64,000 bases of DNA. It comes from Psococerastis gibbosa (Eukaryota; Arthropoda; Insecta; Psocodea; Psocidae). Made by a program: the position numbers and the translations under genes. Each line of letters starts with the position of its first letter. Position 1 is the first letter of the stretch. Under the pieces are notes generated by a model, which made no database searches, had not been told where the DNA came from, and saw only the letters and a program-made list of their open reading frames with translations. The DNA lies in the NCBI GenBank assembly GCA_963971405.1, contig OZ020488.1, forward strand, positions 4,526,001 to 4,590,000, read 5' to 3'. Shown piece by piece: positions 1 through 64,000 of this stretch.

Positions 1-97
1 CACGCTGCGCACGCGGCACTAAGGGAGAAGAAGAAGAAGAAAATAAAGGTGATTATAATTATTATTATGGATTGATATTATTTTCTCTCTTACTTAG

Positions 98-280
98 ATG
101 TGAGCAAATCGCATGATGTGGAGAGTTCTGAAAAAAGAGCAGACATTCGTGGAAGAATGGTATTGGAAAGCACTGATTTATTGGAGGAATTAATTATTCA
201 ATCAGGTCTGGACCAAGAAGAGGAGAACCAACAGAGTGAACCGACTCCTGCGCAGGCGGATTCATTAGAGTCGAAGACAG
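98..280 (+). CDS. Cassette 1, exon A: acidic linker exon
   Basis: Internal exon of 183 nt (61 codons). It follows the acceptor ttttctctcttacttag and ends at the donor cag|GTGAGT. Two bases complete a split codon at the start and one base is left at the end, so the exon is phase 1 on both sides and can be skipped without a frame change. The product is acidic and hydrophilic, rich in Glu, Ser and Gln (LEELIIQSG, then EEENQQSEPTP), with no recognised domain. A stop codon (TAA) falls in frame inside the donor region, so intron retention would end the protein there. Near-identical copies lie at 5199 and 12587. It probably acts as a flexible acidic spacer between the upstream shared part and the BED fingers. 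The function is unknown. Confidence 0.72.
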
Positions 281-1137
281 GTGAGTAATAAAGGTTCTTC
301 ACAATAACTTTCACATGGCTAGGAAGCAAAATTACCTGCGATGGGTGGTCAAGAGATTGAGTATTGAGTGCCCTAAGTAGTAAGTGACCGAAACCCATAG
401 TATATCGTTGTCGTTATTAATGTTAAAAATGCGCAAAGGGTCGCTTGCACTTTGATAGTTAGGTTCTGGGTGTAAAATAATAAAAAAAAGACTCAATATT
501 CATGAAAAAGTACTAAAACAAATTTTCTGTGGAACCTTTCTGTCGATGATTTCTAACTTATGGTATATTTTAGATATTAATTAGTGTAACAAAACCAAAA
601 AGGTTGCTTTCCCCATGAATAATTCACTGCTTAATGCATTACATTCCCTAGCCTCTACAACACGTTATCACAGTTGGACCTAACAATTGACATAAATCGA
701 AATAGCTTATCATCATATAAACATCTCATCCGCGTGCTGCTTGTTATATCACCTGAGTAGTTAACCGTATGCCTACTATTTACCTATTTTTTACTTATTT
801 CTTATTTATTTTTTACGTTGTCAACTATGTATGTATGTTGTGACCTATTTGTAAAACCATTTTTAAGTAATTCTTCTGTGTTTAGTTTATAGGCCTAAGT
901 AGTTTTTGTTTCTTTATTTATCATATTTACTTAGACTATATGTATTGACTATATGTATTACACCTAAGGGGCAATGTCCTTGCCCTGTTGTAATATAAGT
1001 AATAATAATAATAATAATAATAAAATAGTAATAAAATTCCCGGCCAATATTACTGTGTTGTAATATACCACACTGCACTGTTCCCTCATCAACTATTAGT
1101 TTTTGTAATACTACAAGGACACTCTCTTTTATTTCAG
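281..1137 (+). other. Intron A-B of cassette 1, with an old dispersed-repeat relic
   Basis: Non-coding. Positions about 410-640 match the 5' half of the 0.8-kb dispersed repeat seen intact at 21897-22738 (shared landmarks: tcgttattaa, gatgatttctaactt, ttgctttcc). The same relic occurs in the matching introns of cassettes 2 and 3. A short AAT microsatellite lies at about 1002-1024. Confidence 0.6.
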
Positions 1138-1377
1138 GACATAAGAAACGTTCATTAGTGTGGGTGTACTTTATAAAAAATAAAGACGAAGGAAGTGCTA
1201 CTTGCAAACTTTGTAAAGCGACACTGCGTACTCCTAATGCATCATCTACTACTAACCTGTTACGGCACTTGCGCTCAAAGCACCATTCACTTTATAAATA
1301 TCACATGAAAGGGAATGTAGACACATCTGTTTCTCAGGGCAATATCACCTTAAAGAGAGCTGATGCGAAGAAATCCG
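1138..1377 (+). CDS. Cassette 1, exon B: BED-type zinc finger I
   Basis: Exon of 240 nt after acceptor tttatttcag, phase 1 in and phase 1 out at donor ccG|GTAATT. The protein has the BED signature: VWVYFIKNKDEGSAT, then C-x2-C (CKLC), 17 residues, then H-x4-H (HLRSKH). A Ser/Thr-rich tail with DAKKSG follows. BED fingers bind zinc and usually DNA, in chromatin regulators and in hAT-derived proteins. The donor GTAATT is weak, and a stronger GTAAGT lies 35 nt downstream at 1413. Using that one, or no donor, leads to an early stop (TAG at 1419). Paralogous exons lie at 5852 and 14526. Confidence 0.83.
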
Positions 1378-2182
1378 GTAATTATTTTGCCTCTGATTCG
1401 ATGCTATATACAGTAAGTTAGTTTGTAGACTTTGTTTGGAGAATTAGTTCAAATCACCAATCGGGATGACGAATTGTTTCCTCAATCCTGACTGGGTTGC
1501 CAACTTTTTTTCTTCCAACGACAGTATTTTCTATACCAATATGTCTAAAAATATAGTAAATCTGGAAAATGCCTAAAAAAATATAGTAGGATAATTTATC
1601 TTTTTTTTTTTTTTAATTAAATCGACTTATCCTTATTCATGTTTAATTTGTTAAAGAATGTAATTTGTTGCTGCTGCACGTAACAGCTTTTTATTTCTAT
1701 TTTTTTTAATTCAAAGCTCCCCGGGCACGTCTAATCAATAACTCAGCTTTTATTAGCTCAATGCTGGCCCAAAGGCCCAAAAATATAGTAGTTTCACCCA
1801 CTATGTATTTAAGAAATATTTATAGTAGGGTTGGCAACTCTAATCCTGACTCTCATGGAAAGCATGGGATGAAGATCGATTATTTGTAATAATCTTCATG
1901 ATTCTATAAAAATATTTACCGTGAGACTACACTGTGCTTTACCTACACTCGCCTGTTAAGCCTGTTCTCTATTGAACACAAATGAAGAGATGACAAATCA
2001 GGTTCGACGATTTTTTAAATATTAAGAAGCTTTTTCGACCCGCGTTGATGGTCCTATATTGCTGAAAATTGCATCATTTATCACTGTATTCTTTTAATAT
2101 AAATCATCATGTACTTCATTATATGGCTGTAATTACATATTAGAGAAATATATTTTATATTGGCACGTCTCTTTTATTTCAG
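1378..2182 (+). other. Intron B-C of cassette 1
   Basis: Non-coding. About 1500-1840 holds AT-rich sequence in which 'aaaatatagtag' recurs. The last 130 bases are homologous to the end of the same intron in cassette 3, where a 2.9-kb element is inserted. This copy gives the unoccupied site. Confidence 0.6.
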
Positions 2183-2434
2183 GATCAACGAAATGTGCAA
2201 AGGTTTGGATGTATTTTGTAGAAGATGAAAGCCAAGCAAGTGCTACTTGCAACTTATGCGGAGCCAAAGTGAAAACGTCTTATGGAACTACCACTGGCTA
2301 CATTAGTCATTTGCGCAACAAGCACACTTCAGCTTACATATCGCTGGGCCTCAAGGTTAAAACTGACGAAACTGCTTCTGATATGGCTACCGTTCAAAAG
2401 ACTACTCCCTTGAAGTTAAGCCCGAAAACGGAGG
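2183..2434 (+). CDS. Cassette 1, exon C: BED-type zinc finger II
   Basis: Exon of 252 nt between acceptor tttatttcag and donor gagG|GTAAGG, phase 1 on both sides. It encodes a BED finger: VWMYFVEDESQASAT, C-x2-C (CNLC), 16 residues, H-x4-H (HLRNKH). A 35-residue Thr/Lys-rich tail with TTPLKLSPKTEG follows. Reading through the donor meets TGA after five codons. It lies 0.8 kb after exon B and 0.45 kb before exon D and keeps the frame with both. Close copies are at 7744 and 18042. Confidence 0.83.
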
Positions 2435-2500
2435 GTAAGGACCTATGGTGAAAATCATAATTAATAAAATATGTGTTACTGATACTTTCCATTAATTACT

Positions 2501-2628
2501 TCATTTTCTGGCCATGCTTCGGAGCGCATGTAAAGCAGGCGGTCCCGGGACTTCCTAGTTGGGTGTAGGAGAGGGCTTTATAGCTTTAACTTCGCTAGGT
2601 TGGCTTAGTAACAGAACAAAAAGAGTCA
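2501..2628 (+). repeat. SINE fragment (3' part) in intron C-D
   Basis: The segment 'ggccatgcttcgga ... aggcggtccc ... gctaggttggcttagtaa' matches the 3' part of the tRNA-derived SINE at 20330-20545. The tRNA-like head is absent. Confidence 0.65.
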
Positions 2629-2883
2629 ATATATATTTTCAAATTCAGTTTAAGGTATAATGCAATTATCTTAGGCGACATTTTCTTCATAACTTCGACC
2701 AAAACTCAAATTCAGTTAAGGTATATTCCAATTATTCTCTATCACTTTCTTCATAACTTCGAACAATACATAAATGCTACGATGCCTGTTTATTAGCAGA
2801 GCCCTTCAAAGCAGATTTTAGACCCCATCCGATAAATCCTTGACTCCATTTCTATGTAGATCGATCTATTTCTCTTGTTGCAG

Positions 2884-3113
2884 AACCCAATATGAAGTCA
2901 AGAGTTTGGTTGCTTTTCACGAAGAATGAGAACAAAACTACTGCAACTTGTCAATTGTGCAGTCATAAGTTGACCTTGAACCGCTATGGAGGCACCACCA
3001 CTCTCCGGAAACACATCAAACATAATCACGTTGAATTTTTCAACTCACTCGACCGAAACAACGGAATTGAGAAAAAGATTATGAATGGAAACGTCTATTA
3101 TATTTTGAATTAA
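2884..3113 (+). CDS. Cassette 1, exon D: BED-type zinc finger III, terminal
   Basis: Terminal coding exon of 230 nt after acceptor ttcttgttgcag, entering in phase 1 (G|AA gives Glu). The BED finger reads VWLLFTKNENKTTAT, C-x2-C (CQLC), 17 residues, H-x4-H (HIKHNH). The short tail ends with GNVYYILN and stop TAA. The aromatic position usually held by Tyr is Leu here. A possible poly(A) signal AATAAA lies at 3405-3410. Joined A-B-C-D, cassette 1 encodes about 301 residues with three consecutive fingers. Paralogues at 8440 and 18546 keep the same length exactly. Confidence 0.83.
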
Positions 3114-5198
3114 AAATGTTATGACTAAGTCAGGAACTGGCATATAGTCAGCGAAACCCCATAGAAGACCAACGTTATTCTTAAGCCTAGATTAGGTTTG
3201 AGTCATGTTAACATATAATGCTATACTTTTTCGCTCCATTTAAAAGTCGTGGTTATTGATGGTTTTCATTGTGAAAATCAAACATTTCTTGTAACTGTAT
3301 TTGTGCGTTTCTAGTAAACAAATTCCGTTCATTCTTACTTTATAAAGCTTCGGCCGGGCCACAAGAATCTGTTATATCCGAGTTTTACAAATATATATAT
3401 TAATAATAAATATGTCGTATTTCTACGCCATAGAAAATTGTTTATTTGATTCGATTTAGCAGTGAGTATACTTGGTTACTATAATGCCAAAAATGGTAGA
3501 TACATGCAGTATGCGCTGTATGTAAACTTGTACTGCAATTTACGTGTCAGCTGTAAGAGTGGCGCCAGAGAGCTCCATTGAAGATCATTTAATTTAGTAC
3601 TTATTGTTTATTTATCGTACAATACCTGCAGTTATTGTCTGTCATGGCTTTTGTTTGCCAAGTCGGTTGCACACGTAAATGTGTTGGAACTGGATTAGAT
3701 ACGCATTTTTAAATTATGGAATCATTAGTTTCATTATTATTAAACTCAATAATTGTTTAAAAGTCGATTATTGTCCACTTATCTTGCCTTATACGTTATA
3801 ATTATATTTTGTTTCAATTTTTTCCGAGAGTTGCTCCGAGGCCGGTGGGCTCAAGCTTGGATTTGAAAAAGTTCTTAAACTTGGTATAAAACGTAAAAGT
3901 GTGCTAATTTAGGTCATATTTCTCACAGGAATTTTGTATCCGCATCGCGTTTCACTCGTAGTTAACAGGTATTGCACAGTCGGACTTATGATTCGGTGAA
4001 ATTTCGCCTCCGAAAAATGGCCTAGGGCTATCCAATATTTAATGGTGTGGATCCTATTCTTAGTTTAAGACAAATATATACATATATACAAATGGGTTAG
4101 TTGTAACAGTGGGCCGAAAGTCCCAAAATTCGCCCATATGGAAAATAAAGCTAATATTATTTCTTTCTTCTTTCTATATTTCCATTAATGGCTACACAAT
4201 GGCAAGGGACCCAAAGAAAAGAAAAACTTTCGATGTATATACTTATGTAACTGAATTTATTTTGGGAATTAAACCATTATATTATATTATGAACTGTAAT
4301 GGGCGTATCTTTTGATTGCCCGCTATGGAACTGATGGCTTGTAAGTGACACTAGTAATATCAGTAACAAAAACTTCTAATACTAGCTGTTGACTGCTACA
4401 GGCTTACATCTGGGATTTAAAACATTTCTTTAATGATCATTCGTTTTAATACTTACATCGAAGATATTCATTGAAACTGTTCTATGGTCACACCCATATA
4501 TTCAGGTGAACAATAACAGAATTTCAAATTTCCAATTTGTATTGATCGTTGAGTGGGAAGCCGCCAGTTTATTCTTATTTTTCAATTTGACTTTTGATAA
4601 TTGCAAATTGTATTCTGCAAGTATATCTGTAAGAGAAGTGGCCTTTTGCCTATCAGATTAGGACATCTGTATTGGCATTTGCATTTATTAATTCGAACAG
4701 TTTTTAAGAATTCTGGTATACCTGTATGAGCATTAGTGTGCAAATCTGATGTAAAGTAAGCATTTCAAAATACAGCTGGCTGCATTATATTCATATGGAC
4801 CCACAATATTTTATTCAAGTTGCGTTATTTTAACACTTACCTTTTCTTCTAATTTTTACTATTTATGGACAACTTTGTAATTTCTAAATTCCACTTGATT
4901 TGCCGTATTTAGCTACTTACACGTTTTCACCGTTATTATAAGTCTGCATGCACCTAAGTATTCATTGTATTGTGTTGCACGTTATGTTCTGCCATATCAT
5001 TTTTATATAATGGAAGTAATATATTATATTATTATGGATTGAACCTCAGGCCACGGGAGCTTTTGAAGTTCAGCAATATGATCCAATTTCAGTAGAAGAG
5101 CAGGGCGGACTTATGAGCCCAAATAGCGGCCTGAGTCCCTGTGGCCCTTAACAACAATTACTACTACATGGATTGATATTATTTTCTCTCTTATTTAG
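3114..5198. other. Spacer between cassettes 1 and 2
   Basis: No exon or intact mobile element seen apart from the SINE-like insertion at about 5037-5166. The segment about 3340-3390 (aagcttcggccgggcc, then gttatatcc) is conserved downstream of cassette 3 at about 19005-19050, so the duplicated unit extends past the stop codon. Confidence 0.5.
5037..5166 (+). repeat. Short SINE-like insertion with target-site duplication
   Basis: About 125 bases (from 'acctcaggccacgggag' to 'ctgtggccctt' plus an aac/tac-rich tail) split a sequence that is continuous in cassettes 1 and 3. Flanks repeat 'atggattga' on both sides, as expected for a retroposed insertion. The family is unknown. Confidence 0.55.
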
Positions 5199-5372
5199 AT
5201 GGGAGCAAATCGCATGATGTGGAGAGTTCTGAAAAAAGAGCAGGCATTCATGGAGAAATGGTATTGGAAAGCGCTGATTTATTGGAGGAATTTATTATTC
5301 AATACAAAGAGGAGGAGAACCAACAGAGTGAGCCGACACCTACGCAGAAGGATTCATTAGAGTCGAAGAAAG
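5199..5372 (+). CDS. Cassette 2, exon A: acidic linker exon
   Basis: Copy of exon A, 174 nt, after acceptor ctcttatttag and before donor aaG|GTGAGT, phase 1 on both sides. The acidic peptide keeps SKSHDVESSEKRA and EEENQQSEPTP. Relative to copies 1 and 3 it has a 9-nt in-frame deletion where they read SGLDQ or SGVAE; here the sequence runs IIQYKEEEN. The deletion keeps the frame, which suggests selection on the reading frame or recent origin. Confidence 0.72.
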
Positions 5373-5851
5373 GTGAGTAATTAAGGGTCTTCACAATAAC
5401 TTCACATGCCTAAGAAGCAAAAATACCTGCGATGGGTGGCCGAAGCAATGGATTGAGTATTGAGTGCACTAAGCGAGCGAAATTCATAGTATATCTTAGT
5501 CGTTATTAATATTAAAAATGCGCAATGGGTCGCTAGCCCTATGGCAGTTAGGTTCTGGGTGTAAAATAATACAAAAAATTCTCAATATTAATGAAAAAGT
5601 ACTAAAAAATCATTTTTCTCCAGGCATATTTTAGGTGTTAGTTAGAGCTACGAAATCGATCAGGTTGCTTTCCCAAAAAAAGATTTTGGTTTTGCGCAAA
5701 AAATTATTTTTTAAAGAAATTATGGATAATTCACTGCTTAATGCATTTCATACCCTGCCATTATTACTGTATTGTAATGTACCACACTGTACTGTTCCCT
5801 CATCAACTATTAATTTTTGTAATACTACTAGGACATTCTGTTTTATTTCAG
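5373..5851 (+). other. Intron A-B of cassette 2, with the shared repeat relic
   Basis: Non-coding. About 5495-5760 carries the same reverse-oriented relic of the 0.8-kb dispersed repeat as cassettes 1 and 3, including the 'ttgctttcccaaaaaa' end. Confidence 0.6.
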
Positions 5852-6091
5852 GACCTAAGAAACGTTCAAAAGTGTGGTTGTACTTTATAAAAAATAAAGA
5901 CGGAAAAAGTGCTACTTGCAAACTTTGCAAAGCGACACTGCGCTGTCTTATTGACTCATCCACTACTAACCTGTTGCGGCACTTGCGCACAAAGCACGAT
6001 TCTCTTTATGAATACGAGATGAAGGGGAATGTAGACACATCTGTTCCTCAGGACAATGTCACCTTAAAGAGAGCTGATGCGAAGAAATCCG
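5852..6091 (+). CDS. Cassette 2, exon B: BED-type zinc finger I
   Basis: Exon of 240 nt between acceptor ttttatttcag and donor ccG|GTAATT, phase 1 in and out. The BED finger reads KVWLYFIKNKDGKSAT, CKLC, 17 residues, HLRTKH, and the tail is the same as in copies 1 and 3. In contrast to them, the strong alternative donor GTAAGT 35 nt downstream is mutated to GTTTAT, so only the GTAATT donor remains. The upstream reading frame is also open by chance. The start of the exon is set by the acceptor and by homology. Confidence 0.83.
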
Positions 6092-7743
6092 GTAATTGTT
6101 TTGCTTCTGATTCGATGCTATATACAGTTTATAGACTTTTTAAGGAGAATTCTTTCTAATTGTTATTGCAAATTTTAGGCGTGAGTGCCGATCATAACTC
6201 TAACAACTGTGCACCTTGATTGCGCTGACAGCAAAATCTTCAGGTACCCGGTTTTTTGGGCTCATTGATGTTGTTTCTAGTCATGACTACGAGGGATGTT
6301 TACAAATAGCTAGCGCCATCTTGAAGAGCGCTAAATTTTTTCAAACAGGATTTCTAACTACTGTCCGTCTAAAAATTTTATGGACAGTTGTTATAATCCA
6401 TAGGACAGTTATTAGACAATCTGCTTATAAATGAATGACGATAAGCTGTTTAGTACGGTAACTACTTACAATAGAAAGGGGAACTTTTAGCTGCCTAGAT
6501 TAGTTTTCCATAGGTAGGCACTCGAGTATTTTGTACGCCACATTACACTTTTTTTGGAGGAGAAGAGGGAGAAAGATAGAAAGAGGAAGATGAGATTCCA
6601 GGGCAAACATGGCAGGGGAAGAGAAACAGACTCGTAAAGCAAAAGGAACCCAAGGACCCCCTCTTACAATCGCCTAGGATATCACCTAACCCAAAGCACT
6701 GAATTAATCGATGGAATTGCATATTCTAGGCCGGTCAGACCAACACATTACCACACAGTAGTAATGGCAGGGCACGCAATGCATTTGAGCGTGAATTTTC
6801 TATCATTTTTTCAAAAAACATTTTTTTGCCCAAAACCAAATACTTCTTTGGGAAAGCAACCTTTCCGGTTTCATTACTCTTGTTAACACCTAAAACATGC
6901 CTGAAGGTAGAAATTATCGATAGAAAGGTTTCGCAGAAAAATGATTTTTAGTCATTTTTCATTAAAATTTTTATTTTTATTTTTTACCCCCAGAAGCAAA
7001 CTATCAAGGGGCAAGCGACCCCTCGCATTGTATTAACATTAATAAGGGCTACAATATATGTGAATTTAAAAGAAATCGTTGGAGCTGTTTTTGAGAAATA
7101 ATTTTTTTGACGTTTTTTTTTGAGTTTTTTGAGAATAAAACCCCCCAAATTGAGTTAGCCCAAAATAAAAAAAATAAAAACAATCTCGAGGTATGATTTT
7201 TATGAACCGACATGCCGAATTCCATAAAAATCCACTGTGTAGTTTGCCGAAAAATCGACCGACAGACAGACATTTCGTAAAAACCACTTTTTTGGGTTCC
7301 TGGGACCTCAAAACGTGTAAATCCGTTGAAATCTCGGAATCGAAAATTTTGACCATCACAAAGCTTTCCTTATACTACGTATAAATTGGAAAGCAATAAA
7401 TGCGAATGGCGCGTAAAGACTAGGAATCTATGTAGCACTATAACTAATTTACATAAAATAGTTCGTAAATAATTTATGAAAATGGTCATACAGGAATTTT
7501 TGTAAAATGCGGACCTTTTATATTCTTATCCGAAATAAGTGCGTGACATCGATGTCTTTGCGAAATTCCCGCACACATTAATTTTTGCACAAACGAATAA
7601 CAGTCAGGGGATATCTAAGAACTACCCATGGATACCTATTAAAAAATTAAATAAATAAAAAATACACCAAAAGTGACCGTTTTCAGGAGAATGACTGAAC
7701 GAATGAATGCATATTTTATATTGGCACGTCTCTTTTATTTCAG
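6092..7743 (+). other. Intron B-C of cassette 2
   Basis: Non-coding. It contains a copy of the 0.8-kb dispersed repeat at about 6725-7396. Nothing else is recognised. Confidence 0.6.
6725..7396 (+). repeat. Dispersed repeat family X, copy 1 (5'-truncated)
   Basis: Matches the longer copies at 21897-22738 (+) and 39849-40712 (-). Landmarks in order are 'aatggcagggca', 'atcgatagaaag', 'cccccagaagcaaactatcaa', 'gagttagcccaaaa', cagacagaca and the end 'ataaattggaaagcaa'. No protein is encoded, so it appears non-autonomous. The family end carries the inverted motif gctttccaatttat. Confidence 0.75.
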
Positions 7744-7971
7744 GATCAACCAAACTTTGGATGTATTTTGAAGAAGATGAAAGCCAAACAAGTGCTACTT
7801 GCAACTTATGTGGAGCCAAAGTGGAAACGTCTTATCAAAGTACCACTTGCTACATTGGTCATTTGCGCAACAAGCACAGTTCAGCTTACATATCGCTGGG
7901 TCTCAAAGCGAATACAGACGAATCTGGTTCTGATATGGCTACCGTTCGAAAGACTACTCCCATAACGAGGG
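7744..7971 (+). CDS. Cassette 2, exon C: BED-type zinc finger II
   Basis: Exon of 228 nt after acceptor tttatttcag, donor aggG|GTAAGG, phase 1 on both sides. The BED finger reads LWMYFEEDESQTSAT, CNLC, 16 residues, HLRNKH. Two in-frame deletions against copies 1 and 3 are visible: the RSK/CAK stretch before the conserved Trp, and the LKLSPK stretch near the donor. Both keep the frame. Finger residues are intact. Confidence 0.82.
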
Positions 7972-8439
7972 GTAAGGACCTGCTGTGAAAATCATAATAA
8001 ATAAAATATGTGTTACTGATCTTGCCATTAATTACTTCTTTGTCAAATTCAGTTTAAGGTATATTTCAATTATTTTCTATCAATTTCTTCATAACCTTGA
8101 ATAACACACAAATGCTACGATGCATGTTTATTAGTAAAGCTTCTCAAAGCAGATTTTGGAAAATCCTTGACTCCATATCTATGTAGATCGCTCTATTTCG
8201 GCTATTGTAGAGTCAATCCATTAATTACTTTATTTTCAAATTCATTTTATGGTATATAAACCATTATCTTAAGCGTTATTTTCTTCTTAACTAAACATTA
8301 CTATCATAACTTACATAAAACCCAATCCTGTGATGTATGTTTATTAGCAGAACCCCTCAAGACAGATGTTAGACCCCATGCGATAAATCCTTGACTTCAT
8401 TTCTATGTATATTAGAACGATCTATTTCTCTTGTTGCAG

Positions 8440-8669
8440 AGCCAAAAATAAAGTCAAGAGTTTGGTTGTTTTTCACGAAGAATGAGAACAAAACTTTTGC
8501 AACTTGTCAATTGTGCAGCCATAAGTTGACCTTGAACCGCTTTGGAGGCACCACCTCTCTCCGGAAACACATCAAACATAAACACGTTGAGTTTTTTAAC
8601 TCACTCGACCGAAACAACGGAATTGAGAAAAAGATTGTGAATGGAAACGTATATTATATTTTGAATTAA
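8440..8669 (+). CDS. Cassette 2, exon D: BED-type zinc finger III, terminal
   Basis: Terminal exon of 230 nt after acceptor ctcttgttgcag, phase 1 (G|AG gives Glu). The BED finger reads VWLFFTKNENKTFAT, CQLC, 17 residues, HIKHKH, ending with GNVYYILN and TAA. Length and ending match copies 1 and 3. Spliced A-B-C-D, cassette 2 encodes about 290 residues. Confidence 0.83.
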
Positions 8670-9344
8670 ACATTTTCATTCGATGACTAAGTAAGGAGCT
8701 GTTTAAGTAAGAAGCTGGCATGTAGTCTGCGAAAACTCATAAAAGACCATCGTTATTCTTAAGCCTAGATTATGTTTGAGTCATGTTAACAGATATAGTG
8801 AAGCGCCGTAAGCTTTATGCCTCGGAATCTAGGGCCAGTCAATGAATACGCTCCTCAATGTTCCAACGCATGATGGCGCCTGAAAACTATCTGGCCCCGC
8901 CTTTCGAACGAGACCACTAGCACTCCTCTACGACATCAACCCACCGAATGGCGAGCATTACAAAAAAGGAAAATATGCTGCCGCATCCTGTATTATGAAC
9001 AATAACGTACTAAGTTGACGTTAAATATTTTTTTGTAAATCGTTATTTTTTGTGAATATCTAATAATTTAGCATTAACGTTGCCATGTACATATGATTTA
9101 TTAAAAAATAAAATTAAATCTTTACTGCAAACATTTTGTCCCCCCTTCCCTTCTTCAGTAAATTGTTGTCAAAAATTTGTTGTAATCGAGATAGGTAAAT
9201 TGTTTTTTTTTTTTTAACTTTTTTATTTCTGCTTTATTTCTTATTATTTTATTTCTGCATTATTAATAATGCAGTCCAGCACTCGTTACCACAAGGTTAT
9301 CATTTGTCTAAGCCTAAGCAGTACCTACTAAGTAACAGTACGGG
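8670..9344. other. Spacer after cassette 2
   Basis: No gene, exon or named repeat recognised. A short poly-T run lies at about 9202-9215. Confidence 0.4.
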
Positions 9345-10151
9345 AGCTAGCAACGTTTACGAGAAAGAATTTCAAGTCAGCTGATAGGTAGCGGTTGCGT
9401 TCAATAGTGCGCATCCTACCTGTCCAGGTAATTATCCTGGGTTTTAAAAACATTTTAAGAGGCGTAATTTTCAATGTTTGTTTTTAAATAAGTGTACCTG
9501 ACATACCCTTTTTTTTATTGCCAGACATTTTTAACATTGCTAATGATGTGCCAGACGCGATTTTTTTTTTTTTAAACTTCAAAGTATTTTATAATGTCTG
9601 TAATTTTAATATTATGTTATTTAAAGATAAGAACGCATACAATTAATTTTCCGGACATTAATTCGATTGCTAAACCTTGAATTAGAATGAAAAAGTCATG
9701 CGAAGTATTGCAGTATGATGCCAGTAGTTCGAGAGAGATAGTTGCAGAGAATGAGACAGAGAACCATTGCGCCCATAGACGATAGACATAGTAAAACTAC
9801 AGACTCATCGTAAACATTCGGATTGAAGCCGCTCGGCTTCGGCTCTTTCCGTAGTTGGTTGCGCCACTGTAGCTGTCTATTTATCTCGCACTTTATTTAA
9901 AAGCCGCGTCTCCACCAACCGAACAAGTCTGCCAAGCACTGTTTGCGAACACGATAAAAGGACAAACATTAAATAAAAGTTCGCTGAACAAGTTCGTTGA
10001 ACAATTTCGGACCAACAAATCAGTGTTCGGGGTTTGACGTTTTGTAGTGCACTAGTTTTGAGCTGTAGTACGGTGAACAGTGAGATAAGTGCATCGCAGC
10101 AGTGTTGTCGACGTCGTCGTTTGTTATTAGCGTGTATGGCAGCAGCTTATT

Positions 10152-10382
10152 GTGTCTTCATGTCCGTGCGTCGACCACCACGCTGGTGACAGAGACAACT
10201 ATTTAGGGCGAGAGATGAACAATGAAGATTTTGAGCTTCCCATGCCTTTAATTGGACCAAGTATATCAAAACAAGACACAAACTATCGCAATGCTATAAG
10301 TGCAAATGATTGTTTGGCAATGACATTAAGATTTTTGGCAACGGGTGATTCCTATACATCGTTGATATATCGTATCTTTTGA
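10152..10382 (+). pseudogene. PIF/Harbinger transposase, N-terminal fragment
   Basis: The frame reads NNEDFELPMPLIGPSISKQD, then NAISANDCLAMTLRFLATGD and SYTSLIYRIF before TGA. The block 'ISxxxxLAxTLRFLATGxSYxSLxYxF' is typical of the N-terminal region of PIF/Harbinger DDE transposases, which are about 350-400 residues. Only this fragment remains. The catalytic DDE region is absent, so it cannot encode an active enzyme. Confidence 0.7.
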
Positions 10383-11115
10383 AGATTACCTATTTTGTAT
10401 TCCTCCATTTCAGCTTCAAAAATGGCGTTGTCGATTTCGTTTTTAAGAACGCAGATAGCAATTGGGTTGGTTATCTTTCTATTTCTGGCTGCAACAGCTT
10501 CCCCATAAATAGAAAAAAATTCATTCATATGGCTTTCAAGGCTGTTCATACCCTCATAACACTCTTTCATTATTTGATAGGCTTCGTCTTGTTTATTTTT
10601 TCGACTTCTCTTTTTGCGTGGCTTAAATATTTTGCTAGTTGATGGAGATAGCAGATGGCCGATCACCGGTAGTTGCTGTGTCTTCTTGGGTTACAGTTGT
10701 TTGTGATTCATCCGCATATATCTTGTTTTCTTCAGTTTCTAGCAAAGTGGTAGAGCTTGAAGTAGTGCGGTTTGGTGTGTATTTATCATCCAAAAACCGA
10801 AGATACTTAAGTCCTCACAATGGTTTCTTTTTATCACTTGTGGACATTCCAGAATGGGTAATAACTTTCTTCTTTTCCCTTCGTGTATTGAGCTAGAATA
10901 CTCTCCAACTTCTTCTTCAGATCGAGTACACTGCACCCGACATCTGACGCAATTTCAATAATTGCATCATTGATCATATATTTATTTCTGTACTATTTTT
11001 CACTGGGTTTCCACAGTAAAGGGTAGCGTTCATAGGCTTCAATTAATCTAATGGTGGTTTCAACTGACCACACGTGTTTACTGCCATTTTCGACATCTGT
11101 TTGTTCACTCATGTT
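10352..11115 (-). pseudogene. MADF-type accessory gene of the Harbinger element, left arm
   Basis: On the minus strand, a MADF-like (Myb/SANT-related) sequence begins near 11115 (VWSVETT, then RLIEAYERYPLLW) and runs through CSRSEEE-like and KYLRFLDDKYTPNRT-like stretches to 10700. It continues with a C-terminal part at 10352-10666 (KKRSRKNKQDEAYQIMKECY). Stops and frame changes break it, including a stop just after PSEK that is shared with the right-arm copy. PIF/Harbinger elements commonly carry a Myb/MADF-like second gene, which fits the neighbouring transposase fragment. Confidence 0.55.
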
Positions 11116-11269
11116 TCGCAACACAAACCTCACAAACCCCGCCAAAAACGTACAATAACGAAGAAAACTATAGCAATACGCGTGACCAAGGCTTCAGTTC
11201 GACTGAAATGTTCGGTCTGTGAGCGAACTTTGACAGCCAGCATCTCGTTCCCGCCAGATTGTTCAAGGA

Positions 11270-11415
11270 GGCGTCTTCACCAAACAATGTTCGGTGAACA
11301 TCGTGTTTTGCCAGCGAACACTGTTCGCCGAGCATGTTCGGTTGGTGGAGACGCCGAGCATGTTCGGTTGGTGGAGACGCCGAACATTGTTTGGTGTTGG
11401 TTTGGCGTAGACGCC
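11270..11415. mobile_element. Small Harbinger-like MITE at the centre of the foldback
   Basis: Starts GGCGTCTTCACCAAACAATG and ends with a mirrored ...ttggcgtagacgcc. It contains two further gttcggttggtggagacgcc copies, at 11336 and 11361. It lies exactly at the symmetry centre of the inner arms of the larger foldback. Confidence 0.5.
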
Positions 11416-11529
11416 TCCTCATTCATTCTGACCGACGTGGTGGGGGAATGGCGGGAACGAGATGTTGGCTGTCCAAGTTCGCTCAAGGACCGAACATTTC
11501 AGTCGAACTGAAGCCTTGGTCATGCGTAT

Positions 11530-11880
11530 TGCTATAATTTTCTTCGAGAATGGCAGTAAACACGTGTGGTCAGTTGAAAACACCACTAGATTAATTGAAG
11601 CCTATGAACGCTACCCTTTACTGTGGAAACCAAGTGAAAAATAGTACAGAAATAAATATATGGTCAATGATGCAATTATTGAAATTATGTCGGATGCAGT
11701 GTAATCGATCTGAAGAAGAAGTTGGAGAGTATTCTAGCGCAATACCGAAGGGAAAAGAAGAATGTTATTACCCGTTCTGGAATGTCCACAAGTTATAAAA
11801 AGAAACCATGGTGGGGACTTAAGTATCTTTGGTTTTTGGATGATAAATACACACCAAACCGCACTACTTCAAGCTCTGAT
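11530..11880 (+). pseudogene. MADF-type accessory gene, right-arm inverted copy
   Basis: Inverted copy of the left-arm sequence. The frame reads VWSVENTTRLIEAYERYPLL, with stop TAG after PSEK at 11642-11644, then YRNKYMVNDAIIEIM with further frame changes. Both arms share the same stop, so the inactivating change predates the inversion-duplication. Confidence 0.5.
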
Positions 11881-12586
11881 ACTTAATAATTAAACTGTCT
11901 CTCTCGGAATACTAGCATCATACTGCAATACCTTTCATGACTTTTTCATTCCAATTCGAGGTTTAGCAATTAAATTAATGTCTGGCAAGTTAATTTTATG
12001 TTTTCTTATCTTTAAATAACATAATATTAAAATTACAGACATTATAAAATACTTTGAAGTTTAAAAAAAAAAAAAATCGCGTCTGGCACATAATTAGCAA
12101 TGTTAAAAATGTCTGGCAATAAAGGAGGTATGTCACGTACACACGTAAAACAAAAACCTCTTACAATGTTTTTAAAATACAGGATTATTACCTGGACAGG
12201 TAGGATGCGCACTAATGAACGCAACCGCTACCGCTAGCTAGATAGCCCCTCTCACCGAAAGAGCAAGAAGGATGACATGTTACAAATTCAACTGACCCGA
12301 AATTCTTTCTCGTAAACGTTGCTAGCACCTACACTAATAGTCACATCCCCGGATTTTATTCGAGTGCATGCTATGATAATTTTTAATTTAATTCATGAAA
12401 TGAATTTATAGGAATGCTGGCACGGTCACAAGCCGTAAGGTATAGTATATTATTTGTAATTTGTTACGCAATTTCTTACAAATTATTAATGGGATGACCT
12501 CGGTCTGCCATGTGAGTTTTATATAATGGAAATAAAGTTTATTATAATTATTATTAAGGATTGATATTATTTTCTCTCTTACTTAG

Positions 12587-12769
12587 ATGGGAGCAAATCG
12601 CATGATCTGGAGAGTTCTGAAAAAAGAGCAGACATTCATGGAGAAGTGGTAGTGGAAAGCACTGATTTATTGGAGGAATTAATTATTCAATCTGGTGTGG
12701 CCGAAGAAGAGGAGAACCAACAGAGTGAACAAACTCCTACGCAGACGGATTTATTAGAGTCGAAGACAG
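12587..12769 (+). CDS. Cassette 3, exon A: acidic linker exon
   Basis: Third copy of exon A, 183 nt, acceptor ctctcttacttag, donor caG|GTGAGT, phase 1 on both sides. It encodes SKSHDLESSEKRADIHGEVV and EEENQQSEQTPTQ and is acidic with no recognised domain. Length equals copy 1. Both splice sites match copy 1. A TAA codon lies in frame just inside the intron, as in the other copies. Confidence 0.72.
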
Positions 12770-13175
12770 GTGAGTAATTCAGGGTCTTCACAATAACTTT
12801 CACATGGCTAGGAAGCAAAATTACCTCCGATGGCTGGTCGAACCAAGAGAACAGTATTGAGTGCACTAAGCGAGCGAAATTCATAGTATATCGTAGTCGT
12901 TATTAATGTTAAAAATGCGCAATGTGTCGCTTGCCCTTTGATAGTTTAGTTCTGGGTGTAAAATAATAAAATACTCAATATTAATGACAAAGTACTAAAA
13001 AATAATTTTTCTGTGGAACTTTTCTGTCGATGATTTCTAACTTCAGATATATTTTAGGTGTTAATTAGAGCAACAAAACCGATCAGGTTTCTTTCCCAAA
13101 CAAAGATTTGGGTTTGCATAAAAAAATTTTTTTTTTGTTGAAATTATGCATTACATCTTCTTCTGTAGTTGCAAT

Positions 13176-13367
13176 CTAGCGATTGGTTTGCAGCCAATCT
13201 TTCCACCTCCTCCTCCACTCCTCCCTGTCTTGGGCCGTTCTCTTGAGTTCCAAGTAGGTTCCGCTTCTCATATGTTTCTTGAGGTTGGCATTGGTGCCTT
13301 CGATTGTGCCTTCTATTATGGTGCTTAAGAGTCCTTCCTGTCTGATCAGGATTACATACCCTGCCAT
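13176..13367 (-). pseudogene. Non-LTR retrotransposon tail, relic
   Basis: The minus-strand frame has LLSTIIEGTIEG and, near its end, TAQDREEWRRRWKDWLQTNR. This pattern is typical of the C-terminus of arthropod non-LTR reverse-transcriptase proteins. No catalytic domain is left. It lies only in the cassette 3 copy of this intron. Confidence 0.4.
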
Positions 13368-13529
13368 TATTACTGTATTTTAATGTATTGATCTGCCCGT
13401 TATAGACTAAGGAAGCGTAACCAGCCCCCCCCCCCCCTGAAATGTGATTACTTTAGACTAGATGGTGTTGAACGTTCCAGATGTACAGCATTTCTACATA
13501 CACTACATACTACTACTACTATACTGTCA

Positions 13530-13926
13530 GGACATGTAGAGTGGTGGTACGGACTCTGACTTTCACCCGAAAGGTTGTTGGTTCGAGTCCTACTCATCCA
13601 CATTTTCTGGCTATGCTTCGGAGGGCCTTCCTAGTTGAGTGTAAGAGAGGGCTTAATAGCCCTAACTCCGCTAGGTTGGCTTAGTAATAGAACAAAAAAG
13701 TACTTATTTATTTATTTATTTATTTATACTATTGGATCATAGCCCTCCCCGAAATAAAGTCCTGGTTCTGGCTATGCTTCGGAGGGCCTTCCTAGTTGAG
13801 TGTAAGAGAGGGCTTAATAGCCCTAACTCCGCTAGGTTGGCTTAGTAATAGAACAAAAAAGTACTTATTTATTTATTTATTTATTTATACTATTGGATCA
13901 TAGCCCTCCCCGAAATAAAGTCCTGG
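13530..13926 (+). repeat. tRNA-derived SINE with an exact 161-bp tandem duplication
   Basis: 13535-13600 is a tRNA-like head with B-box ggttcgagtcc, followed by the SINE body. The stretch from 'ctatgcttcgg' (13611) through a TTTA microsatellite to 'gtcctggtt' is repeated from 13772 with period 161 and no difference that I could see. This implies a recent duplication. Confidence 0.75.
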
Positions 13927-14525
13927 TTACGTGCCTGCGTCCTATCGATCAATTCAGTGCTTTGGGATAGGAAATTCCGAGGCAACCGAAACCTAACCCT
14001 AGGAAAATTACGATATTTACTGTGGAAATATATTATTTATCTCGGTATCTACGCTAATTTGATAAATAGAAAAGCATTTTCGAGTAAACTCGGACCGGTT
14101 CTTTAGGTAGGGCTGCCATCGATAGTTGTTCGACCGCCGCCATGTTTGTTTATATCGGTTGATTTGATGTTTTTCTTTAAAACAGTGCCACGAACGTCCT
14201 GACTAATACCACGTTTCTTACTCTGTTAAATATTTTCGATTTAGCATAATCACCCCGAGGCCCACTCCCGATTGTTTGTTAACTTAGATAGCACGTCTAA
14301 CATTGTGAAGGCCCTTTCTGTGTCGAAAGCCTGCACATCCTGGTCCTTTTTTTCTGCTAGGGATTCATTGGACTAGACTGTCTGGCGCCAATGAACAACA
14401 AATATTGTAGATTGCGCTGATACTATTAATGCAATAAACACAGGCTCTTTTTTCGGAACACTGCACAGTTCCCTCATCAACTATTAATTTTTGTAATACA
14501 ACTAGGACCTTCTCTTTTATTTCAG

Positions 14526-14765
14526 GAACTAAGAAACGTTCAAAAGTTTGGTTGTACTTTATAAAAAATAAAGAAGAAAGAAGTGCTACTTGTAAACTTT
14601 GCCAAGCGACACTGCGCACTCTTAATGCATCATCTACTACTACCCTGTTACGGCACTTGCGCACAAAGCACCATTCACTTTATGAATACGAGATGAAAGG
14701 GAATGTAGACACATCTGTTTCTCAGGGCGATGTCACCTTAAAGAGAGCTGATGCGAAGAAATCCG
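14526..14765 (+). CDS. Cassette 3, exon B: BED-type zinc finger I
   Basis: Exon of 240 nt, acceptor ttttatttcag, donor ccG|GTAATT, phase 1 in and out. The BED finger reads KVWLYFIKNKEERSAT, CKLC, 17 residues, HLRTKH, with the same DVTLKRADAKKSG tail. The stronger alternative donor GTAAGT sits at 14801, as in cassette 1. Its use would shift exon C out of frame and give a single-finger product. Zinc ligands are intact. Confidence 0.83.
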
Positions 14766-15104
14766 GTAATTATTTTGCTTTTGATTCGATGCTGTATACA
14801 GTAAGTTAGTTCATAGACTTTGTAAGGAGACTTCTTTCAAATCACCAATCGGGATGACGATGACTCAATCCTGACAAGGTTTGCCAACTTTTTTTTCCCT
14901 CTAACTACAGTATTTTCTATACCAATGTGTCTAAAATTATAGTAGATCAGGAAAATGTCTAAAAAAAATGTAGTAGGACAATTTATCATATTTTCTTTAA
15001 TTAAATTAGTATGCTGGAAATAGGATCATTTATCACTGTATTCTTTTAATATAAATAATCATGTACTTCATTGTATGGCTTTAGTTACTTATTAGAGAAA
15101 TATA

Positions 15105-18008
15105 TAGACTACATGCCCATGGAGAAAATTTACCTGTGAAATGAACCATCGTGAATAACGCTTAGGGGGCTGTTACTATATCATAAAATAACTTAGAACT
15201 CAACGTAAGTACATAGAATTTCGCAGGTACAAGTGAGGAATTATTTATTATATTTATTTATTAATGTACGGCTTTTTTTTATAGCTTATAGATGATTACA
15301 AATCAATATCGAAAAACCTAGTGCCGTACAAAAGTGGTGGTGCCGGAAGTTAGTGCAAATTTTTAATTAGCCGGTAATTGTGGAAGCAAAATAGGTCATT
15401 TATTACTGTACGAAATTTGTGTAATTCTTTTTGTATACATATACTGATACTTTACCCATGAACGCCGTACATATTTTTAGCGGAGGGGTTGAAAGCCAAG
15501 GATCGCAACCCTTATCTTTGATTAGCCATGGGTGATGATGATGTGAAACAACATAAAATTAAATGGTCTTCAGAGTATTTCATGAGTAGATAATATTTTA
15601 AAGCATGCCGTACATTTTTTGTGGGACACATAGGTGTATGGCCTGTGAGTATGGGGAAAATTACTATCCTCCGAAAAGAGTAACTTTCCGGTGACTTTTT
15701 TCTGTACGGCAATAACATAGGTATTTAACTCTTTAGAAAGTCTTCGATAAACGATAAATGCCGTACACTTTTGATAGTCCGCTATTCTGTGAATTGGTAG
15801 ATTATTCCGCCAATACCTACCCTCTTTATTTATTTTTTAAATATTTTTCTTTTACCTCTGCTTTTTATTCTACATACTGTACTTTGCAAAATATTTATAA
15901 TTGAAAATAATGTTCTTAATTCTTCTTCTTCAAGTCACAGCCGGATGGCTGGTTAACAGCAACATGTGACTTGGATGCCTCGAATTATACATGGTTGCTG
16001 GTTCTTGGGATGCCACTTGAGCCTATAATGCGGTGGTTTCCCCTTGCCTTGCGCATCCTATGCCGTTGACCGTCACCTGTTGCCAGGATCCAGTTCGTCC
16101 GCCTTTAGGGAGCTTTCGTCTCCCATGGACAGAGGGTGCCCATGCCCTAACTCCACGGAGTTAGGCGGGGGGTCTTTGACCGAACCCCACTCGGTACCTG
16201 CCTGTGTTAGCCGTCATTGAATGTTGACGTTGCCCGCCCCTCACCGCGAGGAGGTGCAGGTCAGGAGTTTGCTGAGGGGCTAAATATTGTTAATTAAAAA
16301 TTTAAAAATACAACTAAGCACATGTATAAATTTTATTATTCTGAAAAAATATACTCTTTAAATGCAGTTAGACCCTTATAGAATCCCAGAATCCCTTCTA
16401 CACTCATGGCCTTGAATAACATCTAGCTATTCTATTGTCCGTGTGGTATTGTTCACATACCTGTTTTTTAGTGTTAAACGTTCGGTTCGAGTGAATATAC
16501 ATTTCCATACAATTTTTTTTTGTATTAAATAATTTATTAAAGATAAATATTATATATTTATTGTTTACAAAATTTACCGATAATTAATAATTTCTATTTA
16601 AAAAATTAATTAATTTTATTAATATATATATTTCTGTGTCTTCCTAGGTTTAGAGTACGTAATGTGTCATTTAAAATGTAGGGCCTTCGGCATTATAATT
16701 TTTTATTATTATTTAAAATTACAGACAAAATTTATCTGTTATTAATGACCTTAAGGGACATCTCAAACGTTAACGAAGTTTTTATCAGCTGTGAAGAATA
16801 ATCTGACGTACTATGTACGGCATATGGTTTTTTTGTTTATTTATATTTGTTACATGTAAAATAGCAATAATCTTCGAAAATATTACTTCTCGAATTACTC
16901 CAGCAGCCTGATCGGGGCGTTTATAATACCGGTATTTATTTAATCCACTGGTAAACAAGATAATTTTATAATGGAAAGTGCTATTCAAAATTTGTTTGTT
17001 TACAGTTATAATCCTAGGGAATTTATTTAAACCCGGTATTATAAACGCCTCGATCAGACTGCAGGAACATTTTAAAAAATCTTATAAATCTCGGAAATTT
17101 AATTTTTTTATCTTAATATTTTCATTTGTAACCATTTATAATGAACGGCTATAACGTACAACGGTAATATTTAATAACATAACACCCCTCCTAAAGCTTA
17201 TACAAAACATGACACTCCCAGGACCCCGCCCCCGGGGAAGACCGAAAATGACACTCCCCAGGAAAATCGAAGAAGACATAAGGACTCTCGCCCTCAACAA
17301 GGAAGACGCTCTAAACAGAGTTGTTTGGAAACGCCGCTGCCCTGCCGCCGACCCTCCCTGAGGACAAAGGCGATGTAAAAGTATTTATATTTTTAAAAAA
17401 AAGTTGCCGTACATTAATTCACGATCTTACTGCAGTAATTACTCGGGAAATCCTGAAATGTAGATAATTATTTATTTACACAAATAAAACTATAATTTTT
17501 GGGCGGCATAATTATCAAACATTGTCCGGCTTAAGTAACATTTTGAACAAGATGCCGTACATTTTACAATGACCTTATATCATATGGGTGTATGGAAAGG
17601 GTTGCGACCCTTGGCTTTCGACCCCTCCGCTGAAAATATGTACGGCGTTCGTGGGTAAAGTATCTGTTTATGTATACAAAAAGAATTACACAAAATAATG
17701 TCGTACAGTAATTAATGACCTATTTTGTATCTACAATTACCGGCTAATTTAAATTTGCACTAACTTCCGGCTCCACCACTTTTGTATGGCACTAGGTTTT
17801 TCGACATTTATTTGTAATCATCTATAAGCTATAAAAAGCCGTACAATAATAGTTGGTCATAATTCCTCACTTGTACCTGCGAAATTCTATGTACTTACGT
17901 ACTCACCTGTACCGCTCTGAGTTATTTTATGATACAGTAACAGCCCCCTAAGCGTTATTCACGATGGTTCATTATACAGGTAAATTTTCTCCATGGGCTT
18001 GTAGTCTA
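15105..18008. mobile_element. 2.9-kb foldback element in the B-C intron of cassette 3
   Basis: Ends are inverted repeats starting TAGACTACA(T/A)GCCCATGG, and the arms (about 15105-15800 and 17520-18008) stay similar for about 500-700 bases. It is flanked by 'atata' on both sides. The equivalent intron of cassette 1 (about 2145-2165) is uninterrupted, which confirms the borders. No transposase was found. The motif GCCGTAC (either strand) recurs at least 11 times inside. A secondary inverted pair is centred near 16990. Confidence 0.75.
17180..17365 (+). pseudogene. Non-LTR retrotransposon tail inside the foldback element
   Basis: One frame reads GRPKMTLPRKIEEDIRTLAL, then NKEDALNRVVWKRRCPAADP before TGA. 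The 'GRP...W...EED...L.....A..R..W' pattern is the usual C-terminal end of many non-LTR element proteins. Only this end remains. The neighbouring stretch 15910-16290 (GC-richer than its surroundings) is unidentified. Confidence 0.4.
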
Positions 18009-18041
18009 ATATATTATATTGGGACGTCTCTTTTGATTTAG

Positions 18042-18293
18042 GATCAACGAAACGTTCAAAGGTTTGGATGTATTTTGAAGAGGATGAAAGCCAAACTGGT
18101 GCTACTTGCAACTTATGTGGAGCCAAAGTGAAAACGTCTTATCGAACTACCACTTGCTACATAAGTCATTTGCGCAACAAGCACAGTTCAGCTTACATAT
18201 CGCTGGGCCTCAAGGTGAATACTGACGAAACCGGTTCTGATATGGCTATCGTTCGAAAGACTACTCCCTTGAAGTTAAGCCCGAAAACGGAGG
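18042..18293 (+). CDS. Cassette 3, exon C: BED-type zinc finger II
   Basis: Exon of 252 nt after acceptor cttttgatttag, donor gagG|GTAAGG, phase 1 on both sides. The BED finger reads RSKVWMYFEEDESQTGAT, CNLC, 16 residues, HLRNKH, with tail TTPLKLSPKTEG. It starts 33 bases after the end of the foldback element, yet the acceptor and polypyrimidine stretch are preserved, so splicing remains possible. The branch region may be new. Confidence 0.82.
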
Positions 18294-18545
18294 GTAAGGA
18301 CCTATGGTGAAAATCATAATTAAGAAAATATGTGTTACTGATCCTTTCCATTAATTGCTTCATTGTCAAATTCAGTTTAAGGTATATTTCAATTATTTCT
18401 ATCATTTTCTTCATAACCTCGAACAACACATAAATGCTACGATGCATGTTTATTAGCAGAGCCCCTCAAAGCAGATTTTAGACCCCATCCTATAAATCCT
18501 TGACTCCATTTCTATGTACAGATCAAGCTATTTCTCTTGTTGCAG

Positions 18546-18775
18546 AGCCAAAAATGAAGTCAAGAGTTTGGTTGTTTTTCACGAAGGATGAGAACGGAAC
18601 TATAGCAACTTGTCAATTGTGCAGTCATAAGTTGACCTTGAACCGCTATGGAGGCACCACCGCTCTCCGGAAACACATTGAACATAATCACGTTGAGTTT
18701 TCCAACTCGCTCGACCGAAACAATAAAGTTGAGAAAAAGATTGTGAATGGAAATGTCTACTATATTTTGAATTAA
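18546..18775 (+). CDS. Cassette 3, exon D: BED-type zinc finger III, terminal
   Basis: Terminal exon of 230 nt, acceptor ctcttgttgcag, phase 1 (Glu). The BED finger reads VWLFFTKDENGTIAT, CQLC, 17 residues, HIEHNH, ending GNVYYILN and TAA. Same length as its two paralogues. A-B-C-D together give about 301 residues. Downstream sequence matches that of cassette 1 at about 19005-19050. Confidence 0.83.
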
Positions 18776-19150
18776 GAAATAGATATGTTTGAGTCATGGT
18801 AACATATTGTTGAATTCTATACTTTTCGCTCCATTTAATATTCAATATGCTAGTATCTAAAAATATAAATTAAATTGTATTCATGGTTATTCCGGTTATT
18901 CATGGATTTCATCTTTCTTATCTTGTAATTCTTTTTTGGAAAACTTTTCTTGTAACTGGGTTTGTGCTTTTCTGGTAAACAAATTGCGTTCAATCGTACT
19001 TTATAAAGCTTCGACCGGGCCACAAGAATCTGTTATATCCAAGTTTTACTAAGGTACAATAGTTCAAATGCGTTGTATTTCTAGGCCATAGAGAATTTTT
19101 TATTTGATTCGATTCAGGTGTTCGTATAATAAGCCTAGTGTTATGCCAAT

Positions 19151-19534
19151 AATTCGCTCATGCACGAGAAAAGTGACACATTTCAAAAATTGCAAAATTG
19201 AGTTATTTATACAAAAATGTCGAGGAAAATATAGCGAATTTTATGAATGTAGTGTCACATATCTAATTTAATTTGTTTCCATTAGATTGCGTTTTGTCAC
19301 GGATCCATTGTCAAGTTTGACTACTTCAGGTTTGGCAATACTGACATAATTTCGGAATGTGCTCCAGGCGTTGACGTGGTAATTACACTTCTCTTTCAAG
19401 TAAACTGTCACATCTCAAAAGTATTAAGTGCCTCGATAGTACTACAAGTAAAACTAAAAAATGGTCAGAACTAAAATTTGAATTATATTTAGAATATTTA
19501 GTAATGTGTCACTTTTCTCGTGCATGAGCGAATT
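19151..19534. mobile_element. MITE with 30-bp terminal inverted repeats
   Basis: AATTCGCTCATGCACGAGAA at 19151 and its continuation (about 30 bases) are mirrored at the other end near 19505-19534. The 384-bp interior has no coding potential. The superfamily is not assigned. Confidence 0.65.
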
Positions 19535-20329
19535 GTAGAATTTATATATATATATATATATATATAGATACATACTGTATATAAACTTGTATTGTAATTC
19601 ATCATTCAATTTAATACTTATTGCTAATTTACCGATAGTACAATAGCTGCAGATTTTGTCTGTCATTGTCTGTCATAGACTTGAATTACATAGCTTGCTT
19701 GACAGCCCAGTTTATGAACATTACTGAACACCTTTCTAACTTATTGAGCGCTCTCTTGTAAGTTATAGCCTCACTGAAAGCACTCTTATTTAAGGGCCTC
19801 CACTTGGTCACTTTTCTAATGTAGGTAACTTTTTGGTTACTTTTTTAATATTTGGTTACTTTTAGTTACTTTTTTGAGGGGTTTTCGATATATATGTAAT
19901 TTTTTTAACTAATAAAAATTGCTTTTCTTGCAATCACGTGCAATTTAAAATTTGCCGCCGGCAGTAATATTTAAAATGGTATTGTATTGTGGGGTTCTGC
20001 ACTCAGAAGTCGGCATACAATACAAAGCCTAAACAAGATCACGCAACCCCCATTCATAAAAGGGAATACAGTACCTGGCCAGGCCTCACTCCATCCCTCT
20101 AGAACTATCCCCTGGGCTTAAACTTATGGACATGGACTGTGGATTATCCGTAGTAGTAGATTGGACCGTAGATTATCCGTACAGTAGTCAGTAAGTGTTA
20201 AGTCAGAAGTCAGTAACTGCGCTGTTAGTCGTTAGTCAGCTCGTGGCTTGGTTTAAAAATATACAAAATTGCGATTATCAGCTAATCTAGCGGAGTTAGG
20301 GCTGTAAAGCCCTCACTTACACACAGGCA

Positions 20330-20545
20330 AGACATGTAGCGTAGTGGTACGGACTCTGACTTTCACCCGAAAGGTTGTTGGTTCGAGTCCCACACTGGCT
20401 ACATTTTCTGGCCATGCTTCGGAGGGCTTGTAAAACAGGCGGTCCCCGGCCTTCCTAGTTGAGTGTAAGAGAGGGCTTTATAGCCCTAACTCCGCTAGGT
20501 TGGCTTAGTAATAGAAATAACAAAAGTCCTTGTTCATTTATTTAT
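20330..20545 (+). repeat. tRNA-derived SINE, best-preserved copy
   Basis: The head resembles a tRNA: A-box-like gtagcgtagtggt, anticodon-arm-like ctgactttcacccg, and B-box ggttcgagtcc. The body 'aggcggtccccgg ... ctccgctaggttggcttag' follows and it ends in a TTTA-type tail. Other copies: 2501, 13530, 24513 (+), 47985, 58795, 59575 (-). A short reverse fragment precedes it at about 20285. It is not a functional tRNA gene. Confidence 0.75.
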
Positions 20546-20689
20546 TTCAACTATAGGATAGACCGGGACCGCCTGCTTTATATGCCCTCCAAAGCATGGC
20601 CAGAAGGCAGAAAATGCAGTCAGTGTAGCTCCTGAAATATACTGTATGTATAAGAAGAGCAAGGCTGCCAGATATTCGGTTTTTCGACA

Positions 20690-21010
20690 CTGTAAATTAT
20701 AAACTTTACTGCTGTTAAAATCGTAAAACGTCATTATTTTGGACCTATTTTGTTTGGAACAATATGAATATGCATTTCTTTGCAAGCTTTCCTGCTGTAA
20801 AAACCCCACTGCTTTGCACTTACATTTTCAAATTTTTCCCCCGGGGGAGACCCCCGGGCCCCCTTTTTAAGTTAATTGCAATGTTATTTTTATGAATAAG
20901 AATTATATTGTAAGCTTTGTAAAATCCAAACTTTACTGTTGTTAAAATTCGTAAAACCTCGCTATTTTATTTTCAAAATTTTCCGCCGGGGCGACCCCCG
21001 GGCCCCCACT
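20690..21010 (+). repeat. Dispersed repeat with cccccgggccccc core
   Basis: The unit 'aaactttactg.tgttaaaat.cgtaaaac' followed by a 'gggg(a/c)gacccccgggccccc' core occurs twice here. Related pieces lie at about 24930-25190 and 33035-33140. No coding content. Confidence 0.55.
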
Positions 21011-21896
21011 TTGGGTTACAGTCGATTTATTCCGCATATCCGCGAAATATTATTAAAATATTATTATAAGCCTGTGTTCCAACCAAAGCTAAAACCTATA
21101 ATAAATTGCCTATGCTATCATATATACGAGTAACACACAATAACCTCTAAAGAACACACTAGATACAATTGAATTCTCAAGAAATAAATTTACACCAGAT
21201 AGGATCACAGTCGCCAGAGCAACCCCCGAAAAAAAATCCTGGCCGCGGGTTTGGGTTTTGACAAACGGGACAATGCATTGTCCTACCCAAAAAAGAATAA
21301 AATTTATGACCAAATTAATTAATAATGCATTCCGCAAAATTTTAAATGTTTTTTTCCATTCTGCATTAACGTTGCAATTTTGATTTTAGTCACTTCATCT
21401 AAAAAAAAAAAATACAGAAAATTCAAATTAAACTTCGTAAAATTGATAGTAATTATTATTGGAGCTTCAGAAAAGAAATTTATACTACGTAAAATTGTCT
21501 CGTTTTGAATTTCGCTGAATCTGACAACCCCGAGTTTAATTTTTTGGGGCGTTGGTGTGCATGGAGTTTCCAAAAATTGAAACACTGCCCTTAAAATTAA
21601 TATAGAATTTTATTGCCCTACAAATTTGAGTTCATTGATTTTATATTGCTTATTAGCGTATGAAACCCCTGAACAGGTTTTACAATGATGTAACCTGGTT
21701 ACTAAAAGGTCATTTTTTTTTCAAATCAAATCAATTGTATTTAGTTCTATCTAAAAAATAGAAGATACAAATGAACAATTCCCAACCCCAAATGTTCCTA
21801 TGAATGTGCTTGGGGAGGGAATATACCATATACTAGACTAAATTATTCAATTCAATAACAATGACATGTGTGCCTCAAATGGATAGGTATGCTATT

Positions 21897-22738
21897 GAAA
21901 GAACTGGTCCGAGTTTACTCGAACATGCTTTCCAATTTATCAATTAGTAGGGAGAGAAAATGAATAATTTCATGGTAAATAATTTTCCTATGGTTAAATT
22001 TCGGATATCTCGGGGGGGGGGGGTCCACCTGACGTCACTGGAGGTGAGGTAGCCTCAATATATTTAAAACACATTACAACACAGTAATAATGGCAGGGCA
22101 GGCAATGCATTTCAGCGTGAAGTTTCTATCATTTTTTCAAAAAAAAAATTTTGCGCAAAAGCAAATAGGTTTTTTGGGAAAGCAAACTGTCCGGTTTCGT
22201 TACTCAACTTAACACCTAAAACATGCCTGAAGGTAGAAATCATCGATAGAAAAGTTTCGCAGAAATATTATTTTTTAGTCATTTTTCATTAAAATTAAGT
22301 TATTTTTATTTTTTTACCCCCAGAAGCAAACTATCAAGGGGTAAGCGACCCCCCGCATTTTATCAACATTAAGAACGACTAGAATATACATATGTGAATT
22401 TAAAAGAAATCGTTGGAGCCGTTTATGAGAAATAATTTTTTTAGACGTTTTTTGGAGTTTTTTGAGAATAAAACCCCCCAAATTGAGTTAGCCCAAAATA
22501 TAAAAAAAACGGTCCCGAGGTATGATTTTTGTGAACCTACATGCCAAATTTCACTCAAATCCACCGAGTAGTTTCGACGAAATCGACGAACAGACAGACC
22601 GACAGACAGATATTTCGTAAAAAACACTTTTATGGGTTCCTGGTACCCCAAAACGTGTAAATCCGTTGAAATCTCGGAATCGAAAATTTCGACCGTCACA
22701 AAGCTTTCCTTATACTACGTATAAATTGGAAAGCAAAA
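21897..22738 (+). repeat. Dispersed repeat family X, longest plus-strand copy
   Basis: About 840 bases from 'aactggtccgagtttactcg' to 'ataaattggaaagcaa'. It has gctttccaatttat near the left end and its mirror at the right end. It includes a G-run (22011-22024), cccccagaagcaaactatca and a cagacagaca stretch. Other copies: 6725, 39849 (minus) and 52640. No protein coding seen. Confidence 0.75.
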
Positions 22739-22978
22739 AGGAGAAGCTATATTAATACAAATGGATAAATAGTTACGGTAATAAAAAGATTACATGATAT
22801 ATTTTCTGATATATGGATTTGAGTGAATTGATTAGCATCGGAAAAAGAACATTGCTGCTTTGTATTGGGGTGAGTGGGAGGTGAGAGCTTTAATAATAAA
22901 TGGAAGTCTGATCTGAGGATTTCTTGTAGGGTAGTTATGAAACAACTGATGTTGGTCAACTCTTATTTTTAAGATCAT

Positions 22979-23560
22979 TTACTGGTTTGAGTATACTTGC
23001 TTTGCTTTATAGATATCGAAAAGAGTCGGAACATTGAGAAGTTTGTATAGTGAGACTGCCGAGAAGTAGTAACGTTTATTGAAGGACACTCTGAGGATAT
23101 TATTTAGCGCTACATTAATTGTATTCAAACTAGTATCATACGTTCCTCCCCAAGCAGCTAGTGCATATTGGACCATTGATTTGGCCAAGGCATAAAAAAT
23201 CATACGTATTACATCCTTGTTTGCAATGTTTCTTAGTCTTCTAAATACATATAGAAATTTCTTAAGCCTATACACAGTCGCATTTAATATGATCTTCCCA
23301 GCTCATTCTGAAATCAATTGTGACACCAAGATATTAACAACTATTGACTCTACTCAATGGTACACAGGTACAGGATGATTCATTGCAGTGCTGATCATGT
23401 AACAGAATACTTAAAGCTTCATAAGGTTGACCCTGTACATTACAGCTATATAATTAGTTTTATCAGTAATGAGAGAAAGTTTATTGTGATTCAGCCATAG
23501 CTTTTCAAAGTTTAAGTTCAACTATTTAGGATCAATTTTACGATGGAGGCCCTGTATATC
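22979..23560 (-). pseudogene. Non-LTR retrotransposon reverse transcriptase, C-terminal fragment
   Basis: On the minus strand, 22979-23275 reads FLYVFRRLRNIANKDVIRMI, then ALAKSMVQYALAAWGGTYD, then LYKLLNVPTLFDIYKAKQVY. The 'R.LR...........Y.AL..S...Y....WG' pattern is typical of the region after the RT domain in CR1/Jockey-like elements. Further RT-like sequence (LWLNHNKLSLITDKTNYI) continues in another frame up to about 23560. The catalytic core is missing. Confidence 0.65.
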
Positions 23561-24512
23561 AGGAACACTTCATGTTTGCTCTTGGGTTTTGCGACAAACT
23601 CTAATTGTTAAGCAGAATACAACATGCAGGAGTTCTAGAGAGAAGAGAACATGCCCAACCCTTGTATAATCAATTACAAATTCCGTCAGTTTACCATTCC
23701 TATATCTGGGAAATGTTAAAATTGGTCCACAATAATAAAATTTGCCTACCACCAGCCTCCGTTAAATATGACAACACAAGAACACAAGTGGGTTTCTTAG
23801 ACAAAGTTAATTTCTTAACGATTATTTGGGTTTTACTAATTCGGGTTTTTATAACAAGTTTTTCTAAAACTCTAAGTTTTTGCTATTTTTTGTTTAACAA
23901 GATCAGTACAGAACATTAGTTATTTCCCAAACATCACCAAAAGCCGCACCACTTTCTCGCCTGTTTTCTTGTCAACGAAAATTATAAATGCTCTCCCCAC
24001 TCATATTACAGATTTACTAAGAAAAAAAGATTTTTTTACTATCAACAAAGAACTGGCTCAATAATTCGGAAATAACATTTCTTAAATCACTATTAAATTA
24101 ATAAATCGGTATACCAAAGTAAAAAATTAATAAGTACTAAATTACTATATAAGTAAGTATGTAAAAGAACTTATTATGATGTGATTCAAAGGCCTGGTTC
24201 CCCCACGTGCACATGTATTGCATATACCTATACGTGGTGTGGAATGTGTTTTTTTTGACAATTTCTATTCTTACTGGTTTAATATAATTTACTTTACTTT
24301 ACTTTACTTACTATCAAATTGTCTTAGAAAATTTGTGAAGGAAATTTGTTGTCTACGAGATTGCAGTTTGAAATTTACTACTTGTGAATTGCTAGAATAT
24401 GAAAATTATATAATAATAAAATGCATTCAGGACTTAACATCTCAAATCCTGACATGAGAGCACAAGAAAGCACTTTACGGTAAGCTACTCACTGGTTCCG
24501 TCTATATCTGTA

Positions 24513-24690
24513 AGGACATGTATAGCAGTGGCACAGGCTCTGACTTGGTTGTTGGTTCTAGTCCCAGACATGCTACATTTTCTGGCCATGATTCGGACGG
24601 CACGTATAGCAGGTGGCCCCGGACATTCCTAGTTGAGTGCAAGGAGGGCTTAGTATTAGAACAAAAAGTCATTATTTATTTATTTATATC
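24513..24690 (+). repeat. tRNA-derived SINE, degenerate copy
   Basis: Starts 'aggacatgtatagcagtgg', keeps a weak B-box (ggttctagtcc) and the body 'acattttctggccatg', and ends near a TTTA tail. An internal deletion removes the anticodon-like part. Confidence 0.6.
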
Positions 24691-25825
24691 TCAAAGAATT
24701 CTTCTCATATGCCGAATTCATAGTGAGGTTGCTAATCATCTTCTTAATTAAATTAAATTTGTCGACTGCCAGCGTGTGAAACTCCGACATTGACTTGCCT
24801 CTCATCTCGGCTATCTGTTCAATTTTCTCTGCAGTTGTTCTAAGGCTGCCGGTCGGTGTTTCCTCCTGTGGTCTCGCCCCTGCCAGCCAGTGGCGTAACC
24901 AAGGGGTAAATTGAGCAAAACAGCAAATTTTTCAGATATTTATTCGAAAAAATTCGCTGGGGAGACCCCGGTCCCCCTGTTTCCAGTTTTGTTAATAATG
25001 TTATCGTCTGCAAAATCAAGATTTTTTTGCCGACAAATTTCAGGCCTTTCTTTGAAAAAACATTCCCCGCGGTAGCCCCCGGGCTCCCCTTGTTAGCTGT
25101 AATAGCTGTAATTTTCTTCACATGTAAAATATGAACATAACTGCTAACCCCCGGGCCCCCCTTCGGCCCCCCGACCCCTCGGGTGGGGAAATTAAGATCA
25201 TGCCCCTAATGAGAAGGCGCGTACGAGTACGTCCATGAGGACGGCTTTCCTATTTTTCTAATATTTTACGAAAGGACGGTGGGGGGGGGCGCCAAATAAA
25301 ACACCCCCCTATTCGAAAACGGGCAAACTTTATGTATTGATGTTGCATGAAAACTGGACCCCCCAAAAAAAATTCTGGCTACGCCACTGCTGCCAGCCTC
25401 CTAGTGATTCTTTGCTCTTCCATTGTGTGAACGTGGCCGAACCATTGTAGCTGTCCCGTTCCATTGATATTCATCAAGGATAGGTTCTTATTTTCTTCTT
25501 TTGCTTTCATAGTGCCGCGTGTGTGTAGGGGTTACCACTTCTTGCTCCACCCATTCGATCGCCCTCTTCTCGACTTATTGTTCGATTCTTACTTCAAGGT
25601 TTTATCCTAGGTCTGCCAATTTGTCTCCTTCCATGTAAAAACTGGATCTTCGTCTTATAATCCTCGGGTTCTCTCTCACTTTTGAGTCTGGAATCGAACG
25701 TTCTTGTAGCCTTGCTCCTTCACTATTTAATATCCACTGACGTTTTGAGTTAGGTGACCATCTTCCCTCATTTTACTTGTATTCTTGTACTTATTTGGTT
25801 AGTACTAATTCCTCTTCTGTTGCAG

Positions 25826-26028
25826 GACCTGGAAAAAAGTTAAATGTGTGGGAGCACTTTGTAAAAAATACAAGCAATGACATTGCCACTTGCACGCGTT
25901 GTGGAACCAGTCTGCGCCATTTAAAAGGGGGTTGTACTACACCCCTCATAAGGCGATATGCCAATTTCATCTTTTATTGTTTTGTGCTGTATGGGAATTT
26001 GGCAGCGGCCACAGTGTCGGTTGTATGA
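25826..26028 (+). pseudogene. Truncated BED exon (first of the single-exon array)
   Basis: Acceptor cttctgttgcag, phase 1 entry (Gly). The first half of a BED finger is present: NVWEHFVKNTSNDIAT, C-x2-C (CTRC), then GCTTPLIRR. Where the first zinc-ligand His should be there is Tyr (RRYANFIF), and homology stops. The following sequence, about 25960-26290, looks unrelated and may be inserted DNA. The open frame continues to TGA at 26026. Without the H-x4-H pair it cannot form a BED finger. It is either a dead exon or the exon was cut by an insertion. Confidence 0.6.
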
Positions 26029-26681
26029 AGAAAAATGCCTAATATACCATATTTATTATATCGGATAACCTGTTGTTCTCTGTGGTGTCTTCCTTATCTC
26101 TCAAGGTTGGGAGCTCTCTATATTGTTGGTTTGATGCCCCATTACTCACGCCCTTTACTTTCTATCGTCCCTGAGCTACCGATGCACCGGCTGAGGCCAC
26201 CCTTGTTAAGGTTGAGTTGGATGGAGATGGATCGCGGAGTTTTCCGGTTTTGTGTGTTGCCTGATGGTACTGAGATTCTATCTTTCCCTTAGTTTAACCT
26301 TACAGTGCATTGAACTCATTCAATTTCCTATACAGACCCCGCTTCAACGTTTAATTGCAAAATTCGAAATACATTTAACATATCAAACATGCAACGGTGT
26401 AAGGGTTTGAGATCGAGAAAGTGACATCGCTGCACTGCACTGCATTAACAATACACCGAATAAACGCACAGGAGCTGGCCAAGTTTCGCGTGTTCGTAGT
26501 CTAACAATGAACTTGGCCTGATTTCCTCTCATACTGAACTTGGTCAACTTTTATATCTGACAACACAAAAATTGTAAAGCAGAGGATTGCACGGAGTGTT
26601 TTGGTTGGGATTTAAGATTTAACATGACAAAGACAAAGAGAATCCTCAGTTTATTTAACCGTCGATAAAATTCTCTTACAG

Positions 26682-26881
26682 CCAGGAGATCAGTGGCATG
26701 GAATTATTTCTTGAGATGTACCGAAAATGCCAAATTTGCAGTATGTCAGATGTGTTACAGTAGAATCAAGGTAGAAGGTGGCAGCACGTCGGGACTACGG
26801 CGACATCTCATAAGCAAGCACCCGATGGATTGTATTTCTCTGCTGCATACAGAACATCATCGGTCGAAATCTTTTGAATAA
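26682..26881 (+). CDS. BED finger terminal exon
   Basis: Acceptor attctcttacag, phase 1 (G|CC would give Ala). BED finger: SVAWNYFLRCTENAKFAV, CQMC, 16 residues, H-x4-H (HLISKH). A 25-residue His-containing tail ends FE and TAA. It belongs with 27506 and 30665 in a group sharing 'STSGLR-HL'. No donor is apparent, so it is probably a 3' terminal exon. No AATAAA was seen close by. The start is set by the acceptor, not by the internal GTG. Confidence 0.78.
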
Positions 26882-27505
26882 TTACTTCTGTACCCCGGTT
26901 CGAAGGACCAATTTTTCTTTTAGCAAATATTGATGTCAATGGTAGTCATGCCTAATTTTTTCATGAACGTGAACCCTACAGATTCTGTTAGCATGCTGCG
27001 TACATATGGTCATTTGTGTGAAGGACCAATTTTTCTTTGAGGAAATATTGATGTCAATGGGAACCATACCTGGTATTTTCACGAAAATGGACCCTATGTA
27101 TTGCGCTTGCATGTTACTTGCATATGGTCCAAATTTTTAGGATAATTTTCTTTCCGCCCCAGTTCGAAGTTCGAAGAATGCGTTTTAACAATTCTACCAT
27201 TCGAAAAACAATTTATCAGTAAACTTAGATTTCATCTGTCCCAATTTTCAAAACCAACAGACCACAAATCTTATAGTAATTAATTATGTTACAACCCCGG
27301 TTTCAACAGAGTGATAAACCTACTATACATGTTTTTTATTGAGTAAAAATAAAATAACATTAGTATAGTTATTTAGTATAAGTAGTATTAAAGGGGGGTC
27401 CAGTATGGGAAAAACCCGTTGGGCCCCCGCTACTGTATTGTATTCTCACTTTACATATAAATTTGAAAAAAAGTGACCGAAATTAATTTTTTTCTATGTT
27501 GACAG

Positions 27506-27714
27506 GATTCCCGCGGATGAACGCGTCATTTGTATGGGGTTATTTTATCAGGGACCGTCCAAAACAGATAGCGGAGTGTGTTATTTGCAAAGCTGTAGTC
27601 AAGACGAAATATAGTAGTACATCTGGCCTAAGAAATCATCTTAAATACAAGCATAGTGATGTGCTCGCTTCAGATTTTACAGTACAGCATGAAAACTGGA
27701 ATTCTCAACAATAG
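27506..27714 (+). CDS. BED finger terminal exon
   Basis: Acceptor ttctatgttgacag, phase 1 (G|GA gives Gly). BED finger: SFVWGYFIRDRPKQIAE, CVIC, 16 residues, HLKYKH. The tail is SDVLASDFTVQHENWNSQQ and TAG. It closely resembles 30665 (IRD, QIA, VVK, YSST). Its last 70 coding bases are the seed of the 98-bp tandem array that begins inside the exon and continues to about 28440. Confidence 0.8.
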
Positions 27715-28440
27715 TCCATTTTGGTCTTTGAAATCACCACTTATTCAAGCATAGTGATGTGCTCGCTGCAGATTTTACAGTACAGCATTAAAACTGGAAC
27801 TCCCAACAAGGGTCAATTCTGGTCTTTGAAATCATCACACATTCAAGTATAGTGGTGTGCTCGCTTCTAATTTTACACTACATCATGAAAACAGGATTTC
27901 TCAACAATAGTCCATTTTGGTCTTTCAAATCATTACCAATTCAAGCTTAGTGATGTGCACGCTTGAGATTTTACAGTACAGCATTAAAACTGGAATTCTC
28001 AACAAGGGTCAATTCTGGTCTTTGAAATCATCACACATTCAAGCATAGTGGTGTGCTCGCTTCAAATTTTACACTACATCACGAAAACAGGATTTCTCAA
28101 CAATAGTCCATTCTGGTCTTTGAAATCATTACCAATTCAAGCTTAGTGATGTGCACGCTTGAGATTTTACAGTACAGCATTAAAACTGGAATTCTCAACA
28201 AGGGTCAATAATGGTCTTTGAAATCATCACACATTCAAGCATAGTGGTGTGCTCGCTTCAAATTTTACACTACATCACGAAAACAGGATTTCTCAACAAT
28301 AGTCCATTCTGGTCTTTGAAATCATTACCAATTCAAGCTTAGTGATGTGCACGCTTCAGATTTTACAGTACAGCATGAAAACTGGAATTCTCAACAATAG
28401 TGCATCCAATTCAAGAAAACACCTTAAAAACGTTCATAGC
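27620..28440 (+). repeat. 98-bp tandem array derived from a BED exon tail
   Basis: Eight units with the marker gtg(a/g)tgtgc(t/a)cgc at 27656, 27754, 27853, 27950, 28048, 28146, 28244 and 28342, a spacing of 97-99. From unit three, two variants alternate (gtggtgtgctcgc and gtgatgtgcacgc), giving a 196-bp higher-order repeat. The first unit is the coding end of the exon at 27506. The array closes with a decayed finger end (RKHLKNVHSN, then TAG) at about 28415-28447. Confidence 0.85.
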
Positions 28441-28869
28441 AATTAGCTGACCTATGATTGGTGCAATATGAAATGTTTGTTTAAAAGTATTATTAATGTA
28501 TATTTTTAATACATTTTATAACATAAAAATTGAGAATTTTAATTTTTAATCACAATAACTTACTAAAGGTTCCGCACGTATATACCTGTCTTCTAACAGG
28601 AACTGAAAAAATCCTTGCGCTTGGAAACCCCTTCTAATGTCGTAGTAGGGGGTTAATTTAATAATGTTTCATGTCTTTCACTTCGCTCTTGAGTTAAAGT
28701 TCTAAGTTCTTTAAAATAATGACTGCATTAGGAATGCAGAATATTACTAGAGAAAAAGACAAATTATACGTTGACGTCTCACTACTAGAAGGAGCTTCCA
28801 AGCAGCACAGACATTCTCAGTTCAGTAACCAGGCTTACGGCCTTACCATGTTGAATCCATGAGAGCAGA

Positions 28870-29200
28870 GCATGTTTCAAACTGCGGCAAACTTGGTAGT
28901 GTGCACAGCGTTGGCAGGGGAACATGCCACATGGTGGGACATGATAACGTGCTGTGACTATACCTACGTGCGTGTCGACTCCTGCTCACCTCCGATTTAA
29001 TAGTGTGACTTTACCATATTCCCCAAGTGGTTCGGAATCCACTATAATCTGGAGGTCCACCCTGTCAGTCAACTCCCCTTTCACCGAGGTGAAAGAGTCT
29101 GCCCGTAGGGTGCCCCAAGTTAACAAACACTCACTCCCCCCGCCAGGTTGACAGGGTTGCTTAAAGCAGAAATGCTGAAAGCAGGCGTTGGAAACAACAA
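28870..29200 (+). repeat. Dispersed ~300-bp repeat family R, copy 1
   Basis: Shares 'gttggcaggggaacat', 'ccactataatctggaggtcc' and 'tttcagcatttctgct' (mirrored) with reverse copies at about 41390-41700 and 62690-62985, and a short piece at 56025-56085. No coding content. Family unassigned. Confidence 0.7.
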
Positions 29201-29363
29201 CAATACAGTTTAGTGACCAGGGTGGATCTTCTTAGAATTACACCTCATAACACTAATTAAAAGACGTGAATTTTAATAGCCGGAAATGATAGCAGAGTGC
29301 GTAAATTGACTAAATTTACCTTACCCAGTGAAGATGCATTGGCGTGCTCGACAATGTTGCGTG

Positions 29364-29700
29364 TCCAGCGCTCTTCGATGACAGTCACGGTCGTAAAAAT
29401 GTATTACCGTAGCCTTGGTCTTCTTAATACCCTTCTCGTGCCCTGAGATATCGTTTTGCAGAAATTAAACGTACCCCCTAGGTACAGTGCGGGGCGGCAG
29501 TCCGCACGGTCCAGCACCCTTCGATGACAGCCACGGTCGTAAAAATGTATTAGGTCTAGCCATCGTAAACTTTGTATTCTTAATACCCTTCTCGTGCCCT
29601 GAGATGTCGTTTTGCAGAAATTATACTTACCCCCCAGCTACAGCGTGGGGTGCCGGTCCACACGGTCCAGCGCCTTCCAGTACCGGTCACGGTGGCTGAA
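29364..29700 (+). repeat. Three-unit tandem repeat, ~150 bp
   Basis: 'ccagc(g/a)c.cttc' followed by 'gtcacggt' or 'gccacggt' recurs at about 29365, 29511 and 29667. Shared 'cccttctcgtgccctgagat' and 'cgttttgcagaaatta' sections lie between. No protein recognised. Confidence 0.6.
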
Positions 29701-29759
29701 ATCTATTAGATCTTTCTTGACGTCTAGTAGCCATCGTAACCTTGGTTTTTCTACCCTTC

Positions 29760-30664
29760 TTCTGCCACGGCCATAGTAAAAAATCTGGCCTAGATGATCA
29801 AACAGTAGAATTCGGGCGGATGGTCTGTGATACGAATTTTCAGAAAGACGGCGGCAAAAGGTATGGACGAACCACCGCGTATTAGCCCGGATTCTGCTGT
29901 TTCATGATCTAGCCTAGTGTGCTTGCAAAGAGACGTTAAGCATTGCGACAGTCATACACCGCTGTCCGTAGTGTTGAATGTTCATATATCAACTTCCAAG
30001 TACTTTCTTTCCCTCTTACTACCTTACTGACCCAACTCAAGACCAAATGTTTTAGCCCTTACACTTCCCTTCTCTTTCTTCTATTTGCTTCCTTACATTA
30101 CTTTTTCTTGTCCAAGTGAACGTCCCAGAATCGGGTCAAGTTCTGGCCCCATCTCGCCCTGTTGGTGTCTTCTATTTGCTAAGCAGTGTGTGCATCTCCT
30201 TGTTGTCTCCTCGCATCTACGCTAGTTGCACGCTACGGGCAATAACAATGTAATGAAAATATGTACGCTAAATGCAATTTGCACTAATTGCTAATAGGGT
30301 GAAGTATGCCAGGAGAGCCTTGCCTTCTCGCCATCTGGCATGCGTTAGATGTGCTTTCTTGGCCAAAATTGTAAGCAATTAGCTAAAAGTAGCCTATAGC
30401 TAAATATTCATGCAGACTAAAACAAAAATCAGTATTTTCCTTTTTCTTTTCTTCTTTACTTTCTCCCTACTTTTGGATGTAGGTATGTAGGTACCGATTA
30501 GGGTTAGAGACGTTGTGCAGACCTGGGACTGGCGGAAAATGTATCGCTTATATTGAGACTCGAACCTTGATCGGCTGGTTCACTGCCCAGTTCTGTACCA
30601 ACTAAACTACACCCATGTGTACTGTAATACCTTACCCACATTGTTTTTTTATTTATTTTTACAG
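29760..30664. other. Spacer before the next BED exon
   Basis: No exon or named repeat seen. The last 25 bases are the T-rich acceptor stretch of the exon at 30665. Confidence 0.4.
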
Positions 30665-30909
30665 GTTTTTCAAATGCGAGGCTCAACACGTCTCTAGTAT
30701 GGAAATATTTTATACGGGACAAGGCAAACCAAATAGCCCATTGCATTCTCTGTCAGACAGTGGTGAAAATGAAGTACTATAGTACAACAGGACTGAGGCG
30801 ACATCTGAAGAGGAAACATGTGGAAGTATATGAAGAGTTGGAAACTGATGTAGTCACTGTTTTCAAGGAAAGTTTGGAAGGGGAAGAACTGACGCCCTTG
30901 GATCAATAG
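30665..30909 (+). CDS. BED finger terminal exon with acidic tail
   Basis: Acceptor tttatttttacag, phase 1 (G|GT gives Gly). The frame is open for 80 codons without an in-frame ATG upstream of the finger. BED finger: SLVWKYFIRDKANQIAH, CILC, 16 residues, H-x4-H (HLKRKH). An acidic tail of about 34 residues (YEELETDV, ESLEGEELTPLDQ) ends with TAG. It is most similar to 27506 and probably arose with it by duplication. A candidate AATAAA lies at 31530-31535. Confidence 0.82.
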
Positions 30910-32292
30910 TGTCCGAATTATGGAAGAAAATAGACAATTCAAAGCAAAGCGTGCTGCTGGGACGTCGGCTTCACCGCAGAAAGGACGAATTAGAAACCGA
31001 ACTTCGCGAGTTAGGAGTCCGTAGATAGTGGAGCGTCGTTTAAATCGAGGAGTGTTGTGCGTTGTCGAGGAGGCCAAAGCAAATCAAGTAGAGCCGAAAG
31101 AAGACGAATTAGGGTCAGACCGAATAACTAACACGGTATGATATAAGACCAAGTGCTCCCTGTCTACGAACTGATCCCAGTTCTTCTGTCAGTGAAAACG
31201 GCGCGCCTAAAGATCGAAAGCAGGCACAAGACTTCCAATTCCATCCCTCCAGCACGGCAAATGGCGGGTTTGGGGCGGTCAACTCATAGAGGGGTCACAG
31301 ACGAACAAGCCTCTACAACTCCAGGACCTATCCGGCTATCATTCCACATGGCTGGAATGGTGTTAGAGGTACCCGCTGCATTTTGGGTCATGTCTTACTA
31401 CTGTGCATTCATTATTACTATTAAGTATTCTGAGAAAATCACAAAAAGCCTGAGACAACGCAAAGGCTATTTGACGTCTTATCGTTTGTTCGTTTTATTG
31501 TTTTATTGTTTGTGGGATAAATGAGGATAAATAAAGATTCTTAAAAATATGTAAAGACTCTTTTTTTATTAATAGGGTTCGTTCTTTTCGATTCCTGTTC
31601 CGACAAAATTTAATATGAGAAACAGTGTTGGACTGGAAACACGTGTTTAACATATTGGTTAAAGGATAATCAGACACTCCCAGTTTTTTTAAAAAATAAA
31701 GTCCTATTTCACAGAAAATATCATAGAGCCATAAATGAGGTGTCTAAAGTAAAAGAAATGTTCCTCTACATTTATATATCTAATTGGTGTTATTATACTA
31801 TATACAGGTATATATGTATTTAGTCCCAGTTTAGTAAGTCCGTTACTTTTTATAAATGAAGTTCATTAACAGCTGGGGCCGAGTGGTAGTGATAGCGATA
31901 CAATGTAAATCAAATTGTAGAGGAACATTTCTTATAATTTGTTACATCTCAATTAGGGCACCACGATCGAATTTCCCGAAAAAAAAAACTTCGTACCAGT
32001 TTATACCCCGGTTGTCTCTTGAAATACTATTACGCAAAGCGGAAGCCATTAGCTCCTTCATGCCACCTATGTTAAGCATGTTTAGGAATGAGTCTTGCAG
32101 TTCTTCTTACCCCAGTGGTCAAATTTACCTTAGTTATACACCAATGTCTGGCGGTGTTGTGGAGTATACCTTACCAAGACTTGTCCTCAGTGGTGGTTTT
32201 CAAAACCTTCCTTCCTAGCCTAACGTAGTGGATATCATCAGAGTTTTTCAGCTCCATCAAATAGCTTATCAGCAGTTTTATTTAATTTTCAG
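30910..32292. other. Spacer or 3' UTR
   Basis: No further exon recognised. Short open frames on both strands show no domain. The AATAAA at 31530-31535 could serve the exon at 30665. Confidence 0.4.
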
Positions 32293-32510
32293 AACCAAAA
32301 TCTGAAGTTTGGCGTTATTTTGTTAAGGACTACCAAAAAAAGAGCGCCGAATGTCAGTTTTGCCATGCGACGCTCAAAATTTGCAGGTCCAGCACAACAA
32401 CGCTAAGAAATCATCTGCTGCGCAAACACCCCGCGCAGGCTATGGAAATGCTGCAGATTGAAACCGAAAAGAAATCGAGGGCTGAAATTGTATGCTCCTT
32501 TTACTCTTAA
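32293..32510 (+). CDS. BED finger terminal exon
   Basis: Acceptor tttaattttcag, phase 1 (G|AA gives Glu); 71 codons, then TAA. BED finger: SEVWRYFVKDYQKKSAE, CQFC, 16 residues, HLLRKH. Next comes PAQAMEMLQIETEKKSRAE, a charged helical tail of a type that recurs in most downstream exons (EEM...EKEKKSR). There is no in-frame ATG before the finger, so it can only be used as a spliced exon. First member of the group 32293, 37170, 40831, 41999. Confidence 0.82.
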
Positions 32511-32519
32511 CATGCTGGC

Positions 32520-32930
32520 AAACGGATAATCTGATCAGAGCTGAGTTGAAAACTGCCGACGTTACTTACAAGCTCAGGGAAAAACGCCTGTCATGGCACG
32601 GGCACATTTAAAGATCAGATATATCTGTCCTTAACGCTGAGGTCCTGAGGAGAGTGGATCCAGAAGCCGAGTTGCTGCTGACAGTTAAGAAATGGAAACT
32701 AACATACATCGGTCATGTGATGAGGAACGAAAAATATCGTCTTTTGCATGTTATAATCCAAGGGAAGATAGAAGGACTGAGGGCTCTCGGCAGAAGAAGA
32801 AGAACCTGATTGAAAAACTGGAGGCAGTGAGGAGTTTGGCAAGAGCACGACTTCCTTCTTCAGAGCAGGAGTCTGCAAGGTCCAAATTGCCATAGCGATC
32901 GCCAATCTTCGAGCTAAGGGGGGGGGGGCT
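32520..32930 (+). pseudogene. Non-LTR retrotransposon tail, relic
   Basis: One frame reads WKLTYIGHVMRNEKYRLLHV, then IIQGKIEGLRALGRRRRT before TGA, the usual 'GHV.R.....L...I..GKIEG.R..GRRR..W' end of arthropod non-LTR element proteins, with stops. Similar end fragments (aaggtccaaattg, catggtgat) occur at about 60130-60200 and, reversed, near 41740-41830. Confidence 0.5.
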
Positions 32931-32970
32931 TATTGGGCTGCAGCACCCCCCCCCCCCCCCCCCCCCCCGC
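32920..32970. repeat. Facing G-run and C-run
   Basis: Ten G (about 32920-32930), 16 bases of spacer, then about 22 C. The two runs are complementary and could pair. Runs of this length are prone to assembly error. Confidence 0.7.
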
Positions 32971-33242
32971 CGATATGAAAAGTTGAGAATTAAATAATTA
33001 AATTCATCTAGTTCGGTAACATGCATATGTCTTCCTCAGTAAATTATAAACTTTCCTGCAGTTAAAATCGTAAAACCTCACTATTTCGCACTTATTTTTT
33101 CAAAAAATTTCCCTCGAGGGAACCTCAGGTCCCCCTGTTTGGAGCAATATGAATATGCATTCCTTTGTAAGCTTTCCTACTGTACAACCCCACTGTTTTG
33201 CGCTTACATTTCCAAAACGTACGGTAACTGCAATTTTTTGCC

Positions 33243-33464
33243 ATGTCGTGGAGCAAGGATTTCTTGTTGGAATTTATTGAGTTACTTCGGGAACACGAGG
33301 TTTTATGGAGAATAGTACACAAGAACTACCATAATCAGATCAAACGAAGTGCATGTTACGAGGTATTACTTAGAAAAATGAAGGAGGTAGAACCCAGTGC
33401 AGACAAAAGTAAAGTGCAAAAGAAAATTAACAACTTGCGTACCGTTTTCCGCAAAGAACTTTGA
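33243..33464 (+). pseudogene. MADF (Myb/SANT-like) domain fragment
   Basis: 73 residues: WSKDFLLEFIELLREHEVLW, then YHNQIKRSACYEVLLRKM and KKINNLRTVFRKEL. This is a nearly complete MADF domain (W...FL..FI.LYR....LW...., R..A...L, ..I..LR..F..EL). A frame change after RKEL ends the frame. In the other frame, a Ser-rich stretch typical of the region after MADF follows. It is flanked upstream by a dispersed repeat, with short inverted motifs near 33545-33650 (cgaacgatcacatcgttcg). It is probably a transposon-borne or retroposed gene fragment, not part of the BED locus. Confidence 0.5.
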
Positions 33465-34432
33465 AAAAAGTGCAGTCTTCTCAAGCATCGGGAAGTAGCA
33501 CTGATAATACTATGACAAATTAATGTTTTTAATGAATGATCAAGAGAATCGAACGATCACATCGTTCGTGGGTGTTCAACGGTCTTCGAAAGATAAATCG
33601 GACGATTTTCCTGACGATCGGTCGAAACGACAAATCGTCCCGTGAATGGTGGGCTTTAATAAGATGATTGTTCGTGTAACACTTGCAGAGTATGCCATAG
33701 TCAACTTACCGTAGTTTTACTATAAAAACTTTGACGGGTTAGAGACCTAATATTATTATATTATTATACTCTTATATACTTATATACTCTTATTATATTA
33801 TTACCCGGAATACCTTACTGGCCGGAATCCTAAGGATGTGTACGTACATCTCTCGCTTGGTCAGTTACGTACTGTATATCTTAAATTGCGCTAAGGGTGC
33901 TCAGAACTAGACCCTAGTCCCCCCTCCCCCTAAACCAATTTTACTCCCCGCTTAGCATGCCATTAACCTACAATAAGCCAACTTAAGTTGTTAATAATCT
34001 GCACCCAAACGATATGCTAAGTTGGTTGATACCTATTCCTGTACTTTCCTTGCGGAATCTAATCGATTATAATTTTTTTTTTTTTTTTTTTAATAACGAA
34101 ATAAACGAGTGATTGCTTTGTGAAAATTAAATAAAAAGTGATCCATAAGTATGGCAGCCATTATATACCTCGTCAATTAGAGTGAGGTGGAGGTCCGCCA
34201 TCTTGAATCTTGTTATAGGATGGTCGTTCATTGTTGATGGTTGTCCTAGAGTTCCAAATATATATTTTTAAATGTTTGGTGGTCCCCTATCCTATGACCA
34301 GCCATTGAAATGTCATGGCAGGTTGCCCCATCTCTCCTAAAAAGAACTCGAGCTTGCCCAATAAACTGTTTTGATGGGAATTGTGTTGTTTTATATTTGA
34401 TTCATCTAACATGTGATACCTTTTTTTTATAG

Positions 34433-34629
34433 TTCCGTTGCCAAATGACGAGGTGCATCGATTCTATTTGCGAGATTTGAAGAACGACATGGTTCAGTGT
34501 CGCGTCTGTCTCAACAAGATTCCGTTTAAGAAACGCGGCGGGAAAATCGGTTGCCGTAATCATCTGCGACTCAAACATCCAGTGGTGTACCGCGAAATTT
34601 GCAAAAGGGAACGTGAACTACGGTCTTAA
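34433..34629 (+). CDS. Divergent BED finger terminal exon
   Basis: Acceptor ttttttttatag, phase 1 (G|TT gives Val). It lacks the V-W start (DEVHRFYLRDLKNDMVQ) but keeps C-x2-C (CRVC), 17 residues and H-x4-H (HLRLKH). A basic tail (YREICKRERELRS) ends with TAA. The missing Trp would weaken the usual aromatic core, so its fold is less certain. A related ATAAA-like signal (gataaaa) lies at about 34670. Confidence 0.72.
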
Positions 34630-37169
34630 GCTGTAGGATCTACGAACCAACAACATGCTGTTAATTTGAAGATAAAACGGGGAAAACCAGAAGTTACTTA
34701 TTATTAAATAGTTTCACAGGAAGTGTCGTTTCGTCATGTCATGCTTTTGCCTGTCTCATTGCGTTAATGCTTGTCTCAGCTTGTCCATTATTGCTTGTAA
34801 CCGGTGTAGGTTGACATCGAGGACTTATACCAGTTTGCCAATGGTCAAAAATGCATACGGAAACAATACAAATAATGTCCGAAATCCATGTGGTCGTTGG
34901 CATTGGACAAGGGACCATAAAAAGTTCTTCGGGACATTGTTTAACACGTGTTGCATCAATAGTGAGCATGTCTCTTGGCCCATTGGCATAGCTTCAGGAG
35001 TTTCTTCTTAGAATCTAACTTACAGCGAATATGAACCTTGTGTAACGTGTAATGTACAGTGAGGCCCAAAAAAGCACAAAAAAAAGGCGGAGGGTGTCCA
35101 AATGTCTCTGCATGTCGCTTTATCCGCCTCACAAACATTTTATAACATTTTGTGACTTATCTCGTTTTTCCCGTTGCTTCTTCATTTGACCAAATTGTTT
35201 AATTTTTTTAATTCGTAATTTTTTGTATCTTCAGCACTTCATGAATTAAGTGGTTGTTTCTATTTTTGGTTCCAGTAGCTAAAAGGTTAATGATAGTAAT
35301 TAGGTTTTAGTTTTTATTTGAAAATACTCAAGGACTATGTTTAAAAATATTTTGTAGCCAAGGAATAGTCGTTTGACGAAATTAATTAATTTCTCGCTCT
35401 ACAGCACAGCAAATACTGATTTGCAACTATTCTATAAAATCTGTTAAATGTACTTTATAATATGCGTAATAAATATTTCAGGTGAGAAAACAATAAATTT
35501 CGTGTGAAAGCTTGTATTTTTTTGAAATTTTCAATCTGAATACTTATGTCCTGGCAGCTGTGACCCGATAAATTTTTTTAAATCAAAAAACACCATTCCT
35601 TGCTTACAAATTATTTTCAAATCTACCCCTTAAGGATCAAATTAGTTAAATCGTTCATCCTTTCATTGTTGGTTTCTGTAACTTGCTTTGACTCATGGAA
35701 AGTAATTTGGGGTCTTGAATTGCATTCTTATGTCATACAGTATAATAAGTATATTATAGCCTGCCCATCATTGCATTTACTTTAATCGTTCATGTAACTT
35801 ATGTCTTAAGTATAGGCAGTTTCATTTCTTCTGCGTAATCGATCTCTTCCAGAATCAGTCGTGCATTGTGGCAAGTGTTGACTAAATGATTTTTGGATTG
35901 CACGTACATACCTTTTTGTAACGAATCAAACTTAAAGTAGCCTTCATTATGGCAACATGATTCAGTTTCCCTTTTAAAATAATTATATACACTGAGAATT
36001 ATTTCCCAAGCTTGACTAATGACCATTTGAAATTTTGGCTAGAAAAATTGTTTTGTACATCGTTGCATCATTAATTGCTTACAACTACGTCGCCGTTTAA
36101 TCTTTTATTATTAGATGTTGCCTCATGAAATTTAAACATGACTCTCATAAGTCTCATTCATAATTTTTAGCATACATTTTAAACATTGTTACCTTGCCAA
36201 TAGACTGATTGATTACGAACGCCACCGGAACAGGAGAAAATATGAAACTACCTAGGTACTGTAATATCGTATTTTCAGTTTGACTTGCAGTGGTTACTTT
36301 GACAAAGTCTAAGAGACTGTGACTTGTGGGTTTGATTTCTTTTTTTGTGTGTGTGGTGACTTTTCAGTCAAAATATAAAAACCCTAGCCGTATGTGAGTG
36401 TCAAAGTGCAACTCAGTCATTTTATGCTTCTACTGTTGATAAATCTGTTAAAAATTGTCGCCTTGTTTACCGTATCGTAAGCTACATTCTATTACGTTAC
36501 TGTGAATGGCACAAAAGGGCTACGACTACTGTAAATCGTTCATTTGCGACTGTATTTACTGTATTTGGACTTGGAAAGTTATTTTTAATTTATGACTTAT
36601 GTATTTTATGGATTAAGTACAGTTGACTGTTAACTTTCACTGTTTTGTGAGTTATAATTCGATTTGTACTTCATTATTTGACTACAGCACAATAGCCTAT
36701 TCATTTAAATCGTTCATCGTACTATTGCTGCCTTATGTGACTTTATGAATTGAGTACAATTTTGCATTTTCACTACAATTCTACTTTTACTTCTTATATA
36801 CTGTAGGTAGCGTCCTAGTTCAATGGTGGTATGATACTCGTTAGATTAGAGTTGGAGGTTATACAAGCACAACAGATGATAGGTTTTCCTGCTCAATATG
36901 TACTTGTTATACAATGTACTATTCAAACATATCATTTGATTTTGGTATTGATCAGCTACCTAATCGGATTGGTGAACCTGTCGGATTCGACCTTCTTAGA
37001 CCTAACAATATGTATTTTTCCAATTGCACAAACCCGGATGAACTCTATATCGGAATTCGGTAGAAAAATGAAGCTGTGGAATCAAAAGATGTGGCTTCAA
37101 GCGTGAACTCTAAATGGGTAGTTGTGCATTTAAAAAAAAATTGTATTCTAATATTTTTTTTTATTTTAG
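34630..37169. other. Spacer of 2.5 kb
   Basis: No BED exon or domain recognised on either strand. The segment about 34760-34830 resembles a reversed stretch at about 57545-57600 (cagcttgtccatt..cgct), so some repeat DNA is present. Confidence 0.4.
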
Positions 37170-37405
37170 GGCATCCAACAAAATCTGTAGTTTGGCGATA
37201 TTTTTTACGAAACAGCGAAAAAAGCGGGGCCACATGTCTCATTTGTAATTGGTCCACGAAAATGCATAAATCAAGTACTGGAAATTTGCGCGGTCATTTG
37301 ACGAAGAAGCATCCTGTTCAATCGGAAGAAATGGGATTTATTGAAAAAGAGAGGCGTAACCGAATTCAGACACTTTGGAACCAGGCTTCAGTGATACCTA
37401 CCTAG
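37170..37405 (+). CDS. BED finger terminal exon
   Basis: Acceptor ttttttttattttag, phase 1 (G|GG gives Gly). BED finger: SVVWRYFLRNSEKSGAT, CLIC, 16 residues, HLTKKH. Tail: VQSEEMGFIEKERRNRIQTL, ending VIPT and TAG. It is closest to 40831 (RNSEK-GAT, EEM-IEKE). The acceptor fixes the exon start; the upstream part of the open frame (37076-37169) is intronic. Confidence 0.82.
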
Positions 37406-37769
37406 GTACAAGCAATACACAGTACTTGCATTCAATGTACTTACTTTTGTTTTTCCACATCTTATCCCCCCGAAGTGGGAGAGTGTGACGTCTTCTGTAT
37501 CTTCCTGATGAATATTCTCGGCAGCGTCATTTTCTGCCCCACCCTTCTCCGGTTTCGCTCAATCCTTTTCAATCAATGCGTTAATTTGAATTTGAAATTA
37601 AAGTGGGAATGTTCCGTCTAACCTGTTCTTCCGCGTTATCTTTTGACATCTTTAGCGTTCTTGTTGGCCAAAATTGCAGCTAATTCTCAGGGACTGCTTA
37701 TTCGTCAATATCTGGAGCCCATCCCGCTATCCGCGACATGGGAACCCTGCTAGTAGCTTAGACCTCAAC

Positions 37770-38010
37770 GCTAGCGGAAGGTCTTGCGAATAATCTTAGG
37801 AGCTGTGGGTGGAAATTAAGAATTAATGCCGAAATTGAAGAACTAAAGGAGAAGCTATACACTATGAACGACATAAAAGCAGGGAGACTCAGACGGTGGG
37901 GGCATATTGAAAGAATGGATGGATCTAGAGTGCCGAAGAAGGTGTTGACAATTATCTAGAAGGCAGACGATCCATGGGGAGACCGAGGAAGCTAATGTAA
38001 AGTAAGTCAG
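37770..38010 (+). pseudogene. Non-LTR retrotransposon tail, relic
   Basis: A frame reads AGRLRRWGHIERMDGSRVPK before a stop, then a GRPRK-like stretch (ggagaccgaggaagc). This is the common 'RW.GH..RM....VPK' end of non-LTR element proteins. No other part remains. Confidence 0.45.
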
Positions 38011-38109
38011 CCATATTTTGGAAAGGGAAAACAGGCAAGGAGCTCCGGGTGGTCTGAGTGCATGGAATTCGCATGGAATGGCCTTGGGGGAGTTGCTGAA
38101 ATTTTTTTG

Positions 38110-39180
38110 TGATGTTGCATCGGCTTGCTAGATATTTTACATTAATATAATTGTTATTGTAGTTGTGCCGAACGACCAAGGGGTTGCAAAGGAATTACTC
38201 TTTGAGCACCGCTGCTGTAAAATGAATAAAGGGTTTGTCCGGAAAGTAGTGTCAGTGAATTTTCTTTTACGTAGACTGTACGCGCAAGCGCGCGCTTTAC
38301 CGGCTCAGATTTTGGTGGGGGGATCTGGCAACAAGTTCCAACAAGCGTCAGCTGGCTGCCGATCGTTGTAATGGTCACATCAGTTGTTCCATGTGAGTCG
38401 GTACAGTAACCCGGTGCAAGCAGAAAAAAAGCGTTCGCTTTAGCTACGGCGATCTAGTTTTGTGTAAAACTGGAGAAGAGTGCTGCGGAAACCATTATAA
38501 TGTTGAAGAAGGCTTTCGATTGCCCTTCGGGTATACAAATGTTCCGGTGGTACAAGGCCTTCGCAGAAGGTCTGGAAGACGCCAACGACGAGCCCCGCGC
38601 TGGACGGCCATCAACCTCCAAGGTTTTAGTAATGTTCAATTTATCGGAAATCAAACGGACACATACATGACGATCAGTGTTCAACAAGTCACGCACATGT
38701 TGCACATTGTCGTCGTTAATGGAGGTTGATGGCCCTCCAGCGCGGGGCTCGTCGTTGGCGTCTTCCCGACCCTTTGCGAAGGCCTTGTACAACCGGAAAA
38801 TTTGTCTGCCCGAAAGGCAATCGTCGCCGAAAGCCTTCTTCAACATTATAATGGTTTCCGCAGCACTCTTCTCCAGTTTTACACAAACGTAATCGCCTTC
38901 CGTTGCTCAAGCAAACGCTTTTTTTCTTCTTGCACCGGGTTACTGTATCGACTCACATGCAACTACTGATGTTCTGAAAATCTGAGCCGGTAAAGCGCGC
39001 GTTTGCGCGTACAGTCTCCGTAAAAAAAAATTCACTGACATTACTTTCCGGACATACCCTGTATTCATTTTACAGCAGCGGTGCTCAGAGTAATTCCTTT
39101 GCAACCCCCCTTGGTCGTTCTGCACATCTAAAATAACAATTATATTAATATAAAATATCTAGCAAGCCGTTGCAACATTG
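38110..39180. mobile_element. Palindromic element made of two inverted mariner 5' ends
   Basis: The outer flanks 'gttgcatcggcttgctagat' (38113) and their mirror near 39160-39180, and the mariner-type ends 'gtccggaaagta(g/a)tgtcagtg' (about 38238 and, reversed, 39030-39055), form arms of about 500 bases. Each arm encodes the start of a mariner transposase. The symmetry centre is near 38660. It cannot make a full enzyme. Confidence 0.75.
38454..38910 (-). pseudogene. mariner transposase N-terminal fragments (both arms)
   Basis: Minus-strand frame 38454-38846: KKAFGDDCLSGRQIFRLYKA, then GREDANDEPRAGGPSTS, INDDNVQHVRDLLNTDRHV, RLISDKLNITKT. This is the N-terminal HTH region of mariner transposase (family length about 350 residues). 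The plus-strand arm carries the inverted counterpart. The DDD catalytic part is absent from both. Confidence 0.7.
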
Positions 39181-39848
39181 ACAACTTGACGGTGGCCTGT
39201 CAATGGTTAAGGCCTGGTTGAGCTGTGGGAAATGTCCCTCTGAGACATTATTGAGTAAAAAACCAGCATGGCAGCACCTTACGAAAACTATCACAGTAAA
39301 ATTTAAATTTTTTACTTGCAGTTTTATTTATTAATTATATGAATTTCACAGGGAATTTGGTTTTGTCAGTTAACTGTGGAGAGATCGTTAAAGACGCGGA
39401 TGTGAGTGGCATTCTTAGTAGAGACAAAAATATGAGAACGACTGATGTTCTACAATATATAGAAGAGGTGGGGTATTTATTTCCCGCCAAAAAGAATTTT
39501 TTTAATTTCTGGGTCTTATAACCAGCCATTGAAAAGACACAGCCCCAGGCTTCAAAATAAATTTTTTTGGCTATCTCCAATGTCCCATCTCTCCTATTTA
39601 AACAACTTGTAAATCTAGGCCTTCCTTAACACTTTACTTTTTATTTTGATTTGGAGGAAAAATAGATCCAAAAACATTGCTAGGGACAGAACAGTTTTAC
39701 AGTACAATTATTTATGTCTATAGGTCTTTATGTCTTTTTATAAACACATTTAGGATAAGATTGTGGAAGAGAACATGCCGTATCGCTGACCCATCTTAGG
39801 GACAAAAGCGAGGAAAAAGTAAGTTAGAATATGATTGTTTAGCCTTTT

Positions 39849-39972
39849 TGCTTTCCAATTTATACGTAGTATAAGGTAAAGCTTTGTGATGGCCGAAATT
39901 TTCGATTCCGAGATTTCAACGGATTTACACGCTTTGAGGTCCCAGGAACCCAAAAAAGTGTTTTTTACGAAA

Positions 39973-40004
<32 letters not shown>

Positions 40005-40712
40005 CCTCTGTCTGTCTGTTCATCGATTTCCAGACAAACTACTCGGTGGATTTGAATGAAATTTGGCATGTAGATTTATAAAAATCATGCCTCGGGACCA
40101 TTTTTTTTATTTTGGGCTAACTCATTTTGGAGGGGTTTTATTCTCAAAAAAAACGTCTAAAAAAATATTTCTCAAAAACGGCTCCAACGATTTCTTTTAA
40201 ATTCACATATATTGCAGTCGTTATTAATGATGATAAAATGCGGGGGGTCGCTTTCTCCTTGATAGTTTGCTTCTGGGGGTAAAAAAATTTAAAATAACTA
40301 AATTTTAATGAAAAATGACTAAAAAATAATTTTTCTGCGAAACCTTTCTACCGATGATTTCTAACTTCAGGCTTGTTTTAGGTGTTAAATTGAGTAACGA
40401 AACAGGACAGTTTGCTTTCCCAAAAAACAATTGGGTTTTGTGCAAAAAATTTTTTTTTGAAAAAAGAAAAAGCAAATTCACGCTCAAATGCATTGCGTGC
40501 CCTGCCATTATTGCTGTGTGGTAATGTGTTGGTCTGACCTATCTAGAATTTACGTCACCTTCAGTGACGTCAAGTGGACGACGCCCCCCCCCCCCCCGTG
40601 ATATCCAAAATTTAACCATAGAAAGCTTATTTATCATGAAATTAGTAATTTTCTCTCTCTACTAATCGATAAATTGGAAAGCATGTTCGAGTAAACTCGG
40701 ACCGGTTCTTTG
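39849..40712 (-). repeat. Dispersed repeat family X, minus-strand copy
   Basis: Full-length reverse copy, from ttgctttccaatttat to 'gagtaaactcggaccggttc'. A TGTC microsatellite (39976-40015) arose from its cagacaga stretch, and the C-run at about 40584-40597 corresponds to the G-run of other copies. It ends about 120 bases before the acceptor of the next BED exon. Confidence 0.75.
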
Positions 40713-40830
40713 GTTTGGTTGGCTATGTATTTTGGAAATTGTATTAGTTTTTGGATGTGGGTAAAGGGCTCGCCCCGTAAATATTCGACGTTTATTATTT
40801 ATATATTTATAACTGTCATATGTATTTCAG

Positions 40831-41069
40831 AACGCATACGACAATTTTCTGCCGTTTGGCGCTACTTTGTAAGGAATAGCGAAAAGAATGGTTCGACATG
40901 TCAGCTTTGCTTGTCTCACGTGAAAACATACAACTCGGGCACTAGTAAACTGAGGGAGCATCTGATAAGGAAGCATCCTGAGCAGCACGAGGAAATGCGC
41001 CGCATTGAAAAGGAGAAGAAGAGTAGAGACTGTGAGCTTTTTGGGCCATGGCTTGCGAACTTCGTCTAG
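40831..41069 (+). CDS. BED finger terminal exon
   Basis: Acceptor catatgtatttcag, phase 1 (G|AA gives Glu). BED finger: SAVWRYFVRNSEKNGST, CQLC, 16 residues, HLIRKH. Charged tail QHEEMRRIEKEKKSRD, ending LANFV and TAG. Closely related to 37170 and 41999. The open frame upstream of 40831 is intronic. Confidence 0.83.
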
Positions 41070-41389
41070 AACAATGTTTACTTTAGTGGTTATGAATTAC
41101 AAAAATTAACGAGAAAGTCATTATGAACATGAAGTGCCACGCTTCGGCTTGAGGGGGCACAGGTTGTTATCTCACGTACAGAAGTTCATTTTTGTTGAGA
41201 AATACACGGTTTTTCTATTCTATTCTATTCTAGATTGCATTTTGAGGGGTAGTCGCTGATGAGTGGGATATTAATGAAATAATTTTTTGGAAGTTTCGCA
41301 CAAAAAGGTAAATACAAGAAAAGTCCGTTTTCTTTAATCTATCGTTTGGTTTGCAGCAACATTTTCCATCTATAAGTTTCAATATGATG

Positions 41390-41700
41390 TTGTTTCTAGC
41401 GCCTACTTTCAGCATTTCTGCTGTAAGCAACCCTGTCAGTCTGGCGGGGGGAGTGAGTGTTTGTTAACTTGAGGCACCCTAAGGGCAGACTCTTCCACCT
41501 CGGGGGAAAGGGGAGTTGACTGACAGGGTGGACCTCCTGATTATAGTGGATTCCGAACCACTTGGGGAACATGGTAAAGTCACACGGTGAGCAGGACTCG
41601 ACACGCATGTAGACTGACTGGTATAGTCTCAGCGCATTATCATGTCCCACCATGTTCCCCTGCCAACGCTATGCACAGTACCAAGTTTGAAACATGTTCT
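41390..41700 (-). repeat. Dispersed repeat family R, copy 2
   Basis: Reverse copy of 28870-29200, with the same block order (tttcagcatttctgct, gggaaaggggagttgac, ctgattatagtggattc, gttcccctgccaacgct). Confidence 0.7.
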
Positions 41701-41998
41701 ACAATATAATAGAGAGCTCCTTTTTATTTAAAATCTTTATTGTATCGAAGATTGGCTATTATCATGGCAATTCGAACCTTGGAGGCTGCTGCTCTGAAAA
41801 GGGAAGTCGTGCTCTTGTCAAATCTCTGCCTCGGTCTTTCTCTGTTCCTCTTAAAAAACATGTACTCTTGGGTCCCTTTGGGTATTCTTACAATTTTTTT
41901 TCAAGTATCAGGAAAAGCCTACTCCTCTCTATTCTACATGTCCTACCTAGTACCTATGTATAACCAAGTAATGTGTGTAATTATTTCCGTTATTTCAG

Positions 41999-42246
41999 AA
42001 CTTGCTCCAACTTCAACGATTTCGAGAAAGTCCAAGGTCTGGGACTATTTTGAACGGCATGACAGTAAAGATGGTGCTACGTGTCATATATGCAAAAGGA
42101 AGTTCAAAGTTATCAATGGAGGGACGACTGCCTTGCGGAATCATCTGTTACGAAAACATTGCGCTCAGTACCAGGAAATGCATAAAAAAGAACTGGAAAC
42201 GTCCTTTTTGAAAAAATATGATTTCGCCTTTTTCAACTTACAATAA
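41999..42246 (+). CDS. BED finger terminal exon
   Basis: Acceptor cgttatttcag, phase 1 (G|AA gives Glu). A Ser/Thr-rich lead (LAPTSTISRK) precedes the BED finger: SKVWDYFERHDSKDGAT, CHIC, 16 residues, HLLRKH. Tail YQEMHKKELETSFLKKYDFA ends LQ and TAA. Poly(A) signal AATAAA at 42255-42260, nine bases after the stop, which supports a 3' terminal exon. It is only 0.93 kb from 41069. Confidence 0.84.
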
Positions 42247-43653
42247 TACAATGTAATAAAACAATAATTATTTACAGCATTATACATTATATTATAATAT
42301 ACATTAAATTACTTTGTGGTAGGGGAGCCCAAAGGATTAACTTATTATTATTAATTTATAAAAGTTTAGAATGTTAGAATAATACTAGGCATATAATGCA
42401 TAAAATTGGCTGTAAAAATTCAAGAAAAAAAAAAACAGAATAAGCATGAGAAAGAAAAAAACACTATGCAGAACCATATAGGTACGATACAGCGAAATAA
42501 TATATAATAATAAATATTGCGAAATAATTTATAGAGAGGCCAAAGCTTGCGGATTTTGTTTTAAGAACGGGGTAACTTTGTTTATAAAATAGCCATGATG
42601 TAATATGTTCCACTATAAGCAATACAGGCTGGTTTAATAGCTAACCTAGACGTTTTGTAGCTGAATATGCCCGTAACTTATCAATCACCAGGAAATGCAT
42701 AACTATAATAGTTTTATAATTAAAAAGACTTTCATGACCGGACTTACATGATGAAGCATCTGATTGGATAATAGGCCATGGGCGACCTGAAAGCGTATTT
42801 CCAAACGTTACGTTAACATTTTTGAATTAGTAAGGTGTCACGTGACAGTATTAAGGAAACCCTCAAGGTGTTAGCGATTGATTCAATTGTTTAAACAAAA
42901 TATTGTGTAATGTGCAGGAAATTCAAAATTAATAAATTATTGGAATACAAGAAAATGGTTGCATTGTTTCATAATTGAAGGAAATACTAATAAACATTAA
43001 ATTGTACATGTAGAGTTTGCAATATATTAAGAATATTAATTAATGTGTCTACATGTAAGGGAGAAAAAATTGAAACTCACCCAAAATAAAGCTGAGGATA
43101 AATTTCGTTTATTAATTTGAATTTCCCGCGCATTTGCACTCATTTGTTTAAAGCAATTGATTCTATAGCTAACACCTTGGGGTTTATTTTAGTACCGTCA
43201 CGTTAGACGTTACTAATGCGGCATTAAAAAATAAACCCCGCGGTGTTACGTTAATCCCAAATCACTGTAATAGGGCTGCTGGAAGGGTTTCCCCCCCTCA
43301 CGTTTCCCCCCCCCCCTCACCATTGATTTTACGCATATCGTTGATGATACTGCAAAATGTCGTATGTCGAAAATTTTACAGGTTAACACACCATGGCGAC
43401 CAAAATAAATGAATACAACTTGTAGCAAACCGTCGCTTGTCAGCAGCCAATAGGAAGGAAGCAATAAATTAATAATAATAATAATAATAAATAAATAAGA
43501 CAAAAGTTAGACAGTTTTTTTTTTTTTTTGCTTCTGAAAAGTAAGCTTTTTTCACATGCGACATTTTGCAGTATCAGCGACGATATCCGGTTTACTAATT
43601 CAAAAACCGCCATTATTTATTACTTATACCTATTTCATTTTTACCATTTGTAG
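42247..43653. other. Spacer with an inverted-repeat element
   Basis: The block at about 42830-42905 (attagtaaggtgt ... caattgtttaaacaaa) is mirrored at about 43145-43215, a loop of about 240 bases. C-runs lie at about 43290-43316 and a TAA microsatellite at 43467-43490. No exon seen. Confidence 0.5.
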
Positions 43654-44057
43654 GGCCAGAAACTGAATTGCGGAAACACTTCACAGTGGACTTGACAAAC
43701 AACACAGCATTTTGCCGACTTTGTAACGTTCAACTTCAAATTTGCAATAGTAACACAAACTCGGTGTTTCAATCGCACTTAAGTACCAAACATCTGCTTT
43801 ATTGGCACAAGTATCTACAAGAAAATCGCAGCTCTAGACCCGAGGTGTGGAAGTATTTCGATAAGGATGAGCTAAATAATACTGGCACCTGCAGGATATG
43901 TCGCCAGCAGCTGAAGCTGCATCAAAAAACTACCTCGAATTTCCGTAACCATTTGAGTATAAAGCATCCGGAGCATTCGTTGCAAATGCGTGAAAATGAA
44001 GTGAAGAAATGGCATGCTAGTAGTTTTGAACAGTTTACTTACGGCAGTTTCCTTTGA
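43654..44057 (+). CDS. Terminal exon with two BED fingers
   Basis: Acceptor taccatttgtag, phase 1 (G|GG gives Gly); 404 nt, the longest exon here. Finger 1: LRKHFTVDLTNNTAF, CRLC, 17 residues, HLSTKH, lacking the V-W start. Spacer YWHKYLQENRSSR. Finger 2: PEVWKYFDKDELNNTGT, CRIC, 16 residues, HLSIKH. The charged tail ends TYGSFL and TGA. The spacer's end (NRSSRPEVW) resembles the first residues of other exons (DNRSEVW), as if two exons had fused with loss of the intron between them. Confidence 0.84.
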
Positions 44058-46019
44058 TCTAGACACGAAAAGCTTGGTAATTGCAAATGAAATAGAGGAA
44101 TCCGCAAACGTTTTGTCAATACTTTTGGTCGTCATCTTTAGTGGGAGTATGTGAACTTTGAAGATGTTATCTCTCGGAGGCTTAGTAGCAGTTATTTGGA
44201 AGATGTGTACTAATTTTGAAAACTAGAGGCGGGTAAACAATTCAACAATTCCTGCGCAGCTGTATTTACAAGACTACTTGACATCAATAAGGTTAAAGAT
44301 GGTGTTAATAATAAAAATATTATATTATTTTTACTAACAATTATAAATAACAATCTGGAACGAATATTAATACTTGATTGGCTTGGTGCCAACTCAACCG
44401 CGTTCCCCTGGTCATTATTTTTTAATTATTCAAGTTCATTCATTGAGGATCGGTATTAATAACGGCTACATACTGTATATCAAAATATAGAGCAACATTT
44501 CTTCTATGGACTATATTTTTCTAGTTCTACAATCATTCATTCTAATTAAATTTCAATTTTTACAACAGTAAGGATCCGGTTGTCTCGTAATCCAGCCAGT
44601 TGCCACTTTGACTCCGAGAGACAATCTTCCATGTATAGTCGCTGAAGATATCGACCGGAGCTGTTGACGAAACGTTTCGACCAAGGTCAATTAATAATAT
44701 ATACTAATAAATATATATTTAGTATATGCATATATATTGTAATATGAATAAACTTGGCGTAGGTAGACATTGTACATTGTATTGTATAAGAATATATAGA
44801 GTCCTTACTTATTATTTTGTCATTTATTTTTTATTTGTCCATATGGAATGATTGCCTCTTAACGCCATTATTTCTGACAAAATTGACTTTTTTGCACGCA
44901 GTGACTGCTGGCACTCGTTTGAATGCGATATTATAGGCTATCAAATAAGTAGCGTATAATAATCAACACTACCTCCCGTGAAGACCGCGACTACCCGTCT
45001 TCTTTCACTTCATTGTTGTTCCGTGCATAAAAGGCAATTTTACGTTAAATATTGCCGCGAAATATGAATGTGGGTAGTACCTCTTCAACAATTCATTCAG
45101 CTTCTGCTGTTCAATCTTCGAGGTCGATTCGCTGAAACTGCCTACATCTCGTTGATGAGAATGTGGAATTTATTTGAAAAGGCTCTGTGGGGGGGCCGAA
45201 TTCAGTCTTAAGGCCCCCTCTCTGGGGACACTAACGCCACTTGCTTTTTGTACCAAGTCGTATTTTTACAGTAAATATTTATTGTGGAGGTAGAATTAAA
45301 GATTTTGGTCATTATAAGAAGTATTTCTAGACGTTTTAGTACTTAGTATGTGGCCGTCGCTAACAACACCCATTGGCCACAATCGTCAGAGTCGATGTGT
45401 ATAAAAATGGTGTCCGGGCGCCTTACCAACAAAAAAGTCTGCTAGAACCATGAGAAAGGGAAAAGGGATGTGTTCAGGGAAAAGGAAACTAAAACTTAAA
45501 ATAAAGCCAAGAAACAATAGTTTTGTTGGACACACTCCGACGCATTCATTCACCCTCGAATGTACCTTACGCTATTTGGGATTATGTCATAATGGTCTGC
45601 AAAGAGAAATTTCATGCCCCGGCGTAGTTCTTCCAACCCAATGACGGATCTAAATGAGTAAACTCATAAGATACCTAGTAAAAAAGAAAAAAATAGCGTG
45701 CGTGCATCTGTATTCACACGTAAGAAGTGAAACTTCCTTATGACATCATTTTTCGAAAAATGATCTACTATACAATATATTTACAACTTTACAGAAATTG
45801 GTTAAGTTAAGCTAAATTAGATAAATTTTAGGGAAAGGCTTTTATTATTATACCTGTAAACATGTTGTATACCATACAAATATTCAATTATTTTTCCTTA
45901 TTGTTGCTAAGATTATAATAGCATTTCATTAATTTGGTATATTGGTTGTCTGTAAGTCGGTTTACAGACGATAGTTTAACATGACATCGCCTGATTACTA
46001 AATTTCACTTACATAATAT

Positions 46020-46775
46020 ATGGCTGGAAAGAGAAAGAAATGTGGAAAAGCCCTTAAGTAGTTTGAATTTTTTAAATACTAGCAGATAATAGAGCGGCCG
46101 AAAGAGGCCTATTTTTGTTGAAAATCGTGCGCACCCCCTGACGTTTCACACCCCCAAAGCCAAACCCCTTGCTTGATTACCACAAATATAGCATGGCCTA
46201 AAAAGGAAGAAAAGGCGAAGACATGGGTATAATTTAAATTAAGATAGGCCTTCTAAATCTGCCCAAAAAACTGCTTTAAACCCGCCCATGCAATTCAAAT
46301 GGGTTTGCTGGAAATGAATTTTTTCGCGTCATTTTTTACAAATTCCATTCGTTCCACAAGTTCCACTCGTGTTTAAGGGTTGAAGGGTTCATTTTTAATG
46401 GAATTTTTTTACTCTATACATGCAATTGGAAGAGTACCCATTGAACCTGTTTCCCGCCGAAACACTCACCTGAGACTGAAGGAAAAGTCGGATAGTAAAA
46501 CTGAATACATCTATAGAAAGAGCAAGAAAGGTGGAAAAGAACTAAAGTAGTTTGAAGTTTTCAAATTTATATTAACACCTCCAAAAACGCGGGCGAAAAA
46601 GGCCTATTTTCGCTGAAAATCGGCACATTTGGGCGCACCTCCTCACGTTTCCTTCCCCCAAAGTCGAACCCTTTGCCAGATCACAACAAATATAGCATGA
46701 CCTGAAAGCGGAAGAATAGACAAGACATGGGTATAATTTAAATTGAGATAGACCTTCTACATATGCCCAAAAAAG
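46020..46775 (+). repeat. Two direct repeats of ~270 bp
   Basis: Shared stretches 'aaagaggcctattt' / 'aaaaaggcctattt', 'caaatatagcatg.cct' and 'gacatgggtataatttaaat' occur at 46020-46290 and again at 46495-46775, with about 80 per cent similarity by eye. No domain. Confidence 0.6.
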
Positions 46776-47397
46776 AGCGTCATCCATGAGTACAGAAATT
46801 AGGATGGCGCGTAACCATGATGGGGCGTAACAAGATTTTTTTCTCTCTACGTCGATAAAGAAGTTTCACTTCAAAAAAATGTATCAAACTCAACTTTTCC
46901 ACAGAAAAATTACCTTTTTAAGTTACAAAAACTTGTGACCTTTCCCCCCCCCCCCCCTTAAATTTTCCGCTGGATTCGCCCTTGTTTCTTCCAGTGATAT
47001 CATCAATCAATCAATTATATTTCCAAACATACAGATACAGTTGTTTTTCATTTCCCTACGGGCTAGGCCCGTTCTAGGGTGGAAATTTTTTTTTTCCAAT
47101 ACCAGTGATGATATCGAGAGGCACTGGAAGTTTTTTGAATGAAGAGCGCCCAAAAGTGGTAATGCCGCTGGCCAGGCTTTCTATTTTATTCAGTAGACGA
47201 TATTATTAATAAGAAAATACCTCCACCAACTCCACAAAATCGTGGATGGTAGAAATAAAGTAGACTACTGACTTAATTTGATTTCAAGCTACGTTTTTTT
47301 TTTTTAATTTTTGTAAACTGGATATTTGAATAAAAAATTGTGCTTATTCAACAAATGCCCTGTGTTAGAAGTGGTAAAACATATAAATAAAATTTTA

Positions 47398-47790
47398 GAG
47401 GATATGCTACGTCGAAAATTGGCACCCCAAAATTAAATATACTTTTCATTTTTTATTTCATTAACTCAGCAAGTTTTTAAAAATGTGGCTCATCTAAGTT
47501 GTAGAAGACTATTTCGTGCATCATATAATCGGGTATTGTTACTTTTCGGTTTTAAAGATCTTCCAAAATTCCCAGAATACGCGAAATTTTAGTCCTGCCT
47601 GGTGTTTATGAAAGAATTAAGGTACCAAAAATTCAATATTTTCTATTATATGATGCATGAAGTAGTCTTCTGAATTCAAATTTTTCAAATCTTTAATGAC
47701 TTGCTTTTTTAATTAAATAAAAAATAAGAAGGCAATAAAACCAACAAATTTTGGGGTGTTCACTTTCTACGTAACATGTCCTCTTAATGT
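47398..47790. mobile_element. MITE-like hairpin
   Basis: 'gaggatatgctacgt' and 'accccaaaatt' at 47399-47434 are mirrored at about 47755-47787 (aattttggggtgt ... tacgtaacatgtcctc). Inner parts (gaagactattt.gtgcatcatat) pair as well. The symmetry centre is near 47595. Confidence 0.6.
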
Positions 47791-47984
47791 GAGATTATAT
47801 TAAGATGACATACGGTCCCGAGTGCAAAAATTTCTTTGGCTATATTGTTTGCAAATTTTGGAAATTGAGCTCCGAAACAGGCTGCATGCCCATAGTTAAT
47901 GAAGTGTGTTTAACATTATTTTATGGATATTCAAATGTTTTGTTCGATGATAAAATTTTTTTGAAGAGTGCCCGTCTCGTGGGT

Positions 47985-48168
47985 TTTACCCAGTTACGGG
48001 AATAAAGCACTCTCTTGGCTCTCTTACACTCAACTAGGAAGGACTGGGTGCGCATGCTTTACACACCCTACTAAACATGTACATGAATATGTAGCCAGTA
48101 TGGAACTCGAACCAACAACCTTTCGGGTGCAAGTCAAGTCAGTACCACTACACTACATGTCTTGCCCA
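47985..48168 (-). repeat. tRNA-derived SINE, minus strand
   Basis: Reverse of the SINE at 20330: body 'ctcttacactcaactaggaa', then reversed B-box-containing head (ggaactcgaacc, ctttcgggtg, ctacatgtcttg). It ends about 70 bases before the acceptor of the exon at 48238. Confidence 0.7.
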
Positions 48169-48237
48169 ATAAATCCACTTCGATTTTGCGTTCAATAAAT
48201 ATACTAACTTAACGTGTTGGATTACTTTTATTTGCAG

Positions 48238-48467
48238 ACAATAGATCCGTGGTGTGGGACTACTTTGCCAAAGACGCAATTAACAAGAAAGTCATTTGCC
48301 GCATCTGCCGCCATGTTTTTAAAATTGGCCAAGGAACCACCAATTTTCGAAAGCATTTAATTAATAATCATGTCGATCAGTATGAAGAATTGCGAGCCAT
48401 AGAAGCACAAAAACGGAGCCTTGCGATAAACGCTCTAAATCAATTAAAGTTTTTTATGAATAAATAA
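48238..48467 (+). CDS. BED finger terminal exon
   Basis: Acceptor cttttatttgcag, phase 1 (G|AC gives Asp). BED finger: SVVWDYFAKDAINKKVI, CRIC, 15 residues, HLINNH. Tail: QYEELRAIEAQKRSLAINAL, ending FFMNK and TAA. Two overlapping AATAAA motifs (48459-48468) include the stop codon, so the 3' UTR must be very short. Near-identical partner at 50110. Confidence 0.85.
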
Positions 48468-48658
48468 AAAACTGAATAATGAAATGTTAGAGTTAAAAAA
48501 AAAATATTGTTGACACGGATCCGTACTTAATGAAAAGAGGATATTGAAGTGTACACTAATAATCAAAGATTTATTGTTTGTTTACCAAAATAAAAAGACG
48601 CAGATTTTTGAACCTGGCAAAATACGCGCCATTTTTACATATGACCTCACGTTTTCAT

Positions 48659-49047
48659 TAGGCGCCCATTCCACCGACCGGCTAGGGCTATTTACAAAAA
48701 CAGTGACGTGGTAGCAGACATTCAAGACTTAGGTGGGGTTTCCATTGACCTCGCATTGCAGAATTGACGGAAATGTTTGTTTTCCTCTATGCCATAGTTA
48801 AAATTGATCAATGATCATACAGTAAAATCACAAACAAACAAACTAAAATTAAAAAATGGCGTCATGTGATATATTAAGTACAAACATTTTAATAGATTTC
48901 TATAAAAAGAAAAATTCTAATATCCGTCAATGTCATTTGCATTCTGCAATGCGAGGTCGGTGGAAACGCCACCTTAGTCTTGAATGTCTGCTACCACGTC
49001 ACCGTTTTTGTAAATAGCCCTAGCCGGTCGGTGGAATGGGCGCCTTA
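48659..49047. mobile_element. Harbinger-like MITE, family M1
   Basis: Terminal inverted repeats GGCGCCCATTCCACCGACCG (about 40 bases) flanked by TTA on both sides, the usual 3-bp TTA/TAA duplication of PIF/Harbinger. An inner inverted pair (ggtcggtggaaacgcc) suggests a MITE nested in a MITE. A second copy lies at 61325-61715. Confidence 0.75.
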
Positions 49048-49670
49048 ATTCCCCAATACGGCCTCCTTCCTCCGTAGGAAAGATAGGCGCAGGCTTGGCG
49101 ATGTATAGGGGGTTAGGGCAATCGGGAAATTTATGCAAGTGTGACGTCATCTCTAAAATTGTTGGAATTTGGACAGATGTATTTTTGTTATATTTTTTTT
49201 ATAAATAAACTATATATCTTTGGATATTAGTGTAAACTCCTCTATTTTCACGTCAAATCGTTTAAGCGAATAAGCAGGAACAATTTTCCAATAGAACTGT
49301 TTTGTCAGTTTTGTGGTTAATTATTTTATTTCTATGTCTAGACTTTATTTTGTTATTTTTTTATGAGCCTGTTACGAACGATGTAATGGCCGTACTTGCA
49401 ATGGCCCACTGAACCTTGCCCAAAGGGATTGATTGGCTCAAATAATTTTTTGAACATAATTGTTATGGTTGTCACATGGTTTTGGCCAACTGGTTTATAC
49501 AGGGTGGTCCTTAAATCAATCTTGAAATGGTCAATTCGTCTGACCTGGCTCGCGTTCGTGGTGGTAGTACAGTAGTAGTAAAAGTTGAAAGTGTGATATT
49601 TCTGATATTAATATTGTGGAATACCAGCTTTAAGCAGTTGGCAATGCGCTTTTTTCGTGATTTAATTTTT

Positions 49671-49888
49671 AGGCGGGGATTCCACCAACGTCAATAGTGA
49701 TATTAAATGTTTTTTGACGTGGTAGCAGACATTTTTAGACAGTCTAAAACTGTCTGCTATTACGTCAATAGTGATATTAAATGTTTTTTGACGTGGTAGC
49801 AGACATTTTTAGACAGTCTAAAACTGTCTACTACCACGTCAAAAACATTTAATATCACTATTGACGTTGGTGGAATCCCCGCCTTAGA
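49671..49888. mobile_element. Harbinger-like MITE, near-perfect palindrome
   Basis: Starts GGCGGGGATTCCACCAACGT and ends with its exact mirror, flanked by TTA. Internally 'gacgtggtagcagacatttt' occurs twice in direct order and once mirrored. Confidence 0.8.
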
Positions 49889-49944
49889 AAAACATCAATT
49901 TTGCCATGTTTTCACAATTGGCCAATGATGCAGTATTTATCGAT

Positions 49945-50005
49945 ATCGTTTAATTCATAGACTTGGCGATCAGTATGAAGAATAACGAATTAAAAAGAAG
50001 AATTT
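49945..50005 (+). pseudogene. Relic of a BED exon tail
   Basis: 'tttaattcatagacttggcg' plus 'atcagtatgaagaata' matches the coding end of the exons at 48238 and 50110 (LINNHVDQYEE region). The CxxC half and the acceptor are missing. It lies between those two exons, as a decayed third copy would. Confidence 0.5.
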
Positions 50006-50109
50006 TTGGGTAAGTTTTTCTTTTCCTTAGGTGCTGGGACTTAAAGAGAGACTGTCAACATTTGATTTAGTGTGTTGATATACAATAGAGACCTTAATTT
50101 TCTTTACAG

Positions 50110-50339
50110 ACAAAAGATCCGTTGTATGGGACTACTTTTTCAAGGACTCAATCAACAAGATAGTCACATGCCGCATCTGCCGCCATGTTTTCAAAATCGG
50201 CCAAGGAACCACCAATTTTCGAACGCATTTAATTAATAATCATGTGGATCAGTATAACGAGTTACGAGCCATAGAAGCACAAAAACGGAACCTTGTGGCC
50301 AACGTTTTAAAAAGTTTTAATTTTTTTATGAAGAAATAA
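50110..50339 (+). CDS. BED finger terminal exon, twin of 48238
   Basis: Acceptor ttttctttacag, phase 1 (G|AC gives Asp); 75 codons, no start codon needed. BED finger: SVVWDYFFKDSINKIVT, CRIC, 15 residues, HLINNH. Tail QYNELRAIEAQKRNLVANVL, ending FFMKK and TAA. AATAAA at 50335-50340 overlaps the stop. Identical length and layout to 48238, with scattered, mostly conservative changes: a recent tandem duplicate of about 1.9-kb spacing. Confidence 0.85.
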
Positions 50340-50704
50340 AAGCTGAGTAAGAATATTTTTAAATTAATTTTAAGGGGCGTTTTAGGGACGTAGACCGATT
50401 TTACTCGCCCAGTGTCAGCAGTCCCATTGTGTTTTTGGGCGTAACTGGAATTGCTTCCACATGGATTTTGGGTGTTGACAAACTGTTTAATTCTTTAATA
50501 CGTCCTTTATGTCAACCTACGCGGTCAACAAGCGAAAGTGGACAAGTCTAGACATGCTTACCGTTGACAAATTTCAAAACGGACGTGGGTGCGACTTAAC
50601 GAAGTATAAAGTAATTACAGTCACCCCAGTTTATGTTATAATTACAAATAATAATAATAATAATAAAAATAACTTCTCCATTTTAATTTTTAGTATATCC
50701 ACAG

Positions 50705-50931
50705 ATAATCGGTCAGAGGTGTGGAAGTATTTCTTCAAAGACCTGGCAAACAACACTGTGATTTGTCGCCTCTGCCAGCATCGTCTCAAGTACCAGAGAC
50801 CCACTACTGGCTATCGGTATCATTTGGCGACCAAACATCCCAGGGAATCTGAAGAAATGCGCCAAGCTGAGTCCACGAAGCGAGAATTCAATTTAAAGAT
50901 GCAACAGACACAATTTTTTGGCCTTCTTTGA
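50705..50931 (+). CDS. BED finger terminal exon
   Basis: Acceptor tatatccacag is preferred over ttttag (50693) because it gives D-N-R-S-E-V-W, matching the starts of neighbours in the same phase. BED finger: SEVWKYFFKDLANNTVI, CRLC, 15 residues, HLATKH. Tail ESEEMRQAESTKREF ends FFGLL and TGA. Its finger end (YRYHLATKHPRESEE) is the source of the degenerate tandem units that follow. The open frame before 50705 is intronic. Confidence 0.82.
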
Positions 50932-50999
50932 TTATTATGGAATATTCGTTCTGAATCTTAATATTATATATAATATTATATATCTATATTTTAATATTC

Positions 51000-51610
51000 A
51001 CAGAGTCACAGAACAGTGACCTGTCACGAGTACAAAAAACCCCAACAAGGGCGCTGTTGTCATTTGGCAACCAAACACCCTCGGGAATCCTAAGATACGC
51101 ACCAAGCTGAGTCCACGAAAATGGAATTCATTGTAAAATTGTGAGTCACGTTTCTTGGCCTTACTTGATGGTCTTTGAACTATTTTGTGAACTGTGACTT
51201 CTTAATAGGCAAGGTTTTATTGGTAATATTATTATTTTAATATTCACAGGGTCACAGAACAGTGACCTGTCACAAGTACAAAAAACCCCAACAAGGCGCT
51301 GTTGTCATTTGGCAACCAAACACCCTCGGGAGTCCTAAGATACGCACCAAGCTGAGTCCACGAAAATGGAATTCATTGTAAAATTGTGAGTCACGTTTCT
51401 TGGCCTTACTTGATGGTCTTTGAACTATTTTGTGAACTGTGACTTCTTAATAGGCAAGGTTTTATTGGTAATATTATTAGTTTAATATTCACAGAGTCAC
51501 AGAACAGTGACCTGTCACTGGTACTAGAAACCCCAACAAGGGCGCTGTTGTCATTTGGCAACCAAACACCCTCGGGAGTCCTAAGATACGCACCAAGCTG
51601 AGTCCACGAA
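51000..51610 (+). repeat. ~245-bp tandem array of decayed exon-intron units
   Basis: Marker gtcacagaacagtgacc at 51005, 51251 and 51497. Each unit joins an acceptor-like end (tttaatattcacag) to a remnant of an exon tail (catttggcaaccaaacaccc, gctgagtccacgaa). Frames are closed by stops. The acceptor part matches the real exon at 51893 and the tail part matches 50705, so units span an exon end plus the next intron end. Confidence 0.8.
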
Positions 51611-51770
51611 GAAGGTGGCAGAGTGGTAGCGTGCTTGCACCTGTGCGAGTATCTACACACCTCGCGGTAGGATACGCGTCGTAACTTGACCCAAGTACCT
51701 ATCAGGTGACTTAGTGTGGCGATTGAAGAGGTTAATCGCGATTTAACCTTTAAAAAAATAATAAAAAATT
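51610..51770 (+). repeat. Second SINE type, inserted in the last array unit
   Basis: 'ggtggcagagtggtagcgtg' resembles a tRNA A-box (TGGCNNAGTGG), and an A-rich tail with aaaataataaaaa follows. It interrupts the tandem unit that is continuous in earlier units (tccacgaa / ttcattgtaaaatt). Confidence 0.6.
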
Positions 51771-51892
51771 CATTGTAAAATTGCAACAGTCACAATTTTT
51801 TGGTCTTATTGATGGTTTTTAAAATACTTTGAACTGTGACTTCGTAATAAGAAGAGGTTTTATTGGTAATATTATTATTTTAATATTCACAG

Positions 51893-52116
51893 AGTCAAGA
51901 TCGCAAGTGTGGAAATATTTTTCCAAAGATATTGCAAATAAGAAGGTGATATGCCGGCTTTGTCAATATGAGATTAGATTAAGAGGACCTACATCATCAT
52001 ACCGCTATCATTTGAATGCGAGACATCCTTTGGAAGCAAGGAAAATGCGGGAAGTAGAATCTACCATAAGGGAGTCCGCCATGATTAAGCTACGGAGTTT
52101 GAATCTACCTTTTTAA
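51893..52116 (+). CDS. BED finger terminal exon
   Basis: Acceptor tttaatattcacag, phase 1 (G|AG gives Glu). BED finger: SQVWKYFSKDIANKKVI, CRLC, 15 residues, HLNARH. Tail RKMREVESTIRESAMIKLRS ends LNLPF and TAA. Very close to 54526 (SRSQVWKYF, EIRLRGPTS). Its acceptor region is repeated upstream in the tandem array. Confidence 0.84.
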
Positions 52117-54525
52117 CGTACCGTAAACCGGGGTGAAGCGAATCACGCGAGCATTTTTAATTTTTTAATTTTATCGCGTTTGCGGAATTGTGACAATATT
52201 TCATGTCGTTTTGTTCCTGATATTGTTTGGTTTTTACGGCTACAATTTTTTATATTTTTGTTTATTATTATTATAATATTGGCGAGTATACTAAATACTA
52301 TTTTTTTAACTTACAAATATCTGATATAAAAAATTTGAAAATTTAAACCTGTGTGGAGCATTGCATTAGGCTGCTATATAACTGATATAATTATATGATA
52401 TAGTTGCTAGATAACTGGTGAACAACAACAAATAAATCTTGGAATCTTTAAGTACAGTTATAAGCAGCACGAATAGCAACAATAATCAATTGTAAACGTA
52501 GAATAGTGAGAAAGCACCAAATCAAAACAATAAAAACTCCCCGTCCAAATAGATTTTACACTATAAGCTTACTGCTAGTTTTTTTGCAATGAAATGATTA
52601 CCTGTGGAAGCTAATTCCTTTTTGGAATTCCAATTTGTAAATTAGTAGATATAGACATGTGTAATTTCATAGGAAATAATTTCCCTATGGTTAAAGTTGA
52701 GATCCTTCGAGGGGGGGGGGGGTCCACCTCAATATATTTAAAACCACTTAAAACTTAATTGCATATTCTGGAACGAACAGACCAATACATTGTAGCAGTA
52801 GTAACTATGACACATGGCACGTAATGTATTGGAGCGTGAATTTTCCATAATTTGTCAAAAAATAATTTTTTGCACAGAAGCAGACATTTTTTTGGGAATG
52901 CAACCTGTCCGTTTTTGTTACCCTATGGAACACCTAAAACATACCTGAAGGTAGAAATCATCGATAGAAAAGTTCCACAGAAAAAATATTTTTTAGTCAT
53001 TTTTCATGATGATTGACTTATTTTTATTATTTTACCCCCAGAAGCAAACTATCAAGAGGCAAGCGACCCCCCGCATTTTATTAACATCAATAACGACTAC
53101 AATACATGTGAATTTAAATGAAATCGTTGGAGCCGTTTTTGGGAAATAATTTTTTTAGACGTTTTTTTAGGAGTTTTTCAGAATAACCCCCCCCCCCCCA
53201 AATTGAGTTAGCCCAGTATAAAAAAAAATGGTCTCGAGGTGTGATTTTTGTGAACCTATATGCAGAATTTCATCAAAATCGGCCGAGTAGTTTGCCCGGA
53301 AATCGATGAACAGGCAGACAGACAGACATTTCGTAAAAACCACTTTTTTGGTTCCTGGGACCTCAAAACGTGTAAATCCGTTGAAATCCCGTCCTTACTC
53401 GTCTTCTCTCCCCGGACATCTTGTGTAAGTAAGTCTACGCTTGTGACCCTGTTGTCAGGCAATCGTTTCGATGTTCCCCGCCAAGATTAGCCAGATCTAC
53501 CTCGTATAGCGGTTGTCCCTCTCTTGTCTCTTTGGTTAACTTGGGTGGGGCTGCTGTTATATAGAATGAAGGCCTATGACTACCAAAAATACGTAATTTT
53601 GTAGAAACTGAAAATTGCTTTACGCATGATGCTCAGAATAGGGTGGCTTTGACAGGTATAACGTAGAAAATCTGCATAAAATAATATAATATAATAAAAT
53701 AAAAGTTCTACTACGACATACTTGATAGAGAAACTACATCTAGTTTAGGGGTGCCTGACTACGGGCCCTAATCTGGACTTCAAAGTGCCCATTTTGTTGT
53801 TACCTTTTTTGGGGACATGCACTAATTTCAAATTCTACGAAATGACGTATTTCGCAGGCTCTCAGGGCAGATTCTGATATGCTCCCAATAACGCTCTTGT
53901 TCGCTTAATCTACCCAATCGCTGGTATTCTTCACTTTAGCAAAATTCCGATTTGGTAAACTGCCCCTTAAACTCCCAGCGTTCCCTACAACTTTATCGAA
54001 GTCAATCCGCATTTTATGGTGAGCTATAGCGCCATTTTTATGTAATTTTCCCCTATTTTTAGCAAGTTTTTGGCATGTTTCTTACCCAAAACTATTGTTT
54101 TTTAATTTATAGTCTGACGATATTGAATGGGTTTCATAGCAAATTGTTGCCTTGATTTTTTTTTCAATTTTTAATACACAGTATCCTGGTAACCTCCTCA
54201 TTATAACCGAAATTAGAGGATATAAAAAAACTGGACTTGGCGGGATTCGAGCCCACGATCTACGCGACGCCCCGAGAAGGTGTAGATCGTGGGTTCGAAT
54301 CCTGCCACGTCCAATTTTTTCCTATATCCTCTAATTTCAGTTTAAGGTTGTCGTGACCGATATGTGTTATAAGGAAATTGACTCTCACGAATTATAGTGA
54401 ACTTTATTTGGAATGGGCTCCATATGGAGAACTGTATGGACCAGTACATTATTGGAGGTATCGTAGAATCCGCCTTCAGTGGATTAGGAATCAATGCTAA
54501 AACATTTTCTTTATATGTTTAACAG
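52117..54525. other. Spacer with repeat X copy 4 and a tRNA-like hairpin
   Basis: No exon seen. Repeat X occupies about 52640-53392, ending where 'gttgaaatcccg' leaves the family sequence. G-run at 52709-52720 and C-run at 53186-53198. The hairpin at 54200-54345 is listed separately. Confidence 0.5.
54200..54345. repeat. Hairpin made of two inverted tRNA-like halves
   Basis: 'gattagaggatat' type ends and 'ggacttggcgggattcgagcc' on one arm mirror 'ggttcgaatcctgccacgtcc' on the other, with a loop near 54263-54278. Each arm contains a B-box-like motif (ggttcgaatcc). It may be an inverted SINE pair. It is not a plausible tRNA gene because no A-box or complete cloverleaf fits. Confidence 0.6.
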
Positions 54526-54767
54526 ATTCGAGATCGCAAGTTTGGAAATATTTCGCCAAAGATGTTGCAAACAGCAAGGTGATATGCCGGATTTGCCGAC
54601 ATGAAATTAGATTAAGAGGGCCAACTTCAAACTATCGCTATCACTTGGAAACTAGACATCCCTTGGAAGCGAAAAAGATGCGTGAAGCGGAATCGATCAG
54701 AAAACGAATGAAGATGCAGTGTTTTAATCTAAAAGTTAGAGAACTGGTTCTTTTAGGACCACACTGA
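54526..54767 (+). CDS. BED finger terminal exon
   Basis: Acceptor tatatgtttaacag, phase 1 (G|AT gives Asp). BED finger: SQVWKYFAKDVANSKVI, CRIC, 15 residues, HLETRH. Tail KKMREAESIRKRMKMQ ends LLGPH and TGA. Twin of 51893 from the acceptor to the tail, after which the two diverge. Confidence 0.84.
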
Positions 54768-57035
54768 CATTATCCCATAACAAATTGGGAAAGACATTTT
54801 AAGTATTGGACTTAATTGAAAGAGAAGAAGGCATTTTAATACAGTGAAAGAATAAGTGAAGTTAATCCTTTTTTGTAATGTTTTTTCTGAAGTCAACACA
54901 CACAAAAGTAAATCATGCCACGCCGACAACAATCTTTTCACAGTTACGCCAGACTAATTTTAAATCGCTAATGGCGGGAAAATACTTTAAGACTTAACAA
55001 TTCAGTTGAAATGCTAAGGCCAAACCGGAGGGTTGTGACCTTGAGCGTTGAATACATAGAAATATAATAGAACTGGAGCGGCGGGAGTCATAATCTGCCT
55101 TACGAGGCACCCGTTAACCATTAGCCAACTATCAGAGATAAGTACCAACTCAAAAAATTCGAAGTCTTACACATTGCAGCTTAGCAAAGCGAATACCTGG
55201 ACCCGGTCAAAAACTCTGTAGTTTTGTAGTTAGCTGTGCAGGCTATTTCCCCGCTAGTCAAGTTAAAACATGTTCTAAAGGAATAACTGCACATACAATC
55301 AATATCAGTCGATAACCCGCTGAAGTCAGTAGTCACAAGTACCTACCGTAACTGTTGTCATTTTATTCAATATTTCAATATGATAGTGAGTTGTGCCGTG
55401 CCCCCCCCCCCCCTTATTTGTCTACCAAATCTTCACTTCACTACATACACGGGCGCCCGTCTCTTCAAGAAGACACCAAAGTAAATTTAGTAAGTTTTGG
55501 GAACAGCAGCACCCCCTAGGCACACCCACTACCCGCCGAATTGCGTACTTATTTTGTGCAGACTACACTAGCTGCCATATTGATAACGGTCTCCAGCCAC
55601 GGCATCGTTGAATATCCATTTTATAAACAAAGCCCCGCGTCTCGTACCTGTTCCGTATTTGACTTGTATTATTTCAAATAATTGCAGTTTTACCTATTTT
55701 GGCGCTTTACTGTCAAATTAAGTGTTGAGCTTCTGACTGAAGTGCATTTCATTACAAAAGTTGGAGGTTTTTCTTCCCTGTGGGGCACGTAAAAATGTTC
55801 TAAAAGGTATGTTTTTAATTGCTTCATGCACAAATTTTAGACCTAATGTAATTGTAATTGTTGGTTCAGTCAATAGTGTAGGCATGTCTACGCGTATACT
55901 ATACCCTTCTATCGATTTTTACTATACTCCTGCAGTTTAAAACATATATTACGAACCATCTGCAAAGAAATTTCCAGGCCAGTCACGTGACCCCCTCTGG
56001 TTTGGCCTTAAGGGCAGATTCAAATATGGTTGGTTTGCTTTCAACGCCTGCTTTCAACATTTCTGCTGTAAGCTACCATACCTGGGGGAAGTTAGTCTTT
56101 TAATGTGAGTAATTTAAAAGTAAAACAATAAAAATGCTTCCTTCTTGCCTACATTCCAATAAATCTTGCCTTTTGTCAAAGAACACTTTTTAATACTGCC
56201 AAAAAATATAACATTGCCGCTAATTAACCACCCAAAATTAAAACTAAATTGGTATCGTAAAGCTAATTCTAGAGATGTGTACAATAATTAAATTCTCCTT
56301 ACTACTGCGAACCCTTAAGAATTTTTTTAATTTTATAAAAAGGAACGCCTGTAAATTAAATTGAATTAAGGCGGCTTGTTTATGTTTAGCACATTAACCC
56401 ATCCAGAGGTCCACTCACGATGTGTGGTAACTGAGATAACACTTTTAACTCAATAACTTCTACGTTATGAATACCCTAAATGATGTATTTTTCTATTAGT
56501 GAGCATTGCCATTATGGAATATTATTATCTTTTTAGTTAATAAATGCATATGCTTAGAGTTTTATTTTTATTTTATCGTCTACATTTTTACTGTACGGTA
56601 ATTATTAAGGCGGCAATTCCACCGGCGAATTTACTTCATTTGTGATTTGAGATTTTTTGTTTGCTTTGTTTTAAGGAGACTATTATGTAGATACTTAACT
56701 TATCTATTATAAATTAAGTTATAATATGGTAGAGACTTATTAATGATGTCAGCTACCATAGTCTATTGTAACTTAATTTATAATAGATAATAGTCTCCTT
56801 AAAACAAAACACACAAAAATCTCAAATCATGAATGAAGTAAATTCGCCGGTGGAATTGCCGCCTAAGTCTGGCTCCTACGATTACTAGACTAATTTTCGA
56901 ATCCCCCCCATGGAAAGGTAAATAAATAAATAATTGTCAATTGTAAGAGTGGCCCAAAATTCGCCCATATGAAAAATAAAGACAATTTTTTTTTTCACTC
57001 TTTGTTTACATTCTTTTTATTTTATAAATTTGCAG
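54768..57035. other. Spacer with a Harbinger-like MITE
   Basis: No exon found. C-run at about 55402-55414. A fragment of repeat R lies at 56025-56085. The MITE at 56610-56866 is listed separately. Confidence 0.45.
56610..56866. mobile_element. Harbinger-like MITE, family M2
   Basis: Ends GGCGGCAATTCCACCGGCGA and its mirror, with TTAA/TAAG flanks consistent with a TTA or TAA duplication. Arms of about 110 bases pair almost completely (aatttacttcat, ttttaaggagacta). Confidence 0.75.
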
Positions 57036-57286
57036 AGTCGAAAGTAGTGTGGAGATATTTTGCTGAGGATTCAGTGCTTAACATGGCGATTTGCCGGCTC
57101 TGTGGTCAACAAATGAGCCTAAACGGCGTCTCTTCTGCTTCTACTTACCGGAATCATTTGGAAACGAAACATCCGGGAAAAAACATTACCAAGCGTAGTA
57201 AGCATACCTCTACATATATTATAACACTTAATCCGTCTGTCTGTCCCTCGAGGGGCTTGGCACATGTTAAGAGCACACCTAATTAG
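57036..57286 (+). CDS. BED finger terminal exon, extended tail
   Basis: Acceptor ttataaatttgcag, phase 1 (G|AG gives Glu). BED finger: SKVVWRYFAEDSVLNMAI, CRLC, 17 residues, HLETKH, then PGKNITKRSKHTSTYIITLN and a tail ending STPN, TAG. The tail after about residue 55 lacks the charged helix of its neighbours and reads like sequence taken over from non-coding DNA. The true end could be earlier if a donor such as 'cgtagtaag' (57194) is used. Confidence 0.76.
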
Positions 57287-58172
57287 ACAGAGAGGGGAGG
57301 GCAGACGTCAGCAAGTCAGGCCACAGAACCGATGAAGAGATGATGTGGAAATTGACTTGCAAAAGCTGTCAGTGGCGGCTTGGTAAAGCAACACCAAGGA
57401 CCGGGATGTCTGGAGAGAGCTCGCTCCGGGCTGTATCACCTGGGAAGATGAAGAACATATGCCTACTTGGAGTGGACCTTTGAAATTCACTCAACAAACC
57501 CATTTTTATTTTTATCGGTAGGAATTTTAGCGTTCGCAAATCGGTCCTCGACGTGAGTCTACACCCGCCATTAGCGACAATGGACAAGCTGAATGATGCT
57601 TACAAGTGACATATTGAATTTTTTATTTTTTTATTTTATTTCAAAAAGGTTAATCTCAAACAAACAATTTAAAGAATGTATCCGATTGATCTCTTCTGTC
57701 GCCTCTGTTGTTTAGTACCCGTGTTGAGTTACGACACGTCTCCGATCGCATGGCTTGTAGAGACTAGCATAAGTACGAGCACGTTACTACCTGGCCATCG
57801 AAGTCGATTGTAGGTGGTCTTAGTCTACTAGTCGTGACTTGACTCTTTCTCTATTTCTGTTTCACGTCTGATCCATTGTGTCAATGGTCTCAGCTTGTCT
57901 ATTCTTCGAAACGTTTGGAAGTACACCCATAAGCTCGGATTCTATCAATCATCAGACTCCGGAAAGCTCCGACTCCGACTCCAAAAGCCTTTATAACTAC
58001 CCCAAATATTCCGTCGCTTTTATTTTATGTTTTGTTATAAATAGTATTTAATTTAACATTATGGGTTAATTGCAAGAGTGGTCCGAAAGCCCCAAAATTC
58101 GCCCGTATGGAAAATGAAGACAATTTTCTTTCTTTCTTACTTCTTTTTTTTTTTGTTTTTTTTATACTGCAG
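57287..58172. other. Spacer
   Basis: No exon recognised. The block 57545-57600 is related to about 34760-34830 in reverse. The 'gcccatatggaaaat.aagacaatttt' motif just before the exon at 58173 recurs before 57036 and near 4125, 58395. Confidence 0.4.
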
Positions 58173-58367
58173 ATCCGGTTATGAAAGCAAAAGTTTGGAA
58201 ATACTTTTCGAAGGATGTGGCCAATAGAATCGCGCACTGCATTATATGTTACAAACAGCTGTCGTGTAACAGATCCGTCACCGGCTTAAAGAAAACATCT
58301 GATTGACCAGCACCCGATTGAGGCGCAAGCAATGCGAGAAGCAGAAAGCGAACTGGCTTTAATCTAG
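58173..58367 (+). pseudogene. BED finger exon broken by a one-base frameshift
   Basis: Acceptor tttttatactgcag, phase 1 (G|AT gives Asp). The frame starts normally: KAKVWKYFSKDVANRIAH, CIIC, then SVTGL. An extra A in the run at 58288-58290 shifts the frame and gives TGA at 58304. One base over, the sequence continues as a normal finger end (RKHLIDQH) and charged tail (EAQAMREAESE) up to TAG at 58365. All zinc ligands are present across the two frames. It is either a young pseudo-exon or a sequencing error in a homopolymer. Confidence 0.75.
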
Positions 58368-58794
58368 GTAGGTACTGATATTTTTGAACTCATTCTTTTC
58401 TTGGAAAATAAAGACAATTTTCTTTCTTTCTTTCTTTCTTTCGTTCTTACCCCCCCCCCCCCAAACTGTCCTCGAAGTCTCCTCCTAATTCTTGAAATTG
58501 CTGACGGTTTCACCCCTGCGCGGGCAAGTAATCTATTAATCACAATGCGTTACGCAATTACGCGCTAAGGAAAAGGGCCCGAACGTCAGAAATTTTGGAA
58601 ATGTTGAGCCTGTTCAGAACCTCATAAGCGAGACACAGCTTTTCGTGGCACTAAAATCCAAGTATTACCCCAGATATTGTGTTGGAACCTGGAAAATCGC
58701 AGAATTATGTGTCAATTTGTGTTGGTTACAAATTAAAACACTAAATTTACTTCATTTTGAAGAGGCAACTACCCTAAATAAAATAAATAAATAA

Positions 58795-58918
58795 GGACTT
58801 TTTATTGTTTCTATTACTAAGCCAACCTAGCGGAGTTAGGGCTTTAAAACCCTCTCTTACACTCAACTAGGATGACCCGGGACCGCCTGCTTTACATTCC
58901 TTCCGAAGCATATCCTAG
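58795..58918 (-). repeat. tRNA-derived SINE body, minus strand
   Basis: 'attactaagccaacctagcg' to 'gaccgcctgctttac' is the reverse of the SINE body; the tRNA-like head is missing. Confidence 0.65.
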
Positions 58919-59574
58919 GACATTACATCCGAAAATAGAGCATAATCACTCAACTGTACCCTGTGGGACTTATTTAGCCTACTTATTTAATAAAAATACA
59001 TAATACTAATAACTTGAACACCGATCTTTGCATTTTATAGATCCATACTTTGAAATATAGATCATAGAAACTCTTGAGGCCCACGGGAAAATCCTTTGGG
59101 TCTCTGTAAGCATCTCTACTGTTAACTTTAATACCAGAAATTTTAATATAGAAAGTTGTAAAAAAATTGTAATTTTAAATGCATTTCTTCTTGTATTACA
59201 TATACCTTGCCGGCGTTACACTTCTTTTTATGACGTGAAACCTTGACAAATTTGGGGCTAGGTTTTTGGGGTTAACTTAACCTTTTCCGAGGATGTAGCA
59301 AGGATTGGATCCAGGGGGGGGGGGGCAGGTGCAAAATGTGGATTAAATCGATTGGTTTTCGCGCGTTTATTTGAATTTTTTAAATATAAACATTCAAATC
59401 TGATTTATTATATCTTGTAGTTAAAACTCTCCGCACATTTTTATATTGTGAAAATTCATCATAGGAAACCAATTTCTATCTAGCGTTAACTCGTCTAATC
59501 TTTGGGGTGGGGGGGGGCATGTTGCCCCTGCATCTCTCTGGCAACGTCCATGACTTTAAAAAATAAATAAATAA

Positions 59575-59785
59575 GTAAATAAGGGCTTTTTTGTTCTATT
59601 ACTAAGCCAACCGGTCGGAGTTATGGCTATAAAGCCCTCTCTTATACTCAACTAGGAAAACTCGGGACCGCTTGCTTTAAATGCCCTCCGAAGCATGGCC
59701 TGAAAATGTAGGTAGTGTGGGACTCGAACCAACAACCTTTCGAATGAAAGTCAGAGTCCGCACCACTAATCTAATTGTCCTGACT
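59575..59785 (-). repeat. tRNA-derived SINE, minus strand, near full length
   Basis: Reverse copy with body (actaagccaacc, gaccgcttgctt) and head (gggactcgaacc, cctttcga, agtccgcaccacta). It ends about 95 bases before the acceptor of the exon at 59879. Confidence 0.7.
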
Positions 59786-59878
59786 TTACTGCTGCCTCTT
59801 ACAACAAATACTTCTGAATTCCATGCACTGATTGATTGACTTGTTTAATGTTTAGTAATTTGCTAATTTCAATTGCAG

Positions 59879-60099
59879 ATACGCGATCTGAGGTGTGGGC
59901 CTATTTTAACAGGGATACTATAAACAGTATAGTGACGTGTCGCATATGTGACCGTAGATTTGTTTTTCGAGGAGCGGGTCAAGGTACCAAGACCTACCGT
60001 TTTCATTTGAAACGAAAGCATCCTGCCGAAGCAGTTGCTATGCTTGATAAGGAGAAGAAGAAAAAAGCACCTTGGTTATTTAATGAAACTGTTGATTGA
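59879..60099 (+). CDS. BED finger terminal exon
   Basis: Acceptor tttcaattgcag, phase 1 (G|AT gives Asp). BED finger: SEVWAYFNRDTINSIVT, CRIC, 18 residues (longer loop with GAGQGTKTY), HLKRKH. Lys-rich tail EAVAMLDKEKKKKAP ends ETVD and TGA. It groups with 62245 (same 18-residue loop and M-L-D-K-E-K-K-K-K tail). Confidence 0.83.
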
Positions 60100-60293
60100 T
60101 AAGATCTGAGTGCAGCAGTAGAAGAACATCCTGGTTGAAAAACCTGAGGCTCTGGTCTAGCAAGAACAAGCAGCAGTCCCAAGGTCCAAATTGTCATGGT
60201 GATCCCAATTCTTTGGTAAAAGAGGAATTTCAAGAAGTTCATTAATCAATCAATAACAAATTACTTACACTATTACTAGCGTTAACCAGGGGC

Positions 60294-60785
60294 GTGCGCT
60301 CTTTAAATCCGCTCACACGTTCTACAGTTTGGTTTATGGGACTCAAAATGTCTGCACAAAAAGTTTGTCAGCCTCCTCGTTCCCACGGATGTCACAGTGG
60401 CCAACAATGGGTCCCTGGCCACTGTGATATCCGTGGGAACGAGGAGGCTGACAAACCAGCAAAGACGGGGTGCCTACTACCGCAACCACAACATCCCCTC
60501 ACCTTCTCCACCACTTGCAGACTAATACAGGCAAATGCCAAGAACGCGACCAGAGATGCCTGGAAAGTGAGAGCAGCTGGCAAACGATGGGAACCGCTCC
60601 TAGCAAAAACCATCCCCAGCAACTTGCGCCGGGACATTGCTGTGGCAGCGTTCCGAATGGCTACAGGACATGACTACCTCCAGGGCCACCTCCACAGAAT
60701 AGGTATCGCTGAGTCATCCGAATGCCCCCTCTGCTTCTAAAGGGAGGGTAATGCCGATCACCTATTCAGCTGCAGGTAGAAAACC
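60294..60785 (+). pseudogene. Non-LTR retrotransposon RNase H fragment
   Basis: WVPGHCDIRGNEEADKPAKT is the C-terminal part of an RNase H domain as found in Jockey/I-type elements (W-x-P-x-H ... GNE-AD). It is followed by a C-terminal region ending IAESSECPLCF, then a stop and an HLFSC-like zinc-knuckle remainder. The sequence around 60373-60449 is folded back on itself. Catalytic upstream parts are missing. Confidence 0.7.
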
Positions 60786-61204
60786 GAACTGAGACACAGG
60801 AAGGATTGGCCCAGCTCTATTACGCGGCACGGAGTCATATGGCCTACCAGCCAAAGCCGGGCGTTGGCTGAACAATCAGAAGTCTGCATTGAAATGCTGA
60901 TAATATTTCGGAGCCGGAATCAACGGTTCGACTTTGGTTTGAGAATGGCGAAATGTTTGTTCCCAATCGTTCTATTTGGTATGGCGGGATATAGTAAATC
61001 GCAGGAATAATAATTGTCAGCTTTATTGATTTCATAATAGTAAAATAAATAAGAAAAGTGATGTTGACCTTAAAAAATATATTGATTCTATTTTTTATAT
61101 ACATATTTATTTTTTTACTTTTGCGATGATTCTTGTAGGGTCTTAAACACCTTATTATATCGCTTGAAGTATTATTCATTATTGTATCCGAAAATAGAGA
61201 TTCA

Positions 61205-61320
61205 TGAAAAACGTGGACTAGGTGGGACTCGAACCCACGGTTTCTACAGTGAGTGACTGAGTGCAGCGGCAACACGATGCTAAGGCGTAGTCGCTGGTTC
61301 ATGTCCCACCGGGTTATTTC
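61205..61320. repeat. tRNA-like segment pair
   Basis: 'ggtgggactcgaacccacgg' is a reversed B-box region, and 'gctggttcatgtcccaccgg' follows about 70 bases later in the other orientation. This resembles the hairpin at 54200. There is no complete tRNA fold. Confidence 0.45.
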
Positions 61321-61324
61321 TTTA

Positions 61325-61715
61325 CAGAAGGTGCCCATTCCATTGACCGGCTAGGGCTATTTCCAAAAACGATGACGTGGTAGCAGACATTCAAGACTTA
61401 GGTGGCGTTTCCACCGACCTCGCATTGCAGAATTGAGGGAAATGTTTATTTTCCTCCATACCATCGTTAAAATTGACCAATGATCATACAGTAAAATCAC
61501 AAACAAACTAAAATTAAAAAATGGCTTCATGGGATATGTTAATTACAGACATTTTAATAGATTTCTATAAAAAGAAAAACAAACATTTCCGTCAATGTCA
61601 TTTGCAATCTGCAATGCGAGGTCGGTGGAAACGCTACCTAAGTCTTGAATGTTTGCTACCACGTCACCGTTTTTGGAAATAGCCCTAGCCGGTCAATGGA
61701 ATGGGCGCCTAATGT
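61325..61715. mobile_element. Harbinger-like MITE, family M1, second copy
   Basis: Same layout as 48659-49047: ends '(g)gtgcccattccattgaccgg' and its mirror (ccggtcaatggaatgggcgcc), with inner inverted pair ggcgtttccaccgacctcgc. Ends have drifted. A one-sided related start (ggcagctattccacttgg) lies at about 61788. Confidence 0.7.
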
Positions 61716-62032
61716 CTCATAACAAGATGGCCTCTTCAACCTTAAGTCAATTTAGTGTTAAAATAATTTATAATCTAAATATCATGCTAAGGCAGCTATT
61801 CCACTTGGCAATATTCCGTCATTTGATTTTTATTTTACTCTATGTCATTGTCCATTTTAACTTCCGCATGTTAAAATTGATCAATGATCATTCATAGAGT
61901 AAAATGACGCTTTGCAAACAATAACAAACAAAAATTAAACAATGACGTCGTCTGAAGATGATAAATAATTGTAATTAATTTCTTGAGAACGAACGAATTA
62001 TTTCATAATTTAAATCGTAAAATGTCTTGTAG

Positions 62033-62208
62033 ATTATAAAATTAAAAGAAAAACGGCGGCCAAACTTACAAAATTGGAAAAATCGAAAACAAAAATTTCA
62101 ATTAATGAAGACAAGTGGAATGAGGTGTCCAAATATAATTGCAGCATTGATGATTTTTCCATCAGTGACATTATCAATATTGAAGAAAAACTGGCAAGTA
62201 TAGAATAG
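62033..62208 (+). CDS. Candidate in-phase terminal exon without a BED finger
   Basis: After a weak acceptor (aaatgtcttgtag) the frame in the array's common phase (G|AT gives Asp) is open for 57 codons to TAG. The product is a basic then acidic, helix-prone peptide: KIKRKTAAKLTKLEKSKTKI, then NEDKWNEVSKYNCSIDDFSI and INIEEKLASIE. It has no Cys2-His2 pattern and no family that I recognise. It ends 36 bases before the BED exon at 62245. A GC-type donor (ctg|GCAAGT, 62194) could alternatively make it internal, though not in phase 1. It could be chance. Confidence 0.4.
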
Positions 62209-62244
62209 CCCCATAAGATAATGCTCATTTGTGTATTTTTTCAG

Positions 62245-62489
62245 AGAGGCGATCAGAGGTTTGGACTTATTTTACGAGGAACAGAGTGACTGGAGTAGTG
62301 ACATGCCGTCTTTGTAGCCATATGTATTACAATTATCGGTCAACCAATGGAACCAAGGGGGTTCGTCTGCATTTGCAAAAGCGACATAACTCAGAGTATA
62401 AGCAAATGCTCGACAAAGAAAAAAAAAAGAAGGCTGCCGCTTTGGAACGTATATCGTTAAATTTTCCTACGTGGCAAAATCACTATTAA
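62245..62489 (+). CDS. BED finger terminal exon, last in window
   Basis: Acceptor gtgtattttttcag, phase 1 (G|AG gives Glu). BED finger: SEVWTYFTRNRVTGVVT, CRLC, 18 residues (RSTNGTKGVRL end), HLQKRH. Tail YKQMLDKEKKKKAAALERIS ends WQNHY and TAA. A possible AATAAA lies at about 62512. Paired with 59879 by loop length and tail. The array may continue beyond 64000. Confidence 0.84.
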
Positions 62490-62689
62490 AAATGAATTGG
62501 TTTCCGCGAGCTAAATAAACAAATAATAATTAAATATACTCCAGATTGGATATACAATTATTGGTACTTGTTGTTTGGAGGGCACCTTAGTATTCCTGTG
62601 ATGTGGCCTTAATGAAGGAAATAGGCTGAAAATACAATAGCCTACATGTGTGCAAATTCAAATTAAACTTACTTGGTTTTTATTCCAAA

Positions 62690-62985
62690 GCCTGCTTTCA
62701 GCATTTCTGATTTTAAGCAACCCTTCCAGCCTTGCGGAGGGAGTCAGTTTGTATATTAACTTGTGGTACCGTAAGGTCAGACTCCTTCACCTCAGGGAGA
62801 AGGGGAGTTGACTGACAGGGTGGACTTCCTGATTATAGTGGATTCTGAATCACTTGGGGAGTATAGTGAAGTCTCTCGATTATTTGGGAGGTGACTCGAC
62901 ATGCACTGAGACTTACTAAGCGCGTTATTGTGTCCCACAATGTTCCCCTGCCAACGCTGTGCACACTACCAAGTCTGCTGCATTA
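62690..62985 (-). repeat. Dispersed repeat family R, copy 3
   Basis: Reverse copy with 'tttcagcatttctg', 'aaggggagttgactgaca', 'ctgattatagtggattc' and 'gttcccctgccaacgctgtg'. Confidence 0.7.
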
Positions 62986-63189
62986 TTTATTAGGCTCTGT
63001 TCCGTTGCATTCAACTTAGTATAGGCGTTCGTTAAAAAAATTAAACTTACTGGGTGAGGCAGTAGAATCAGGGCCGTCATCTATCGGAAATTATGGCATT
63101 GATACATATACACTGACCTCTCAACATCTGCTTGCACCTCTCAAAAGCCTACGGGATGCTATTGTTAAAGTTCTACCTAAGAAAGCTAG

Positions 63190-63465
63190 TTGCATCTAGA
63201 TATTTTGCCTTTGTCACTACAAAGCAAATATCGTGTGGCGCAATACTATTTCGATGGAAGGTTTAAAGACGTGAAAAAGCGCTTTGACAGAAATCTTTTA
63301 TTCCCGTGCTTTGATCTACCAAGATTTAGAAACAAACTTGGCAAAAGAGCCTTAAAGTACGTTATTCCTGAACTATTCAACAGTATTCCAAAAAATCTTC
63401 TCACGCACAAGAAAGTTTCAGAATGTAAAAAAGACTTTAAAATTTTTTTCTCTTCTAAAATGTAG
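63190..63465 (+). pseudogene. Non-LTR retrotransposon, C-terminal end
   Basis: 91 residues: SKYRVAQYYFDGRFKDVKKR, then RNKLGKRALKYVIPELFNSI, ending KIFFSSKM and TAG. The 'R...G.R...Y..P.L.NSIP' block is the usual end of CR1-like non-LTR proteins. It could belong to the same family as the fragment at 22979-23560, whose sequence stops just before this block begins. Confidence 0.6.
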
Positions 63466-63657
63466 CAGTACGATGGATTCTTGTTTTTTTTTTTCTTTTT
63501 TGATAACATAAAAGCATTTTCTTGGGACCCATGAGGTCCAATTGAAGTGTACAATTGTTTTTTTATTTATTCAAATATATGCACCCTGCCGACCGGGTAG
63601 GCGGTAGGGGGAAAAAAAGTTGCTGCTAAGGCTCTGAGATACAGTTTAAGCCTTAGG

Positions 63658-63916
63658 CCAGGGTTTCTCAAAGTGTGGTTCGCGAAAAATTTCCAAGTGG
63701 GTCGCAGCGTGGTCTCGTCTGCCAGTTATACACTAGATAGAATTGAATTAAACGACAAGTTCTTTTCAATTTAAGTCATATACAATATATAGAATTTTTC
63801 ATATATTATATATTACATTATACATAGAATTAATCATATATGTAAAATTTAGTGGGTCGCGATGCAATTTTACATCATTTAGGGGTCCGCGACGAAAAAA
63901 GTTTGAGAACCTCTGC
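63658..63916. mobile_element. hAT-like MITE
   Basis: Ends CAGGGTTTCTCAAAGTGTGG and, mirrored, ...gtttgagaacctctg. CAGNGGTTCTCAAA-type ends are typical of hAT non-autonomous elements. Flanking octamers (ccttaggc / ccttttat) agree only partly. The internal 'gtgggtcgcga' blocks are inverted counterparts. Confidence 0.6.
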
Positions 63917-63959
63917 CTTTTATACCGGGTTAGATTATAGACCGGGCTTTAGACTCTAA

Positions 63960-64000
63960 GGCCCGGTCCCACCAATGCTTTGAAAGTTTAACGTTAGGAT
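63960..64000 (+). mobile_element. Left end of a possible Harbinger-like element, cut by the window edge
   Basis: 'ctaaGGCCCGGTCCCACCAATG' resembles the ends of the Harbinger-like MITEs here (GGCG...CCACC), preceded by TAA. The other end is outside the window. Confidence 0.35.

Follow-up and report, generated by a model that had tools for sequence, protein, structure and literature searches.

The window, the whole 64,000-nucleotide stretch analyzed here, carries a dense series of BED-type zinc finger exons on one strand. When 26 plus-strand sequences of the window served as seeds for a profile, the search found 29 BED fingers in 28 frames (E <= 0.01), all 29 on the plus strand, bearing out the one-strand array claimed in the preliminary description; the best minus-strand match (E 0.18) fell outside the cut-off. 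A motif search of both strands gave 26 BED-like matches on the plus strand and 0 on the minus strand, and 0 BED fingers appeared in the reversed sequence or in five Markov sequences. Among the nine of 28 window exons scanned with Pfam, seven passed the zf-BED cut-off, one (34433-34629) scored under it and one (25826-26028) had no match, and no C2H2 family passed its cut-off in the nine. Among solved structures, one window BED exon gave only a weak match, to the ZBED1 finger 2ct5 (E 0.066). Neither Rfam at its gathering threshold nor a tRNA scan gave any match in the window.

The features are listed in Table 1. The earlier account of BED exons needs some correction: two fingers (25826-26028 and 58173-58306) are broken, and the exon at position 98, taken as the first of the array, is actually an acidic linker exon (98-280). 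One exon (43654-44057) carries two fingers. In the 260 kb that end with the window (C13:4330001-4590000), there were 57 BED fingers in 56 frames, counting the two-finger exon twice, and an iterated profile raised this to 77 BED-like fingers, 77/77 on the plus strand.

Table 1. Exons of the window (positions within the window) and of the upstream BTB part (positions on C13).
Feature	Position	Strand	Basis or remark
BTB exon 1	C13:4326456-4326641	+	part of split BTB domain; Pfam BTB
BTB exon 2	C13:4327012-4327188	+	part of split BTB domain; Pfam BTB
Last exon of putative shared part	C13:4328036-4328319	+	read by eye; ends TAGTG/GTGAGTG, phase 1
Acidic linker exon, copy 1	98..280	+	phase-1 entry and exit; GACAG/GTGAGTAAT
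BED exon, family A	1138..1421	+	profile, acceptor, Pfam scan
BED exon, family B	2183..2451	+	profile, acceptor, Pfam scan; phase-1 donor ahead of stop
BED exon, family C	2884..3113	+	profile, acceptor
Acidic linker exon, copy 2	5199..5372	+	phase-1 entry and exit
BED exon, family A	5852..6159	+	profile, acceptor
BED exon, family B	7744..7988	+	profile, acceptor; phase-1 donor ahead of stop
BED exon, family C	8440..8669	+	profile, acceptor
Acidic linker exon, copy 3	12587..12769	+	phase-1 entry and exit
BED exon, family A	14526..14809	+	profile, acceptor
BED exon, family B	18042..18310	+	phase-1 acceptor second by score; phase-1 donor ahead of stop
BED exon, family C	18546..18775	+	profile, acceptor
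Broken BED exon, end of finger lost	25826..26028	+	profile; Pfam: no match
BED exon	26682..26881	+	profile, acceptor
BED exon, tail running into 98-base tandem repeat	27506..27714	+	profile, acceptor
BED exon	30665..30909	+	profile, acceptor
BED exon	32293..32510	+	profile, acceptor, Pfam scan
Divergent BED exon	34433..34629	+	profile, acceptor; Pfam under cut-off
BED exon	37170..37405	+	profile, acceptor
BED exon	40831..41069	+	profile, acceptor
BED exon	41999..42246	+	profile, acceptor
Two-finger BED exon	43654..44057	+	profile, acceptor, Pfam scan
BED exon, family D	48238..48467	+	profile, acceptor, pairwise dN/dS
BED exon, family D	50110..50339	+	profile, acceptor, pairwise dN/dS
BED exon	50705..50931	+	profile; phase-1 acceptor second by score
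BED exon, family E	51893..52116	+	profile, acceptor, pairwise dN/dS
BED exon, family E	54526..54767	+	profile, acceptor, pairwise dN/dS
BED exon	57036..57286	+	profile, acceptor
Truncated BED exon, stop ahead of histidines	58173..58306	+	profile, Pfam scan
BED exon	59879..60099	+	profile, acceptor, Pfam scan
BED exon	62245..62489	+	profile, acceptor, Pfam scan

The exons had also been said to share one entry phase. The best acceptor was indeed in phase 1 for 27 of the 29 window fingers, the other two having phase 1 as second choice; across the 260 kb this was so for 53/57 fingers (phase 1 second in the other four) and, in the iterated set, for 71/77. Twelve more array fingers beyond the 260 kb were all in phase 1 (12/12), with acceptor scores of 2.0 to 6.7 on a home-made scale that gives low values to some array fingers. 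In 506 finger-less control frames, the best acceptors were spread over phases 0/1/2 as 187/174/145, with a median score of -0.6 and 17% above 2.5. At 11 loci elsewhere in the genome, the acceptor-like sites of BED fingers were only weak and of mixed phases: the best score, where there was one, lay between -6.3 and 2.2, and phase 1 was seen in 3.

At the other end of the exons, the window frames stop 6 to 53 residues past the last BED finger, and for this reason a hAT transposase or ZBED gene, in which BED and transposase domain follow each other in one long frame, was set aside as their identity. No donor-like site above threshold lay between finger and stop in 52 of the 57 finger frames of the 260 kb; three B-type exons (2183, 7744 and 18042) have a phase-1 donor before the stop and two A-type exons a phase-0 donor-like site.

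Pairwise dN/dS among members of the duplicate families was below 1 in every computed pair (0.14 to 0.68), with a significant synonymous excess (0.05) in four of the eight tested pairs (one B, one C, the D pair and the E pair); the family A pairs, of which two were tested, gave no significant constraint (p 0.26 and 0.29). These figures bear on whether the array is a graveyard of hAT-type transposons, its BED fingers forming no working exon array, a reading that we hold to be highly improbable. Family A, the two broken window fingers and the many genomic BED matches in transposase-looking frames of 550 to 735 residues speak for it; against it stand frames too short for a transposase, acceptors sharing one phase unlike those at the 11 other loci, the constraint in half of the tested pairs, and the confinement of all 77 fingers to a single strand.

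The preliminary description had proposed a shared upstream exon ending in phase 1, for which a BTB domain would be telling, and an upstream part with this exit phase and a BTB domain lies there. About 198 kb upstream of the window, on the same strand and just ahead of the plus array, a split BTB domain (Pfam BTB, E 2.2e-24) resembles known BTB domains of solved structures (59 sequences). It begins a putative shared part of four exons (C13:4326456-4328319; ca. 267 codons, 802 nt without a stop) with GT-AG sites and a phase-1 exit. Exons 3 and 4, which contain no known domain, were read by eye from open frame and splice consensus, and the tail after the BTB domain is enriched in acidic and polar residues. 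Judged by eye, the domain appears to be of the arthropod TTK type, with YSLKWND (BTB 1) and FSLKWNN (BTB 2) set against the FxLRWN motif given for TTK-type BTB domains in PMC11426971. The phase match suggests that this part may be common to many terminal exons. Paralogous split BTBs occur at C13:4.760 Mb and C13:41.306 Mb (identity 55-63%), and behind each of them BED and FLYWCH exons lie on its own strand; in-frame stops interrupt the matches to the third BTB.

FLYWCH exons share the locus with the main BTB part. With 150 of 200 candidates scored, 140 of the 148 FLYWCH matches listed genome-wide fall in C13:3.78-4.82 Mb, at least 23 on the plus and at least 117 on the minus strand; Pfam matches in this locus number at least 140 for FLYWCH and at least 60 for BED. 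Phase 1 was favored in 16 of the 17 FLYWCH exons read, including 12 of 13 by best acceptor in the 260 kb and 4/4 on the minus strand. All of those 13 fall outside the window, where the finger exons are BED only, and over 4.445-4.514 Mb BED and FLYWCH exons are interleaved on the same strand and with the same entry phase. A BEN domain is noted for one Mod(mdg4) isoform in PMC5094011; the single genome-wide match to BEN-domain exons was on C19, outside the locus.

The BED exons could instead be the ends of one or more separate genes with unseen 5' exons and promoters, the BTB part serving FLYWCH exons only. The distance is great (198 kb from the BTB donor to the window start and 260 kb to the last window exon), and splicing in cis would need a very long intron. 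The acidic linker exon, of which three of four copies lie in the window, occurs once in each of the three leftmost window units, and an internal Met in two of these three copies could mark sub-genes. Drosophila mod(mdg4) acceptors with their own promoters are known (PMC12692577). An in-frame Met stands ahead of the finger in 11/28 window frames, for which an own start is thus possible, and between phase-1 acceptor and finger for 4/29 fingers. However, there is no such Met in 17/28 frames, the linker is in phase 1 at both ends, BED and FLYWCH exons are interleaved, and exons of both types also come after the two further BTB paralogues. We regard separate genes as quite unlikely, and stand-alone BED genes were set aside, though with less certainty for the 11/28 frames that have a Met.

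The preferred reading, which we think probable, is that the window forms the middle of a locus of the mod(mdg4) type (ca. C13:3.78-4.82 Mb) with BED beside FLYWCH exons. FLYWCH exons are a hallmark of mod(mdg4), and the locus combines them with a TTK-type BTB (by eye), exons on both strands and matching phases. Since BTB part and FLYWCH exons occur together, it would be of mod(mdg4) type, to which BED exons have been added, and not a system of its own made of BED exons only; the mod(mdg4)- or lola-like layout suggested earlier thus survives in its upstream BTB and phases, but not as an array of BED exons alone, FLYWCH exons being present on both strands. The FLYWCH content likewise led us to set lola aside: Drosophila lola also has a shared BTB 5' part and alternative zinc-finger ends, but these are C2H2 fingers (PMC11426971), not BED and FLYWCH. 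BEAF-32, Ibf1 and Ibf2 are insulator proteins that bind DNA through a BED finger, although as given in PMC5094011 they are separate proteins without a BTB domain.

In such a locus, the shared 5' part (BTB domain and acidic/polar tail) would leave by its phase-1 donor and be joined to a single terminal exon in any one transcript. Every terminal exon would have phase-1 entry, usually one DNA-binding finger (BED or FLYWCH) and its own stop, and linker cassettes could optionally be placed in between. The product would be a family of mutually assembling BTB proteins differing in DNA target. The anatomy, phases, open frames, upstream BTB exons and FLYWCH neighbors are seen in the sequence; exon use, donor-acceptor pairing, trans-splicing and DNA targets are all inferred from it.

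Joining the minus-strand exons upstream of the BTB would require trans-splicing, as described for mod(mdg4) of Drosophila and Danaus, which has 3' exons on both strands (PMC4667647). The minus FLYWCH array might alternatively belong to another gene, transcribed divergently from a first exon of its own that lacks a BTB, making trans-splicing needless. This has a minor but real share of the probability: only four minus-strand exons were read, and a BTB-less 5' exon would escape the searches made. Yet their entry phase equals the exit phase of the plus donor, two BTB searches listed no minus-strand match in 3.78-4.33 Mb, and in Danaus, too, an acceptor gene on the strand opposite to the donor is located upstream of it (PMC4667647).

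The mod(mdg4) of Diptera and Lepidoptera resembles this locus in having a common 5' part with a BTB domain, a choice of many 3' exons, FLYWCH fingers, and exons on both strands, but is given with 9-41 exon combinations per species, against the Pfam counts above, and the main text of PMC4667647 does not mention BED ("bed" 0 times). At ca. 1 million bases, the locus is unusually large for the type. No paper describing a mod(mdg4)-type locus with BED exons was found, judging by titles and abstract openings of the top-ranked open-licence matches. More tentatively, and with less than even confidence, the whole might hold some 200 or more swappable terminal exons of two finger families, on both strands and nearly all in one phase where read, with a single main BTB donor supplying them, in part by trans-splicing, and still growing by tandem duplication, perhaps tracking changing DNA targets such as transposons. 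We know of no exon-choice repertoire of transcription factors near 200 ends.

Should the exons be in use, a single gene would supply a set of BTB regulators several-fold above the 9-41 per species of PMC4667647, with a second DNA-binding fold fitted into the same splice phase, and the alternative-3'-exon design would prove open to new DNA-binding folds. Both-strand mod(mdg4) layouts would then probably extend beyond Diptera and Lepidoptera, and the recent duplicate exons could offer a natural series for studying how such proteins gain targets.

Elsewhere in the genome, at least nine contigs exceed 22 Mb, which speaks against a typical butterfly karyotype. Telomere-type repeats were of the TTAGG kind (13701 and 7614 matches; TCAGG, 2), which speaks against Diptera, and the 100 TTAGG matches listed were all on C1, all but one near its end.

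On the plus strand, 26 matches were recovered by a BED motif search of both strands of the window (contig OZ020488.1, here C13, positions 4526001-4590000; G+C content of 35 to 41%, eukaryotic, from an assembly of 409 Mb), and none on the minus strand. With a profile seeded from 26 plus-strand sequences, 29 BED domains in 28 frames were detected on the plus strand at E ≤ 0.01, and no minus-strand domain of the window reached this threshold (best E value, 0.18). When nine of the window exons were scanned with Pfam, seven scored above the zf-BED cut-off, one below it, and one had no match. A methionine precedes the finger in 11 of the 28 frames and is absent from 17.

By a simple acceptor score of our own making, the best acceptor lay in phase 1 for 27/29 fingers of the window and for 53/57 (in 56 frames) of the 260 kb ending with it (C13:4330001-4590000, coordinates of contig OZ020488.1); for the remaining two and four, respectively, phase 1 was the second choice. 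An iterated BED profile found 77 fingers in the 260 kb, all on the plus strand, with the best acceptor in phase 1 for 71, phase 2 for three, phase 0 for two, and no acceptor for one. The 506 finger-free control frames were distributed among phases 0, 1, and 2 as 187, 174, and 145, and no finger was found in either reversed or Markov control sequences. All 12 extra array fingers beyond the 260 kb (11 downstream and one from a cluster at C13:9.87 Mb) had a phase-1 best acceptor, with scores of 2.0 to 6.7. For BED fingers from 11 loci elsewhere in the genome, some of them near-identical copies of each other, the best score ranged from -6.3 to 2.2 where there was a site at all; this site lay in phase 1 in three, phase 2 in three, and phase 0 in four, and one had none. 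Since a few array fingers score equally low, score alone cannot separate the two sets; it is the uniform phase that distinguishes the array.

The preliminary description had suggested looking upstream for a shared exon leaving in phase 1, possibly encoding a BTB domain, and the search bore this out. Among 124 BTB matches in the genome, two are halves of a single split domain on the plus strand, ca. 198 kb upstream of the window (C13:4326528-4327185). Joined, the four exons of this BTB part give 802 open nucleotides, i.e., 267 codons plus one base, and the last donor is therefore in phase 1; the first finger exon found downstream of it (C13:4339165) has its acceptor in the same phase. The start codon is probably further upstream than the first exon read. 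An acidic linker exon occurs in four copies, three of them inside the window, from which its phases were taken.

Exons of the proposed BTB part and in-window copies of the acidic linker exon
Feature	Position	Strand	Remarks
BTB-part exon 1	C13:4326456-4326641	plus	carries BTB; read by eye, GT-AG
BTB-part exon 2	C13:4327012-4327188	plus	carries BTB; read by eye, GT-AG
BTB-part exon 3	C13:4327578-4327732	plus	read by eye, GT-AG; no homologue supporting
BTB-part exon 4	C13:4328036-4328319	plus	read by eye, GT-AG; no homologue supporting
Acidic linker exon	98-280		phase-1 entry and exit, no finger
Acidic linker exon	5199-5372		phase-1 entry and exit, no finger
Acidic linker exon	12587-12769		phase-1 entry and exit, no finger

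Across the locus (C13:3.78-4.82 Mb), Pfam BED matched at least 54 times on the plus and at least 6 on the minus strand, and FLYWCH, the hallmark finger of mod(mdg4), at least 23 and 117 times, all lower bounds because only 150 candidates were scored per search (of 288 and 200, respectively). Among the matches listed, 111/117 minus-strand FLYWCH and 6/6 minus-strand BED lie left of the BTB part. The best acceptor was in phase 1 in 12 of the 13 plus-strand FLYWCH exons found in the 260 kb, the exception being a truncated finger, and in all four minus-strand FLYWCH exons read.

This layout is of the same kind as that of mod(mdg4). Judging from the anatomy, the BTB part would be spliced to one finger exon per mRNA, the linker and B-type exons (BED exons with a phase-1 donor before the stop) could serve as cassettes, and minus-strand exons would require trans-splicing. 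Cis-spliced homologues are reported from one beetle and two hymenopterans. As far as our literature searches show, BED fingers as terminal exons of a mod(mdg4)-type locus, and the exon number, are new; none of the top-ranked openly licensed papers listed was on such BED exons, and examples may exist in genome annotations.

The BTB's nearest relatives that share its split lie at C13:4.760 Mb (plus, 56 to 62% identical, sequence read) and C13:41.306 Mb (plus, 55 to 63%, matches with in-frame stops), both followed downstream by plus-strand BED and FLYWCH matches. Six minus-strand FLYWCH matches stand immediately upstream of the former, and this second BTB region (C13:4.716-4.817 Mb) repeats the layout of the first, with minus-strand FLYWCH upstream and plus-strand BED and FLYWCH downstream. 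Another plus-strand BED and FLYWCH cluster occupies C13:9.859-9.883 Mb, where the single finger read has a phase-1 acceptor and the BTB protein search listed no relative nearby.

The further apart two fingers lie in the array, the less identical they tend to be (Mantel r, -0.51; a value as low came up in 0 of 2,000 permutations), the pattern expected under tandem duplication. Part of the finger counts derives from a segmental duplication, recent or partly an assembly effect, with copies 54 to 55 kb apart at C13 ca. 4.60 and 4.66 Mb; two of its 3.1-kb locus pairs are 97.9% and 99.3% identical, and ten listed finger pairs fall within it by position. Among the families of related BED exons in the window, dN/dS was 0.34 to 0.68 in A to D and 0.14 in pair E. 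Fisher's test on eight pairs gave p < 0.05 in four (one B, one C, D, and E), and neither tested pair of family A reached this level. The window also holds a 98-base tandem array of ca. 8 copies (27632-28405) starting within the tail of the BED exon at 27506-27714, a 161-base unit in two copies without difference (13605-13928), a 245-base unit repeated 2.5 times (50987-51610), and a minus-strand frame (38454-38906) that, by eye, looks similar to a mariner-type transposase remnant.
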